In this document: one piece after another, positions 1-64,000 of the stretch
Numbering within the stretch: the stretch's first letter is position 1
Layout of the letters: each line of letters starts with the position of its first letter
Source of the DNA: Polytrichum commune
Lineage: Eukaryota > Streptophyta > Polytrichopsida > Polytrichales > Polytrichaceae
Length of the DNA stretch: 64,000 nt
Direction: 5' to 3'
NCBI GenBank assembly: GCA_950295325.1
Contig: OX485807.1
Coordinates: 45,498,796 to 45,562,795 of the forward strand
The notes under the pieces: generated by a model
The model's input: the letters and a program-made list of their open reading frames with translations, nothing else
Database searches by the model: none
What the model was told of the DNA's origin: nothing
Made by a program: the position numbers and the translations under genes

Positions 1-9
1 TCAAGCTTA

Positions 10-21
10 CTAGTGTAAAGT
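10..21 (+). repeat. 12-bp direct repeat outside the LINE (left copy)
   Basis: CTAGTGTAAAGT occurs here and again at 14491-14502, outside the LINE target duplication on both sides. It could be the target duplication of a small older element (about 300 bp) into which the LINE later inserted. No terminal structure of such an element was recognised, so this is inference. Confidence 0.35.
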
Positions 22-51
22 AAAAGTGGACCATGTTGAGGAACCAAAACA

Positions 52-64
52 TGTTTATGGACAA
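52..64 (+). repeat. Left target-site duplication of the LINE
   Basis: The 13-bp TGTTTATGGACAA is repeated exactly at 14208-14220, immediately after a T-rich tail that follows the last LINE ORF. Exact 13-mers so placed are unlikely by chance, so they are read as the LINE target-site duplication. Confidence 0.65.
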
Positions 65-543
65 CATCTACACCCGAGCTGCGAGCAGGCACGAAGAAAC
101 TCCGAACCACAACAGCGAGAGAACCAACCAACTACAACAAGAGCGCACCGAGGAGAGAAGAAGAACTTCAGATCAGATCTAGCAACCAGGGACCAGCGAG
201 CAGGTGAACCGAGGCGATCCATCGAAGCCGCCACCAAACAACAGAGATGCACAACCGACAAGCAAAACCTAGATCCAGATCTAGGAAGGAAGGAAGGAAG
301 GAGAGGAACTACACCAACATACACCAACCACAATGGGGTTACACCCTTTCATGTATTATGGGTGCTAATAAGCACCATTGCCTTGTGTGCATTCACACAC
401 CACAATGTCTATCCAACAATGCTCACTCACATCACATATCCACCAAGATTCCACTCTATCCCACCACTGGATCCTCCCACAATATGCCTACCAAAGGGCC
501 GCCTCCATACATGCTCACAATTCTCCAACTACTGCATGCTAAC
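65..543 (+). other. LINE 5' region, first part
   Basis: Open frames exist here, but they run into the hAT element and show no recognisable domain. I treat this as 5' leader of the LINE. Sequence is A/C-rich like the rest of the element. Confidence 0.45.
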
Positions 544-1502
544 CAGGGTTGTCTATTGTGTCATGACGGAGGGTAATCCCGACATAATGTCGTGCCGTCA
601 CGACACGTATCCGTCATGACATTATGACGGATGATGTCTTCATCCTGCCGGACTTGAATTTTACCGAATTTTTTGTGTATTTACATTACCCCATTGCGGA
701 CACGTAGGAGTTACGATGTCCACGTGTGATGACATGTCAGCAAAGTAGAGGTAAAGTGGGGAATAAAATTACTAGCGCCCGTCCGCCCTCCCGTCCGCCC
801 CCGTTCCCCGTACCCTAACCCCGCTCCCTTAGCCCATTAACATGTTCCCTAACCCGTTCCCTACGTTCCCTCCCGTCCGACCCCCCCGTCCGACCTTTTC
901 CCGTCCTCCCTTTTCCCGTCCGACCCTCCCGTCCGACCCTCCCATCCGACCCTCCCCCCCGTCCGACCCCCCGTCCTCCCTCCCGTTCCCCTCCCCCGTT
1001 CCCCTAATCCCGTTCCCATCCATCCCGTCCTATCCAAACCTCCTAAACCCGCTCCCATCCCCCGCTCCCCACGTTCCCACACGCTCCCCGCGTTCCCCCC
1101 CGTCCGACCCTTCCCCCCGCCCGACCCTCACCCCCATCCGACCCCATGTTCCCCCGCGTTCCCACACGTCCGCCCGCGCTCCCCACCCGTTCCCCCCGTC
1201 CGACCCTCTCCCCCGTCCGACCTACACCCTCCTTAGTAATATTTTATTACTTTGATTTTAACAAAATGGTAAACACAATGGCAAAATGGTTTACATGCCA
1301 AGGGAAATATGCACATCCACGTCGGCATTTTTTGCCACATAGGACGCCACCTTGGCAAGAAGGTAAGTATTTAACCCACCCTACTAGGTTGACCCTAGTT
1401 TGACCCTACGAGGAGCCTATTGTGTCGTGACGGAGGGGTCCGACCCGACACGACGCGTCATGACGGCACGACCCCGTCATGACGTCGCGATAGACAACCC
1501 TG
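544..1502. mobile_element. Non-autonomous hAT-type element
   Basis: Imperfect terminal inverted repeats of about 30 bp begin CAGGGTTGTCTAT at 544 and, on the other strand, at 1502. The flanking 8-bp duplication ATGCTAAC is exact (536-543 and 1503-1510). CAGGG termini plus an 8-bp duplication are diagnostic of hAT transposons. The 959-bp body has no transposase. Much of it is a pyrimidine-rich tract of CCGTCCGACCCT and CCCGTTCCC variants, and the ends hold clustered inverted TCATGACGG motifs. It interrupts the LINE 5' region, so it is younger than the LINE. Confidence 0.88.
776..1226 (+). repeat. C/T-only minisatellite-like tract inside the hAT
   Basis: About 450 bases of irregular CCCGTCCGACC and CCCGTTCCC repeats with very few purines on the plus strand. 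Open frames on both strands here are compositional artefacts giving Pro/Arg/Ser or Gly/Arg/Glu strings. Confidence 0.8.
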
Positions 1503-1510
1503 ATGCTAAC

Positions 1511-2445
1511 CCACCCGCCTACATGCTCTCCACCAATGATCACCCACACAAAACACCCCTCCAGCTACCATCTCAGACTCTCCCAAAGATCCAAAAATCC
1601 TCCTCGCATGTTGATATCGCCATCACCACCCACACACCACCAAACCACAAACCACAAGGTAAGCAAAACAACTTGCACTTACCACCCAAAGTACACCCAC
1701 AATGCAACCCTCCAAGAATACCCATACACACTATCTATAATCTTACCTGCAAATACACACTGCCACCGCCGCCTCCCTCCTCACCAAATAGCCATGTGTC
1801 AGCACACAAAACCACACACAAAACAACATCAATACTGCCAAACTCTCCTAAACAAAGACTACCCAGCCGCCGGATACACACAACGCCGAACGCAAGGCTG
1901 CCCTCAATACACCACCGAATGCTCCCAAGTTAGCCTCCCACGACCCAGCCAACACATATCCTCCCATCTATCTGCCTGGCGATCTACCCACCCAAACCAT
2001 ACACACTGTGAGCCACCGAAGATTGCAACCCGCCACCAGAATACCCAAATCCCCACTCACCACCACTCCCCACCAGACTCCCGAAGTCACATACTCTCTC
2101 AAACCCCCAACCTTCAAAGACCCCTCCCTCCCACACATCTCAACACTCAACTCACACCTCTCCACACTCAACTCACACCTCTCCACACTCCACCCACACC
2201 TCTCCACACTCCACCCACATCTCTCTCACACTACCCCACAATGGCCCCCAACCTCTCCACTCCCCCTGCACAGCACAATCCCGGTGAGCACAGACAGGAA
2301 CTTCGACCCAGGAGAAACACCAACAGCAAGCAAACGAACTGCGGTATCGAGGACACAACGGCACCCGAAAGGCGACCGCTGGCCGACGGAGGAGCGGCAA
2401 CAGCCAAGGGAGCAGAGCGCCACCGGGACCCCAGCAAGGACGTAA
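1511..2445 (+). other. LINE 5' region, second part, upstream of ORF1
   Basis: A/C-rich sequence between the hAT and ORF1. Open frames at 1503-2522 and 2008-2445 have no recognised domain. The last 200 bases encode Arg/Ser/Gly-rich stretches in more than one frame. A short tandem CTCCACACTCAACTCACACC-type repeat lies at about 2150-2225. It could hold an unrecognised leader ORF. Confidence 0.4.
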
Positions 2446-4623
2446 CGGCTAGGGGAGCCCAGCGGAGCAGCACCAGGAGCAGCCGGTCGGGGAGTCGCCA
2501 ACGGGCAGAGCGGGCAAGGTGAGCGGCCACAGGGCCCAATCACAAGGGCCCAACAGGAGACCTCCAGCCGTGAAGGGACCGAGACCAGCACCAAGAGCAC
2601 CAGGAGGAGGAGGGCGCTAATTCAGAATTTTAGCGACGATGAGGAAGATCCAGCTGCCTCACAACCCAATCACCCAGCTCTGGTTAAGGTTCACACCACA
2701 CCATCCCATGATATAGACATAGATATGCAATTAGTTGATGTGACCCCCGAACACGGCGGTAGCTCACTTCAATTTTCTACATCTCATGATGACTACCCCG
2801 CCGCCCAACACCAAGCCGCCATGTCCATATCCCGAATTGACGCCATCAACCTCGCCGACACGACGCCCACACCACACTCTAGGGAGGAGACCATCAAAGA
2901 CACACAAAGCGCCAAACGGAGGAGAAGTGAAGCGGGAAGGCAAGCCTCTCACATGAGTACCATTCCAACCCCAAGCACCAAGTCCAAAGAAGCCGTCCCA
3001 AGTATAGACATAGTTGCACACATGTGGCTAGGCTTCTCCATCCACGAAGCCATAGCCACACAACGGGGCAAGGACATCATAAGAGAGCACCGCACCAACG
3101 AAGAATTCGCAAGACTAGGGACTCCCCCAAGTGAAGTCATTGACTTCAAGACTCTCCGTAGGGCATTCCCTAGAGTGCCACAAGCATTGTACCCAAACGA
3201 GAGGCCAGACGCGGTTCCCGGCAACCATCTCCATTTTACACAAATACCGGGATTGGAGAAAGTCGACCCCACCACCGGGTTATCCGAGGGCTTCCACATC
3301 ACAATTCGATACGAATACGGCTTCAAGGGCATCACTAGGCAAGAAGCAAGAGGAGCTTGTCTTGACCGCCTCCGACAAATGGAAATCCCTCTTGGCACCA
3401 TGTACTCAAACCCAATCGACATCGGCACCAACGCCGTCACGAAGAATTGGGCCGGGTTCATAAAGGTGCACCTTCAAAACCCACAAAAAGATGGTATGTC
3501 ACTACTCAATGGTCATAGGGCATTTGTTATGAAATTGGAGGATGGAGAGAAGGTTATAGGTAAAATAGAGAAAGGGTATGAATTAGTCACCAAGGCACGT
3601 AACCTTCGGTTACACCTCAAAGGTGAAAGCCTCCGTCATGAGCATGCTTGTACCATCTTTGAGTCATTAGTCCAAGAGAGTTACTATAGAGGACACCAAC
3701 ATGAATTCATGGGTCTCACTAAACCCGAGCTTGAGAAATTTTTTACATTTCTCACACTCACGACGGAAGAGGCTAGGGATATAGTGCTTAAGGAGGGTCT
3801 CACATACAACAACGAGAAGCTCCAAGCAAGCATTACACGTGACCGGAGCATTGGCAACCCGTCGGAGCTCCGCATTAGTACAACACTTGTCGCCAATAAT
3901 CTCCCACAACGGGAGTCGCAAACCGCAATCACGAAGGCCATCAAGCTCATTTTTGGCGCGGATAACATCTTGGGAATTAGCTTTGGACACCCCCACCAAG
4001 ACACCACCGACAAGCAATCCGGATGGTGCCACATCCAATGCTTAAACACCGCGGTGTACACGGAGTGGAACCATAAGTCTACCTACATCCTTGGTCGTCG
4101 CGTTGACTTCATCCCACATCGCGGGACCATCGACGGGACGGACCCCAACCAAACGGCGATCCGCCTAGCACAAGCACCCGCACGAGAAGCCATCGCGGAG
4201 AAAATTCAAGCTATGGGTAACGCCACCAACCCTAACCCCCTCATTACCGAAAAATATCTTACAAAAACTATGAAGGAGTGGGAGGACAAGTTAGATGAGA
4301 AGTTCGGTTCACTTACTACCACCATCAACAACCACACGGACCGGCGGCACGAAGCAACTACAACAACACTCACCACCCACACCACCAACCTACATGCAAT
4401 CCTCGGCACGATAGCACATGAATTCCAACAATCCAACATTCGAATGCAAGGACTCATCAACGGTCTCTCCACCGCCGCCCCGGAAATCCTACAAAGGACC
4501 GCCCCTCCACCAACACCGCACGGATTCCACACAACCGCCCCACCTCTACCACTCCAAGCCCCCCCGGGCTTCCAAGGCAACCCACAAATGTATCATCAAA
4601 GTCCCCACACATTTAATGGTTAG
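2446..4623 (+). CDS. LINE ORF1 protein (nucleic-acid-binding, gag-like)
   Basis: The first in-frame ATG is at 2725 (632 residues), but the frame is open from 2446. The part upstream of the ATG looks coding (Arg-rich, then acidic SDDEED), so translation may start at a non-AUG codon or further upstream. Residues about 370-460 from the ATG resemble the degenerate RRM seen in many LINE ORF1 proteins (LRISTTLVANNLPQ, then GWCHIQC). Residues 510-560 could form a coiled coil, and the C-terminus is Pro-rich. By family knowledge such proteins bind the element RNA to form the RNP. No zinc knuckle is visible. This is the only LINE ORF without an obvious lesion. Confidence 0.7.
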   Translation, partial: RLGEPSGAAPGAAGRGVANGQSGQGERPQGPITRAQQETSSREGTETSTKSTRRRRALIQNFSDDEEDPAASQPNHPALVKVHTTPSHDIDIDMQLVDVTPEHGGSSLQFSTSHDDYPAAQHQAAMSISRIDAINLADTTPTPHSREETIKDTQSAKRRRSEAGRQASHMSTIPTPSTKSKEAVPSIDIVAHMWLGFSIHEAIATQRGKDIIREHRTNEEFARLGTPPSEVIDFKTLRRAFPRVPQALYPNERPDAVPGNHLHFTQIPGLEKVDPTTGLSEGFHITIRYEYGFKGITRQEARGACLDRLRQMEIPLGTMYSNPIDIGTNAVTKNWAGFIKVHLQNPQKDGMSLLNGHRAFVMKLEDGEKVIGKIEKGYELVTKARNLRLHLKGESLRHEHACTIFESLVQESYYRGHQHEFMGLTKPELEKFFTFLTLTTEEARDIVLKEGLTYNNEKLQASITRDRSIGNPSELRISTTLVANNLPQRESQTAITKAIKLIFGADNILGISFGHPHQDTTDKQSGWCHIQCLNTAVYTEWNHKSTYILGRRVDFIPHRGTIDGTDPNQTAIRLAQAPAREAIAEKIQAMGNATNPNPLITEKYLTKTMKEWEDKLDEKFGSLTTTINNHTDRRHEATTTTLTTHTTNLHAILGTIAHEFQQSNIRMQGLINGLSTAAPEILQRTAPPPTPHGFHTTAPPLPLQAPPGFQGNPQMYHQSPHTFNG

Positions 4624-4974
4624 CACCCTTAGGACATATCACAAATGGCCCCCATACCCTATATGTTATACCTTGTGGTTACTCTATATTTTGTTGTTCT
4701 CTCATGCCTTATTACTCTATAATAAAGAGCTCAAGCTCTCGGCCCTACCTCAAGGGCTTTTCTACATTGTGCATCTCCTCACATTCTACCTCTATAAGAA
4801 AAACCACCACAACATACATAAACCACACTATAGGCCCACCAAAGGCATCCACACTACTCCCCACCAATTAAAACCTCACACAAGAAAACCATCCCAAAAT
4901 ATGCTTTCTAACCACCCTCCAAATTCCCGCTATCACACAAGAAAAATAACCATTTTCAAACTCACATTCCTCAT
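4624..4974 (+). other. LINE spacer between ORF1 and the 2A ORF
   Basis: About 350 bases with several stops in the ORF1 frame. A short hydrophobic frame passes through, but nothing is recognised. The next ORF is in the same frame as ORF1. Confidence 0.5.
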
Positions 4975-6579
4975 ATGGCTAACCCACCTTCCCGTCACCA
5001 ACCCAAAAGCCCATACATATCACAACATACAATCCCCCTACCCACACGCCTATCACATTACATCTACACATCAACCTCTCAGGCTCTCACTCACACATCC
5101 CACCATGCAAGCCACACACCTAGTAAAAATACCTATATAACTCACGCACATACTCACCACCAATCCAAACCACCACCACACCCATACACCCTAAACCAAA
5201 CTAACCCCCACAAAGGAACTACACACACCTACACCACACTCAAATACACACACAACATGTATAATACTCAATATATGACAAGCATAATCACCCCACCAAC
5301 CACCCCAATAAACATACTAACCTACATAGGCAAAATGTATTACATAACCCACCCACACCACAAACACCCAAAACTTAGAACCATACAATATTACTTGTGG
5401 AACATTTCTACACTTATTCTCCAACATGGTGACATTGAACTAAACCCCGGGCCACTCACACACCTTCCCAAAAACCCCCCGCAAGAAGACACACAAAGAC
5501 AAAACTTATACGTCTTACCCCACACTCTCACAATCAAACCTCCATATGCACACCTAGAAAAATCATTTGAACCCCACCTAACACACCTCACTACTAACCC
5601 CCAAAATCAAGAATCCAACAAAAACCCCAAACAACTTGGTAACCCCCCCACAACATCTAGCACCTCGAAAGATCAACCACTTAAAACATCCCCTAAACAA
5701 AATAAACTAACATCCAACAAGTACCCACAATCACACATACCTACTAAAACCAAAACTTACCACACCTACCCCACACTAGTAGTCCTACAAAACACACACA
5801 ACTATCCAAAAACCATCATCAACACATTTTCATACATAGGCAACATATACTACATAACCCACACACACCAAAAAATACCAAAAATAAAATTCATAAAATA
5901 CTACACTTGGAACAATTCCACCCTCATACTCCTCCATGGGGATATTGAACTCAACCCCGGACCACTATCACATATCCTCAAAAATCTCCCACAAGCATAC
6001 ACACAAAGACAACAAAAATACTTCATACCAAACACTCTAACACTCCAACCCCAATACGCCCACTTAGAGGAACTATTTGAACCATACATATCCCAATACC
6101 CCCCCAACCCCCAAAACCAAGAATTACCACACCTACGAAACCACATCTCACTCCTCTCAAAATACCCCACACACCACCAACGATACGCACTTATCATAGC
6201 CTATAGCCCAGTACCGCACATATGCAACCAACAAATGGCCAATAAGCTAGACCCAAGGTATCTAACCATCCTAAGAAGACTCCACAAATTACCATGTGAC
6301 ACACACACGACCGCCACACACCAATACTCCTACCCACATCACAACCCAACCACCACTACCATAACACAAATATACGCGAACATCAATGACAAAATCGCCA
6401 AAAGACTACCCATCACAACAACTAATCTAAGTACAGAGCTACCACACTTCCCACCAAAAATAATACATGAACTAGTTAAATGCTCCCAACCAATACATGG
6501 ATATCATCCTAACACACCCACAACGTCACAACCCCACTTAACTACACGCAACCCAACAACTTCCCAACCCAAACATTAA
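4975..6579 (+). CDS. LINE ORF with two 2A ribosome-skipping motifs
   Basis: A 534-residue ORF, rich in Thr, His, Pro and Asn. It contains GDIELNPGP twice, with the Asp at residues 153 and 323. Each copy follows a hydrophobic stretch (STLILQH or STLILLH), as expected of a 2A peptide (consensus DxExNPGP), at which the ribosome skips the Gly-Pro bond. Both lie inside a duplicated module of about 110 residues. If both work, translation gives three separate chains. 2A motifs are known in several non-LTR retrotransposons, usually once near the N-terminus. The 3' end overlaps the endonuclease frame (open from 6513) in a different frame, so ORF2 is either reached by frameshifting or was once continuous. 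Confidence 0.75.
   Translation: MANPPSRHQPKSPYISQHTIPLPTRLSHYIYTSTSQALTHTSHHASHTPSKNTYITHAHTHHQSKPPPHPYTLNQTNPHKGTTHTYTTLKYTHNMYNTQYMTSIITPPTTPINILTYIGKMYYITHPHHKHPKLRTIQYYLWNISTLILQHGDIELNPGPLTHLPKNPPQEDTQRQNLYVLPHTLTIKPPYAHLEKSFEPHLTHLTTNPQNQESNKNPKQLGNPPTTSSTSKDQPLKTSPKQNKLTSNKYPQSHIPTKTKTYHTYPTLVVLQNTHNYPKTIINTFSYIGNIYYITHTHQKIPKIKFIKYYTWNNSTLILLHGDIELNPGPLSHILKNLPQAYTQRQQKYFIPNTLTLQPQYAHLEELFEPYISQYPPNPQNQELPHLRNHISLLSKYPTHHQRYALIIAYSPVPHICNQQMANKLDPRYLTILRRLHKLPCDTHTTATHQYSYPHHNPTTTTITQIYANINDKIAKRLPITTTNLSTELPHFPPKIIHELVKCSQPIHGYHPNTPTTSQPHLTTRNPTTSQPKH
5299..5640 (+). repeat. Duplicated 2A module, copy 1
   Basis: It encodes a YIGKMYYIT motif, then YYLWNISTLILQ, the 2A motif at 5431-5454, and an AHLEKSFEPH stretch. 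The second copy lies about 510 bp downstream at about 5809-6135, with the same order and clear protein-level similarity. Confidence 0.8.
5431..5454 (+). other. 2A-like motif 1 (DIELNPGP)
   Basis: The codons read Asp-Ile-Glu-Leu-Asn-Pro-Gly-Pro, an exact match to DxExNPGP. The separation point is between the last Gly and Pro. Activity is inferred from the motif only. Confidence 0.85.
5809..6135 (+). repeat. Duplicated 2A module, copy 2
   Basis: Second copy of the module, with YIGNIYYIT, YYTWNNSTLILL, the 2A motif at 5941-5964 and AHLEELFEPY. The copies differ at many positions yet both keep every consensus 2A residue, which suggests selection after duplication. Confidence 0.8.
5941..5964 (+). 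other. 2A-like motif 2 (DIELNPGP)
   Basis: Same eight residues as motif 1 but with different synonymous codons, for example GAT for GAC and CTC for CTA. The motif has therefore been kept at protein level through nucleotide divergence. Confidence 0.85.
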
Positions 6580-8593
6580 AACTAATCACATGGAATGCCG
6601 GAAGCATTAACACTAGTCTACCGGGCATCCAAGAGCTCACAAATAAACTACACTCCAACCCTCATATCATATTCATCCAAGAAACCAAAATCCCGAAAAC
6701 AAAATCCACATCATACATCGACCGCCAACTTCAAGAATACAAAATCATATACAATAACTCCAACAACATCACACAACAAAACAATCGATATTCGGGCCCC
6801 ACACAAGCTAGAGGAGGCATCCTAACCATGATACCTAAAACAATATACACAAATGAAAATATCACCAAAGTGCCCACCCCAAGTTCAATATCATCCTACC
6901 TCCAAGCCATATTAATTAACAATAGACCCCTAACACCAATACTCATCCTAAACATGTACATGCCGACACATATAGAAGATATACATCTCATACCCGAAAT
7001 CCAAGACCAAATCCGCACCCTCACATCAAAATATTCTACCCACCAAGTCATACTAGCCGGCGACTTCAACCGAGACATATTGCTCAAAGGTAGAACCACT
7101 AACGGCATAACATCCCCACCCAATCCAAACGATCAAGAGTGGGCCCACTTCACAAACAATATAGGCCTCAAGGTAATTAAGAACCCAAAGGCCTTCACAA
7201 GACAAGGTGGGCACAATTATACATCAACAAGCCATATAGATGGCTTCTACTCCAACATCCCTAACACCCTCACCCTCCAAAGTCATACACTCACCAACCT
7301 TAACCAAAATTCAGATCACTACCCAGTCCAACTACAATTAGCACCTAACACTCTAGTCATCAAAGAAACACTAACCCCCGCATTCACGCCACGAATAACA
7401 TATCCCATACCCCCCCAGAACCTCCAAAATCTACAAACAACGTTCCTTGACAAACAAAACTTAGCAATAGAAAATCTCACACAATTACTCCAACAGGCTC
7501 ACCTCACCCCCACACAATGGATAGACGCACAAAACATGCTACAAGAAATAACTCACTCTCTCAGCCAATGCATAGAACAAACATGCATGACAAAACCTAC
7601 ACCTCCACTACCCACAAGAGTTAAAGCCCAAGGCGGATTCCTACCTAGATTAACACAAAAGAAATGGAAACAACAACTAAAAATACATCACTGCACCTGT
7701 AAAGCCATTCGAGCAGCATGCCACTACCCTCACGCACTCCTCCACAACCAACCAGACGTGCAGGCACTACAACTAATCCAAACCCCCCATATCCCACCAC
7801 TACCCATCAACCACACCGAGCTACGCACATGGATAGAAAAGTTAGCCGATATCGGGAAAAATGCCAAAATGGAAGCCCATAAAATTATTACCAAGCAAAC
7901 CTCCATAAACTGCAAAATGGCCATTACAAAATATAGAGCACTACTAAATACCAAGCCTAGAGCCATACATAAAAAAATATTCCAACCCACAACTAATAAC
8001 ACACTTGACTGCCTACAAACCCCACAAGGACACATAATCACCAACCCCAACGAAGTGGCCAAAGAAATATACCACACACAAAAAACCACGTTTCAAAGAC
8101 AAGCCCCGTTATGCGACGATATTACGGACCACCCGCAAACATGCATGTGTGCAATACGAAAATACCCTTGGCACACACACCAAGGCATTATACTAGAAAA
8201 AAGAGGCCCCCCAAATACACAACTAGGCAAATAGTTCAACAGAGAAGTCTACGATAATTGCCTCAAACGATTAACTAAAGGTAAGGCCCCCGGCCCAGAC
8301 AACATCCCGAACGACATTATCAAAGCGCTCCCCACACCTTGGCAAGATCTCATTTTCTTATTTTTCAAACACTGCTACAAACAAAGAGAAATCCCACACT
8401 ACTGGAAGCACAGTAAAACTATACTATTACACAAAAAAGAGGACCCGACTCACCTGTCCAACTATAGGCCGATAGCGCTAGCCAACACTATCTACAAACT
8501 CTACACTAGCACACTAACCGCCCTCCTTACTAACTATGGCGAAACACACCGTATACTGCACTTCAGTCAAGAGGGCTTCAGGCCACAACGTAA
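6513..8593 (+). pseudogene. LINE ORF2, 5' part: APE endonuclease and start of RT (broken)
   Basis: The frame is open from 6513; the first in-frame ATG is only at 6828, after the first catalytic motif. The endonuclease motifs in order are TWNAGS (6588), FIQET (6672), NMYMP (6950), GDFNRD (about 7059), SHIDGFY (about 7231) and SDHYPV (7311), the full APE/exonuclease III set. After a linker of about 300 residues comes an in-frame TAG (8232-8234), then RT block KGKAPGPDN (about 8280), the NYRPIALANTIYK block (about 8460) and QEGFRPQR (about 8570). The foldback at 8594 then interrupts it. The domain is the nicking enzyme for target-primed reverse transcription. The copy is inactive. Confidence 0.85.
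8585..8593 (+). repeat. 9-bp target duplication of the foldback, left
   Basis: ACAACGTAA, repeated exactly at 9765-9773. Removing one copy plus the insert rejoins the RT reading frame across the PQR-N-T-A-H residues, so this is a genuine insertion footprint. Confidence 0.92.
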
Positions 8594-9764
8594 GGCAGAC
8601 GATATGCTACCCCCTACGAGCTTTTCGGGGGGGGGAATATTCTGTCAGGGGGCAGCCCCCGACATTTTTCCTGCACCCGCCCGAAAACTGCTGCCCGCCC
8701 GCCCGATTTCGAAAAAACTAGTGTACTTGCATTTTTGAAGGCTACTTGTCCACAAATCCCATATTGAGTGCACTTCATTTTCAAGGTCTCAAATCCAATA
8801 TATAAGTTCACTTCCATTGAGTAAATAAGCAATTGACTAGATTTCATTTTCAAAGTGAAACCGTCAATAAAGCATGTAATTAACTTGGAAGTCAAAAATA
8901 TTACAAAATCCTCATTACCGCTGAGGTTATAATTTTTGTCGCTTACAATTGAAGGGGACTTTGTCATTCTAAAATGAAACTAAATTTTATTTTTTTATTT
9001 TTTAATAATTTATAATATATTTAATACCTTCTACTATCACAAAGTTTTCATATGCATTTAAACTAGTTAAGTAAGATTGAATGCAACTAAGTCTAATAAT
9101 TTTTTATTAATCCTAATTATAGAAACACAAAAGGACACTGTATAGGGTGTAGTACACGGCTTTGGACATCGAGGAACACATAAGCACTGTGAAGAACATG
9201 GATGTTATTCATCGTCCTTCATCGTTTTTCATGTGTCCTTCATCGTCGCGAATATGTTAGACTTAGTTGCATTCAATCTTACTTAACTAGTTTAAATGCA
9301 TATGAAAACTTTGTGATAGTAGAAGGTATTAACTATATTATAAATTATAAAAAAATAAAAAAATAAATCATAAATTTTAGTTTCATTTTAGAATGACAAA
9401 GTCCCTTCAATTGTAAGTGACAAAAATTATAACCTCAGCGGTAATGAGGATTTTGTAATATTTTTGACTTCCAAGTTAATTACATGCTTTATTGACGGTT
9501 TCACTTTGAAAATGAAATCTAGTCAATTGCTTATTTACTCAATGGAAGTGAACATATATATTGGATTTGAGACCTTGAAAATGAAGTGCACTCAATATGG
9601 GATTTGTGGACAAGTAGCCTTCAAAAATGCAAGTACACTAGTTTTTTCGAAATCGGGCGGGCGGGCAGCAGTTTTCGGGCGGGTGCAAGAAAAATGTCGG
9701 GGGCTGCCCCCTGACAGAATATTCCCCCCCCCAAAAGCTCGTAGGGGGTAGCATATCGTCTGCC
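8594..9764. mobile_element. Mutator-like foldback (long inverted arms)
   Basis: The termini are GGCAGACGATATGC and its complement. Two arms of about 500 bp (8594-9096 and about 9258-9764) are near-identical inverted copies around a loop of about 160 bp. The exact 9-bp flanking duplication (ACAACGTAA) and long inverted arms fit a non-autonomous Mutator-like element. It has no transposase; the ORFs in the arms are mirror images of each other. High arm identity means recent insertion. A degraded relative of one arm lies at about 25,425-25,575. Confidence 0.88.
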
Positions 9765-11127
9765 ACAACGTAATACGGCACACCAAATTCAAACAATAAT
9801 AGCCACGCTGGAAGATGCGCGACTTACCACAAAAGATATATATTTAACATACATTGACTTCCGAAACGCATTTGGCTCAATAGATCACGCCAGACTCCTC
9901 GCCATAATGGAGGACCTAGGCTACCCACTTGACGCAATAGAAATAGTTGGAAATATATATAATAACTCAACCACCTCCTTCATAGGCAGTCACTTTGGAT
10001 CAACACCCCCCATAGAAATCAGTCGCGGCACAATACAAAGCGATACCCTCAGTCCTTACCTATTCATCATCTTCCTAGAGCCTCTCTTTAGATGGCTAGA
10101 AAAAGATGACCTAGGATACCACTTTAATACCTCTCTCTCTACTTGTACCACAACGGCATACGCCGATGATCTAGCTATTATAACGGATAATATACAACAC
10201 ATACAACCACAAATTAACAAACTACACAAATTTGCACAATGGTCATACATGGACCTAAACCTATCCAAGTGCGCAATCACGGGGTGCCCAAATAAATCCA
10301 AACTCAAACCAACCACCTTCAAAGCATACATTCAATCACAAAATATCACCTACAATTCCCAAAACTTCCCCACCCTCACCCAAAATGAACCCTATACATA
10401 CCTAGGAATACACCTAACCCCGTCACTCAAATGGAACTTACAAAAAGACATTACACTCAACAAAGTCAAACAACAAAGCCAACTCCTAAACAACTCCCCT
10501 GCTAGCCTTACACAAAAGATCAAAATCCTTAACACTGTCATCAAACCCCGAATAGCCTACGCTTACTATGCCGTCCCATTCTCCAAACCTGACATCAAGA
10601 AACTAGATAAGATTATTAGTAAGCTAACCAAGAAAATTTGTAACATACCCACAAGCACCGCCACACATACTCACTCACCTCCCACACGAAAATTTCGGTA
10701 TCAACGCCACCTCACTCCTTCCCGAATACATACGATGCATAGGGCAACAACTAATACAAGCCCTCAACGACCCAGGGCAACTAGGAATCATATATCAAGG
10801 ACTAGCCAAACACATAGTAGCCAAATATGGAGGATCACTCCACCTCTCCACACTCAAACAACAAGCATGCATACGATCACCCATAGCTAGGACATTATTC
10901 CTCCTCAACAAAGAATATGAAATACACGTCACTACCGCGAACCGCGCATTTCCCATCAAAAAAACTCCGTTAGAAAAGGAATGGAAGAACAACACGAATT
11001 ACGCTAGTCTCACGGACGAATCCAAAGCCAAATCCCAAAAATACCTAGACAAACTCTACATATATGGCATCACCACCCTCCCACCCTCCCACAAATCCAA
11101 AATCCCGACACTAAATCCATATTAACA
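9765..11127 (+). pseudogene. LINE ORF2, middle part: rest of the reverse transcriptase (frameshifted)
   Basis: The RT resumes after the foldback in the expected frame: YIDFRNAFGSIDH (about 9850), ISRGTIQSDTLSPYLF (about 10,015), the catalytic AYADD box (10,156-10,170) and the thumb region. Near 10,660-10,680 coding similarity jumps to another frame (THLPHENFG, then LPEYIRCIGQQL), which runs to a stop at 11,123-11,125. Near 11,085-11,110 it jumps back to the frame of the last ORF. The two shifts compensate. The enzyme copies element RNA at the nicked target; this copy cannot make it intact. Confidence 0.82.
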
Positions 11128-14049
11128 CCAAAAGAATTTCAAAAAATATATAAACATGCCCCCAAAACTATCAAGGATGCTCTACTACAAGCATCAACAA
11201 TATTCCCCACACCACCACCACCACCCCCATCAACTATGAGCAACACACACCAAACACAACCACCCTTGCAAGACACATACACTAACCCGCCCCCCCCTCT
11301 CCCACAAACAACACTAGGCCAGATAATTCAAAGTATAATAGACACAAAATCCCACACCTCAAAAGACAAATGGGGAGCAAGCTCCATCCGAAAATGGTAC
11401 CTATGCCAATGGCACCTACCCCAAAAGAGCGTGCAACAATGGCGCAAAGAAGAAGAATTATTACACCCGGATAACCTACTACTAGAACACAACACAATAT
11501 GTATTTCCCAATTCCATAAAAAACAATTAGAACAAAAAACCACACAAACATATGCAAGTCTCACCAACCATATCCAATCAAAGGATAACAAATACATACA
11601 CCCACCATTGAAAATCACCAACCTCAAGCTATCCACACAAGAATGTAACCCCGACAGAGATATTCAAGTGGATCAACCCACTATCCAAATACAAAACTCC
11701 GAAACCCACATATACGACCAGAGGGGGAAGCACATGGCCACCATAACTACCGAGAGACTACAATGGCTATGGAACCAATTCTCCCAAAATATACTCACGA
11801 CAAAAAGTAAATCCCTACAACCCCCACCCCAAAATTTCGAAACAGAGGTATTATGGCTTATACAAAGATACATAACTATACTCCCCAAAAGGAAACCAAA
11901 AACCATACAACCAAATAATCTACATCATACCCTACACCCGGCAATCACTAAAATACTAATTGAATCCTTTAAAATTACGCACTCATACTACTCATCCCCC
12001 CTCACCTGCCCCGTACAACTCACACAGTATCACTCACCCCACAACAGGGATACAATATTTGGATCCATAGGACACGCCCAATCCTCCAGATGGAAAGGAA
12101 CGGGACTAGCATATCCCACAGACCACAAAACAACTGTGGAAGCCTTCCATTGGGCCAGAATGGCCACCAAGGCGGACCCAAATACAACCACCATCCTCAT
12201 TATTAATCACAAAGACTGGACATCCCAACAAATACCACTAACCGCAAAAGCTGACGTACACATCATGGCAACCATTCCCCCACACACCATACAATACACC
12301 CCTACACCGGAATGGCCCAAATACTACCAATACATCGAATCTTCACTCACATCAATAATATGTATACACGGCCAAGCACACCTGACTCACGATCTACAAA
12401 CCCCACGAGAACTCGCATACATATTAAAACACGCCACAAACACACATATAGAAACCCACCCTATAAAACCCACAATATCACAATATCATATTAAATTCTC
12501 CCCCACTTGGAAAACTTCACCCAATACCAACACTCCCACAAATATAACTATCCCCTCAATAACGATACCAACCAAGTACTACCACCAACATCCCCTTAAA
12601 TACCAACCGCAACAATGCATATATACGGACGGTTCATTCATACCCCCCTCAAAAAACTCAGAAGGACAAATAATAGGCAATACCGCAGGCTCCGGTATAT
12701 ACAGCCCCAACAATAACATCCGCATATCAGAAAGATTACCAGGATACCAAAACATCTTGAGAGCAGAACTAAACGCTATACTAGTCGCCGTCAAAACCAT
12801 ACAAACAACCCAAGTTGACACACACATATTCACAGATAGCCTTAATAGTATATACCTAATCAACAACCACATACAACGCCCAACCTCACAACACCATCAC
12901 CCAGATAAACTACTCATAGCTGCCATAATACACCAAATATACTGGACCCCACACACAATCTCCATCCATAAAGTACGAGCGCATACTGGTATCATAGGCA
13001 ATGAAATAGCCGACACCCTCGCCAACGAAGGTACACACCAGAAAAAACCAACTCCCACGCCACACATACATCTAGCCCACGCATCACCTTATTGGCTAGC
13101 AAGTTGCCCAACCGCCACACACGATGGAGCTATCAGAAATCTACACACGTTCGTAACAAAAGCACATGACTACCGTGAGGTAGGGCAGGCCCAAAACAAA
13201 TTCCCATATTACGTAGAAAAATGGCTATCCAACACCCAAATAAATCAAAAACTATCCAACCACTTCTGGAAAAACAATAAAATAACAGATGCCCAAATCA
13301 CCCAAACCTTAAAATTCAGATATGCCCAATACATGGGGAACCACAGGAAAAACATCTTCTGGCCACTTAAATTCCAAAATCCCAATTGCACACTCTGTCA
13401 CAGAAATGATAGAGACACATGGCCACATCTACTATCCATGTGCGACCACCCCTACCTAAAAGGCCTAAGAATTGCTCGCCACAACAAAGCAGTCCACCTC
13501 ATCACACAAACACTACAAGCCAACAAACACACCCGCTTCTACACATTAGCAAACGCCGGCAACCAACACAACATGCACCATGAAAACACCATCCCGGAAT
13601 GGCTTATACAATGCGCATGCCCACAACCACCCTGCCAGTGCCTAGCTAAACTAAAACCAGATATACTATGCATATTAGGTGCCCCCACTACATCAACAAC
13701 ACCACTAACTCTAACACCTGCATACACTGTGCAACTCATTGAATTTACATACTGCCATGATAGGTTCCCAGAACAAGCCCTTACACACAAACATGACAAA
13801 TACGACCCACTAATTAACAACATCCAAAGCAAAGGATGGCAAACAAACCCCCTCATCACCATCACAGCCGGTGTACGAGGCGCCATACATGAACATGCCA
13901 TCACTAAATTAGCCAACCTTAAAATCCCAAAACCAAGCATTAAAACTCTCATGAAGGATTTGCACCAAAATGCCATCAAATACCTAACCTACTTAGTCCT
14001 AAACAAAAGAAAACTAGAAAACAACCAAGCTACTATCACACCCTCCTAA
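11128..14049 (+). CDS. LINE ORF2, 3' part: RNase H, CCHC finger, restriction-like endonuclease
   Basis: Long open frame; the first ATG is at 11,236 (937 residues), but it reads on from upstream, so it is the C-terminal part of ORF2 and not a separate gene. RNase H: YTDGS (about 12,622), the RAELNA Glu, FTDSLNS, and HKVRAHTGIIGNEIAD (about 12,967). Then CTLCHRNDRDTWPHLLSMC (13,388 on), a CCHC-type finger. Then a PD-(D/E)XK-like set: KPD (Asp at 13,660), IEFTYC (Glu at 13,741) and KHDKYDPL (Lys at 13,798). A CCHC finger directly before such a nuclease is typical of R2-like and Dualen elements. The nuclease assignment is from motif spacing and is less certain than the RNase H. Confidence 0.78.
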   Translation, partial: PKEFQKIYKHAPKTIKDALLQASTIFPTPPPPPPSTMSNTHQTQPPLQDTYTNPPPPLPQTTLGQIIQSIIDTKSHTSKDKWGASSIRKWYLCQWHLPQKSVQQWRKEEELLHPDNLLLEHNTICISQFHKKQLEQKTTQTYASLTNHIQSKDNKYIHPPLKITNLKLSTQECNPDRDIQVDQPTIQIQNSETHIYDQRGKHMATITTERLQWLWNQFSQNILTTKSKSLQPPPQNFETEVLWLIQRYITILPKRKPKTIQPNNLHHTLHPAITKILIESFKITHSYYSSPLTCPVQLTQYHSPHNRDTIFGSIGHAQSSRWKGTGLAYPTDHKTTVEAFHWARMATKADPNTTTILIINHKDWTSQQIPLTAKADVHIMATIPPHTIQYTPTPEWPKYYQYIESSLTSIICIHGQAHLTHDLQTPRELAYILKHATNTHIETHPIKPTISQYHIKFSPTWKTSPNTNTPTNITIPSITIPTKYYHQHPLKYQPQQCIYTDGSFIPPSKNSEGQIIGNTAGSGIYSPNNNIRISERLPGYQNILRAELNAILVAVKTIQTTQVDTHIFTDSLNSIYLINNHIQRPTSQHHHPDKLLIAAIIHQIYWTPHTISIHKVRAHTGIIGNEIADTLANEGTHQKKPTPTPHIHLAHASPYWLASCPTATHDGAIRNLHTFVTKAHDYREVGQAQNKFPYYVEKWLSNTQINQKLSNHFWKNNKITDAQITQTLKFRYAQYMGNHRKNIFWPLKFQNPNCTLCHRNDRDTWPHLLSMCDHPYLKGLRIARHNKAVHLITQTLQANKHTRFYTLANAGNQHNMHHENTIPEWLIQCACPQPPCQCLAKLKPDILCILGAPTTSTTPLTLTPAYTVQLIEFTYCHDRFPEQALTHKHDKYDPLINNIQSKGWQTNPLITITAGVRGAIHEHAITKLANLKIPKPSIKTLMKDLHQNAIKYLTYLVLNKRKLENNQATITPS

Positions 14050-14207
14050 AACTTAATAGGAACTAAAAGCAAACTAACGGAGCCCACCTCCCAAGGAGGC
14101 ATAAATCCCTAAACGACAACCCAGTAAAATGGGTTAAGTTTTCGGACAACGGGCTCATATTCATGCCGGTACTATGTGCGGGCGTTATTTTTTCTTTTTC
14201 TTTTTCT
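14050..14207 (+). other. LINE 3' untranslated region and T-rich tail
   Basis: A short 3' region ending in TTTTTC repeats (about 14,186-14,207) just before the target duplication. An A-rich tail would be usual; a pyrimidine simple repeat on the sense strand is unusual but directly visible. Confidence 0.5.
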
Positions 14208-14220
14208 TGTTTATGGACAA
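14208..14220 (+). repeat. Right target-site duplication of the LINE
   Basis: TGTTTATGGACAA, identical to 52-64. Confidence 0.65.
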
Positions 14221-14747
14221 TCCAAAATAATAGGTAGTCCAGGACCCCACCATGCCAATATAATAATTTTTGGCAATCAAATGTTTGCCACGTCCTCTAG
14301 TTTTGTGTTGGATCCAACGCTTTTTATGGGCCTAAGGTACCATCCAATAGACCATGTACGACGCCATGCATATTTTGCATCCATTCAAAATTCGTGGCCA
14401 TTTAGGGCTAGTGCAATGTGAACTTGTACCATTTTTGACTTCTCGACCAATCACATAACTTGTATATCACAGGTCAAGGGCTCTCGAGTTCTAGTGTAAA
14501 GTGACCCCCAACCTATTTATTGAAAAGGAAGAATTGTATTATAATAGATGCAAGCATGGTAAACTGGACTAAAACAGAGGATCCTGAATCTTGAGAGCCC
14601 CCTCTCTTCTTGAACACTGTTTGTAAGTTCATCACCTGAAGAGAAGGCAAACGAGAACAAGAAACCGGTCGCTCTCTTGTTTGATGATTCTACAACCAAA
14701 TGGCGTGAGACCTACTTTTGACCACGCAGCTGGGACAACACCAAACC
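14221..14747. other. Flank between LINE and Element A
   Basis: No gene seen. It contains CTAGTGTAAAGT (14,491-14,502), the partner of positions 10-21. From about 14,615 to 14,747 it holds a segment (TGTAAGTTCAT, then ACAAGAAACCG, then TTGTTTG) that recurs imperfectly at about 40,444-40,570, beyond the other end of Element A. Confidence 0.5.
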
Positions 14748-14955
14748 ATGGGGATATTAACTAAAATGAGACAAATGGTCCGCTCATTTTAATGTGGGGA
14801 ACGTGATGGGAACGCAATGATTGATTTTTTTGTACGAGAGAATACCCGTAGAGGTTTTAGCCTCCACAAACCAAGTGTTCCAATGAAACCGGGCAAACAA
14901 TCAATTGTAATATGGAGGATCCCATCAAGGAAGACAAAAGGATTGTGCCTACACT

Positions 14956-14975
14956 CCATGGGTGAACACCCGTGG
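14956..14975. repeat. Element A dyad site (one mismatch), near left end
   Basis: CCATGGGTG/CACCCGTGG around AA, one base off the consensus. It lies about 200 bp inside the left terminus, downstream of the transposase-like gene. Confidence 0.8.
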
Positions 14976-15241
14976 ACTATTAAACATTGGACGACATTGG
15001 ACGACTCCCACATATTAAACATGTTGGCTAATATGACAATGCACATGAAAATTCACAAAAAAAGATGCCTTTAAAAGTGGTAGTTTGAACATCCGTGGGA
15101 CAAATGTCAATGTCTACGGCTCTCTAATTAATGCTCACAAAATTAAAATTGAGCTCCAAACATGCTAGATGGTGTCAACCATCTAGCCCACCCATGAGAG
15201 TCCACCCGTAGATACCCAGGAATGAGCAAGGCAACTTTAAT

Positions 15242-18221
15242 CTAGAGGTCTTCTGTTGGTACCCCATCCTCGAAAGTATCTCCATCAGTCATTTTCTCAC
15301 CTCTAGTGCATCGATCTAAATTATCCTTTGCGAAAAGAATTTGCCGAGCTGGGATGAGAACATTGTCATCGGACGCATTCCTTTGTCTTGCCCATGATGC
15401 CACAACACAATCTAGGGATTGATGTTGTGGTGCATAGTCCTTGAGCCTCGTCCATCGAAAAGATTTTGCCGTGTCCCATTCCTCATAACGTTCGTCTAAG
15501 GTCTTCTTGTTCCTTTGGCCAAGGACCGGTACATAATAGACAATCTCAATGGAACGAGGATTAGGACCGATATGTGCCAAATTCGGCTCAGAAATCACTC
15601 GTCCCATCCACACTGGATTAGGACAATCCTCACTAGGACGTAGTAACACATAATGGCCAATCCTGATATGTGCGCCGGGACGGAAGGTCTCAACAGGTCG
15701 AGAACTAGCTGGCCCCACGTAAGCATAATCAGTGATGTTTTCCTCAAGTAGATGCACATTATCCACATGGAGGGTTGGTGCAATGGAGAACCGTGTAGCT
15801 GGCCAGAATGGCTCGCTACGTTCAGATGGAGTTGGGAGTAAAGGTTGATCCATAGCCGCAAGCACATTCTCCCAATATAAAATTGTTGGTGCAATGGACT
15901 CCATATATTGACCCGAACTATCTTGATCTGCCGTATCCTTCCAATACTTAATAAAACCTTGCACCCCAAGCTTTATGTTCACGGAATCTTTCATCTCCCT
16001 TTTTGGAACGGGACGGGGGCACCCTACAAAAACAAACATACAATGAGCTCGGAGCAATACCACGGACTAACTGCCCACGGGTGATCACCCGTGGGCCACA
16101 TACTTCACACCATGTATTTTCTAGTGCACTTCCAAAGCAATACAAACAAGGGACCCACTAACCTGTTGGGACCATGGTCTTCTTTGTGATAGGGTCCACC
16201 TTCCAAAGAGCAATTCCTCCATCAGGCACCCAACTTGGATCTGTACAATACACTTTGTACTGCATCAATGGCACTCCTTGAGGATCTACATAAAAACGGA
16301 ATTGGTGCGCCTTGGAATGCCCAATAAGTCGATCTTGACCATACTCATTGTAGTATCCCTTCACCCATTCCTTGAAATCTGCAACCTCGTGGATTAAGGA
16401 CGGGACAATAGTGGGTTCCCCAGCAGCCATGAACGATGCCATGAGGTCTGGGAGTGTATGGCAATCCTCAATCTTCAGCCTTTGTCCAAACCTCCCAAAC
16501 ATTGCATCCACATCCTCATGCGTATGTCCAACAATAAGGAAAGACACCCTGACTTCCCGAAAAATTCCCTTTGCAGTCAGAGCTGACCAAAACAACATGT
16601 TGTATTTTGATTTGTTGTCCTTCGCACAATTGTCCATTTGAACAAGGAGGAGGGGTGGCAAACCTGTAGGAGGAATACTTGCGGGCGGTGGCAAGGGAAG
16701 TACTCCTGAACACTTCTCTACACCAACCACCAATGCGTCGTGTAAAGGATCACCTATGGACGAAATCGGAATGTGTCTACTAGAGCAAACAGGTTGTACC
16801 TCAAGTTGACAAAGCAACTTCATCATCGAGGTGATAGTGAAGTTGGCATCGGATGGGTACATATCAAGGACATAATGCGCATAATTCACATCTGAGTGAC
16901 CATGTGCAATCATCCCCGCAATGGATATGGGGAATCGCTCGTATTTGTCAACACGTTTGTTTTTGTGCGCGAAGACGGGAAGAGCCGTTTTCCCATAATC
17001 CATTTTGTCATGGATTATACAAAGCACCTCATTGGGAGCATACTTTGACAAAATCCTATCTTTATAGTAACTGTTTCTATGAGCCTCCTGCAATGTTAGA
17101 TGACGAAGGCTAGCATTCGAGATGGCCAAGTGACCAGTTGTGTTCTTTGTGTGTATTCGCAACAAATCCTTGAATGCTGCACAAGTTCCACAACGCGAGA
17201 AGTTGTCGCCGGGGCTCTTTATAACATACTGCTTGAAATGTTGTCGATGTAGGCGGCTGAAGGTGGACGTGGAGATAGGCGTGTACCCTAGGTCTCCGTC
17301 CAAGTTGTTCACTTCCTGCAATAGGTTGCACCACGTTGTTCCCACAGGGAGCATCTCCGTCCCTATCTTCTCACCAGTTGGAAGAGTCCGAGTCATATGG
17401 GGCATGGCGTCCGCCCTACCCTCAACCAATACTCCAAGGGTGGCTCGTGCTTGCACTGTATTCGCCTGTGGTTTTCTAGTTCCTGTATTTCCATGATCTC
17501 GAGATCTAACCCCCATCAAGCTTTCAGCCTTGTTCCTATTATATTGTGCCCTTGATATCATATAGATGTTCATCCATGCTCGAGTGCATATTGTTCTCCC
17601 TTCCAACTGCACCATTTCACGTCCGTTGTGCTCATGTTTCTGGATCGATTGGAACACCGACAGGGCTATGAGCTTCCGAGCATTGAATGGCAATGCGAAG
17701 TAGTGTTCCCGAATACTCATCAACAAAGGCCTTGGGAATACCTGGCAACAATGCTCGGAACAACAATCCACCGCTGATAACATCCGCGCATGCTCCTCAG
17801 TGGCTCCCCAAATTTTCTTCCCAGGTGGCCGAGGTGCACACATCCTCACAGTGTTGTATTGGCGTTTTCCAAGCAAGCGCCGATGACTTTGAACTTCGCG
17901 GGTCGCATTATGATGGACCAACAATATTTCCGCTAATGTATGTCCTTCAAATTTGGTGAGTGAAAGTGGCCATCGGTGCAGCGTATTCTCCCAATCTTGC
18001 GAAATAACATTGTCAGTTGGGTTCAAGATAATAACTCCAACATCCTCAGCCCCTAGGATGCTATTGTCAACACAATCCAACGGATTTGTGTTGCAAATCA
18101 ATCCATCACACAAAGCATGGCCCTCATCATCAAAGAGCACAACGGCCTTCCCCTTCAAGTCCGTCCTCGACAGTCCAATGTAATGTGGAATCTGAACATC
18201 GATATCAAAGTATGTCAACAC
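15242..18221 (-). CDS. Element A transposase-like protein (DDE type, DUF7869-like)
   Basis: Two exons, complement(join(15242..16023,16163..18221)), 946 residues. Donor CAG|GTTAGT and acceptor TTTGTAG|GG keep the frame. The core resembles the RNase H-like family I know as DUF7869: CIIHDKMDYGK (Asp405/Asp408), LVQMDNCAKDNKSKY (Asp530) and VGHTHEDVDAMFG (Glu569), a plausible DD38E triad. Upstream are a Cys cluster (DCCSEHCCQ) and FSRCGTCAAF, probable zinc ligands. The C-terminal 250 residues have a small barrel-like segment (GHYVLLRPS, PNPVWMGRVIS), possibly reader-like. Intact, no stops. It lies divergent from the big gene, and its upstream region holds a dyad-site cluster. The intron also carries a dyad site. 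Role as the transposase is inferred from position and motifs. Confidence 0.78.
16074..16095. repeat. Dyad site in the intron of the transposase-like gene
   Basis: Perfect 10-bp arms CCCACGGGTG/CACCCGTGGG with centre AT. It sits in the middle of the 139-bp intron. Confidence 0.95.
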
Positions 18222-18236
18222 ACATTGACCAGAAGC

Positions 18237-18257
18237 TCACGGGTGTTCACCCGTGGG
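18237..18257. promoter_or_regulatory. Dyad site just upstream of the transposase-like start codon
   Basis: CACGGGTG/CACCCGTG around TT, 15 bases upstream of the minus-strand ATG (18,219-18,221). The outermost bases are imperfect. The position suggests a 5'-leader or promoter-proximal site. Confidence 0.85.
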
Positions 18258-18751
18258 GGACAACATTGACATCTCAAGAGAATATTTACATTCATATAGG
18301 GGTGAGCTTTACACCTCACTTCACACAACTCAAGTGAAGTATGTGTTACTTATCATATCCCCATTGGGAGAATGACCCTTATTACCAGTTTCCACAAAGC
18401 CCAAACACCAAAACTATCACCCCTAACACTTACTTGTGTACAATTATTACTATGCATGTAGGTGTCACATCTGCTGGCCCAAGTGCTAGCGAAATAGTTG
18501 CCATTCAGGATAGTGTCAACATTCCAGTTTAACGAATATCATCGTCATCATTTATCATAATGCATCACGAAACTCCCAACTCGTAATAATATGTACCAAT
18601 TACCCATTGACAACATATTTCACATACTCAGCAGGAAATTTACAAATAAGCATAATTGCATATACAACTATTGAGTATGTCACACACATGATACATGCCT
18701 ATCTTATAACCACACATATGTAGGGAGAACTAAAATACAAATCATGAACTG

Positions 18752-19099
18752 CCACGGGTGAACACCCGTGGGGGCTTCCATGCTGGTGCCGGATTCTCCC
18801 ACGGGTGTTCACCCGTGGGAGGCTACCATGCTGACATCTACTACTAGAAAGTTTGTCACACACATGAGCATATGGATAACTTCTATTCTGACATATGCTA
18901 GGATAACCGAAATAAAAACCATAAGCTCCCACGGGTGAACACCCGTGGGGGCCCCAAACCCGGTACCAGAGTCTCCCACGGGTGAACACCCGTGGGGGCC
19001 CCAAACCGGGTGCCAGAGTCTCCCACGGGTGAACACCCGTGGCAGACTGGCCGTACAGGAGGGGTACGGCCAGAGTGTTGTCACGGGTGCACCCGTGGG
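18752..19099. promoter_or_regulatory. Cluster of six dyad sites upstream of the transposase-like gene
   Basis: Sites start at 18,752, 18,798, 18,928, 18,975, 19,022 and 19,082. Three are spaced exactly 47 bp apart and the first pair 46 bp, with conserved spacer sequence (GGGGCCCCAAAC, then AGAGTCT). The last is a shortened version lacking the 2-nt centre. This is the presumptive control region of the minus-strand gene. Confidence 0.9.
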
Positions 19100-19884
19100 A
19101 AAGTGGATGCACATTGGGGTTATAAAACCAACCTCTTCACTCATGTGAGGCACGCTCTCCATGGTTGCTCCTCAAGGGTGAAGGGGGGTGGACTCAAATG
19201 AGGAGAAAGAAATGACCCTCCAAATGGTGGCCTTTATATAGGTCGTGAGCATGGCCATCAACTTCTCATGAGGAAGTACAAGGCATTCCCTCCAAATTCG
19301 TAAGTACATAGACGTCATTCCCTCCAATTCCTATCGCTATTAGCTAATCACGTTCTAACCTTCCTCATATTGAATAATGATGACCTTCGGTAGTGGGGTT
19401 CTACATCGTATGTACATGGAGTGAAAATTTGTTACAAGGCGAAGGAGAGTCTTTGCGGTACCAATGATCATTGGATAACCTTTGCATACACCTCATACCA
19501 CTACCAAGCATACTCATGCCAAAATTACATAAGGACATGTGCACACATAACAGGTCCACCACTTATGATGGGCACCCTTGCAAAATGAATAGTATGAAGG
19601 TTAGGTATTGTTTCATCCGCAAGAGTTAACAACGACATGGGATTCTCTCACCAGAGTTATAGTTCCTTTATATTTTATAATTGTGAATAGGATGCCTATT
19701 TTGTGGGCAAGGTGCAAGGATAACCCGGTCAAAGCTACTATTATCTTTCATGATTGCAGTCTAATTTGGGAATATGATTGCACCCAAATTCAAGGTTTGA
19801 AGCTCAACACTAGCCTGCTCCTTTTAGAGCAACTAGCATTGTGGCCCATTGTGTTGCAACTTCGGAATAGTTTCATATACTTCT
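19100..19884. other. Spacer without recognised features
   Basis: AT-rich sequence upstream of the transposase-like gene control region. Short open frames only; nothing recognised. Confidence 0.5.
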
Positions 19885-21829
19885 CTCGAGGGGGGGTAGT
19901 CATTGGTTGGAGTAGCAATATACGTGCGAACAAATGATAGGGTATTTTAAAAACATGGGGGCTAAAAATTATAAATGGAGTTAAGAGTAATATAGGGTAT
20001 CAACCAGTATGCTCGACAGCTTTAAAGTCCTATAGGGTATGGAATAATAGGTAATTTGGAATTATAAGTAATGCAAGCCATTTTTCTATTAACCCAAAGT
20101 AGAAATTTACATAATGATAGCATCATTGTGAGAAAAATAAGAGAATTGAAAGTAACACCCCCCCTATAAAATAATGGTTGTTCGCACCTATATCCTTAAC
20201 TTTTTAACACACTGCCCCCCCCCCAAGATACTTATACTTTCCTAGCCTTGTCAACTTGCCTCGCTCCACCCCATTGTCCAATGTTGTATTTCATGAGCAA
20301 ATGTTTTGTTGTATCCCCATGATCATTCTTCTTAACCGACTTGACATGTGGCACACCTCAATTTCATGATAGTGGACATTTATCTTTATCAACTTTGTGA
20401 ATCTTCCATATCAAGTTCACACTTTATGGTTTTTTTATTTCTCAAATTCTCGCCGCCTCATTTCGCATTCTTTGCCTTCTCATTGTTTTGTATTTACTTG
20501 GAAGCCTCTAGCCTTGATGTCAAATTTTCTTTGGTCTTCATTACACTACCTTGGAGTTAGAAGCAAGCAATGTCATTTTTCCTTTGGTCTTTGATTATTG
20601 TACATCAAAGCAAACAACTCATACCCAACATAGTTGGAGTGCGTAATCTCATGGGTTTGAGAGTGTACGTAGTGTAGTTGGGGGTTTGATTATGGGAAGA
20701 GTGTTGGTAGCGTGAGCAAAGCGCATAACGTTTTTGGAGTGTAGTGTATAGTTGTGCGGAATAGGGAGCAATTTGTTTACTAGGATAATCCTATACATGA
20801 TGTAATGTTCTTTGTGAAATAGAGTTATGCATTTCCTAAAATTGATTTTGTGAAGTTTTGAATATGGGTACCAAATCATGAAATTGTTCACAACATGTAC
20901 TGAAATTGGTTGTTTAAATAATGAACTTGGTTCATATTTCCAATGAAATTGGAAGAACCTATCGCTAAATTGCTTTGTTAAATCATGAATTTGAGTTTGC
21001 ACTTTTGTGGATTCATCTTACCAAAGGAGTATGTGTCACTTTCCTTTATAAACCTCTTGGTTTTGTTCACGACTTTGAAACATTAAACATCAAAACCCTA
21101 AGGTCACAATCATGTACTTAAGTTATCGAAGATGACCATTGAGAATTATTACATCAAAACATAAAACCTTGAATTTATAATTATGAAGTTAAGTGGACCA
21201 CCTTTCCCAAACAATCTCAACCTTAACCTCAAACTCAACCTAAACCCCGATGGTTCACGGCAGTTTTTTCAAGTTAAGTTATCCAAGATGATTGTTGAAC
21301 ACTCTTCCCAAACAACCTCAACCTCATCATCAACGGTTCACAATGGCTTGTGGTGGTTTTATCAAGTTAAGTTATCCAAGATGCCCATTTAATAACTTTC
21401 TCATGTGACCTCAAATTTAGCACCAATGATTTGTGACCATGCCCAGCCTTGTCAACTTGCCACAACCTTGCCTCGCCCACCCCCATTAATAGTATGATAT
21501 AGGATGTGATGACTCAATACCTACCTAGACTCCTACTATGGCATTATACACAATTTGACAATTCGACCCTTCTCCCAATAGCTCAAGCCTAGGGTTAATC
21601 CATCTTTGACTTGAAAGCGCCACATGTTACAAAATGAATTTGCATGTATTGACTGAAACATGCAAAATGCCACCAAAGAGAGAGAGAGAGGGAGAGAGAA
21701 TCCATTTTCATGGCACCTCTTTGATTTGCACAACCCATTTTTCAACTTTTAGCATCACTTGTCATTCTTATCAATCATGATGTTGGACATGTAGCAACAT
21801 ACCATAGAGTTCCTTTGCCACAAATATGT

Positions 21830-21858
21830 GTGTGTGTGTCTATATGTATGTATGTATG

Positions 21859-21889
<31 letters not shown>

Positions 21890-21895
21890 GTGGCC
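21830..21895 (+). repeat. TATG/TA microsatellite
   Basis: Runs of TG, TATG and TA dinucleotides, about 65 bases. Confidence 0.9.
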
Positions 21896-21982
21896 AACTC
21901 GGGCGTCAATGCCCTATTTACACTGGGGAAATCATCAAATTTATAGCACTACGCTAGAGATGTTGATCCATTTATAAACCGG

Positions 21983-22008
21983 TTTAGGGTTTAGGGTTTA
22001 GGGTTTAA
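21983..22008 (+). repeat. Interstitial telomere-type repeat (TTTAGGG)
   Basis: Three to four head-to-tail copies of TTTAGGG, the common plant telomere unit. Similar short tracts lie at 25,899-25,930, 27,042-27,060 and 48,122-48,165. Confidence 0.9.
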
Positions 22009-22243
22009 GGTTATTTATTTCCTTAGCATTTTCAGCTCTGGGTTAGTAGGATAGGGCCTTGCATTACTTATATTTCCAAGTTACCTATTATTTCAAACCC
22101 TATAGTACTTTAAAGATGTCCAACGCCATTTTTGACACCCTATATTATTCTAAATCATTTTGTTCATTTTACGTCCCCATATACCCTCTCAATTTTTCGC
22201 ACGTATATTTCTACTCCAATACATCACAACCCCCCCCCCCGGT

Positions 22244-25200
22244 ATGTGTCCACTACATTTCTAGCTGCACTTCCTAGGTTTTACGCTATATACTTATGGG
22301 CCCACCACTTATGCCCTTTGGATGACCGTTTTGAGATCCCATGTCGAAATGATGGCTTAAGGCTGACCGATCGACAAGGCTGTAGAAAAACGCGACTCCA
22401 ATCATTTGACATGTCCTTGGATAATGCACATGTTTGGGTAGACTTAGTTTGGACACCACGTGTGTGATTAGAACTCCCAATGCAGCTAGAGGACATATAC
22501 TCCTTAACCTAAACCTTATGCCACAACACATACATTGAAACAACAATACAAAACAAACACATACAACCCCTTAATAGATGCAATGAGATACAATGGTTGC
22601 AATGTCAACCCCCTCTTCCCAAACTTGGATGCCCCAAATAGATAGTTGCACCCAACATAGCCCGGCTTCCAAAAGGAAGGCAATAAGCCCTATAATGAGC
22701 CCCCCCCCCCCCCCCCCCACCACCCCCAAACTCATGTACATTATAGAGCAAACATACTCAATTTTTCCTAATAAAAATTTCTTCCCCTTTTCAGGATGTG
22801 CTCTTCCATATGTGGAGAAAAACCTCACATTCAAGAGTACCTCTCATCGATCCGACAGAAAATATAAAACTAAACCCCCTTGGTTTAGACTAATTCCGTA
22901 ACTTTGAAGCTAATTACGGTGTCAAACCAATTGAATTTTTAAATAAAATGTTTTTGGATGAATGTTGGGTGTGCTTGTATGTGAGCATGTTTTCTTGTCT
23001 TTGCCCTCGGATTGATAGGCTTTGCCTACGCATGGGGAATTTGTGATAGCATTTACATCCTCAAGGGCTTGGGCTTCTAATGTGAGGCCCTATATACATA
23101 TCAATGTTTTTTTGGCCAACGAAATGGGATTATCGCATACGAGCATATTACTCTCATTCATCCAACAATGAAACTTTAAACTAGTATGTAGTAAGGAGGT
23201 TATTTTTCAAAGTTTATTGGAAACCCTATTTAGTTGAATTGACCCCAAATTAGTCTAGCCCAAGTTAGGGCACACTTTCATGTACCAATCGTTTTGGTGA
23301 AACAAAATAGAGTTCTCTAACGTTGGTGAAGGTTTTGCCGGTATCTTCAAGCATCTTTTGGACTGAGCACTCCCATGTGGAGTGGCAATGGTGGTTGGGG
23401 GGGGGGGGGGGTAGCAGATTCGGCTCGTTGCCCAAAACACAAGTTGAAACGTGGCCATCCTTGTACTGACGCACTTTAGTTGTTGATTGACTAGACTGAT
23501 TGATTTTTAATCATGGGATGCTAGAAAAATGAAAAACAAAATCTCCATAAATTAAGAAAACTTTGGGCAAGGTTTGAATAGTAAGAACATGGCATCATGA
23601 ACTCTCAATGTAAATACAACAAATTATGGTTCACACTAACAATGTATATAAAAACCAAGGTTTCTCCGCTCAAATGAAAATCAATTTCCATGTGCTAGAA
23701 TACCAACCTAGTCAAGTTTCCCTCCTCAAACTACAACTATCAATGAGCCCCACATACCTTATTAGTTTGGGCATGTGCCATCCTGACCCATTACACCAGT
23801 CCGTATGAATCATTTTGGGTTCATATCTTGCATGAACCCAACCACATACATTAACCCTTGCAAACCATATGCCCATGCCCCTGTAAAACCTTCATGTGCA
23901 TGTACGCACATAGCCCCACTCATAAGCCCCCGTGACCCGCTTTGGGAAAAAAAAAAAAAAAATGAATTTATTATCTTTGTTAACTAATTGTCTTTTTTAA
24001 CTAATTGCTAAAATAAAAAATGAATTTATTTAGTTATGTAGCATGTGAGCTCTCAAAACAACAGTCAGTACTCAATGCAATAAACTCTAATTGTTGCACC
24101 ATAGGTAGGTATCATGGGATGATTCAATACAACATCTACTAAGGGGAGGGAGACCAAGGGAGGGGAAGTCGAAAGCATTGGTAACAATAGGACTAGAGAT
24201 TTCTATTTAGAGATTATTAAACTACTCTTTAAAATCGGGGTCAAATACCTTTGAGTAACCTTTAAGTAACCTTTCCATAATGTCATGCTCCAATCCATGG
24301 GTATGACTTGTGGACTTGCCATAAAGTATTTTTGAAATCACCTTTAAGGAGAATATAAAAGCTCAATTTTGGACCGTGTAGCCATAGATGTTGCATCCAT
24401 GTGGGATTTGTTGTTGCTCAAATTTAGTACTTTGGTACTTAGGTTGTCAATCCATGTGCACTATCGACCCTACAATGACCGAAAATATTTTGAGAGTGTG
24501 CGATTGACTATGTTAGGTTATAATAAGGCTCTATGTGATAGCATGGTTATACTTACATGAGTACCCTTAGATGTGCACTTTGGGAAGGACATTCGAGGCC
24601 GTAAATATGAAAGTCAACAAATACCTTAACCGTACAAGCCCACTTGAAATGGCCGGGGATTCGTGGCACTCAAGTAAAGTCATCCGGTAACAAAAATCGG
24701 ATGAGTCCATCAAGAAGCTCGGATGGAGCTTACTTTAGTGAAATACCTCCGAGTTGGCATGTAAGACCTACTTTCTCCCTCATAGTTATTTTATAAATAT
24801 TAATTTGTTGGCAAGGGGCAATGATGTGGCCTTGGATGCTCTAAGCCTATTTTCCAACCTCCCATGAGATGTTTCCAAGGCCATGATGTGGCTTTGAATT
24901 TCACATGGTTATTTTGATAAATATTGTAAGATATCAATGTGTGCAATATATAATTATGAAGTGTTGTCATAGACATCTTTTTGTTCATAATTCATTTATT
25001 TTGCACATGTGTGATTGTTCAAACATTTGTAATATGGCACAATAATATATATCACCTTATGATAAATTGGTGAACTAAAAAACTCAATTCAATATTAGTA
25101 TTAGTATTGTTATTATTAGTATTTGCATAATAGTATTAGTATTAGTATTAGTATCATATAATTATATTTATTTAAAAGTAACGGTTATACACTATGTGAT

Positions 25201-25424
25201 TTGAAAGATAATACAATATGTGATGAGGATAAATTATTAAATAATTCAGATAGGCTATAGTCAGAAACTTATGATTTTCTCAGTAATATATACCCCATCT
25301 ATAACATTGTCCCACGAGTCTAATTCCAAATAACATATCATTTATTTATACCTTATTCTCTTATAAACACTTGCACTAATCTATCATTAGAATGACAAAT
25401 ATAAGTTATTTATGGTAAGTCAAG
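22244..25424. other. AT-rich spacer without genes
   Basis: No gene seen. It contains homopolymer C (22,699-22,718) and G (23,397-23,411) runs similar to the termini of the neighbouring element family, and a TTAGTA microsatellite (about 25,095-25,155). Confidence 0.5.
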
Positions 25425-25575
25425 CGGATTTTAGTGCACTCAATATGGGATTTGTAGTCAAGCGGCCTTCAAGAATGCAATTTTTGGTCGGGTTTAGAAA
25501 TTTTCTCTACAAGATTGCCCCAACCCAGATTAGATACCTCCAAAAGTTCGTGAGGGGGTATTTAACGTCCGCCCA
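25425..25575 (+). mobile_element. Relic arm of the Mutator-like foldback family
   Basis: CTCAATATGGGATTTGT, GCCTTCAA(G/A)AATGCAA and CCAAAAGTTCGTGAGGGGGT match the right arm of the 8594-9764 foldback at reduced identity and with internal deletion. It ends in CGTCCGCC where the intact copy has CGTCTGCC. Confidence 0.75.
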
Positions 25576-25584
25576 TGTTAAAGC

Positions 25585-26095
25585 AAATATAATATGGGGT
25601 GTCAAAAATGACACTGGGCATCATTAAAGTACTATAGGGTATGGAACAAATCGATTATTTGGATTTGTAATTAATGCAAGGCCCTTTTCTACTAACCCGA
25701 CTAAGAAAACTACATAATCATAGCATGTGAAGAAAAAATTGAAAGTAATAACCCCATATAAAATAGTGGTTGTTTGCACATGGATGCGCGATAAAAGAGA
25801 ATTAGTTGTTGCTAGACTCCTAATTGCATATGAGTAGGACACAAATAGATGGCGAGCAACTAGTAAGGTCCAACACTAAGTGGACTACCACACTAATGGG
25901 TTTAGGGTTTAGGGTTTAGGGTTTAGGGTTATTTATTTCATTAGCATTTTCAACCTTGGGTTAATAGAAAAAGCCTTGCATTTCATATAATTCCAAATTA
26001 CATATTCTTCCATACCCTATAGTACTTTAAAGATGTCCATTGCCATTTTTGAAACCTTATATTATTCTAAGTCATGTTGTTCATTTTTAGTGTGG
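25585..26095. mobile_element. Short foldback of the G-run family
   Basis: Left arm (25,585-25,790) and right arm (25,918-26,095) are inverted copies sharing GTACTATAGGGTATGGAA and AATGCAAG(G/C)C. TTTAGGG repeats (25,899-25,930) lie in the loop next to the right arm, as in the 19.9-22.2 kb element. Confidence 0.65.
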
Positions 26096-26732
26096 CCCAC
26101 TGTAATATTATTGTACTTTCGTTGCCTTACATTGGATTTTCATCCAAATATACAGATGAAAAACCCACAGTAATGGAAACCCCTATTTTGAAGGGTATGC
26201 TATGTTATATTGCAGATTAACAACAACACCGTAAGTGTCGTCACATGACACTGGGTGTTTGAGTGCACTTATTAAAATCTTGACATGACATGCCATTAGT
26301 ATGCTTAAGGATGTATTCCTCTTAAATATTAAAATGAAACACATGACACTTGCCAATAGTGAGCTTAAGCATCTTACCCTTGGGAATGTAGTGGGAATTA
26401 ACAAAACCGTTTAATATGAACATGTACGTTATCACTATATCACAATAGACAATATAGCAATCATCCATGACAATGTTGCATCACAAGTTGCTAACATGAG
26501 AAGGTCAATGGATGAACTCATCCATCATCATGACATGGCTCTAAGTTATACCTCATGTAGCGTTCACATATGAAGAGATAGTCTGGCATACAATGGGGTA
26601 TGGGTTGGCATGTGAACTATGTTGAGGATCTGTGATCATATGTTTACTAATTTCCAATCTCAATATGATATCCTTGTCCAATAATTCTTAAGTGAGTCAG
26701 TGCCTTTAGAATTCAAGTTGATGTTCCCTAAG

Positions 26733-28058
26733 CTCGGGGGGGGGGGGGGGGCATTCCCTTGTATATTTTGCATACACCTGCGATAATGATCTATTAAAAT
26801 GGGGGCTATTTACCTATGAGAAAGGATTATAAGGGATGCTAATTTTTGAAATAATGGTAAATTGTTGTGATTATTTGCACCCTATTGGTAATTATAAATT
26901 CTTGGATGGTTGATTTTATGGTACCCTATATTACTTATATGCAATTTTTCCCCCCTGATTGCCCCCATTCCTTAAAGTGTATGATACAGTAGAATTCTCG
27001 TTAGAAGCACGTGTACAAAGTAAGAGAAACAAACATTTACTAGGGTTTAGGGTTCAGGGTCACACTGAAGTCCGGGCAAAGCAAAACACTAAACAATAAC
27101 AACAAAAGATTGCAATTACATGTCATTAAGCAACACGAGCCAACGAATGAAAGTTGTGTTGGATAACACAGTTAGAAACCTTGAGGTCTTAGGGAACAGG
27201 CCAGCCACATGTGTCTCAAAGTCACATTTACAAGGTTTGCAGAAGCCCTACAATTGATGCCTTGATCTTCCAATCCTACACATTGGTAGAAAATCCCACG
27301 CCATGCAAGCAAAATCCACCTAAACTAGCTAGGCTACCATTTACACATGTGGGAGATATGAGGGTAATCGAACTGAAATGGCTACTACAGATTTCAAGGT
27401 ATACTAATGATCATTCAACCCTTTCTCCAAATTATATCTCCACATGTGTGAGATAGTACAAATTTAACAGGTTTTATTTTTTATTTGAAATGAACTCATT
27501 CAATGAGTTTGCATCTACCTCATCTAAGGTGTAGATTTTGCTAGTTGATTCATTGTTACTAGAGACACTGTTGAGAGAATAGCATCCACATCAACCCACA
27601 CACAATCACTCTCAACATACTTATATTTGTTGAGACCCAGCTGTTTTTTTAACCAATGGAGGTAAGCCATAGTAGTTGGGAAGAGCGTCTCTCTATTTCC
27701 GTTCTGGACTGCACGTTTCATCAAGTCAATGGGTTGCCAACAATTGCCCCACTTAGTACCAACCTTCACCCTTATCTTTTGAACCCTTCCTATATAGAAC
27801 ATGCCATATTTTGGTGGCAAAGTATTTAATTTTTGAAACTATCGCTTTTTGTCCATGCTATTTTATATGTACCACTTAGGTAATTTAATCATGTTTTGTC
27901 AAATGCTATATTACATATAATCATGTTTCACAATCCCAAAGCACCCTATACTACATCTAATAATTTTACAAATTTTACGCCAAATTTTTATACAAGACCC
28001 TATATTTTATCGCACGTAGTTCCTACATTTTTCGCCAGTGCCCCACCCCCCCCCCGAG
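26733..28058. mobile_element. Non-autonomous element, CTCGGGG termini, 8-bp target duplication
   Basis: It begins CTCGGGGGG at 26,733 and ends CCCCCCGAG at 28,058. The exact 8-bp duplication TCCCTAAG flanks it (26,725-26,732 and 28,059-28,066). The arms contain the same GGGGGCTA and CGCACGTA-type motifs as the two preceding elements. It has no transposase. The superfamily is not clear; an 8-bp duplication occurs in hAT and some others, but the G-run terminus is not the usual CAGGG. Confidence 0.75.
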
Positions 28059-28066
28059 TCCCTAAG

Positions 28067-29380
28067 ACATTAATGTCAAAGCTAAGTGTTCATGCATGTA
28101 AATCATTCTCATCTCTAATAACTTATGGAGTTATTTTTATCTCTTTCATGGATTGAATGACCTACGTATTATTCTTCCTCTATTCAATTATATTTCAATA
28201 TTTCAATTTGAAAGAGTCTCAAGACTTTATGTATTCCTAACCTACTCCTCGCTAAAGTATCTTTACGAGATTCCACAAACCATTCAATTCATAGAGTACA
28301 CATGATTTACATGAATTCATTCATTGAAGTGTTTGACCCATTTCCTATTCAAGTTCTCATTTCCGTAAATCTTATGCCATCATTTAGAATTCCCTTTAAT
28401 CGATGAGGTATGGTTATGGAGATGCAATCTTAATATTGCTCGAGATTCATGTGGTGCTTGATGTGGCCCACTCGTTGGCCACCTCCTTTGTCATCCTCTC
28501 AATATGATTTCGATTCCGATGTCTCCCGCGGCCTTGCATATCACCTTGTACTTCAATATGTTAGTTTCCAAAGTCCTTTCTCTTTAGTTGACCGCTAATT
28601 TTGGCTAAGTCCATATGTGTTGCATGCAAAACAACCAACCCCCACCCAAAAATTTGAGTGGGATAAATGATAACTCTAGTGCCTTTGAGAAGGTCATTCT
28701 TGAATTTGTGTTATCGCAAGCATGTGTGTTCATATTAGATGTCGACTATGAACGTCAAAAATCTTAGCCAATGAAGAGCACATAATGAATCTAGTAATAA
28801 TATAACTTAAGATACAATTACAAGAATAAACGCTAGGAGAATGACTTTAAAACCAAGTTATGAAGTGATTCTCAATGCATGGGGGTGAGGGCAAAGCCAC
28901 AAAGAGATTTATGCTAAAATTGCCTAAATTTTTTTTTTATGTTAAACGATTTATGTTCATTCCTAGTAGTATTTACCTATCCAGTAGGGTTTATTGGGTA
29001 TGGGAGGTGGGCATGTACCCATTATGCGCGGCAAGTATTATGTGTGATGATTTCTAATGGCCAGCAACTTTGATGCTTTATAAGTATCCATGGCCGCTTC
29101 TTATGTCATGCCATTATTTTCGTTGCCATAATATATGTTATATTTAAAATTTTGAATTCTTGGAACTCTAATGGTTCATAGTCCAAGAGAAAACAAGAGA
29201 ACAATCGAACTTGAGTTCATGGGCTAAGGTGAAAGTGGGCCTATTATGGATGCTCACGACTTCATCAATAAGGAATTGGAAATCATAGCTATGCTTGATG
29301 TCAAGCGCGATTGAGCATCTTACACGCATATTATGAGAATGTGCAATTGACTTTGGTATGTTATAATAGGAATCTATGTT
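28067..29380. other. AT-rich spacer without genes
   Basis: Nothing recognised on either strand beyond short unsupported frames. Confidence 0.5.
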
Positions 29381-29454
29381 ACAGAGTAGAATGTTAAAGT
29401 ATGGAATCTATGTTATAATATGAACCTATTTTAAGCATTATCAATACTATTACC

Positions 29455-29960
29455 ATTTATCGATTGAAAGTGATTATTATTATTACTATAAATCACTACT
29501 AGTCAGCCATTAGTAATTCATAATTATTAATCACTATTAAACATTATTAATGACTATAATGACCTATGAAGCACTAGCATTCACTATTATTCACTACTAG
29601 TCACTATTAGTTACTATTAGTTACTATTACTGGTAATTACTATTAATCACTATAAATCATTTTTACTAATATTACTAATATTACTAATATTAACAATAGA
29701 GTGAATATGACAATTTACTAACAATAAAAATAATATCAATCATACTAATATGAGTTATCTTAATAAGTATTAATAATGAACTTACTAATATGAGTTATCC
29801 TACTAAGTACTGATAATTATCTTACTAATACGCAGTTATCTTACTAATTACTAATAATTGTCTTACTAATACTTAGATATCTTACTAAGTACTAATAATT
29901 ATCTCACTAATACTTAGATATCTTACTAAGTACTAATAATTATCATACAAATAGGGCGAA
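29455..29960 (+). repeat. AT-rich degenerate tandem repeats
   Basis: First TCACTATTA-type repeats, then units of roughly 55 bases of the form ACTAATA, TTATCTTACTAAGTACTAATAAT (shown in parts) repeated four to five times (29,735-29,945). Low complexity; no coding sense. Confidence 0.8.
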
Positions 29961-30149
29961 CCTTACAAAGTACCAATAATTTTTTATCGCTACGTCCTAA
30001 TACCATCATACCGCCCATCCCTCCTCAAAACGTACTTTAGCCGCCAAATCGCATATCTCTTCGCGTCCCGAGATTTCCTCCATCATGTCCCTTCGTACTA
30101 ATGAGGCATTATGTGACATGCGACTTCCACCCGCTCGTCATTATGGCAA

Positions 30150-30330
30150 CATTTCGCACCCTCTCTCTCCCTCTCTCTCCCTCTCTCTCATTCTCCTCTC
30201 CCAATTCTTTCTCTCTTTCCTTCACCACTCTCCACTTTTCTGGAATGCTCTTGCAAAACTCTTCTCCCACAATTCTGAACTTGCTTTGCTTCTCTTCATT
30301 CTCTTCATTCTCTTCTCTTCATTCAATTAT
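30150..30330 (+). promoter_or_regulatory. Pyrimidine-rich (CTCTC) leader region of the big gene
   Basis: A dense CTCTCTCCCTCTCTC tract, about 1.5 kb upstream of the start codon at 31,803, followed by sequence resembling a spliced 5' leader. Element B has pyrimidine-rich and GAGA-type repeats at the same relative place (49.1-49.95 kb). Promoter role is inferred. Confidence 0.45.
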
Positions 30331-30604
30331 TGTACTCCTTGTCTTGATTCTCTTCTCAAGAAAACCCTGGAATAGATTCAGTGTGCATTTTCTTGGAATA
30401 TGTGATAGTTTCTTGGTGAACATAGTTGTTTCTTGCTCAATCCAGCATGTGGTAGAGGTGAGATGTGGAGAAGAGGAAGGCGACCTTGAAGCAAGTGGAG
30501 GGAAGTTCCAATCATGAAGAATTGAGAACCCACAAGCTTGTAAGTTTCTGAACTCTTTCAATGTTTTGCACTCTCTTTCACTCTTTTGCTTTCTCTTTCA
30601 ATTT

Positions 30605-30718
30605 CATTCTTCCTCTTGCTTGCATTGTTCCTCTTGCATGCATTCTTCCTCTTGCATGCATTCTTCCTCTTGCATGCATTCTTCCTCTTGCTTGCATTCT
30701 TCCTCTTGCTTGCATTTC
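30605..30718 (+). repeat. 18-bp minisatellite
   Basis: About six copies of TTCCTCTTGCATGCATTC, with GCTTGC variants, in the presumed 5' leader of the big gene. Confidence 0.9.
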
Positions 30719-31141
30719 AAATTTCTGGTGCACTAGGGTTTGAATTGCTTGAAGAATTTCAAACCCAGAAATACTAGAGATTTGCATGTGAGTTGTGTGA
30801 TGCTTGGGTGTGAAGAGTTGATTGAAATGTGAGAAAAATGCTCAAATCAGAATGCAAGATGAATGACAAGAGGTTATGTTCATAAAAATGTGAGACCAGA
30901 TTGCAAGAAGAATGTGAGGGCAGAATTTACCTATTGAGATGTTTGAGAGTATGAATGTATTGCACATGTAGGCATAGTTTGAAACAATAGCTCTTGTGTT
31001 TTGTTTTGTGCAGGAAACCACATTCGTATTGAAAGAATTTTGACATGGTCCCCCCAAAGAACCCTGGTGAGTGTCCATTACATAAATCCCAGTTTTTCTG
31101 TTAGTGTGAACGCGGTTATCTGAAAGTGGATATTTGAAGTG

Positions 31142-31305
31142 CCCACGGGTGAACACCCGTGGGCTTTTGCACCCACAAGGTGGAGAGGCCCACGGGTGAA
31201 CACCCGTGGGCCTCTCCCCCCATCTGGTTGAATGTGCCCACGGGTGTTCACCCGTGGGCTTTTGCACCCACAAGGTGGAGAGGCCCACGGGTGAACACCC
31301 GTGGG
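31142..31305. promoter_or_regulatory. Array of four dyad sites at 47-bp period
   Basis: Sites start at 31,142, 31,189, 31,237 and 31,284. The spacers alternate between variants of TTTTGCACCCACAAGGTGGAG and CTCTCCCCCCATCTGGTTG. They lie about 0.5-0.65 kb upstream of the big gene's start codon, matching the array upstream of the transposase-like gene. Confidence 0.92.
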
Positions 31306-31516
31306 CAGTGGTGATTCTTCACAAGGTCCCTAACATGTCCTTGGTCACATGTCGACATCTTCATTTTTTTCTGTTCTTTTTTCCTAATTTTGTACCAACT
31401 TGAGGGAGACTTAACTTGTATAGATATTACCGGTTTCGGGACGGGTTGAGATTTTTTTTGCCTTTCAATTCAAGATTTTTGGACGTGGACGAGCTAAAAC
31501 TTTGTGAAAAATCAGC

Positions 31517-31623
31517 CCTCCCGTGGGCCTCTCCCCTCATCTGGTTGAAAGTGCCCACGGGTGTTCACCCGTGGGCCTTTGCCCTCACCTGGTTAGGAGT
31601 GCCCACGGGTGTTCACCCGTGAG
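31517..31623. promoter_or_regulatory. Two more dyad sites plus a half-site
   Basis: Sites start at 31,554 and 31,602 (48 bp apart; the second has one changed outer base). A lone right arm, CCGTGGGCCTCTCCC, at about 31,520 looks like a decayed site. They lie about 200 bp before the start codon. Confidence 0.9.
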
Positions 31624-31802
31624 CCTTTGCACTCACCTGGGTGGGAGATTTTGTTTGATAAATGTCTTTCTGATTTTCTATGTAGACAAATTCGGTGTGT
31701 CTCTGTAAGCATTTGAAGGTTTTAGACATAAACATGTGATAGACAGTTGGTGTTTCATTCAGGTACATAGAGGTGTCGAAGTGTTCTCTCATTTGAATTG
31801 AG

Positions 31803-31833
31803 ATGGCAAGAACTAAGCAAACAGCCCGTAAAG
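31803..31833 (+). other. Exon 1: histone H3 N-terminal tail mimic
   Basis: ATG followed by Ala-Arg-Thr-Lys-Gln-Thr-Ala-Arg-Lys, identical to H3 residues 1-9 (includes K4 and K9). The exon ends after one base of the next codon (AAAG|GTATAA). After splicing to 31,937 the sequence goes on V-S-G-G-V-G-R-R against S-T-G-G-K-A-P-R in H3. The start codon has a G at -3 and a G at +4. Confidence 0.85.
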
Positions 31834-34800
31834 GTATAACCACAATACCTATGTGCACGTCAATGTTATATGAGTTATAGAATCCGTGATAATATTGGGC
31901 TATGCTGAGTACTTACATGTGCATTGTCTTCTGCAGTATCGGGAGGTGTGGGCAGACGGGTGAATTACGATGTTGAAGTTTTGGGCCCAGATTTGCAATG
32001 GTTCATGCAGTATAGTGGTTTCGGAGAGACAACGGTGCTCTCGCTTTACACGAGGACTGGGCCCAATTCCACATGGAGAAAGTACATGAAGGCAAAACAT
32101 GTACTGGACATTCAAACGGATGGGAGCCGGGTATTGATAATGTGCAAGTCGCCTGAACGGAAGAAGGACTTCAAGGTTGCAGCACTCGTGGAGACTTTCT
32201 CATATGCGGATGTGAATGAAGAGCTCAACAATGAGGGAGAGAACATCCGCTTATTGAACGGTGATTTCCTCACCTATTGTATACTATATTGCGAGACCAA
32301 TGTGCACACGAAGTCCGTGGAGGAGAGGTCAGTAATGATCGAGCAGGACTACAAATCTGCTCTAGCACGAGTGAAGGTTATAGTTGAGGAGGCAAAGGCG
32401 GCAAGGTTGGAAGCATTTTTGAAGAAGAAGGAAATCCGCGATGGCAAGAGGAAGGATCTTGCTGATGTACGTGCCACCTCGTCTAGGAAGAAGACGAGAC
32501 CCGATGAAGGACAACCACTGATTGTCGAAGACACTGACGGCCAGGATGTTGTCTCCAAGAGAGGCAAGAAGAAAACACCTGAGGATAGTCCATTTCTTGA
32601 ACTCGAGAAGATTCCCAAGCGATCAATGCATGGGCCTCCAGACAAATCGGTTGGAGACAGGTTGATGGATATGGAGTTGTTCAAGAACAAGTACCAAAGG
32701 GTGTGGATATTCGGTGAAGGCGTGAATGGCTATGTCAATATTGACAATATAGAGCGGGGAGATGCAGGGTATAATTGCCGACCCATATCCGAGGCGCATT
32801 TGAAGGAGATCAAGACATGGTTATTCAACTATGCCTTCATTCCGAAGATTCATCCCAACTTCTTGACAATCGTTCCTTCGGATAGGCGAACTAAACCATT
32901 CAATTTTGAGGAGGTGAAGGACAAATCATTCCACGTGGTAAATGGACAGCACACGTTAGCAGCCTGTCTCGAGTATGTGAATGACCCTAGCAGCACAGAT
33001 GAGGTGAAGAGGTTTTTCTCGAAATGGCCTTGTAATGTGGTCTGGGCCCCTGAAGGTGATGACGACCCTCTGTTCCACCTCTCTGGTGTTCTGAACCTGG
33101 ATAGTGAGTACAGGAAGCACTTTCCGTCATTTACGGAGTGCATTCAGCACGCTAGGAAGACCTGGATTAGGCGAGGAAGACCTGACCGAACTGTACGCGA
33201 GAAGGCCAGCAACACGGAAGCTTTTAAGAAGTGGAAGGTATTTTTCAAACCTGTGACTTTTGAATTTCTCATTTCTGTGACTCCCACGGGTGTTCACCCG
33301 TGGGCGACTATCATGTTGTTGGTGATTGCTGGAAATACATGGAGGTTTTTTTCATAGAGATTGATACATTGCCGGTGTTTGATATAGGCATTTATTACGT
33401 GCGTCATGTGGACGTTCCGCGTGGAGAAGGAGACCAACCTGATCATGGAGCACGTCTTGCCTGTATTGGGCGATGACATATGGAGGAAGTGGGAGCGGAT
33501 ATTCAAGGATTACGAGAGTGGTGACTATGTAGACCCGAAGACCGGAGCTCTTATGAAAGAGACAAAGGGGTTTAAGTCGAAGAAGGTGGTCAAGAACGAC
33601 CTGAAACAATTTCGGGGCTTGACAGAGATGGAGCTCGACATGGCAGCGAATCAAATCCTCACCACCAGAGATGGAGAGCAGCACCCTCGACATACCTTGA
33701 AGACTGTGCGCGATTGGGCGATGAACAGGAAAAAGAAGAATGAAACTTATATCGCGATGGCACAGTGTCTAGACCCGACTCCATTGTACATTGTCCACAT
33801 CGATCAGAAAGAGACCATTGATCGTGATTGTTGGAGAGTATGGAAGTATGCGAATAAGTTTGGTAAACTCCAGCGAGAACGACTTGTAGACTTGCTTGGA
33901 GCGGAGTACCTTCTTGGCGCTATGAACCCCACAAGGAAGAGAGTACCTATTCCGGACCGGTTTAAAGAAGGAGTGAGGAACATTTTAGGTACACATAACA
34001 CCGAGGTTACACCCGAGCATGTCGTGTTGTCTATTGACAACAACTACAAGATCAGTGGTGGGACAGTGCTTGCACCAGTCCTGCACGCGTACATGGACAC
34101 AAGGTTTCTCCCCGGAGTCCAGGCGGGAAAAGACACTGGGGGGCGTGTGAAGGAGTGTATGGATTCCACTCTGCAAGGTCTTCGTCGTGATTTCCCAGGC
34201 ATTTTAAACTCCCCCCAATTGTGGACTGTGATTTCAGAATATCCGGATCGGCATTTCATTCACAATGTGCTGAAGGCGCACCTTCCGAGCAACGCCAGAT
34301 TTTGTGACGCCTTATACCGTGGCACTAAAGAGGAGAAAATTGCATCTCGCGATTGCTTCTTCGAATCAAATGCTCTTCGGGTTACAAACTGCATTTTTCC
34401 GAATAGGGGCGAATCAAGTTCGGAGGTGGCTGTGCGGCTCTGTGGAGGCCGGAAGATGTTGGACGTCCATGACCCGGGGCGATATAAACGTTATTCAGTG
34501 AAAAGGGCGTATTCCAATGAGGAGGCCAAGTGTTTATTCAAGGGGGAGTTGAGGATGCAGACCTACATAGATATCATCAAGCCTTCATGTCTTGAGGGGT
34601 CTTCTTTTCTCAATATTTGTGGAGGCAATAAGGCGCACATAGTGGCACATGTAAGTAATGAGCATCTTTTCCCCTAAGTGGTTCTTGAATTTCTGAATAT
34701 TATCGTTGGTTTGGATGGTGTTTTGGATAACCTAACCATAAACCAGGTTGGGAGGCCCACGGGTGAACACCCGTGGGCCTAGACATCCACCTGCTTTATA

Positions 34801-37800
34801 TCCACCTGGTTGATAGCCACCTTCTCGATAGCTTTCCTGACAATTAGTTGGTAGACAAATAGTTGGGACTATTGGTTTAATTCTATTCGCTTTTGGATGT
34901 AGACTAATTTGATTGAGAAGTTATTTATCTCATGCCTTGGTTTTTGCAGGCATTGGGTATGAAGGTGTTGAATATTGTGCCGGCAGAGATGCTAGAGGTG
35001 GCGAAGACGAAGATGATTGCCGCAGTTGACTGGAGCATACAAAGGTGGAATGAGGAAGGAAAATTCGCTGCCCAGGATTTGGAAGAGGAAGAAGGGCGTA
35101 TCGATGTGGATTCCATCATTGAGCGCGAGATTGGAAGAAAGCGTGCGAATGACATAAATGAAGAGGACGTAGAAGAGGAGGAGGAGGAGGAGGAGGAAGA
35201 GGTGGAGGAGGAAGATGACCCAGTTGTTGTCCTAGGGGAGTCTGCGGAGGAAGAGGAAGTGGCCGACGAAGAGGAAGAGGAAGAGGAAGAGGAAGAGGAA
35301 GAGGAAGAAGAGGTGGTCATGGACGACGCACTGGCGGAGGCCATGGCTGAGGTCATGGCAGAGGTGGAGGAGGAGGCCTTCAATTACAAGGCGTCAGCCA
35401 TGGCGGAGGCCTCTTTGGAGGCCATGTCCCCGGAGCAGGTTCCCCACGGGTGTTCACCCGTGGGGGAGGGGGAGGGGGAGGGTGAGGAGGAGCGGCAAGA
35501 GGATGCTTCCAACTTAGAGGAAGTTGGTCGTCCACAAGCCGAGCACAGTGTCCATCACCCTGTGGGATCTTTCTCGTCTGGGATCCCATCTACACCCGGC
35601 CGCGGGTTTGCACAGTTTGACACATCTAGACGAAGTCAAGAACAACTAGATGTTCAACCTATGGAAGAATATGAGGAGGATGAGCGTCCGCAGTCAGCTA
35701 ATCCTGCTGCAAGGTCTGCATCGAAACCGACTGCAAGAAAGAAAATGAAAGCTCCTCGAAGGGGAAGGTCATCTCTACGTCCTGCTAGAGTTGGAGATCA
35801 CTCGCGGTCTTCGGAGGCAACGGAGCATTCTGGTCTTTATCGCGAGGTTGAATCTGGCCAAGCGGATGTTCCGCGGGATGCAATCATGTCTGAAGCTGTG
35901 CATGTTGAAGGGACAAACACAGATTTGAACGTCAGCTCACCTGTTGAGGACGTTGCCGCTGCCGTTCTCGAGGTGCTAGGACATGGGCGATCAAATCGTG
36001 ATTCACCTGGTGTTGTGGTTGCAGAAGAGCCTACTGTAGCGGCACCATCCAATGAAGCAGAGGAGGTTATTCGAACCGAAGTCATATGCTTGGATAGTGA
36101 TGACGATGTGCCCGAAAGATGCGTAGAACTAGACGTGAGGGTGAAGGTGAGAGATCGAGTTCCACATCGGATTCGGGGGACGTTTGCGGACTACATGACG
36201 GATGATTCCGAGGATGAGGATTATGGGAAGCCTGGGTACAACAGAGTGAAACTCAACTTTGTTGATGACCCTCACCCGGTGTTTGCTGGGAGACCTGACA
36301 TGGGCAAGGAATCGGATGGGAAGGACAAGGTGCATTTTGCCCCATTTGTGGACAAATACTTGGTAGATGTGCCCGAGAACGTGCGATTGAATCTTGCGCA
36401 TTTGTACACGTCGTACGATTATCACAAGATGTTCGCTTATCTCTCCACACCAGCGTTTTGTGAAGCAGTGAAGGTGAAACATATTCTTCATGCCGCTGCA
36501 TTAAAGAAAATGAGAAAGAGATGGACAGCGTTCGAAGCTCCCAAACATCGTGATGAACGAGGTCAATTCGCGGGGTCCTCGGCCGCTCAAGCCGGCAGTG
36601 TTGTGGACTCTACGTTGGAGATCATTGACATTACTGGAGTGCCAGAGTCTCCAAGGAGGGAAGTCGATGTTGCAGTTGCGGAGTCCTCAAGCCCTCATGT
36701 CGAACGTGTTGCTGAGGGTCAACCGGCATCGTCCGAAATGGTAATACATACTCCCTTTCCAATGCTATATTGTGTTTGGCGGTGGAAGCAAACTCGTCAA
36801 GATTTCTAAAAGTGTCTTTGCAACAGGTGTTGGTTGCGGCAGAACGGGATGTCATTCCACCGAGTTCTCATGACGACCCTGCACATGGTGGGGATCCCCC
36901 CCTAAGCCAAGCTCAAGGTATCATATATAGTGTTATTTGAATGCAATTGGTCCCACGGGTGAACACCCGTGGGACCACCTGTTTATACTTTTCAATTTCC
37001 ATACAAATTGTTATCTCTCGAGTAATATTTATATAAGGGACTTTTGATATTGTGCCCACGGGTGTTCACCCGTGGGAGATTATGGGTTTGAGCGTGTGGA
37101 TCTCATAAGTCATGTGTGCATGTGGTCACAGGTCATACAGCCACTGCCGGAATACCACCTTCGGTACGATATTTTCCTCGATCTCGCAAAACTAATCCAT
37201 AAATGTGGAGGCATTCTTTTATCTTGCATACTCATGTGTACCCAACGTGTTGTTTCATTCGATAAAAATCATGTAGAATATACTTTTTCCTTAGATAGAA
37301 ATTCTTTACAATGACTTTCAATTTTGTCATCGCCAGATCCTCACCTCTCCAACCACTGTTGTCCATCGGAGAGAGAAGATATGGTTAGTGCTGGATGTGA
37401 ACGGGATCCTGGTGAGGTCAACAAAGTGCGACAATGTCAACACCAGGAAGACTCTTGAATCACAACATAGCCCTCAGATAACTGGGGAGTTGGTTCCACT
37501 CTTTCTCCCATATAGTGCCCTCATACCTAGGAGAGGACTGGGACGCTTTCTGCGTTTTGTTCTCTCAAACTTCCATGTTGTCATCTGGTCGTCGAAGCTT
37601 ATGAAGAATCTTCAGCCAATTGTCCGGCACTTCTTCAATGGTTGTAGACATCCAGAGTATGTGTTTGGGCAAGAATTGTGTCACACTCTGAAGGATGAGA
37701 GAGGACAAGTTCTTCCTAGTCCTATGAATGCTGATTCAAGCTTCTTCATGAAAGACCTGTGCGCATTTTTTGAGTGGAGCCGGACGCATCCAGTGCCGCA

Positions 37801-38119
37801 TACGAAGCAACCCAGTCATAGGACTACATTACTTGTTGATGACTCCCCTTACAAATGCATCCCAAACCCTCCTGGGAGCTACATTAACCCTGTACCATTT
37901 ATGTCAAACCAAAGCTTGGATACTCTGCATAGTTACCTGCAAAGGCTCTTGAGTTCTCAACAGTATGTGCCAGATTTTGTGGGGAGCAACCCTTATCCAT
38001 CAGGACAGGGACCCTTCAATCTAGAGCTGCCAAGTTCTCTGATTTATAAGCAATCATTAGTTAGACATAAAATACTGACTTCTGCCCGTATGGTTCCAGA
38101 GGCTCAGATGTTAATGTAG
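31803..38119 (+). CDS. Element A multidomain protein: H3-tail mimic, ParB-like, methyltransferase-like, HAD
   Basis: Join 31803..31833, 31937..33237, 33388..34650, 34950..36740, 36827..36917, 37132..37163, 37337..38119; all junctions GT-AG and in frame, 1763 residues. Exon 1 encodes MARTKQTARK; splicing adds VSGGVGRR, so residues 2-10 equal the histone H3 tail. A Lys-rich coiled segment follows (about 150-200). FHVVNGQHTLAA (Asn346-His349) resembles the ParB/DGQHR signature. Residues about 445-880 look like a beta-class DNA methyltransferase without catalytic motifs; LNICGGNKAHIVAHALG stands where FxGxG would be. Then an acidic Glu tract (about 936-992) and a disordered linker. The C-terminal FCP1/HAD-like domain has LDVNGIL (Asp1523) and LVDDSPYK. 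HAD lacks the second catalytic Asp. Domain names below HAD are inference. Confidence 0.8.
33283..33304. repeat. Dyad site in intron 2 of the big gene
   Basis: Perfect arms with centre TT, about 45 bases after the splice donor. The homologous intron of Element B carries two B-type sites. Confidence 0.95.
34756..34777. repeat. Dyad site in intron 3 of the big gene
   Basis: Perfect arms with centre AA. The intron also contains CACCTGGTTGATAG-type sequence like the spacers of the upstream arrays. Confidence 0.95.
35443..35464. repeat. Dyad site inside coding exon 4
   Basis: A perfect site read as Pro-His-Gly-Cys-Ser-Pro-Val-Gly within the acidic, low-complexity part of the protein. It is the only coding copy in Element A. 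Confidence 0.95.
36952..37076. repeat. Two dyad sites in intron 5 of the big gene
   Basis: Perfect sites at 36,952-36,973 (centre AA) and 37,055-37,076 (centre TT), flanking the region before the tiny 32-base exon 6. Confidence 0.95.
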
Positions 38120-38361
38120 ATTCCCTATTGGGGCCGCCTATAGTGCACATTTGCACTATCGGTACATTGTATTTGAAATGAGTGGATCTGAAACTTTGTT
38201 GCCTTTCAACTTCATTTGAAACTTGTTTTGGTTTTGTGGATTTTCTTCATGCAAACATGTCATGGTCATGAATGTATCTCACTGGGAGTCTACTACTTTG
38301 CAACACTGCGGTGTTAGAGAATACCCGACTATTTCCGACCACAGTGAATGTCTGGCATTGT

Positions 38362-38382
38362 CCCACGGGTGTTCACCCGTGG
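38362..38382. repeat. Dyad site between the big gene and the third ORF
   Basis: CCCACGGGTG/CACCCGTGG with centre TT, 240 bases after the stop codon of the HAD exon. Confidence 0.9.
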
Positions 38383-38603
38383 CAATGTGGTAGTTGATTC
38401 AATGAATGTATCAGGCCACTTGGACAATGTTAGTTGTGTTTTTGGGAATTATGGTTGTCATAGCGAATTTTAATATGTAGGACTTAGTCGGCTATAATTC
38501 ATATGTTTTGAACATGTTCATCTTTACTAAAGGGCAACGGACGGGCTCCTCTTGCACATAATGTCCTTCTTCCATGGACTCTTATGTTATTGTATCCTAA
38601 CAG

Positions 38604-39188
38604 CATTCCCCATTCCAAACGCGACCTAAGAACTATATTGCCAGTCCACCATGTCGACAACGTCCTCCGGATGCTAACGCCGACTTCGCCGAAGTGACAT
38701 CTCCATGCCCTAAGGTAATTCATTTTCCACATGAATCCCAATTTTTTTAGTTGTGTTTCATCCCAGGGATTCTAATATCAATTTGTCGTTTGTTGTGGTA
38801 GACACATATGCTCCAAACACACGATGTTGCGCTCGCGGTTGCGGTGGCTGTTCCGGTCGCGGTTGAGGAGGCTGTTCCGGTCGATGTTGCGGGTCCGGTC
38901 ACACGCGCTCGGGTGAAGAGACACCTTTCTCTCCAAACCACTCACCCCAATGAGCCCACGGGCTCGGGAAATAGTTCTGGATGTTGGAGGTGTAGTTCAC
39001 CCAATACCACCTCATCCATGTCTGATTATGTGGCTGCAAGGGTGAAACAACTTCGAGAAGCTACAGTTTTGATGGAGGAGAAAAAACGGCTTGAAGAAGT
39101 CAAGCGCAAGCAATGTACTATAGCTCAAAGACAACCTCATGACAAGATGTTGAAAATGATTAAGGATTCATACTCCTCTTGTAGATAG
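38604..39188 (+). CDS. Element A third ORF: small basic protein (start unresolved)
   Basis: Two exons are supported, 38604..38714 and 38802..39188, joined in phase (CCTAAG|GTAATT and GTGGTAG|ACACAT). The first has no ATG and is closed by a stop just upstream, so either an earlier exon exists or translation starts at Met 38,808 in the second. The product has an Ala/Val-rich stretch, VTRARVKRHLS, a Ser-rich middle, and a charged C-terminal helix (REATVLMEEKKRLEEVKRK). Element B has an ORF at the same place with the same start problem and a short RRSARRSLS stretch. Function unknown; a small basic DNA-binding partner is possible. Confidence 0.5.
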
Positions 39189-39213
39189 CCGGACCTTTAT
39201 GGTGATAGATTTT

Positions 39214-39766
39214 CCACGGGTGTTCACCCGTGGATACAACAATTCATATACTTTGTTCACATTTTTTGTACCCACTGTGGCATCTATGATTCAATCAAAT
39301 GATTTTTTGACCCTCATTTGTGTAGTCGGATATGATATGTAGACCTTCCTTCATGTGTTATGGATCTTGCATCGTGTGTTGCATGGCGTTGATTGGTCAC
39401 GGGCGTTCACTCGTGGTTAGATGTATTTGTATTCTCTGAGTAGTATTAAGTGCCCATGATAGCTTTTATGATTAGGCCCATTATATTTGCATACAGTTGT
39501 TGACATGCGCATGGTTGTTCCTTAGTGGTATCGACTTATGTTGTATTATGGATATACTAGGCTCATCTGTTGCGGGGTGTTGGTTGGTCACGAGTGAACA
39601 CCCATGGTGACAACTGGGCTAAGTTTTTATGTGGGCTAGAATAAGCATTATTTTAGCTTATATATATACACCAATGTGCATGAAATAGTGCCCTAGTCTA
39701 TGTTGATGACCTTCCTCTTGTTCTAAACCTTGTCAATGATGGCAATTCACGGATATTTACTCGTGA
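39214..39766. repeat. One good and three degenerate dyad sites near the right end
   Basis: A good site is at 39,214-39,233. Decayed ones are at 39,397-39,416, 39,588-39,607 and 39,747-39,766; mutations are mostly C-to-T or G-to-A at CpG positions. The first begins 26 bases after the third ORF stop. Confidence 0.85.
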
Positions 39767-39847
39767 ACCACGTTCCCAATGCACGTTCCCATTGGTACGA
39801 ATTGTCTCATAATGGCCCAATTGGCTCATTTTAGTTAATATCCCCAT

Positions 39848-41988
39848 AACCACAAAAACACGAAATGAACAATGAAGATAGGTCGAGAGGCTTGCATCTA
39901 GATTTGGTATTCTGCAATTCCTGCTAGATACAAGGCCGACGAATTCCTTCGGTGGTAGCTGCTGGACTCAAACTATTTACTTAACTTACAACCACCGAAT
40001 CTAGATCAAATGTCCAGATCAAATGTTCAATTACAGAAAAGACTTTGACGGACACAGGGAAGCAGCGATCACTTTCTATCTCTACCTCGACACTCCTGAG
40101 ATGAATGATGTGCGTCTAGTGAGGGGATGTGCCTCGTTGGCAGAGAGCAAGCACTTGGGAGTGTCCGGAAGAAATAAAAATTTGAAGAACCTCTGTTTTC
40201 GATTTCCTTCCAGTCAAGCACACCGCCTTGATTGGGAAGCATCGTCATTATGTAGCACCAAAATTATCCGCAAACAACCGCCTGCATCCTCGTGATATTC
40301 TATTAATGCATAACTAGTGTCTGGCATAACTAGTGCTTTGAGAGTTTGTCCAGCACAAAGTTATGCATTAATAGAATATCACGAGGTTAAAGGCGGTTAT
40401 GCCAGACACTAGTTATGCATAACAAAGTTGTGCCAGACACTAGTTGTAAGTTCATTCCCTGAAAACGACACTGGAATTGGATACAAGAAACCGCTCGCTT
40501 TTTCGTTTGGTTATTCTTCACCCTGCTCAATGTAATTCCTAACACACAGCCGAAAGAAAACACCAGAAAAAAAATACCAAAACAAATTAAGACAACACTG
40601 GAAGGAAAAGGGGTGCAACACCACAAACAACACACCAATGGGCAAGGAAGATAGTTTGAAAGGTTCGCACCTGGAATCGGAGTGGTACTAATGCGGCTAC
40701 GGAACGACTAACGAAATGGTTGGCTGGAGATGCTATCCCAGCTCACCGTCTACTTGATCCCTCAAGCGTCCGTCTGTGATTCCTTCAAAGTGTGCACTGA
40801 CTCCTCCAACTTGCTCAGCGTAGCAGGCAATGAGACTTGCGAGTGTAGAGGATGCAATCTAGTTCGCGTCTCTCATTTTGCATCACACTTGAATTCGATA
40901 GTTCACCGTCAACGCAGTTATCGGCAACGGCTCAGATTTTTCCTCAACATACTAACGGCTCAGATTACTGGCCGAGGTTGACCATACCGCAGGTTATAAG
41001 GATCCATCACCACAGAACTATTGGCGGGTTGACCACTGGCAGGTTTTAAAGCTCCAAAGCGTATGTTTGTTTCCTGCCTATAAAGATGTTTGTATGACAT
41101 CACTACTTTAAAAGTGATGGCGGAGGAAACTGCTACGGCAATAAATTTATTGTATAATAGACAAACCCATTTTCATAGCTTAGAACAACCTATGTCTATT
41201 GTAACACAATATTAATGTTTGATCAATGATGACATGTCATGATTGAAATCCAACTTAGCGAAACATTGGTGGTTAAGTTGACAGCCATGTTTACATTACA
41301 AGCATATTTAGGTGCCACAATCAATAATCAAAATAATCGACATCTTCAATTTTGTAATTGATTGGTGCTTAGCAAGAGGGTAGCTTATATCATCATGTGT
41401 ATAAGTCAAATCCACCTAGAAACTTCAAAGAAATTTGGTTATTGCAGAAAGATTATGAAAAGACTATGAATTTCTTCTTATTTCTATTTCCCTACATGGA
41501 GATGTTACTCTTTGATCATATCTGAACTGTAGATATGGTAGGAATACCATAGGATTGAATGGAAAAGAACTCTCAAGTCTATGATTGCCCTTGGTGTTGC
41601 CTATGATGATGATTTGAAAAAGTTTGATAAGATTTGGTGTGGGAAAGGCCTTATTGCCATTGGGAGTAATTTAGTGGTTACTTGAAAAGTTGGACCCAAA
41701 ACAAGTATCATTACTTGATGCCCCATGGGGCCCTAGGGGGTTATTCCGTGGCGGTTGTTATGGTCACTTCATGCATTTGAATTGGTTTTAAATTTGTACC
41801 AATTGTTTTGTTCAAGAAAAATTAAAATTTAAAAAAACAATTTAAAAAAAACCCACAAATATGTTAAGTTGCTTAACTAGTCGGGAATGGGTCGACTGTC
41901 TTACTTTAAACCACTTTAAACTATACCGTGAAGGGCTTTCCTAGGGGGTGCACCTTTAATAACACATATGAGTATGTGTGAGTGCACA
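39848..41988. other. Sequence between Elements A and B
   Basis: No convincing gene. From about 39,865 and again from about 40,640 there are related segments (GAAGATAG, then AGG and GCA). Together with the 40,444-40,570 segment these look like a second copy of the sequence Element A inserted into. A hairpin lies at 40,279-40,403. Open frames of 60-90 codons are unsupported. Confidence 0.45.
40279..40450. repeat. Compound inverted repeat (cruciform-capable)
   Basis: A 37-base arm containing CGTGATATTCTATTAATG (40,279-40,315) is complementary to 40,360-40,396, with four mismatches. A second inverted pair using CTAGTGTCTGGCATAAC (40,314-40,330 with 40,396-40,412) overlaps it, and a further copy of CCAGACACTAGTT follows at about 40,432. 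Confidence 0.85.
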
Positions 41989-42434
41989 ATAGGGGTATTA
42001 ATTTGAACTTTGCCATACTACGTATACATGTAACACTATATTCGTTAATCGGAGACTTTCGAAAGTCTCAAAATAAAATCTGCCCATAGTTTGGGATGCC
42101 AATATTGTGGGCATACGGAATATTGGGAACATCAAGAACATAACGATTTAAAAAGTTGCACGTAAAGAATATTCTTATTTCTAAAAATAGAGAATTTCAA
42201 TTAAAATGCAAACGTGAGCTCCATGTGGAAAATAACAATCGAATCTAAAAAAACAAATGGTTTATGTCATTATAGAGTTTGGGGTGCGCATCCCATAAGT
42301 AAGGCTCTTATGAATTTGGATGGCACATCCCAAACGTATACCACAATGGAGTGTGACAAGTCCATGAAGTCTATTAAAAACCAAGTCTACTAAGCGTCCA
42401 TGTTTTTCGCCATGAACTCCCACCTATGTTATGT

Positions 42435-45400
42435 TTACACATCTCCGTCTTCCGCTTCATATCCATTATCGGCGTCATTTTCCGCAGCTGCAATACGTGC
42501 CAAGTTGTCTTTGGCAAAATCTATATGTTTTTGGGGGATGGTCATTGTTTCTGTTTTGGAACCTTTGCGCGGCTTCCAAGCACAAAGTATAGTATCCGTG
42601 TTTATCCAAACCGGTGTGTACGCTGAGTCCACTGTCCACTTAAAATTCTTTTTGGTGTCCCAACCTAAATAAGTGCGTAGCACGTTTTGGTCTTTAGTGC
42701 TTGGACGACAATATTCCACCTCAATTTGACGAAAATTGGGGCTAGTTCGAACAAAATTGGGTGAAGACAATGCTTTCACCAACCAAATTGGCTTGGGATG
42801 TTCCTCATCCCCTGCTCGTACAAGGACCAAATAACCTTCATGGCAATCAACACCTACACGAAACGACGGTGCCGGTCGATTGCGGGCAGGGCCAACGTAA
42901 TGCTCGTCCATTGCGAACTCTTCACGAACGTCTCCATTGCTAAAAACCATGGTGTCGGACTCAACAACCGTCAAATGACTTTGTGGCCAAAATCCTTGTG
43001 TTAAAGTTGTACGGGTGTCGCCACCAAGTGTCATTAGGGCCGAGCGAATGCGATCCCAATACGCAATCAAAGGTTCATGAGTATCTCTAACACGTCTAGT
43101 GATGTCCTCCTCACACAACTCTTTCCAATATTCAATGAATCCGGATATGCCTTTGATGATTTCCAGCCCATTCCTCATGGGGTCGGGTTTGCAAGGCTTT
43201 GGATCCCCATCCGGGAGCAAACATTTCCCATCATTGTCTTGACGCCATACGAGTATACCATCATCCGGTCCCCAATTAGGAAATGTGCACAAAAGCTTGA
43301 ATTGCATGGCTGGGAGACCATCATCCCTTATATAGAATCGGAATTGTTGTGCTTTGGTATGCCCCACCAAACGGTCCCCTCCATTCAACATGTATGACTT
43401 GATGAAGGCCTTGAAATCTGGTACTTCCTCAATCATGTGCGGAATTACTGGCATATGGTCCAAATCCATATACGATTTCATAAGAAGAGGTATGGTTGGA
43501 AAATCTTCTTCATGCAACTTCATGCTCCACCGTCCGAATGATGCATCAATGTCGTCGTGTGTATGTCCCACCATCAAAAACGACACAAACACCTCCTTGA
43601 AGATTCATTTCGCCACGAGCAATGACCAAAAACAAAATACGTATCGACATTTGTTGTCTTTCGCGCAATTATCAAGTTGAACGTGAAGAGTTGGAGGCAA
43701 TGGTTTTGCACAAATAGGTTCTCCCGGTGGTTCTGGCAATGACGACATACAAACCTCCTTCCCCGCAAGCACTGCTTCGTAAAGGGGTGTCGTTCCACAA
43801 CCATCAAAAAGTGCACGTGATGAATGTAACGGCGGCTTCTCCAGATCGCGCAAGAGTTTTGCAAATGAACCCACTGTGTGGTTAGCATCGCCAGGGTAAA
43901 AATCCAACCCATAATGGGCATACTTTACGTCTCCATGGCCGTGGGCAATCATCCCTGCGAAAAAAAACAAACGATGCTTGAACAACAACAATAACAACGA
44001 CAACTCCAAACGGAGGTATGAAATTGGACATTTGGCAAACACACCCAGTAAAATTTGAGAGAATTTGAATACATATTTGTGATTCAATACAAACCTGTGA
44101 CAGATACGGGCAACTTGAAGAGACCATCCGTGGCCTTAATTTTGCGTGCATAACAAGGGCATGCGGTCTTGGCGTGGTCCATTTTATCATGGATGATTGT
44201 TAGAACCTCTGTAGGCCTCATTATGGATAGAGCACGGTTCTTGTAGTAATCTTGACGGTGAGCCTCTTGGTTGTTGACATGTTCAATATATTTTGCTTGG
44301 TGTCTAGTGTGGGATTCGGTGCCTATGGGGTGGGCGTCTCGAAGACCTTTGTATTTTTCACACGTCGTACACCTAGCGAACTTGTCCCCAGGTCTCTTCA
44401 AAATGTATTCGGCAAACTGTTGGTTTTTAATCACACTCAACTTGGACAAAGAAATGGGCCCACATCCCGCTATGCGACCCACTTCATTGATGTCCGTTAA
44501 TATGTTCTTTCATTTTGTACCCGTGGGCAATACCATTTGTACAACTTTCTCTCTTGACGACAATGTCCTCGTCTTGTGGGGCATTGCATCGGCCAATGGG
44601 ACTATGATGGTGGAGAGTGTCGCGGAGGCTTGGAGTGTAGCCTCCCTAGGTTTCTTTGTGCCCGAATTGCCATGAAATCGAGAGCGGCGACCGAACAATG
44701 AATATTTTTGAAACCTATAAAAGTCAGACTTTGACACGGCGTGGATGGTATACCACGCAGTACAACACACTTCCACATTCTCAAGTGTGACCACCTTACG
44801 CCCATGGGTGTCAATGTGGACATTTCTGTGGACCTCGAGTTTCTTTGCCGATCTCATACGGAAATCCGCAAGCCACATCTCTTGACGTAGGGACTTAATT
44901 TTCTCCCGCGGGAAAAATTGGCAACATTTCCTCTCGCAACAGTCTTTGGCGGACACAAGACGGATAGTTTTGTCTCCCAATATGCGATCCCGTCGACGTT
45001 CCTTATCTCCACGAGGCACACGGTTAAAATCATATCTGCGTAGGCCTTTGCGAGGACGTATTTTGGTCAACAAAGCTAATTGCGTTTGATTATGGCGGCT
45101 CTCATGGTCCAACAAGCTTACTCCGTCATGGAGAACCCGACAAAGAGGCCATCGACGCAAGGAAAATCTCCATGTCACCGGGACGTCAAGCGGAAGCAAA
45201 GAATTCAAGATGCACACACCCACATCATCGGGACCAAGGGGGTTGGCATCAACACAATCACGGGGATCAGAGTTTCTACATATGCCATCTGCCACGGGGA
45301 CACCAACATCGTTGAAAAGAACAACATCAAGGCCCACCCATTGCTCCCTACCGAAACCGGCACATAACGGAATGTCATCATTGTCATCCCCGGAACGTAT

Positions 45401-45571
45401 AGATTGTTCGTGCGCTTCAAATGATTCGTGGGAGGATGCATCCACAAACCCACCCATGGCATTTGCCATGCCATAACTACCCGCCGATGGCGAAGATAGT
45501 TTACAGTCATCATCGGAAGAGGAAGCTTTTGTGGACAACTCCAATGAACTATATCCAACGTGCATCGCCAT
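42435..45571 (-). pseudogene. Element B transposase-like gene with two in-frame TGA codons
   Basis: Complement(join(42435..43954,44095..45571)), 998 codons. It aligns along its length with the Element A gene: DCCERKCCQFFPR, FARCTTCEKY, TIIHDKMDHAK, VQLDNCAKDNKCRY, VGHTHDDIDASFGRW and the C-terminal domain. The first TGA (44,510-44,512) stands where Element A has Trp; the second (43,605-43,607) stands for Gly. No frameshift exists. The candidate catalytic Glu is Asp here. The 140-bp intron (donor CAG|GTTTGT, acceptor TCGCAG|GG) lies before GMIAHG, a different place from Element A's. The start at 45,571 follows a possible splice acceptor, so upstream exons may exist. Probably inactive. Confidence 0.75.
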
Positions 45572-45715
45572 CCAACCTAAACAAACCACCAATAAAATGA
45601 CCAACACAACAACCACCGCAATGCATACAAAAGTGGATACGAGATATGCCTACATATATGGCTCAAAAATCACAAACAACTCTCGCCACACCGTTGCGGG
45701 ACCTCACATATGAAG

Positions 45716-46793
45716 ACGAACGTGCGTTCGACAACAGCTCGATGACATGCAAATCCTACACGGGACTCAGACGTCCATGCACAACGGAACCCCATTCCGA
45801 TATATATTACCCGTGAAGGGCTTTGGGTCGAGTCGCCAATAAAACATTGGAAGGGTTGTCCACCACCAAGGGACAACACAAGCACATATATTCACGAACG
45901 TGCGGACGAAAATATCAACCCAATATATAGTAAAATCTAAATGGGACATATTATAAGAGCACCTAAAATATACTTGCCACTTTATCCACATGCAATAAGC
46001 ATCATATGTGATGGGCGAGTGTTTATGAACGATCGTTCGTAAGTTCCAGCCGAAACTTAGGGGCGGATGCAAACGACCGATCATCTGTATGTCACAGCCG
46101 CGACAGTGTTTGGAAAAAATGATTGGACACGTCCGAATAGAGGTATCTATAGCCACGTTACAGGGAAACATGTTATCCAATAACCAGTGGAAAATGATAG
46201 TCGAAATCTATCACTAAATCATGATTGCATAGATACGAACGAGCGTTCGTATCTATCATAAACACGGTGTAGTCCTCTACACATGCTTGCGTCAACAGGC
46301 CTGTTGGTGGATGCGTGGACGGTGGACAGGTGGTATTTACGAACGTGCGTTCGTAAAATTCAACTAACATGATTCTCCGCGGACACAAACGGTAGTGAGA
46401 AATACGAACGCTCGTTCGTATTTAACTTGCATATTGTTAACGTGGCCAATGCACTGAAGTGTATAAATTAAGGAATGTTTTTTGGATTCTTGAAAAATAA
46501 TCCCAGGTGATATTTACGAACGCACGTTCGTAAATATCCCATCACGAGATGTTCCGTTGGAAAAAACGGTTACACGGGAACTCATGCGCGTCTGGGTCTT
46601 GAAGGTAGATATACGAACGTACGTTCGTATATCATCGACACAATTTTCGTGCCTAGTTCTGTCTATAAGGAATTCAATGTCGAGTACGGTTGTGATCAAC
46701 TTACGAACGCACGTTCGTAAACAACTCATATCATATCGATGTACCTATTGTACATGTGCTACCAACTCACGTTTACGAACGTGCGTTCGTAAA
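45716..46793. promoter_or_regulatory. Cluster of ten Element B dyad sites upstream of the transposase-like gene
   Basis: Sites start at 45,716 and 45,893 (degenerate), 46,023, 46,232, 46,336, 46,401, 46,513, 46,609, 46,701 and 46,772. The centre dinucleotide varies (GT, AT, GA, TG, CT, CA, TA), but the inner arms ACGAACG/CGTTCGT are almost invariant. Same location relative to the gene as in Element A. Confidence 0.93.
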
Positions 46794-49080
46794 CGTCCGG
46801 TATTTACGGCGGTATATACGGGTATGTACAGTCTGTAGTAGACCTGGGTGGTGTAGGGTTGGCGCACAAGAAAATGGTTTGAGCGCGTTCCAGTCAGGTC
46901 TGTGAAGCGCACACTTGGATGTGCCGCAGAAAAGAGCTCTTCTGTGGGGGGGAAGAGCTTTAAGTACCTTCCCCCCGATGGTTCAAAATCCCTTGGATGC
47001 TATTTAAAAAGCGGATTCCCGCCGCCTACTTTGACCTAACAATATGCCATTCCATCCATGCGCAATATATAAATAGCATTATGTATGGAACATGTCTTGC
47101 GTGCACGCAACATATTGTAAATCTATAAATCCGTCGCACACCTTAGTTGTTACCAAGGTCGCACGAAAATATGTCTATATGTCTATATGTCTATATTTAT
47201 ATGTATATATATGTATATATATGTATATTTTACTATTTTACTATTTTATATATGGGTTATTATATTTTATATATATAGGTTGATGGGTTAACATTGAGTA
47301 TTAAATTATTTGCGACTAAGGTGTGAAGTCCAAGTGAATTGATGAAGGTCTAAGTGATATATATATTCACACACACAATGAGGTAAGAGTGGCTACGAAC
47401 ATATTGTGGAATCCCCTAAAATTGTAGGTATCATATGATTCACATAAAAAAAATGCTTGTAATATGGTCACCAAGTGCATGAATACCAATAAAAAGTCGC
47501 TTAATTCATAATGGCTTGTGCTAGGTAGATTGAGGACATTTGGAACTAGAGGCTCACCAAACATCGGCCCATATTAATATGAATCATTGTTGAAATTCAT
47601 CATTGGTGAAAATTAAAGTTTAATGCACTAGTATTCGATCGTTAGTTCAAGTTGACACCTAATTAAATGACTTGACGTCCTATTGGAAATTCACTTTAGG
47701 TCCACCATGGTGTGGAAATGGATAACGAATTTGGAATGGTGCATACAATAGTATGCACTTACAATTATATATTTGTATTATTTGCAACAAGAAGTATGTG
47801 CATGACCATAGCTTAACTGTTGATTTAAGTTGAAGTCTTATACCATTCATGTTATAATAAGACTAAGTGTGTATTGTGTGATCAAATTGCACTCAAAACT
47901 ATTAAGGTGAAAGGGCTAGCATTTCAAAATTCACTCTTCACCCCCTAAACCAATGTTTTATATCAAAATGACAATTATTGGCATGAGTCTAGATTATTAT
48001 AGTTGCTATGACCCAAATAAAGCAATTTCCAATCGAACCAACATTGGTAGACCATTTTGACATGATGCGCATAGACCACAACATGGCCATATATAAGAAA
48101 GGTTGGTAAGATAAAAAGATGTAGGGTTTAGGGTTTAGGGTTTGGGGTTTGGGGTTAGGGTATAGAGTATGTGAAAGAGTTGTCTATGTGGTTTGCGGGC
48201 TTAGGGTTTAGATCGTTACTTCAATGCATTATATACACAAACAATATCGACTTCTAAATAATCCATATCGCACTAACTTAATTTATGGGAAGCTCATACT
48301 ATCAATTGATACTACTAGCAAAACATGCGACCACATGGCTAAAATACACTACACTAAATATGATATTTAGTGTTTGATTGTATAATATAGTGTTGTTACG
48401 CTATCATGGTCAACACTAAATTTCAATTCTTTGATAATTAGTGTTGGACATATTAAATGGGCCACCACATTTCCTACTACCATGTCCTTTATGCTTTTAT
48501 CATTGTTAATTGTTTTTTTCATATTAATTTCCTTACACAAAATTTGTGCATGCGACATCCACATATTACCATTATAGTTGACATTAAGTGTTTGAGTTCG
48601 CAATGAATAGTAGTTACCTTCATAGGGTTAGTGATATTTAGTGTACTATGCGTTTGTATTTAGAGTATCTAACACTAAATATCATATTAAGGGTGGTTCA
48701 AGCTAAGACCTCATGAAATTAATGACATCGTATTGAAAATTGAATTTTCATCCACCTCTTGTGGAGAATCAGATAGCCCCTCTCCACAATTTAAATTGAG
48801 TCATTTATATATGTAATATTTATTTGAGGAACCATTGAAGAACTTTAAAGATGTCTCGTTCATGAAAACGACATTTGCATCTTGGGGGTGGATTCTTCAT
48901 CGAAAACCTACTAAATGACATGAATTGTTAAATACAAATTATCTGAAGATACTTTTCTAAAATATGTTTACAAGGAATCCATATGTCGAGGTACTAAGGG
49001 GATACGGAAAGTCAAATTTATGTCCCTAAACTAAGCTCCTCCCATCTCCTATTTCATTTTTCCTGAACCCTCATCCCTCC
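46794..49080. other. AT-rich spacer of Element B
   Basis: No gene. It contains a TATATG microsatellite (about 47,160-47,230) and TTTAGGG-type repeats with TTTGGGG variants (48,122-48,165). Confidence 0.55.
48122..48165 (+). repeat. Interstitial telomere-type repeat with variants
   Basis: GGGTTTAGGGTTTAGGG followed by GGGGTTTGGGGTTAGGG units. Confidence 0.9.
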
Positions 49081-49088
49081 ATGTCCCC

Positions 49089-49425
49089 ATGGTATCCCCT
49101 CATCCCCATCCCCTCCCCCTCCCCTTCTCCCATCCCATCCTCATCCCATCCCCTCCCCATCCCCTCCCATCCTCATCCCCTCCCCATTCCCTCCCCAATC
49201 CCATTCCCCATTCCCCATCCCCATCCCCATCCCACATCCCCATCCCCATCCCCATCCCCATCCCACATCCCCATCCCCCTCCCCATCCCCATCCCACATC
49301 CCCATCCCACATCCCCATCCCCCTCCCCCTCCCCATCCCACATCCCCATCCCACATCCCCATCCCCCTCCCCCTCCCCATCCCACATCCCCATCCCACAT
49401 CCCCATCCCCCTCCCCCATCCCAGC
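49089..49425 (+). repeat. CCCCATCC / CCCACAT minisatellite
   Basis: About 340 bases of six- to eight-base C-rich units. Open frames on both strands here are artefacts. It lies about 1.6 kb upstream of the Element B big gene. Confidence 0.9.
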
Positions 49426-49616
49426 CCTCGCCAGTGGCCACTAGCCACGTGGCCGCCGCTTGGAAACCCTAGCGGCGCCGGCTACCTCCCCGCGCCCCTC
49501 TCTCTCCTCCTCATTTGTCATTTGGAGCAGAGGAGGAGAGGAGCTCTTAGGTGCGGCAAAGCCCTTGCCAATTTTAGAGCCTCATTGTGAATGTTGTTTT
49601 GTTGTGTTGTCAGAAC

Positions 49617-49940
49617 CTTGAGAATAGGAAAGCTTGAGAGTAGGAAAGGTTGAGAGGTTGAGAGTTATAGAAAGCTTGAGAGGTTTAGAGTTTTAGAAAG
49701 CTTGAGAGCTTGAGTTTTAGAAAGATTGAGAGGTAGAGAGTTTTAGAAAGCTTGAGAGGTTTAGAGTTTTAGAAAGCTTGAGAGCTTGAGTTTTAGAAAG
49801 CTTGAGAGCTTGAGTTTTAGAAAGCTTGAGAGCTTGAGTTTTAGAAAGCTTGAGAGCTTGAGTTTGAGGTTGAGAGGTTGAGAGTTTCAGAAAGGTTGAG
49901 AGCTTCAGAGCTTCAGAGCTTCAGAAAGCTTGAGTTTTGT
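49617..49940 (+). repeat. GAGAGCTTGAGTTTTAGAAAG tandem repeats (21-24 bp)
   Basis: At least ten imperfect units built from TTGAGAG, CTTGAG and TTTTAGAAAG. They probably lie in the transcribed leader of the big gene, counterpart of the repeats at 30.1-30.7 kb in Element A. Confidence 0.88.
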
Positions 49941-50389
49941 GAAGCTTGTGAGTTGTGTACATCAGGGTTTGTGTAGGATTTGCATATAAGTTGTGAAGGC
50001 TTGAGAGTGTGACAAAGTGAAGGCAGGAGGATTTGTGTGCAACAATTCAATGTGAGTACAGGTTTCCTTTACAAATCACTCCTTCACAATCTGAAATTGT
50101 TGTTTGATGAATTCCTTGTGATTTGTGTTCTGCATTATGAGGTATGTCATGTTTTGTATGAAATAACACTTTCCTCTTCATTCTGAACTATCAATCACTG
50201 ACTCGCAATTTTGTTCTGATTCCATTTTTCACTTGTGTTTCATCAATCTGATCACGAGTTGCAGGATCATGAACAATGGCAGATTGCAACATTCATACCA
50301 ACATTTATACGTATATATACGTATACGTATATGTACGGATATATATGTACATAAATAAATATACCATTTCCTAATCCCAGATGACCACA

Positions 50390-50935
50390 TTTACGAACGT
50401 TCGTTCGTAAATGTGGCGTGAATACATGCCTTACCCTACAAACATATACGAACGTGCGTTCGTAAATACGCACCTCACCCTCCATTTTTACGAACGCACG
50501 TTCGTATATTCGTCTATACCCTGTACATCAGAAAATCCTCAAATCCAATTACACATACAAAAATACGAACGAACGTTCGTAATCACAAACTATAACAATA
50601 TACCAAACCCTTCATGGTAATTGTCTGCATTTCCAAGTAGCATTATTTACGAACGCACGTTCGTAAATAAGAACTAAAGTATTAATTCACCTATTTAGAA
50701 GATGCTCATGGAAATTAGATAACCCTGGACAACTCGTGGACTTGTTTAGAAACAATACGAACGCACGTTCGTAAACTTGTGTCAAATACACCTTAGCAAC
50801 CACATTCTTTACGAACGATCGTTCGTAAATGAAATCAGCGAAGACATCATTACAACTTCTCACGGGTATCCATAGCCAGAGTTCAATGATTAGTGTATAT
50901 GATTTGCTTTGTCAATTACGAACGCTCGTTCGTAA
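50390..50935. promoter_or_regulatory. Cluster of eight Element B dyad sites upstream of the big gene
   Basis: Sites start at 50,390, 50,445, 50,487, 50,562, 50,646, 50,754, 50,808 and 50,916. The last ends about 30 bases before the ATG at 50,967. Element A carries its array at the matching place. Confidence 0.94.
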
Positions 50936-50966
50936 ACACAATACTAAATGTTTATGTGCTCTGCAG

Positions 50967-53900
50967 ATGGCAAGACCGAGCAGAAGCGCCATTGAGATGT
51001 TCGCAGTGCAGATAGATCAACTACCAGAGTCAGTGTCCGACCCCAACGGAAACGATAATTATGTCCCCAAAGAGGACTTCATAGGGGAATGGACGGCACT
51101 GCCAGAGAAGACATCAGACGGTCTTTTCTGTCTTCGCTTCACATACGAGCTGGAAACGACGCCGGACCAGCCAGAGCAATGGGTGCAGATGAAGACTTGG
51201 GAAGTAGAATCAATTGAGGCACAAGGAGATTATGTGATTCTAGACATGAAAAACAAGAAGGATCACATTAACCTATTGTTAGAGTACAGGAGACATAGTT
51301 TCTCCTACACATACGCGGAAAATAACGTAGTGGCTGATGCCAAACACTTCCTCAAGGACCTCTTCACGAAGTACGCCCTGAGCTCGTACTGGACAGCAAG
51401 GAAGTTGGCCGCGCTCTCCTTGAATATTTCCAAGTACAATAGCGCGGTCGCGGAAGCCAACAAGAAAAAGAAGAGCCCACGGAAACCATCCGCATCCGGG
51501 GCAGGAGGATCGAGAAGTGCACCCAAGCCGGTGCCTTCCGCGAGCAGGGTGACGGAGGGTCCCAGCCGACATTCCACGCCATCGAAGAGGTCCCGGGACG
51601 AAATGGAGAGGTGTGGGGTAACAGAGGGCGCTGAGGTGAGCTCTCCTCCCGTGATGCCAACCCCTTTAAAGAAGGGTGAGAATCCAGATGCGGTGAAGGC
51701 AACGAAGATCCTACGAGATTTCAATAATTACTCGAAGGATTGCTGGCCCATGGGGCGCCACTTCACGTTCAACGTGGACTGCTTCAAGTGCGAAAAGTCA
51801 CCCAACAAGTGGGTGGTAAGGTCTCGCGAGAGCGGTGGGGTGAAGTGGCAGATAAACAACCTCATGAATAACGTCAAGTGGGATAGACAGACAGTGTGCG
51901 TCATGCCCAAGGGGCTGACATCCCGACCGACAGAGGTGGATTGGCCGCGAATCCAGAATGGAGAATTCTGGATTATAGATGGTCAGCACAGCTTGGAGGC
52001 GTCGCAACAGATCCTCAAGGACAACAACTTCCAGCACGAGCTGAAGGCTGACCTGCGGTACTGGAAGGCGTTCTTGGTCTGGTCGGACGATTGGGACAAG
52101 CTGCGCAAGATTTCAACCTTCCTGAACTCGGGGAACAAAATCAAGGCGTTCGAGGCTTCGTGGGCGGCTAACATAGTGGCTGCCAGAGACGTCTGGGTGG
52201 CACACGGATGCCCACCAAAGGAAAGGGAGAACGCCAAGAACCAGTCTCCCCAATGGAAGGTGAGTTTACGAACGAACGTTCGTAAAGTGTTAGATTCATG
52301 AAAACTTCAATTACATACTCAATTTACGAACGTGCGTTCGTATTATGTGCAACACTGACATCTTGTTTTGTGCAGGCATTTTGCGACGCGATGGTAGACA
52401 AGTTCTCTTCCATCGATATGAAGTCCACCACCACCAAGTCAGTGCTTGAGCTGAAGGGTGAGCTCAGACTGATCTGCTGCAATAGGGACACCTGGGACTT
52501 ATGGACACAGTTTTTTGATGCACACAACTCGGGCGATTTGGTCAATCCCGACACCGAGGAGAAGTACAGCACGGAAAAAACCGGTGAGGCGCCCCCACTA
52601 CTGAGGGAGTTCTTTAGACACCTCCAGGGATTGACGGAGTCAGAGCTGAAGAGGTGTGCGATTCATGTTCTTGGGAACACCGTGGGAAGAAACCTTCCCT
52701 ATCCCAAGATCTTTTTGAAGAGGCCAAAGTACAAGCCCGACACGTACTCTATTAAGGAGTGGTGTGACCACCGGAAGCTGAAGACTGCTGCCATGAGAGA
52801 ATTGAGCGTACTCGCACCAGAGTACAAAATCTTTGAAGTCGACGGCGACATCAACTGGCCGCAATGGCAATTGTTAAAGGTCGACTACAACATCAACGGA
52901 GCCTCCATGCGCAGTCTGGTCAAGGAGCACGCCTCGGTTTTGAAGTTGAAGGGGAACAAAAGGACTAAGAAAACCGACACGGATCCCCACGAGGTAATGT
53001 TGTACATACAATTTTTGGAGAGGAAGAGGAACGCCACATTCGAAGGGGTGGCAAGGTTTTGCGTGATGACCTCCGGCGTGGAGAGGGTCACATTTTCCAA
53101 GTGGGACGGCACCATAAGCAAGGCCGAGGTGAGGGAGGATCGACGGGGTTGCCCTTTTGCCCTGATCGATTTCAGGGGGATCCCGGGTGCGTCAAGGCAG
53201 GGGGGGAAGGACATTCCCTTCTACAACCCCTTCATGGCCAAGTTCATGGAGTTCAAATCGCCGGCCATGAGGGAGCCACACGTTTGGCTGTGGATAGTCG
53301 AACAGGAGAAGCTGTCGGTCGTCACAGAGCTGTACGAGCAGAAGATCAAATTCGAGTACAGCATCTTCCACAGCACGTACGTGCCAGCAAAGACGGAGGG
53401 GATCGTGGCCATCAACGAGGCCAGGGGCAACAAGCAAGTGGGAGCGGTCAGCCTGATTTTCTTGACGTACAATGAGCTTAGGGATGGGCGACCGCCTATC
53501 AAGGCGAACAACACGTTCAAGAAAATCTACAGCATCCCGCATCCCCCTCCCAAGGATCTGCTGCAAGAGACCCTCTACACCATCTTCCCCGCCATGGAAC
53601 TCAGGATGGAGTTCTACGTCTCTATATTGCAGAGTCTGGTTATAAGTGGAGAGACGGTATACAACGTATGTGGAGGCTCCAAATTCATGTATGCGGCCAT
53701 GGTAAGTTGTCCAGACTCCATTTACGAACGCTCGTTCGTAAAGTTAACCAACTTCTCAACGCATTGTTTCAAAGTCGCTGCACGTGACGCATTGATGTTT
53801 ACGAACGCTCGTTCGTAAACATAACCCCCTTCGTAATGTAATGCTTGAAACTCGTTGCACGCCACGCTTTGATGTTTACGAACGTGCGTTCGTATTTTCT

Positions 53901-56719
53901 GACCTTATTGCTCTCTTCTCACAGATGATGGGTCTCGTAGTCAACACCTTCGTTGACGCTATCGACGAAGAAGACTTCAAGTTCCACCGTGCGAAGGCGT
54001 CGACGATGGACCTCAAGGACATCTCTGTCCCAAGGATGGACTTCAGTATGCCCGCCGACGAGGGCATACCACTCCACGATTCAGAGGACGACGAGCCCGC
54101 CCCCTCCGCCAACGTGGACGCCATTCTGCAGTCCTTCGATGTACCCCCGCTTCGGATCTTGCCGCCAACGACAGATCTTCCCGACCCTCAAGGGACTCCG
54201 GGTGGTTATACAGGGTCGTCCGCGGGGACAACCCTGGACCTCCTCCCCGCACGAACGTCTCTTGCGGAGCCTTTCGGAACGCCAGGCGGATGCTCGACGT
54301 CACAGTCTCCAAGGCCCGCCGTGGTTCCGAAGATGGAAACCCTGGACATCCTCGACCAACGCTCGCGCCCATCTTTGGACCTCTTCCGCAACACGAGGAG
54401 GAGGATGAAGAAGACTCCCTACGTGGAGTTGCCGCCGGGAGCAATCATCGAGGTCTCCGACGAGGACGAGGGGGACATGGACATCATGGCCGAGCTTGGG
54501 GTGGACTACGACAAGAACAAGCGGGTGAAGGAGGAGGCGCTTACCGTCTCTGAGCTCAACGCCAAGCTGGAGGCGAAGATGAAGGAGGAGATGGCTGCAG
54601 CCCAGGAGGAGAGCGCCAAGCATCTGGCCAGGCTGCAAGAGCAGCTGAGGGAATCAGCGGCCAAAACTGACGCCATCTTCGAGATGCTCAGAAACATGCA
54701 GAGCTTCTCTGCGCCGGTCCAACAACCTTACCCCTTCCCCCCTGGAGGATACCCCTCACAGCCCCCACCTCCAGTCATGTACCAAGGAGGGCCTTCCCAC
54801 CAAACAGCGCCACACCCAACGCCGGCGGGAAGTCCATTGCCCCCGGAGGTGACGGCGACCGCCTCAACCTCCCACGATGCAATCACGGCGGCGCTAAGGG
54901 AGGATGAAGATTTACGAACGCGCGTTCGTGAATCTTCAGGTCCGGCAGTCCTCACCCCTCCCCCTTCAAGGGTAGGACTGCCCACAGACACGGACACGAC
55001 CTCTTTCACCGTCGTCCCAAGGGTTGTAGATAGGAGGGGCGATGACACTGCGCAACACACTGACATGGTCATTGTGGAGGAAACGCAGGGGAGCCCCAAT
55101 GACTCGGCAGGTCCGCGTGGGATGGTCGTGGAGAGCCCTGAACAGGAACGACATCCATCCGCGCACATGGAGGATGTCCGCATGGAGAGACTCGACCTGG
55201 GCAGGGACGACGACGTGGAGCTCATCCAATAGACCCAGTCGTCTCAGGCGGAGCGTCCGGCGGAGGTCATGGATCCAGAGGCTGCTGCCCCAATGGATAT
55301 TACGAACGCGCGTTCGTTAACCAAAGAGGTAACTCATCTCTGAGAATGCCAAATGTTTTACGAACGCGCGTTCGTAACATCACTAACCCCCGCGTTGTGT
55401 TCTTGGCACTTCAACTCCATCGACATCACGTTGCCCGCGCGAGCCTTTTTCTACGTGATCCCTTGGGCCGATCAATTTTGTAGGACACTGAATTTTTTCC
55501 TTAGGAAATTGTGATAGATTATCACGCGAGACAAATGTACATATTCACCGAATTAATATATGAGCAGACGATCTCTGCTCGCATCACCACAACTTATTGC
55601 ATATTCTCGCGTCTTGTGTTGTCTGTGCTCTTGCGCGTCTTTGCATTCTTTGCATACACACCTCACTCACGAACGCTCGTTCGTAAAACTGTGCGACCCC
55701 CTCTCGACTTCCTTCGCGAACGAGCGTTCGTATATGTATGCATCCGCGCTCACGAACGAGCGTTCGTAAATGATGCGCACCGCCCCCGCAGCCTTCATTC
55801 ACGAACGCTCGTTCGCAATTGTGCCCTTGTGCATATTTCCTTGAACCCTCCTTACTTCCTCCTCTTTTCCCATAATGCATCGTCTTTATTTTGAACGCAA
55901 AAATTTCATTATTGGATCATAGAATTAAACTAGTCGCGTTGTTCATCACAGGACCCCCCGGAGATAGGTCGCAACCTCTCGACCAGTGGACCTCGAACCC
56001 GGAACAAGCCTTTCATAGTTTTTGACCTCAACGGGGTCTTGTGTCACACCCAACACATCCCCAGGGTTCCCACGCGTCCCTTCCGTCACCCCAACGAAAG
56101 GGACTATGACGGCGAGCTCGACACCCTCATAAACCGCAAGGCTGTCCGCGCCCGTCCCGGCCTGCGCGACTTCCTTCGCGAGGTGGTCGAGTTCGCCCAC
56201 GTCGTTGTGTGGAGCTCCATGGTCATGGACAACACGGAGCCCATCGTCGACTTCTTGTTCCGTGATCTCCCGCGCCCTTGCCTCGTCCTCGGCCAAGAGG
56301 AATGCGACGAGCTGCTCGACGAGAAGGGCCAACCGGTGCCCAATTTTGGCGGTCGAGGCGGAGGACAACAGTTCCTCAAGGTCCTCCGCTCGAGACTCTG
56401 GCGAGGCGTCCCCTGTCTGCAAGGGACGCCGCACGGGTGGTGGCCGACTCCAGAGAACACCGTCCTCATCGACGACAGCCCCACCAAGAGCGTCTTGAAC
56501 CCCCCGGGAAACGTCATCTTCCCGGACACTTGGACCGGCGATAGGCAAGACACATTTTTGGTCGATAGGCTAGCCCCCTACCTTAGAAGGCTCGTGCTCC
56601 ACGCCGGTAGCATCTCATTTTTTGTTAGGTCCAACCCCTTCGGCAATGCGGCGCTAAGCCCCCGCGATAATGTATATAAGAGCATCATGAGGCTCGCCAA
56701 ACTCAATAAATTGATTTGA
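50967..56719 (+). CDS. Element B multidomain protein: ParB-like, methyltransferase-like, HAD (one in-frame stop)
   Basis: Join 50967..52259, 52376..53701, 53925..55328, 55952..56719, all phase 0 and GT-AG, 1595 residues if the TAG at 55,230-55,232 is ignored. The ATG follows a splice acceptor (CTCTGCAG|ATG), so the leader is spliced. The N-terminus is MARPSRSAIEMF: no H3 mimic beyond MAR. WIIDGQHSLEASQ (Asp338-His341) matches a DGQH signature better than Element A. The second exon has LIDFRGIP and a VWLWIVEQEKL strand, then VYNVCGGSKFMYAAM where a methyltransferase would have FxGxG. The third exon is Glu/Pro-rich and disordered with a coiled coil. The last exon is HAD-like (VFDLNGVL, IDDSPTKS) and has no start codon of its own. 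Introns 1 and 2 match Element A positions. The TAG may be a lesion. Confidence 0.75.
52265..52344. repeat. Two Element B dyad sites in intron 1 of the big gene
   Basis: Sites at 52,265-52,286 and 52,323-52,344. The intron is homologous in position to Element A intron 2, which carries an A-type site. Confidence 0.95.
53721..53896. repeat. Three Element B dyad sites in intron 2 of the big gene
   Basis: Sites start at 53,721, 53,798 and 53,875 at an exact 77-bp period with similar spacer sequence (GCACG, ACGC(A/T)TTGATG). Confidence 0.95.
54911..55320. repeat. Two Element B dyad sites inside coding exon 3
   Basis: 54,911-54,932 is read as Leu-Arg-Thr-Arg-Val-Arg-Glu. 55,299-55,320 is read in another phase as Ile-Thr-Asn-Ala-Arg-Ser-Leu. 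The second lies after the in-frame TAG. The different peptide readings argue the DNA site, not the peptide, is what is kept. Confidence 0.93.
55357..55819. repeat. Five Element B dyad sites in intron 3 of the big gene
   Basis: Sites start at 55,357, 55,666, 55,713, 55,749 and 55,798. The last four have outer arms drifting to CTCACG or TTCGCG. Confidence 0.92.
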
Positions 56720-56830
56720 AATGCCTCCATGTCTTTGCTTGTTATCATGTGGTTCACATATCTAATGCTTGCCCCGTTTTTGGATGTCTTTTGTTGTTGT
56801 GATTGTTGTTGTTCTTGTTCTTGCCCATAG

Positions 56831-57816
56831 TCTGCCCCCATATGCGACGCCCCTGTGGTCGACGGCTCTTCCCGTCCCCTCTCGCTCCCCGCATCCCCTT
56901 CCCGCAACGTCACGGACTTCCAAATGCCATCCCTCTACCACTTCTCGGCGGTCGACGCGGCCTCGGCCGTGGATTACTCCTGCGACGTCGGCATCGACGA
57001 CGGCGTCGTCAACAGCCCGCCCCCAGCACTTGTCCCCCGCGCGTACGCCCCGTCGCCCTCCCCCCTCTCCAAGGAGAAACGGACGCTCGTTCGTTTGGGA
57101 CACCTCTCGCCCTCGAGGGACGACGCCGTCGCTCGTCGCGGGCCGAGCCGCCGTCTCCGCATGGAAGGCCCCCGTTGCCACACCTCCCCCGCCGACTCCG
57201 TTCCTCCCCCCGCAACGTCCTCCGCGATCGTGGGCCCTCCACGCCTCGACTCCCCCCCGCCATCCAACATTGCAATAGTTCCATCGGCTCCGGATGCTCC
57301 CGTCGACGCCCCCTTCGTTCCCACCGTTCCCCGCATGGACGTCCCCAAATCCAAGGTGCCCTCCTCAACCCTAAACCCCTTTCCCGCTTTTGCTTTCCTT
57401 GTCTTCCGTTTGCGTGCCGTTCTCTTTACGAGCGCCCATCCCAAACCGCCCTCATTATTTTCCCCACTCCATTCCTATTCTTATCTTCCTATGACGTTGT
57501 TTCGCAGGTGGCTACCTGCTCGCTTGGTGCCCGGCCCTCCTCCACGTCCTCCTTGGATAGGCACGCCCTCAAGGCCGCATCTTCCGAGTCCGATCGTTGT
57601 CTGGCCCTCCGGAGAAGCGCAAGACGTTCCCTTTCGCAAACGCCCTCGTATTCTACTTATAATACCACCTCGTACAATTCGGGAGCGCGTCCTGAAACAT
57701 GCAAGAACGACACATATTCCTATCCAGGCAACACACAAGGATTCAGTCGTGGGCCTGAGATTTTTAGAGCCATGGAGGCCGCCAAAAAAAAGGACTTAGC
57801 CGCCAAAAAAAAATAA
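56831..57816 (+). CDS. Element B third ORF: Pro/Ser/Arg-rich protein (start unresolved)
   Basis: Exons 56831..57355 and 57508..57816 join in phase (CCAAG|GTGCCC and TTTCGCAG|GTGGCT), 277 residues. The first exon opens at a splice acceptor (GCCCATAG|TCTGCC) only 110 bases after the HAD stop. It has no early ATG; the first in-frame ATG is at 56,924. The product is low-complexity, with RRSARRSLSQTP and a Lys-rich C-terminus (AAKKKDLAAKKK). A degenerate dyad site (57,080-57,096) lies in its first exon. Same place as the third ORF of Element A, so the pair is probably homologous despite weak similarity. It might be an alternative 3' end of the big transcript. Confidence 0.45.
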
Positions 57817-60800
57817 TGGGTCGGACTAGTGTGACTAGAAGCGTACTAGTGGGACGGACTCCCTAAATGGGCTTAGGTGTAGAACATATTTAAGTGCTTA
57901 CTTTCTATGCTATTCCAAGTTACTCAAGACATTGATGGTATTTCCATTATAATTGTATTTCTATCCCAATTAATTCATTCAACTTCCATTCATTCTTCGC
58001 ATCTTCCCTTCCATTCATAACGAGTTGTCATTTCATACGCAACTATTTTCATGTATGCCTCACATTTTTGTTCACTTCCATGCCTTTATGTATAATAATA
58101 GTAGCATACCATTATACATATGGGATTTTTAGTCGTCATTACTGGTCCATTTTTGAAATGTGCATCCTTATATAGTCTCATAATCAACAAAAAGTCTCCA
58201 AATACCGAATATAGTGTTATGTGCTACACAAATTGTAACTCGTACTTATGAACATGTATGAAGGACCTCTACAAAACATACAACATTTGTACTTGTATGG
58301 TAGTGTCACTAAACTTTATGGGATGAGTATTTAATATGGGATGAAACTAGGATGAATGAATTCTCATTTCCTTATCTCATCCATGCATGTATGGAAGAGG
58401 CTGCAATATTAGGGTTTTGGAAGGGGTTATTGAGTTGAAAATGAGATCACTTCTTCCTTAGAGTTGCAGGAGGAATGGGCCACGCTGCTTTGTGGAGTTT
58501 GATCAAAGGGGAGATTATAACGTAGATTGGCTTTGATTAGTGTGGAAATTAGGTGTAAAATAACAACAAAAAAAATTACAATATGGTTGCCTTGCCCCCG
58601 TGAGAAAAAACTTTTGCAAGAGAAATTAGGAGCACATTAGTGAGGTGGGCCATGTCTTGCCCCCCAATTAGCCACTGAAAAAACATACATAGAAAAGGAA
58701 ATATCTGATGGAACAATCTAACGACTAGTATGTTTTAAAATTGACAAACAAAATATAGTAATATGCGGTAATATGACGAAACTCGTATTTAGATAAATTT
58801 GCACATATTTTCAAACCCCAGACTTTTTGGGCAAATCCATTGATACACGTCTTGTATACTATAATTTTATGAAAGATATGTGAATCCTTAGTGATTACTT
58901 GAATGTTATACTATCCAAATATGCTAGAATATATTTTTTGGTGCTATAAAATCAAATGTTGAATGATGAAATGTAATCAATACAACCGTTTTAGTACCAT
59001 ATCCTTCCATACAATGCTATCATAGGATCTTACAATGGAATTCAACATGTCATAATTATGGACTTGGACTTAGTCCAATTTTACTTAAGTATCCGCTATT
59101 CTTTTGCACACATTCTATTCTACTTTGTTGTGCATTGCTTATGTTTCGCCAAAAAAATTTAAGATCTTAGATCTTAACCACATGCAATCCACACCATGTG
59201 AGAAAGAATTTGTGTTTCATTTGGCACATTTTCAAAATTCCAGCCCTTTCCATTTTCTACTTGATTTATGCTAAACCATATATTGACATAAAGGTATACA
59301 TGTGAACTTTGTCATCGTGTGTGTCACATGCAATGGTTTTGTGACAATACGTGTTTCGCTTCACAACCTTTCACATCCATGGTAACTATCTATATGTTCT
59401 AAAGAAAATTGATTGGTGATAATTTAATATTCTACATTGATGACCCTTCAACACCTTCCTCTCCTCAAAACCGAGCCTAGATAGTACCGACATGACATCA
59501 TTGATAATGTTTAATATTGGTCTCTAAAAGATTTGGTAAGATAAGCTCAAGAAGCGAGGTTGATGGGAAATTTAGGTGACCAAGGTCTTGGAGTATCACA
59601 AGAAACAACATAACTCCAAACGACACCGTCCTGAAGAATATGTGTGTTATAATTTGTTGTTCTGACATATGCCATTGGACACACATGTTATTGAGATTGA
59701 GTCGTTTGGAAACATATTTGTTACTATTATATGCACCATGAGTGGATCTATAGACCTCGTCGGCCCACATTCTTGTGATAGGTATGTAAGTCGAAGATGA
59801 AAATTTTGGGAATCCCTTGCATGCCATTGGTTTTTGTTTCTTAGTTGAAATGGCACCATTGACCATGAATTTATCTAATTGCATCAAGTCAGGATAATTT
59901 AAACATAAAGCTATTAGGAGCGGGCATTGTTGTGCCAAATGTGACCAAATTGATAGACATTACCTAAATTCTTGTCTCTTATGTCAAGTTGGGATAATGT
60001 TCCATGATACATGTTTTCGAGGTTATAGTACAAAAATTGGATAGAGACCATTTGCCTCACAATATCTCGAAGCAAGAGGGAGACAACAACCTTGCCTCAA
60101 GGGATTTGTTTGCACCAATTGCACAAAGTATGCATGGTATCCTAGGGTTTGAGGGTAATATGGCTTAGTTTAGAATAGGTCTTTGGACACCTTGGTTGTT
60201 AGACAATATTCCTAGATAGGGTATGTCATATAGCATAGTTATTGGGGTGGGCACTTATAAACATTGGGAAAATTGGTGGACTAAAACATAGGGTCTAGTT
60301 AATTCTTAGGAGAAAACATGTAGAGGTAAGATAGCATCCTTATTGATAAAAGTTGGCCATCTAGAAAACATAGGCATACACTTTATACCTGCCATTATGC
60401 ATCAGCATACCAAGAAAGGGATATAACAACTTTACTTTGTGTAAGATCATATTCATGGTCTACTTGAACTTGGACGAAGTTTCTTAAATAATCCTCATCA
60501 TTGAAAAATAATGGAACTCAATGTCTAATCCAATTAGGGTTTCAAGGTCTAGACTCCAGTTTTATGCCCATTTCTATGGAGTGTACAATTAGCTTGGCAA
60601 TATGGCATGAGTGTGGATGAAGCTTTATTTTCTAAAATGCAAGTCGGTTCCGTTGGAATTCATTTGGTGTGTGGAAGTACAAATAGGAGGCCTTCATTCT
60701 AATTTGTGTTAGGAAAATGAGCAAATGGGTGTCGTTGATTGGCCCTTTCAAATTTGATATGTCAAAGACAATTGTAGGATTGAAACCAAGTTGGAACAAT

Positions 60801-61262
60801 TAAATACTATGATCGATTGTAGGATAGTTCGTGCCATTCATGGTCCTACCATTTGCAATGTATCATTTAAAATCACTAATGAATTTTCAAGTGAGACACA
60901 ATATTACTAACCACGTGATTGCTTAGGGGTTCCTAGGCCTCTTCCAACACCACTTTCGACCATCAAACCCCATAATGTTGAATTTACTTTCATACGAGGA
61001 TACAACTTCCCTCCATTGCTCCTCCGTCCAATCCTTATGCTCTTTCGCCCATTCATGCCTTAACTATTTGTGACGATTTGAAAGGAGAGGCTTCTTCTTC
61101 TTAATTGTAATCCTTGGCGTTTTAGTGTTCTTCTTAATGTGTTAAGGGAAGTTGTGATATAAACATTTGAGACCTCTTGAAGAACCCTCTAACATTTTAT
61201 TGCGGTTCTTTGCTCTCTTGTTTGCACTATTTGTGCCAAATAATGATAATGCCTCTCACTAA
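57817..61262. other. AT-rich sequence without genes
   Basis: No gene, RNA gene or clear repeat recognised. A minus-strand open frame at 59,498-59,938 is too degenerate to call. Confidence 0.5.
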
Positions 61263-62613
61263 GGGCGAGGTTCCATGTACCGGTCCCGGTCCATTTTTTG
61301 AAAAATAAATGGGTGGGCAGGTGGGAAAAGGGTGGTGTCATGTGTCCAAGCCCCCCTCACCCAAGGACCGGTATCCCCCATGGATGGGTGTCCCGCATTG
61401 TACGTTATACAAGGACCGGTGCCAAAGGACGGCTGGTCCTAATGGTCAAGAGAAGGACTTGTACTAGTTAGAGAGCTCCGGTGACCGGATCAGCCAGTCA
61501 CCTTGGGTACTAACAACCACTTTGTTGGCTCTGTCTGTAGGACAGAGACTATGCATCAACTTCTTCGTTTCCAGAGCAAATTTCCTAACCACTTTGTGTT
61601 CACACTTGGACGTTACTTGTTCTTGTTATTTTTGGTCCACTTTATGTAATGTGGATGTTAACTATAGTTTATATATAAGTGCTCCCTAAAATGCATTGAA
61701 AGAAATCTAGTTAACTATAGTTATTTCGGCAGCTATTGATTATTTATTTTAAAAATCTTGGGTGATAAATGAGTAGCTTTAATCCTTGACCCGTATTTGA
61801 GAAGAAGATGCACAAAATCCAAGAAAGGTTTGGTATAGTGAATAGCCATGGATTGGCATGAGCAAAGTAATCAAGTACAATTGTAGTCTTTTGTAGCAAA
61901 GGACAGAGCCTCATGGTTCTACGGTTTTCTTGTTCTTCAAGTCCTTTCTTTTGAGGGGTACTCCTAGGGCTCCTTGCTCTTGCACCATGCACTCTTTGTA
62001 CACTCAGAGCATAGTTGTGAGAAGAGATGAAAAGGAAAGAAGAGGTAGAAAATGATTGTATATTATGTCGTTAGAGTTCTCATCGTGAACTAAAGTGAAC
62101 TCATGGGAACGTGTATCTCATGATGTTTTCAAGAATTTGGATCTTAATAACAAAAAATACATATATAAAATGCAATGTGATAGTAATTGTTGGGTTTAAT
62201 AAATTTAAAAAAAAATCCAAGAACTACGCAAATGTATCAAGAATCACTTATATACAGCGTACAATCACGATTTCAACTGAAAGTAAAATATATAAATTTT
62301 TATATATTTCCATAGATGACATTCGTACCACCTATGGAAACCAAGGACACATAATTTGAAATTCATTCAATAAATGTACAAAAATTATTGTGCAAGTCAA
62401 ATCACGATGACCTTCATTGCCGGTCACCTTCATGAAATGTGACATCTTATTACTCACCAAATTTGGTGAGAAAGTAGGAAATCGGAATAAACTTGCACTC
62501 CACATAGAAGTACCCCTTCATTGAATGAGTGACATCACTCATTTTTTGGATAATGTCACCCATTTCTCACCCACTTAAAAAATGGACCGGTACCGGCACA
62601 TGGAACTTGGCCC
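61263..62613. mobile_element. Non-autonomous PIF/Harbinger-type element
   Basis: Inverted ends of about 35 bp begin GGGC(G/C)A(G/A)GTTCCATGT and continue with CCGGT and GGTCCATTTTTT. A TAA trinucleotide flanks both sides (61,260-61,262 and 62,614-62,616). GGGC termini with TAA duplications are typical of Tourist/Harbinger elements. The 1351-bp body has no transposase. Confidence 0.7.
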
Positions 62614-62616
62614 TAA

Positions 62617-64000
62617 GAATGTGTGAATGCCCTAACCTTCCCTTATCCTCTAGCTTCCCTGTAGCTCCGTCACACTTAATGATGTGATTAACTGTTGATG
62701 GCGGTGTCCCTAGTTTCTTGGTTATTGTACGACAACTTTGTTATTTAGTACGGAGGGCAATAACAAATGCATAAATTTCTGAGGAAGTTTTGGGCATGAT
62801 GGAAGGGGGGATTGAAGCAAGGACTTCGTAACTGCAAAGCAAAAAGTGTTAACTAATGACTTATCGCATACTATATCATGGATTGCTCTTGTAATTCAAC
62901 AAATTTGAAGAGTTCCAAAGTGATGCAACGCATCACATTCACGTTTTTTTATCATTTACTACTGGCTTGTGAGAATAATCATCACGGAAATTGATGTAAA
63001 ACTAGCTACATACTTTATTTAAACCGTGTTGGCACCACATCATGTAAGATTTTCCCATTTCCAAAAAAATGTCAACTTTGTATGTTTGTAAAGAGTATTG
63101 CATTACGTTTGGAAGTTACTATAGGTTCTCAATCTTCGCTACTACAGTAGGACCTACTTGTTCCTCAAACTTCCACCCATATGTTGTCACTTTTGGGATA
63201 AAAAATAGTATGAATATGTTATATTTATGGATTGAAGCAATGTGACATTGAGATGATGCATTACCAATCCTTCATATCTTTGCAAACCTTTGTTGTCCAA
63301 GAACCATTAGGCATAACATCGGGGCTCCATCAGATCTACGAAGATGCCCATGAAAGCAAGAAAAGATATTGTCTTTTATGTTCATTAGTCAACTTGCAGT
63401 TTAACTTTGCAAGCCAAACAAAATTAGATGTGAATATACAAAGCCACAAATGACTACGTAAAAACACTCATATACAATGGAGTCGGTGGTGGTGCAGGAA
63501 AAAAAACACATGACAAAAGTCCCCCAAAAAGAGATTATGCTCCATTCTTAATTTAAGAAAGTAAAAATAATTTCACAAAAGTGGGGCCTACCCAAGGTAA
63601 TTTGCATGGAAAAAATACAACCTATTCACAAAGGCAATATGATTACTGGTGTAGAAAGCATCAAAACAATTGCTACATCACTTCCTTACTTCTTAAGCGC
63701 GTCATCATCGACCAGAATAAAAGAGCTGGGATGACGAACGCAAAACAATGCACACCAATGGTCGTGGACCTTTAGATGCGCGTTTACATATTGGTGTAGC
63801 CTCTCCGCCAAACTGATCAAATTGTGCGTGGATACGGGCTACCTCCTTTTGGGTGCTCATCACATTAGCGGTATTGTGTATTTGATTGTGGAAGCAATTG
63901 TAGGTGTTTATAAATAAACTCTCCTGTCTATTGAATTATTGGTTTTGAATAAAGAGCAGAATGCTTGTCTTGACTCTTAATGAAGTTGTGGCTATCCTTA
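62617..64000. other. AT-rich sequence without genes
   Basis: Only short unsupported frames; no repeats or signals recognised to the end of the window. Confidence 0.5.

Follow-up and report, generated by a model that had tools for sequence, protein, structure and literature searches.

Two related transposons and their genes

The window, that is, the whole stretch of 64,000 nucleotides of Polytrichum commune that was analysed, carries two related DNA transposons, elements A and B, which possess a DUF7869 transposase and 4-bp target site duplications (TSDs) (Table 1). The inverted ends of element A (34 bp; 14748–14781 and 39814–39847) are 91% alike and are flanked by the TSD AACC (14744–14747 and 39848–39851), while element B is flanked by ATGT (42028–42031 and 58219–58222). 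The termini read ATGGGG in element A and AACACT in element B. A preliminary description of this DNA had recognised two related transposons, and both are indeed complete, with inverted ends and 4-bp TSDs; however, element B, which it ended at 57816, extends about 400 bp further, to a true end at 58218 marked by its TSD. TSDs of 4 bp associated with terminal inverted repeats were found in all 12 readable pairs out of 16 fetched, as well as in both elements of the window.

The DUF7869 domain is the subject of no paper that we found in the openly licensed literature, and a Pfam scan detected no MULE domain in the transposase at E 0.1. Among the 67 matches listed for the A transposase, 28 are near full length with 98–100% identity, and 25 of these 28 are devoid of in-frame stops. 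A second gene (gene 2) is encoded divergently from the transposase gene and evolves faster than it.

Table 1. Features of elements A and B (positions in the window; TSD, target site duplication)
Feature	Position	Strand	Details
Element A, complete DNA transposon	14748–39847	n/a	inverted ends and TSD
A dyad	14955–14976		207 bp from left end
A transposase, downstream frame	15242–16066	-	33% identical to B 42435–43604 over 258 residues
A dyad between both transposase frames	16074–16095
A transposase, 692-aa open frame	16158–18236	-	DUF7869 (PF25273, E 2.4e-46)
A dyads at or upstream of transposase frame start	18236–19043		18236, 18751, 18798, 18928, 18975, 19022
A dyads upstream of gene 2	31142–31623		31142, 31189, 31237, 31284, 31554, 31602
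A gene 2, first frame	31909–33237	+	putative ParB-fold block (VVNGQHT)
A dyad, inferred first gene-2 intron	33283–33304
A gene 2, second frame	33388–34677	+	without Pfam match
A dyad between second and third frames	34756–34777
A low-complexity frame	34917–36809	+
A dyads ahead of NIF frame	36952–37076		36952, 37055
A NIF/FCP1-like domain	37295–38119	+	PF03031, E 4.6e-11; gene-2 exon or third gene
A 3' dyads	38362–39608		38362, 39213; 39396 and 39587 with 2 core mismatches
Element B, complete DNA transposon	42032–58218	n/a	first letters AACACTATATTCG
B transposase, four frames	42435–45649	-	DUF7869 (PF25273)
B dyads upstream of transposase frames	45713–46793		9 at ≤2 core mismatches
B dyads at or upstream of gene 2	50390–50936		8 sites
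B gene 2, first frame	50829–52268	+	putative ParB-fold block (IIDGQHS)
B dyads, inferred first gene-2 intron	52265–52344		52265, 52323
B gene 2, second frame	52340–53707	+
B dyads in 77-bp tandem repeat	53721–53896		53721, 53798, 53875
B low-complexity frame	53796–55232	+
B 3' dyads	55299–55819		55299, 55357, 55666, 55713, 55749, 55798
B NIF/FCP1-like domain	55934–56719	+	PF03031, E 1e-16

Dyad words in the window and across the genome

Both elements are strewn with dyads that consist of two inverted arms separated by 2 nt. Counted over the 20 arm bases with at most 3 mismatches, the window contains 21 A dyads, all inside 14955–39234, and 26 B dyads, all inside 46022–55819, for an expectation of 0.00 sites in 100 shuffles for A and B alike. 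The three outermost positions of both arms are variable, leaving a conserved core of 16 bp (7-2-7), which reads ACGGGTG-NN-CACCCGT in A and ACGAACG-NN-CGTTCGT in B, both words matching ACGRRYG-NN-CRYYCGT. The scan for this core (≤3 mismatches) yields 25 A and 35 B dyads, none of them beyond its own element in the window, and control dyads with permuted arms (≤2 mismatches) average 0.12 for A and 0.04 for B. The initial figures of about 25 and about 31 sites thus hold.

The placement first described also stands: the dyads lie ahead of each of the two divergent genes, between successive exon frames, within the low-complexity exon and toward the 3' end. Three of the A dyads near the transposase start (18928, 18975 and 19022) are spaced 47 bp apart. 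The A dyad at 35443 lies inside the low-complexity frame, where it is translated as PHGCSPVG; the B dyad at 54911 lies inside the low-complexity frame of B, and an extra B site with 1 core mismatch occurs at 57076. The dyad words are absent from the inverted ends of the elements.

The genome carries thousands of dyad sites corresponding to at least six words. Transposases were sorted into families using 20 short pieces. The dyad test covered 24 stretches fetched beside matches to the transposase or gene 2 (12 on the transposase side and 12 on the gene-2 side, several from the same family), family C being sampled on the transposase side. Of the 24, 22 contain a recurrent dyad whose spacer is 2 nt and whose word is specific to the family. 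The six words are ACGGGTG (A1/A2), ACGGGCG (A3/A4), ACGAACG (B), ACGGACG (C), TGGGTCG (D) and TGAGGCA (E), and the counts of exact words are block-diagonal from A1 to E, own word present and the other six absent. The expectation that further members would each carry their own dyad was thus borne out except in the F branch, where neither of the two stretches sampled shows a recurrent dyad; for that branch, this is the case named in advance as a refutation. One of these two F stretches contains gene-2-like frames, yet no dyads.

Copies of the motif are not randomly spread. There are 1323 A-site places, and 48 of the 50 listed were traced: 38 have a match to an A gene no more than 30 kb away, 9 fall in copies of a repeat family, G, and 1 in an A fragment. 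Copies of G hold A words alongside a word of their own, with dyads of the same geometry next to a frame without DUF7869 match. Confinement of each word to its own element therefore holds in the window, but not genome-wide. Isolated A sites were considered as non-autonomous copies of A and this was rejected, as 7 of 8 loci are G copies and 1 is an A fragment; judging from the matches listed, the 7 G loci resemble A in nothing but the sites, and the 1.5 kb fetched contains neither end of A. Homology of the G frame to gene 2 is not supported, the likeness being confined to EGNHR (hhalign probability 0.7%). G, carrying words of other families, looks like a parasite of a marking system.

Within family A, the word has changed by one base. 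While A1 and A2 share the same word, comparison of A3 with A1 over 21 aligned sites reveals a T to C change in both arms at 16 sites and in one arm at 2, with 2 sites lost and 1 degraded. The 50-bp flanks of the 16 switched sites are about 40–66% identical. Eleven of the 16 belong to arrays, in which copies were matched by alignment alone, and 5 are single (33283, 35443, 36952, 37055 and 38362). Genome-wide, 177 exact A words have C at the switched position and none has A or G. The symmetric change shared across the A3 sites is a parallel change. Globally, the distribution of the words supports the initial proposal of an element-encoded, probably dimeric DNA-binding protein that would co-evolve with its sites.

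Gene 2 as candidate reader of the dyads

Gene 2 is found in families A, B and D, and also in E (hhalign probability 93%, E 2.7e-7). To judge from dN/dS values of 0.13–0.20 in the six comparisons having dS <1.8, it is under purifying selection. Its dS, about 3 times that of the transposase, might mean that elements have swapped gene 2 with one another; a regional difference in rate would fit equally.

The fold of the conserved block was modelled from the D copy with an 11-row alignment (mean pLDDT 57.9, core about 70–85); a longer model, of the A4 frame, is poor (mean pLDDT 40.1). The first 39 rows of a Foldseek search of the PDB comprise ParB, Noc, KorB, sulfiredoxin, SbnI and one Agrobacterium protein, with a best E of 1.6e-3, so that no match reaches E 0.001, and TM-scores of 0.28–0.37 on the query. 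Against ParB, the block gives an rmsd of 2.1 over 95 residues and a Z of 9.5, only somewhat above the 7–8 that is this tool's typical range for models without clear match. In BFVD, viral ParB-like proteins come on top (best E 6.5e-4). Sequence and profile searches (PDB sequences, NCBIfam, PADLOC, Pfam) yielded no convincing ParB relative for gene 2, and Pfam gave no match in it to a DNA-reading helix-turn-helix, a region for which the long model is poor. With modest confidence in the model, the conserved block thus appears to have a ParB-like fold. SspE is also found among its structural matches, at Z about 3.5.

ParB proteins carry a GERR-type CTP motif. This motif is not found in gene 2 of A, B and D, whose own motif is DGQH[S/T] or NGQ[HY]T; use of a nucleotide by the protein is doubtful, since the GERR position reads DGQH[S/T].

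We infer that gene 2 encodes the reader of the dyads, that this reader binds as a dimer and that binding serves anti-silencing or self-activation. We lean towards a mechanism in which a dimer of the putative ParB-fold protein would bind the palindrome (16-bp core) of its own family at promoters, between exons and in the 3' part. The many occupied sites would label the element as self, and the marked element would stay transcribed despite host silencing, in the manner of VANC in Arabidopsis. Reader and word would shift jointly, giving rise to new families with new words. A more far-reaching version, which we regard as doubtful, would make these elements a eukaryotic transposon counterpart of ParB-parS, in which the protein would load at the dyads, form a nucleotide-gated clamp, spread and exclude silencing factors, each family having an orthogonal protein and word and G poaching those of other families.

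The gene-2 protein could also read the dyads as a repressor, turning down both its own gene and that of the transposase with rising copy number, like plasmid autoregulators of the ParB/KorB type. The dyad arrays upstream of both genes would suit such a repressor, and KorB, a transcriptional repressor according to the PDB rows, is among the structural matches, but the many sites in exons, between exons and in 3' parts would not, and the many near-identical intact A transposases seem to fit strong self-limitation poorly; we consider this role unlikely. It is quite improbable that the DUF7869 transposase itself reads the dyads, pairing the ends or regulating itself in the manner of TNPA, which reads subterminal motifs in CACTA elements. 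In favour of this role, the transposase is present in all sampled dyad families, A to E, and some A sites come near the ends, at 207 bp on the left and, with 2 core mismatches, at about 240 bp on the right. Against it, the B sites (≤2 core mismatches) come no closer than about 3.7 kb to the left end; on the right, the first is 1.1 kb (57076) and the next 2.4 kb away, and no words occur in the inverted ends. Furthermore, 16 of 21 sites switched word between A1 and A3 despite transposases that are 88% identical, and G has dyads of identical geometry beside a frame without DUF7869 match. Transposons often carry sites for host factors, and the elements might borrow host transcription factors as enhancers; this is very unlikely, as a separate host factor would be needed for each word and 16 A3 sites would have had to switch jointly to the word of another factor. 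Least credible is that the dyads are structural (RNA or DNA hairpins) or by-products of tandem duplication, with no sequence-specific reader: they are near-perfect and some lie in tandem arrays, but any compensating pair would do, yet all 16 doubly changed sites share one pair, exact words with A or G there are absent from the genome and 5 of the 16 sites are single.

To our knowledge, sequence-specific self-marking of transposons has been demonstrated for VANC in Arabidopsis. If gene 2 is the reader, a similar logic would seem to have arisen with another fold (ParB-like), another transposase and another type of site, as if the DNA of each family were marked and controlled through a private lock and key. 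The words, at least six in number, would then provide a natural set of protein-DNA pairs, among them A1 and A3, whose words are separated by a clean one-base switch; with such a set, the co-evolution of specificity would be open to direct testing, and orthogonal DNA-binding domains could be obtained.

Comparison with known systems

No description of a system combining transposon, dyads and a ParB-like protein was found among the openly licensed papers listed, although one may already have been published. Neither CACTA elements nor the KDZ groups Kyakuja and Zisupton fit. CACTA (EnSpm) elements are described with CAC..GTG termini and a 3-bp TSD (PMC12730594), in contrast to the ATGGGG and AACACT termini and 4-bp TSDs found here. 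The KDZ elements Kyakuja and Zisupton, with TSDs of 7 bp and 8 bp respectively according to the same source (PMC12730594), are excluded by the 4-bp TSD. This length agrees with that given for Sola2 (PMC3627910). Sola1-1_Ec32 of Ectocarpus is described as a 21.5-kb DNA transposon encoding a ParB-like accessory protein on the strand opposite to the transposase, and its authors suggest that proteins of this kind may bind the element encoding them and modify it (PMC12477816). However, that protein is a ParB-methyltransferase fusion, and the passages available on this element mention no dispersed private dyads (PMC12477816).

The DGQHR/DndB proteins and GmrS belong to the ParB/Srx superfamily and display a DGQHR-type motif followed by FxxxN (PMC4619093); here, DGQH is followed by SxxxN. 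They are bacterial DNA-modification and restriction proteins, and in gene 2 neither the final R nor the F is conserved.

The parS sites of bacterial ParB systems are palindromic. ParB acts on a 16-bp parS (PMC8494293), and ParB, Noc and KorB, as portrayed in the sources (PMC8494293, PMC8367383), resemble the putative reader in its modelled fold, in sites of about 16 bp and in the presence of several sites on the encoding DNA. They differ in that the system described here belongs to a eukaryotic-type transposon, has DGQH[S/T] where the ParB motif would stand, counts its sites in tens per element and uses a separate word in each family; a Pfam scan of 20 frames, 17 of which belong to elements A and B, gave no ParA-type match in these 17.

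VANDAL elements are MULEs (VANA transposase), unlike the elements with DUF7869 described here. VANC binding and anti-silencing have been demonstrated, whereas here both are proposed from sequence and model; VANC21 exon probes lack the motif, whereas here exons too carry sites. The VANC motifs, as reported, are 8–9 bp long and are not dyads, in contrast to dyads with a 16-bp core, and VANC carries DUF1985 and DUF287, neither of which has a Pfam match in the gene-2 frames, the candidate reader having instead a predicted ParB-like fold. In both systems, motifs specific to a family are dispersed over promoters and introns, and some of them form tandem repeats. VANC is encoded by the element and less conserved than the transposase (PMC5735166, PMC10398659), like gene 2. 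Its motifs are enriched in non-coding parts of the element, are often found in tandem repeats and differ by one base between subgroups, as they do here. Finally, VANC motifs are reported from intergenic parts as well as introns, and VANC6 motifs also occur in AT9TSD1, a repeat unrelated to the element (PMC5735166), just as G carries A words.

Structure of the two elements and their dyads

The window holds two adjoining complete DNA transposons, A and B, each flanked by a 4-bp target duplication. Elsewhere in the genome, nine of ten A end pairs and three of six B end pairs were readable on both sides, and a 4-bp duplication was found in 12 of 12, against 0 of 72 mismatched A end pairs taken as a control. 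The minus strand of each element codes for a DUF7869 transposase. Their plus strand carries a divergent second gene (gene 2) in several frames and then a NIF/FCP1-like domain, exon limits being drawn from frames and alignments rather than transcripts.

Features of the transposon families and their words (window positions unless a contig is named; L-numbers, stretches fetched from the genome, G000)
Feature	Position	Characteristics
Element A, complete DNA transposon	14748-39847	34-bp inverted ends; target duplication AACC
Element B, complete DNA transposon	42032-58218	start AACACTATATTCG; target duplication ATGT
Subfamilies A1, A2		only ACGGGTG (exact counts)
Subfamilies A3, A4		only ACGGGCG (exact counts)
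B1 and four other B groups		only ACGAACG (exact counts)
Family C		only ACGGACG (3 exact, 9 at ≤2 mismatches)
Family D		only TGGGTCG (exact counts)
Family E		only TGAGGCA (exact counts)
Repeat family G, loci	L077, L074, L078 (G000 C1:47956000-47974500); L069-L073, L076	dyads in long arrays

Dyads with a 7-2-7 core, counted at up to three mismatches, number 25 in A and 35 in B; none is found in shuffled sequence, and permuted words give means of 0.12 (A) and 0.04 (B). The two cores, ACGGGTG and ACGAACG, have ACGRRYG in common. In both elements the dyads are placed 5′ of the two genes, in the gaps between frames of gene 2, inside the low-complexity frame and further downstream. B carries none over roughly its leftmost 3.7 kb or its rightmost 1.1 kb when up to two core mismatches are allowed.

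The catalytic motif of NIF/FCP1-type phosphatases is DxDx(T/V). At its position the domains read DVNG in A (37295-38119) and DLNG in B (55934-56719), so that both elements possibly carry altered phosphatases. The 12 kb or so between the divergent genes of A (19100-31100) are mostly non-coding and largely AT-rich; this distance is similar in A3 and shorter in A2 and A4. Telomere-like runs occur in A (GGTTTAG, 21981 and 25898) and in B (TAGGGTT, near 48122). A segment just outside A (14614-14697) is 72% identical over 87 columns to one between A and B (40437-40523). At 2446-14049 there are LINE-like frames that encode endonuclease and RNase H domains; an inverted pair of about 510 bp within them (8594-9096 / 9764-9257) is 97% identical. 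Elsewhere, A copies at C5:45514956 and C5:45656204, about 141 kb apart, have transposases 100% identical to rounding; similar pairs occur on C3 and C4, and all of these may reflect recent segmental duplication or local transposition.

Family words and their divergence

Twelve transposase-side stretches, hand-picked for divergence, and 4 + 8 gene-2-side stretches, the latter eight turning out to be B and D, were compared. The expectation that each family member has a dyad of its own was borne out in 10/12, 4/4 and 8/8 stretches, where a dyad with 2-nt spacing recurs (L083 with only two exact copies), but not in the two stretches of family F (L031, L032). Across families A1 to E, exact word counts are block-diagonal. 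In family E (L029, L030) the dyads, 26 and 58 respectively at up to two core mismatches, form small-satellite-like arrays with a period of about 57-62 bp. Family F has no recurrent dyads, and a looser search gave no cluster above shuffles; L032 has a short repeat in four copies around AACCGGTT, with a geometry unlike that of the 2-nt-spacer dyads. DUF7869 is present in F, and gene-2-like frames were seen by eye in L031. This family may have decayed, or it may represent a lineage lacking the site system.

The word co-varies between both arms. In the A1-A3 alignment T is replaced by C in both arms at 16 of the 21 A1 sites; one arm is changed at two sites (16074, 39213), two sites are absent (18236, 34756) and one is degraded (14955). 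Two doubly changed sites (19022, 38362) show an extra change in the A3 arm, and the 50-bp flanks of the 16 are about 40-66% identical. Array turnover could have aided the change at the 11 sites lying in arrays, where copies are paired by alignment only. Array homogenisation is insufficient to explain the switch, since the other five (33283, 35443, 36952, 37055, 38362) are single. A1 and A2, with 94% identical transposases, keep the same word. A4 has C in both arms at 8 of 13 gene-2-side sites; on its transposase side six of eight sites (18236 and the upstream array) are not alignable, though stretch L023 has two exact C-type sites 5′ of its transposase. Exact A words in which the switch base is A or G do not occur in the genome.

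Among A1-A4, dN/dS is 0.12-0.19 for the transposase and 0.13-0.20 for gene 2 (six comparisons with dS below 1.8). Wherever it could be measured, gene-2 dS (31930-34674 versus L033-L035) is about threefold the transposase value: 0.45-0.52 versus 0.15 (A1-A2), 1.67, in the second frame, versus 0.52 (A1-A3) and 1.42 versus 0.48 (A3-A4). It is low again, at 0.43 (A1-A3), in the NIF domain 3′ of gene 2. Regional rate, transposase homogenisation or gene exchange may account for the raised values.

Words across the genome and in repeat family G

In the 407.8-Mb assembly containing the window, one-strand counts, all lower bounds, are 1323 for the A word and 7916 for the B word at up to two mismatches (reversed-pattern control, 1 each), and 9231 for D, 1917 for G and 177 for A3 as exact matches (controls, 0). 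DUF7869 copy counts are also lower bounds, since 150 of 1491 first-look candidates were scored.

The preliminary description took the sites as private to each element. This holds in the window, with no A or B dyad outside its own element (7-2-7 core, up to three mismatches), but not genome-wide. Among the first 50 A-site places listed of 1323, all on contig C1, 48 were assigned: 38 have an A gene match no more than 30 kb away, nine fall within seven loci of a separate repeat family, G, and one is in an A fragment. G has its own 10-2-10 dyad, GAGGCCTCGG-AT-CCGAGGCCTC. The G stretches retrieved hold 76 exact cores of this word, together with 16 of the A word and one of the A3 word (in L077), likewise exact. 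Among the matches listed, additional A3 words lie about 3 kb or less from G loci L070 and L076; three D words counted under G come from the terminal D gene-2 fragment of L078. Near-identical dispersed copies suggest that G is a transposon; its ends were not found, and a frame of 711 aa in G gave no match to DUF7869. The ParB-like character of a possible such frame in G (EGNHR) was unsupported by hhalign. A 203-bp stretch of L071 and L073 is 80% identical to family-E L030:4216-4416.

Gene 2 as candidate reader and comparison with known systems

Gene 2 is homologous among A, B, D and E and has no convincing match in Pfam, NCBIfam or PADLOC. Its conserved block (R, a DGQH-type motif, SxxxN) closely resembles the signature, DGQHR with FxxxN, described for DGQHR/GmrS domains, of ParB/Srx fold (PMC4619093). 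The block of a D copy was modelled over 219 aa, with a mean pLDDT of 57.9 and about 70-85 in the core. The best 39 Foldseek PDB rows are ParB, Noc, KorB, sulfiredoxin, SbnI and one Agrobacterium protein, with a best E of 1.6e-3, none at 1e-3, and low query TM-scores (0.28-0.37, one 0.27). VIA-align against Myxococcus ParB gives Z 9.5 (rmsd 2.1, 95 residues), on a scale where Z 7-8 is typical of models without clear match, and viral ParB-like proteins top the BFVD search (best E 6.5e-4). The modest model matches a ParB-like fold. The 7-2-7 core spans 16 bp, as does parS, the target of ParB (PMC8494293). Since fold and site form agree, gene 2 is preferred over the transposase as reader.

We infer that the gene-2 protein would bind as a dimer to the dyads of its family and would gather at promoter and intron arrays, and that this occupancy most likely keeps the element expressed.

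The likeness to ParB-parS lies in modelled fold and site form, whereas the ParB nucleotide motif is missing from gene 2 and no ParA was found in the elements. The nearest precedent found for the gene-2 protein is the ParB-methyltransferase of Sola1-1_Ec32 from Ectocarpus (PMC12477816). VANC21 is described as binding non-coding regions dense in motifs, with element-wide methylation loss, and VANC6 motifs are reported in the unrelated repeat AT9TSD1 (Hosaka et al., PMC5735166), a situation similar to that of A words in G. The moss elements would work like the VANC system, yet they are not members of it: transposase, reader and site form all differ.
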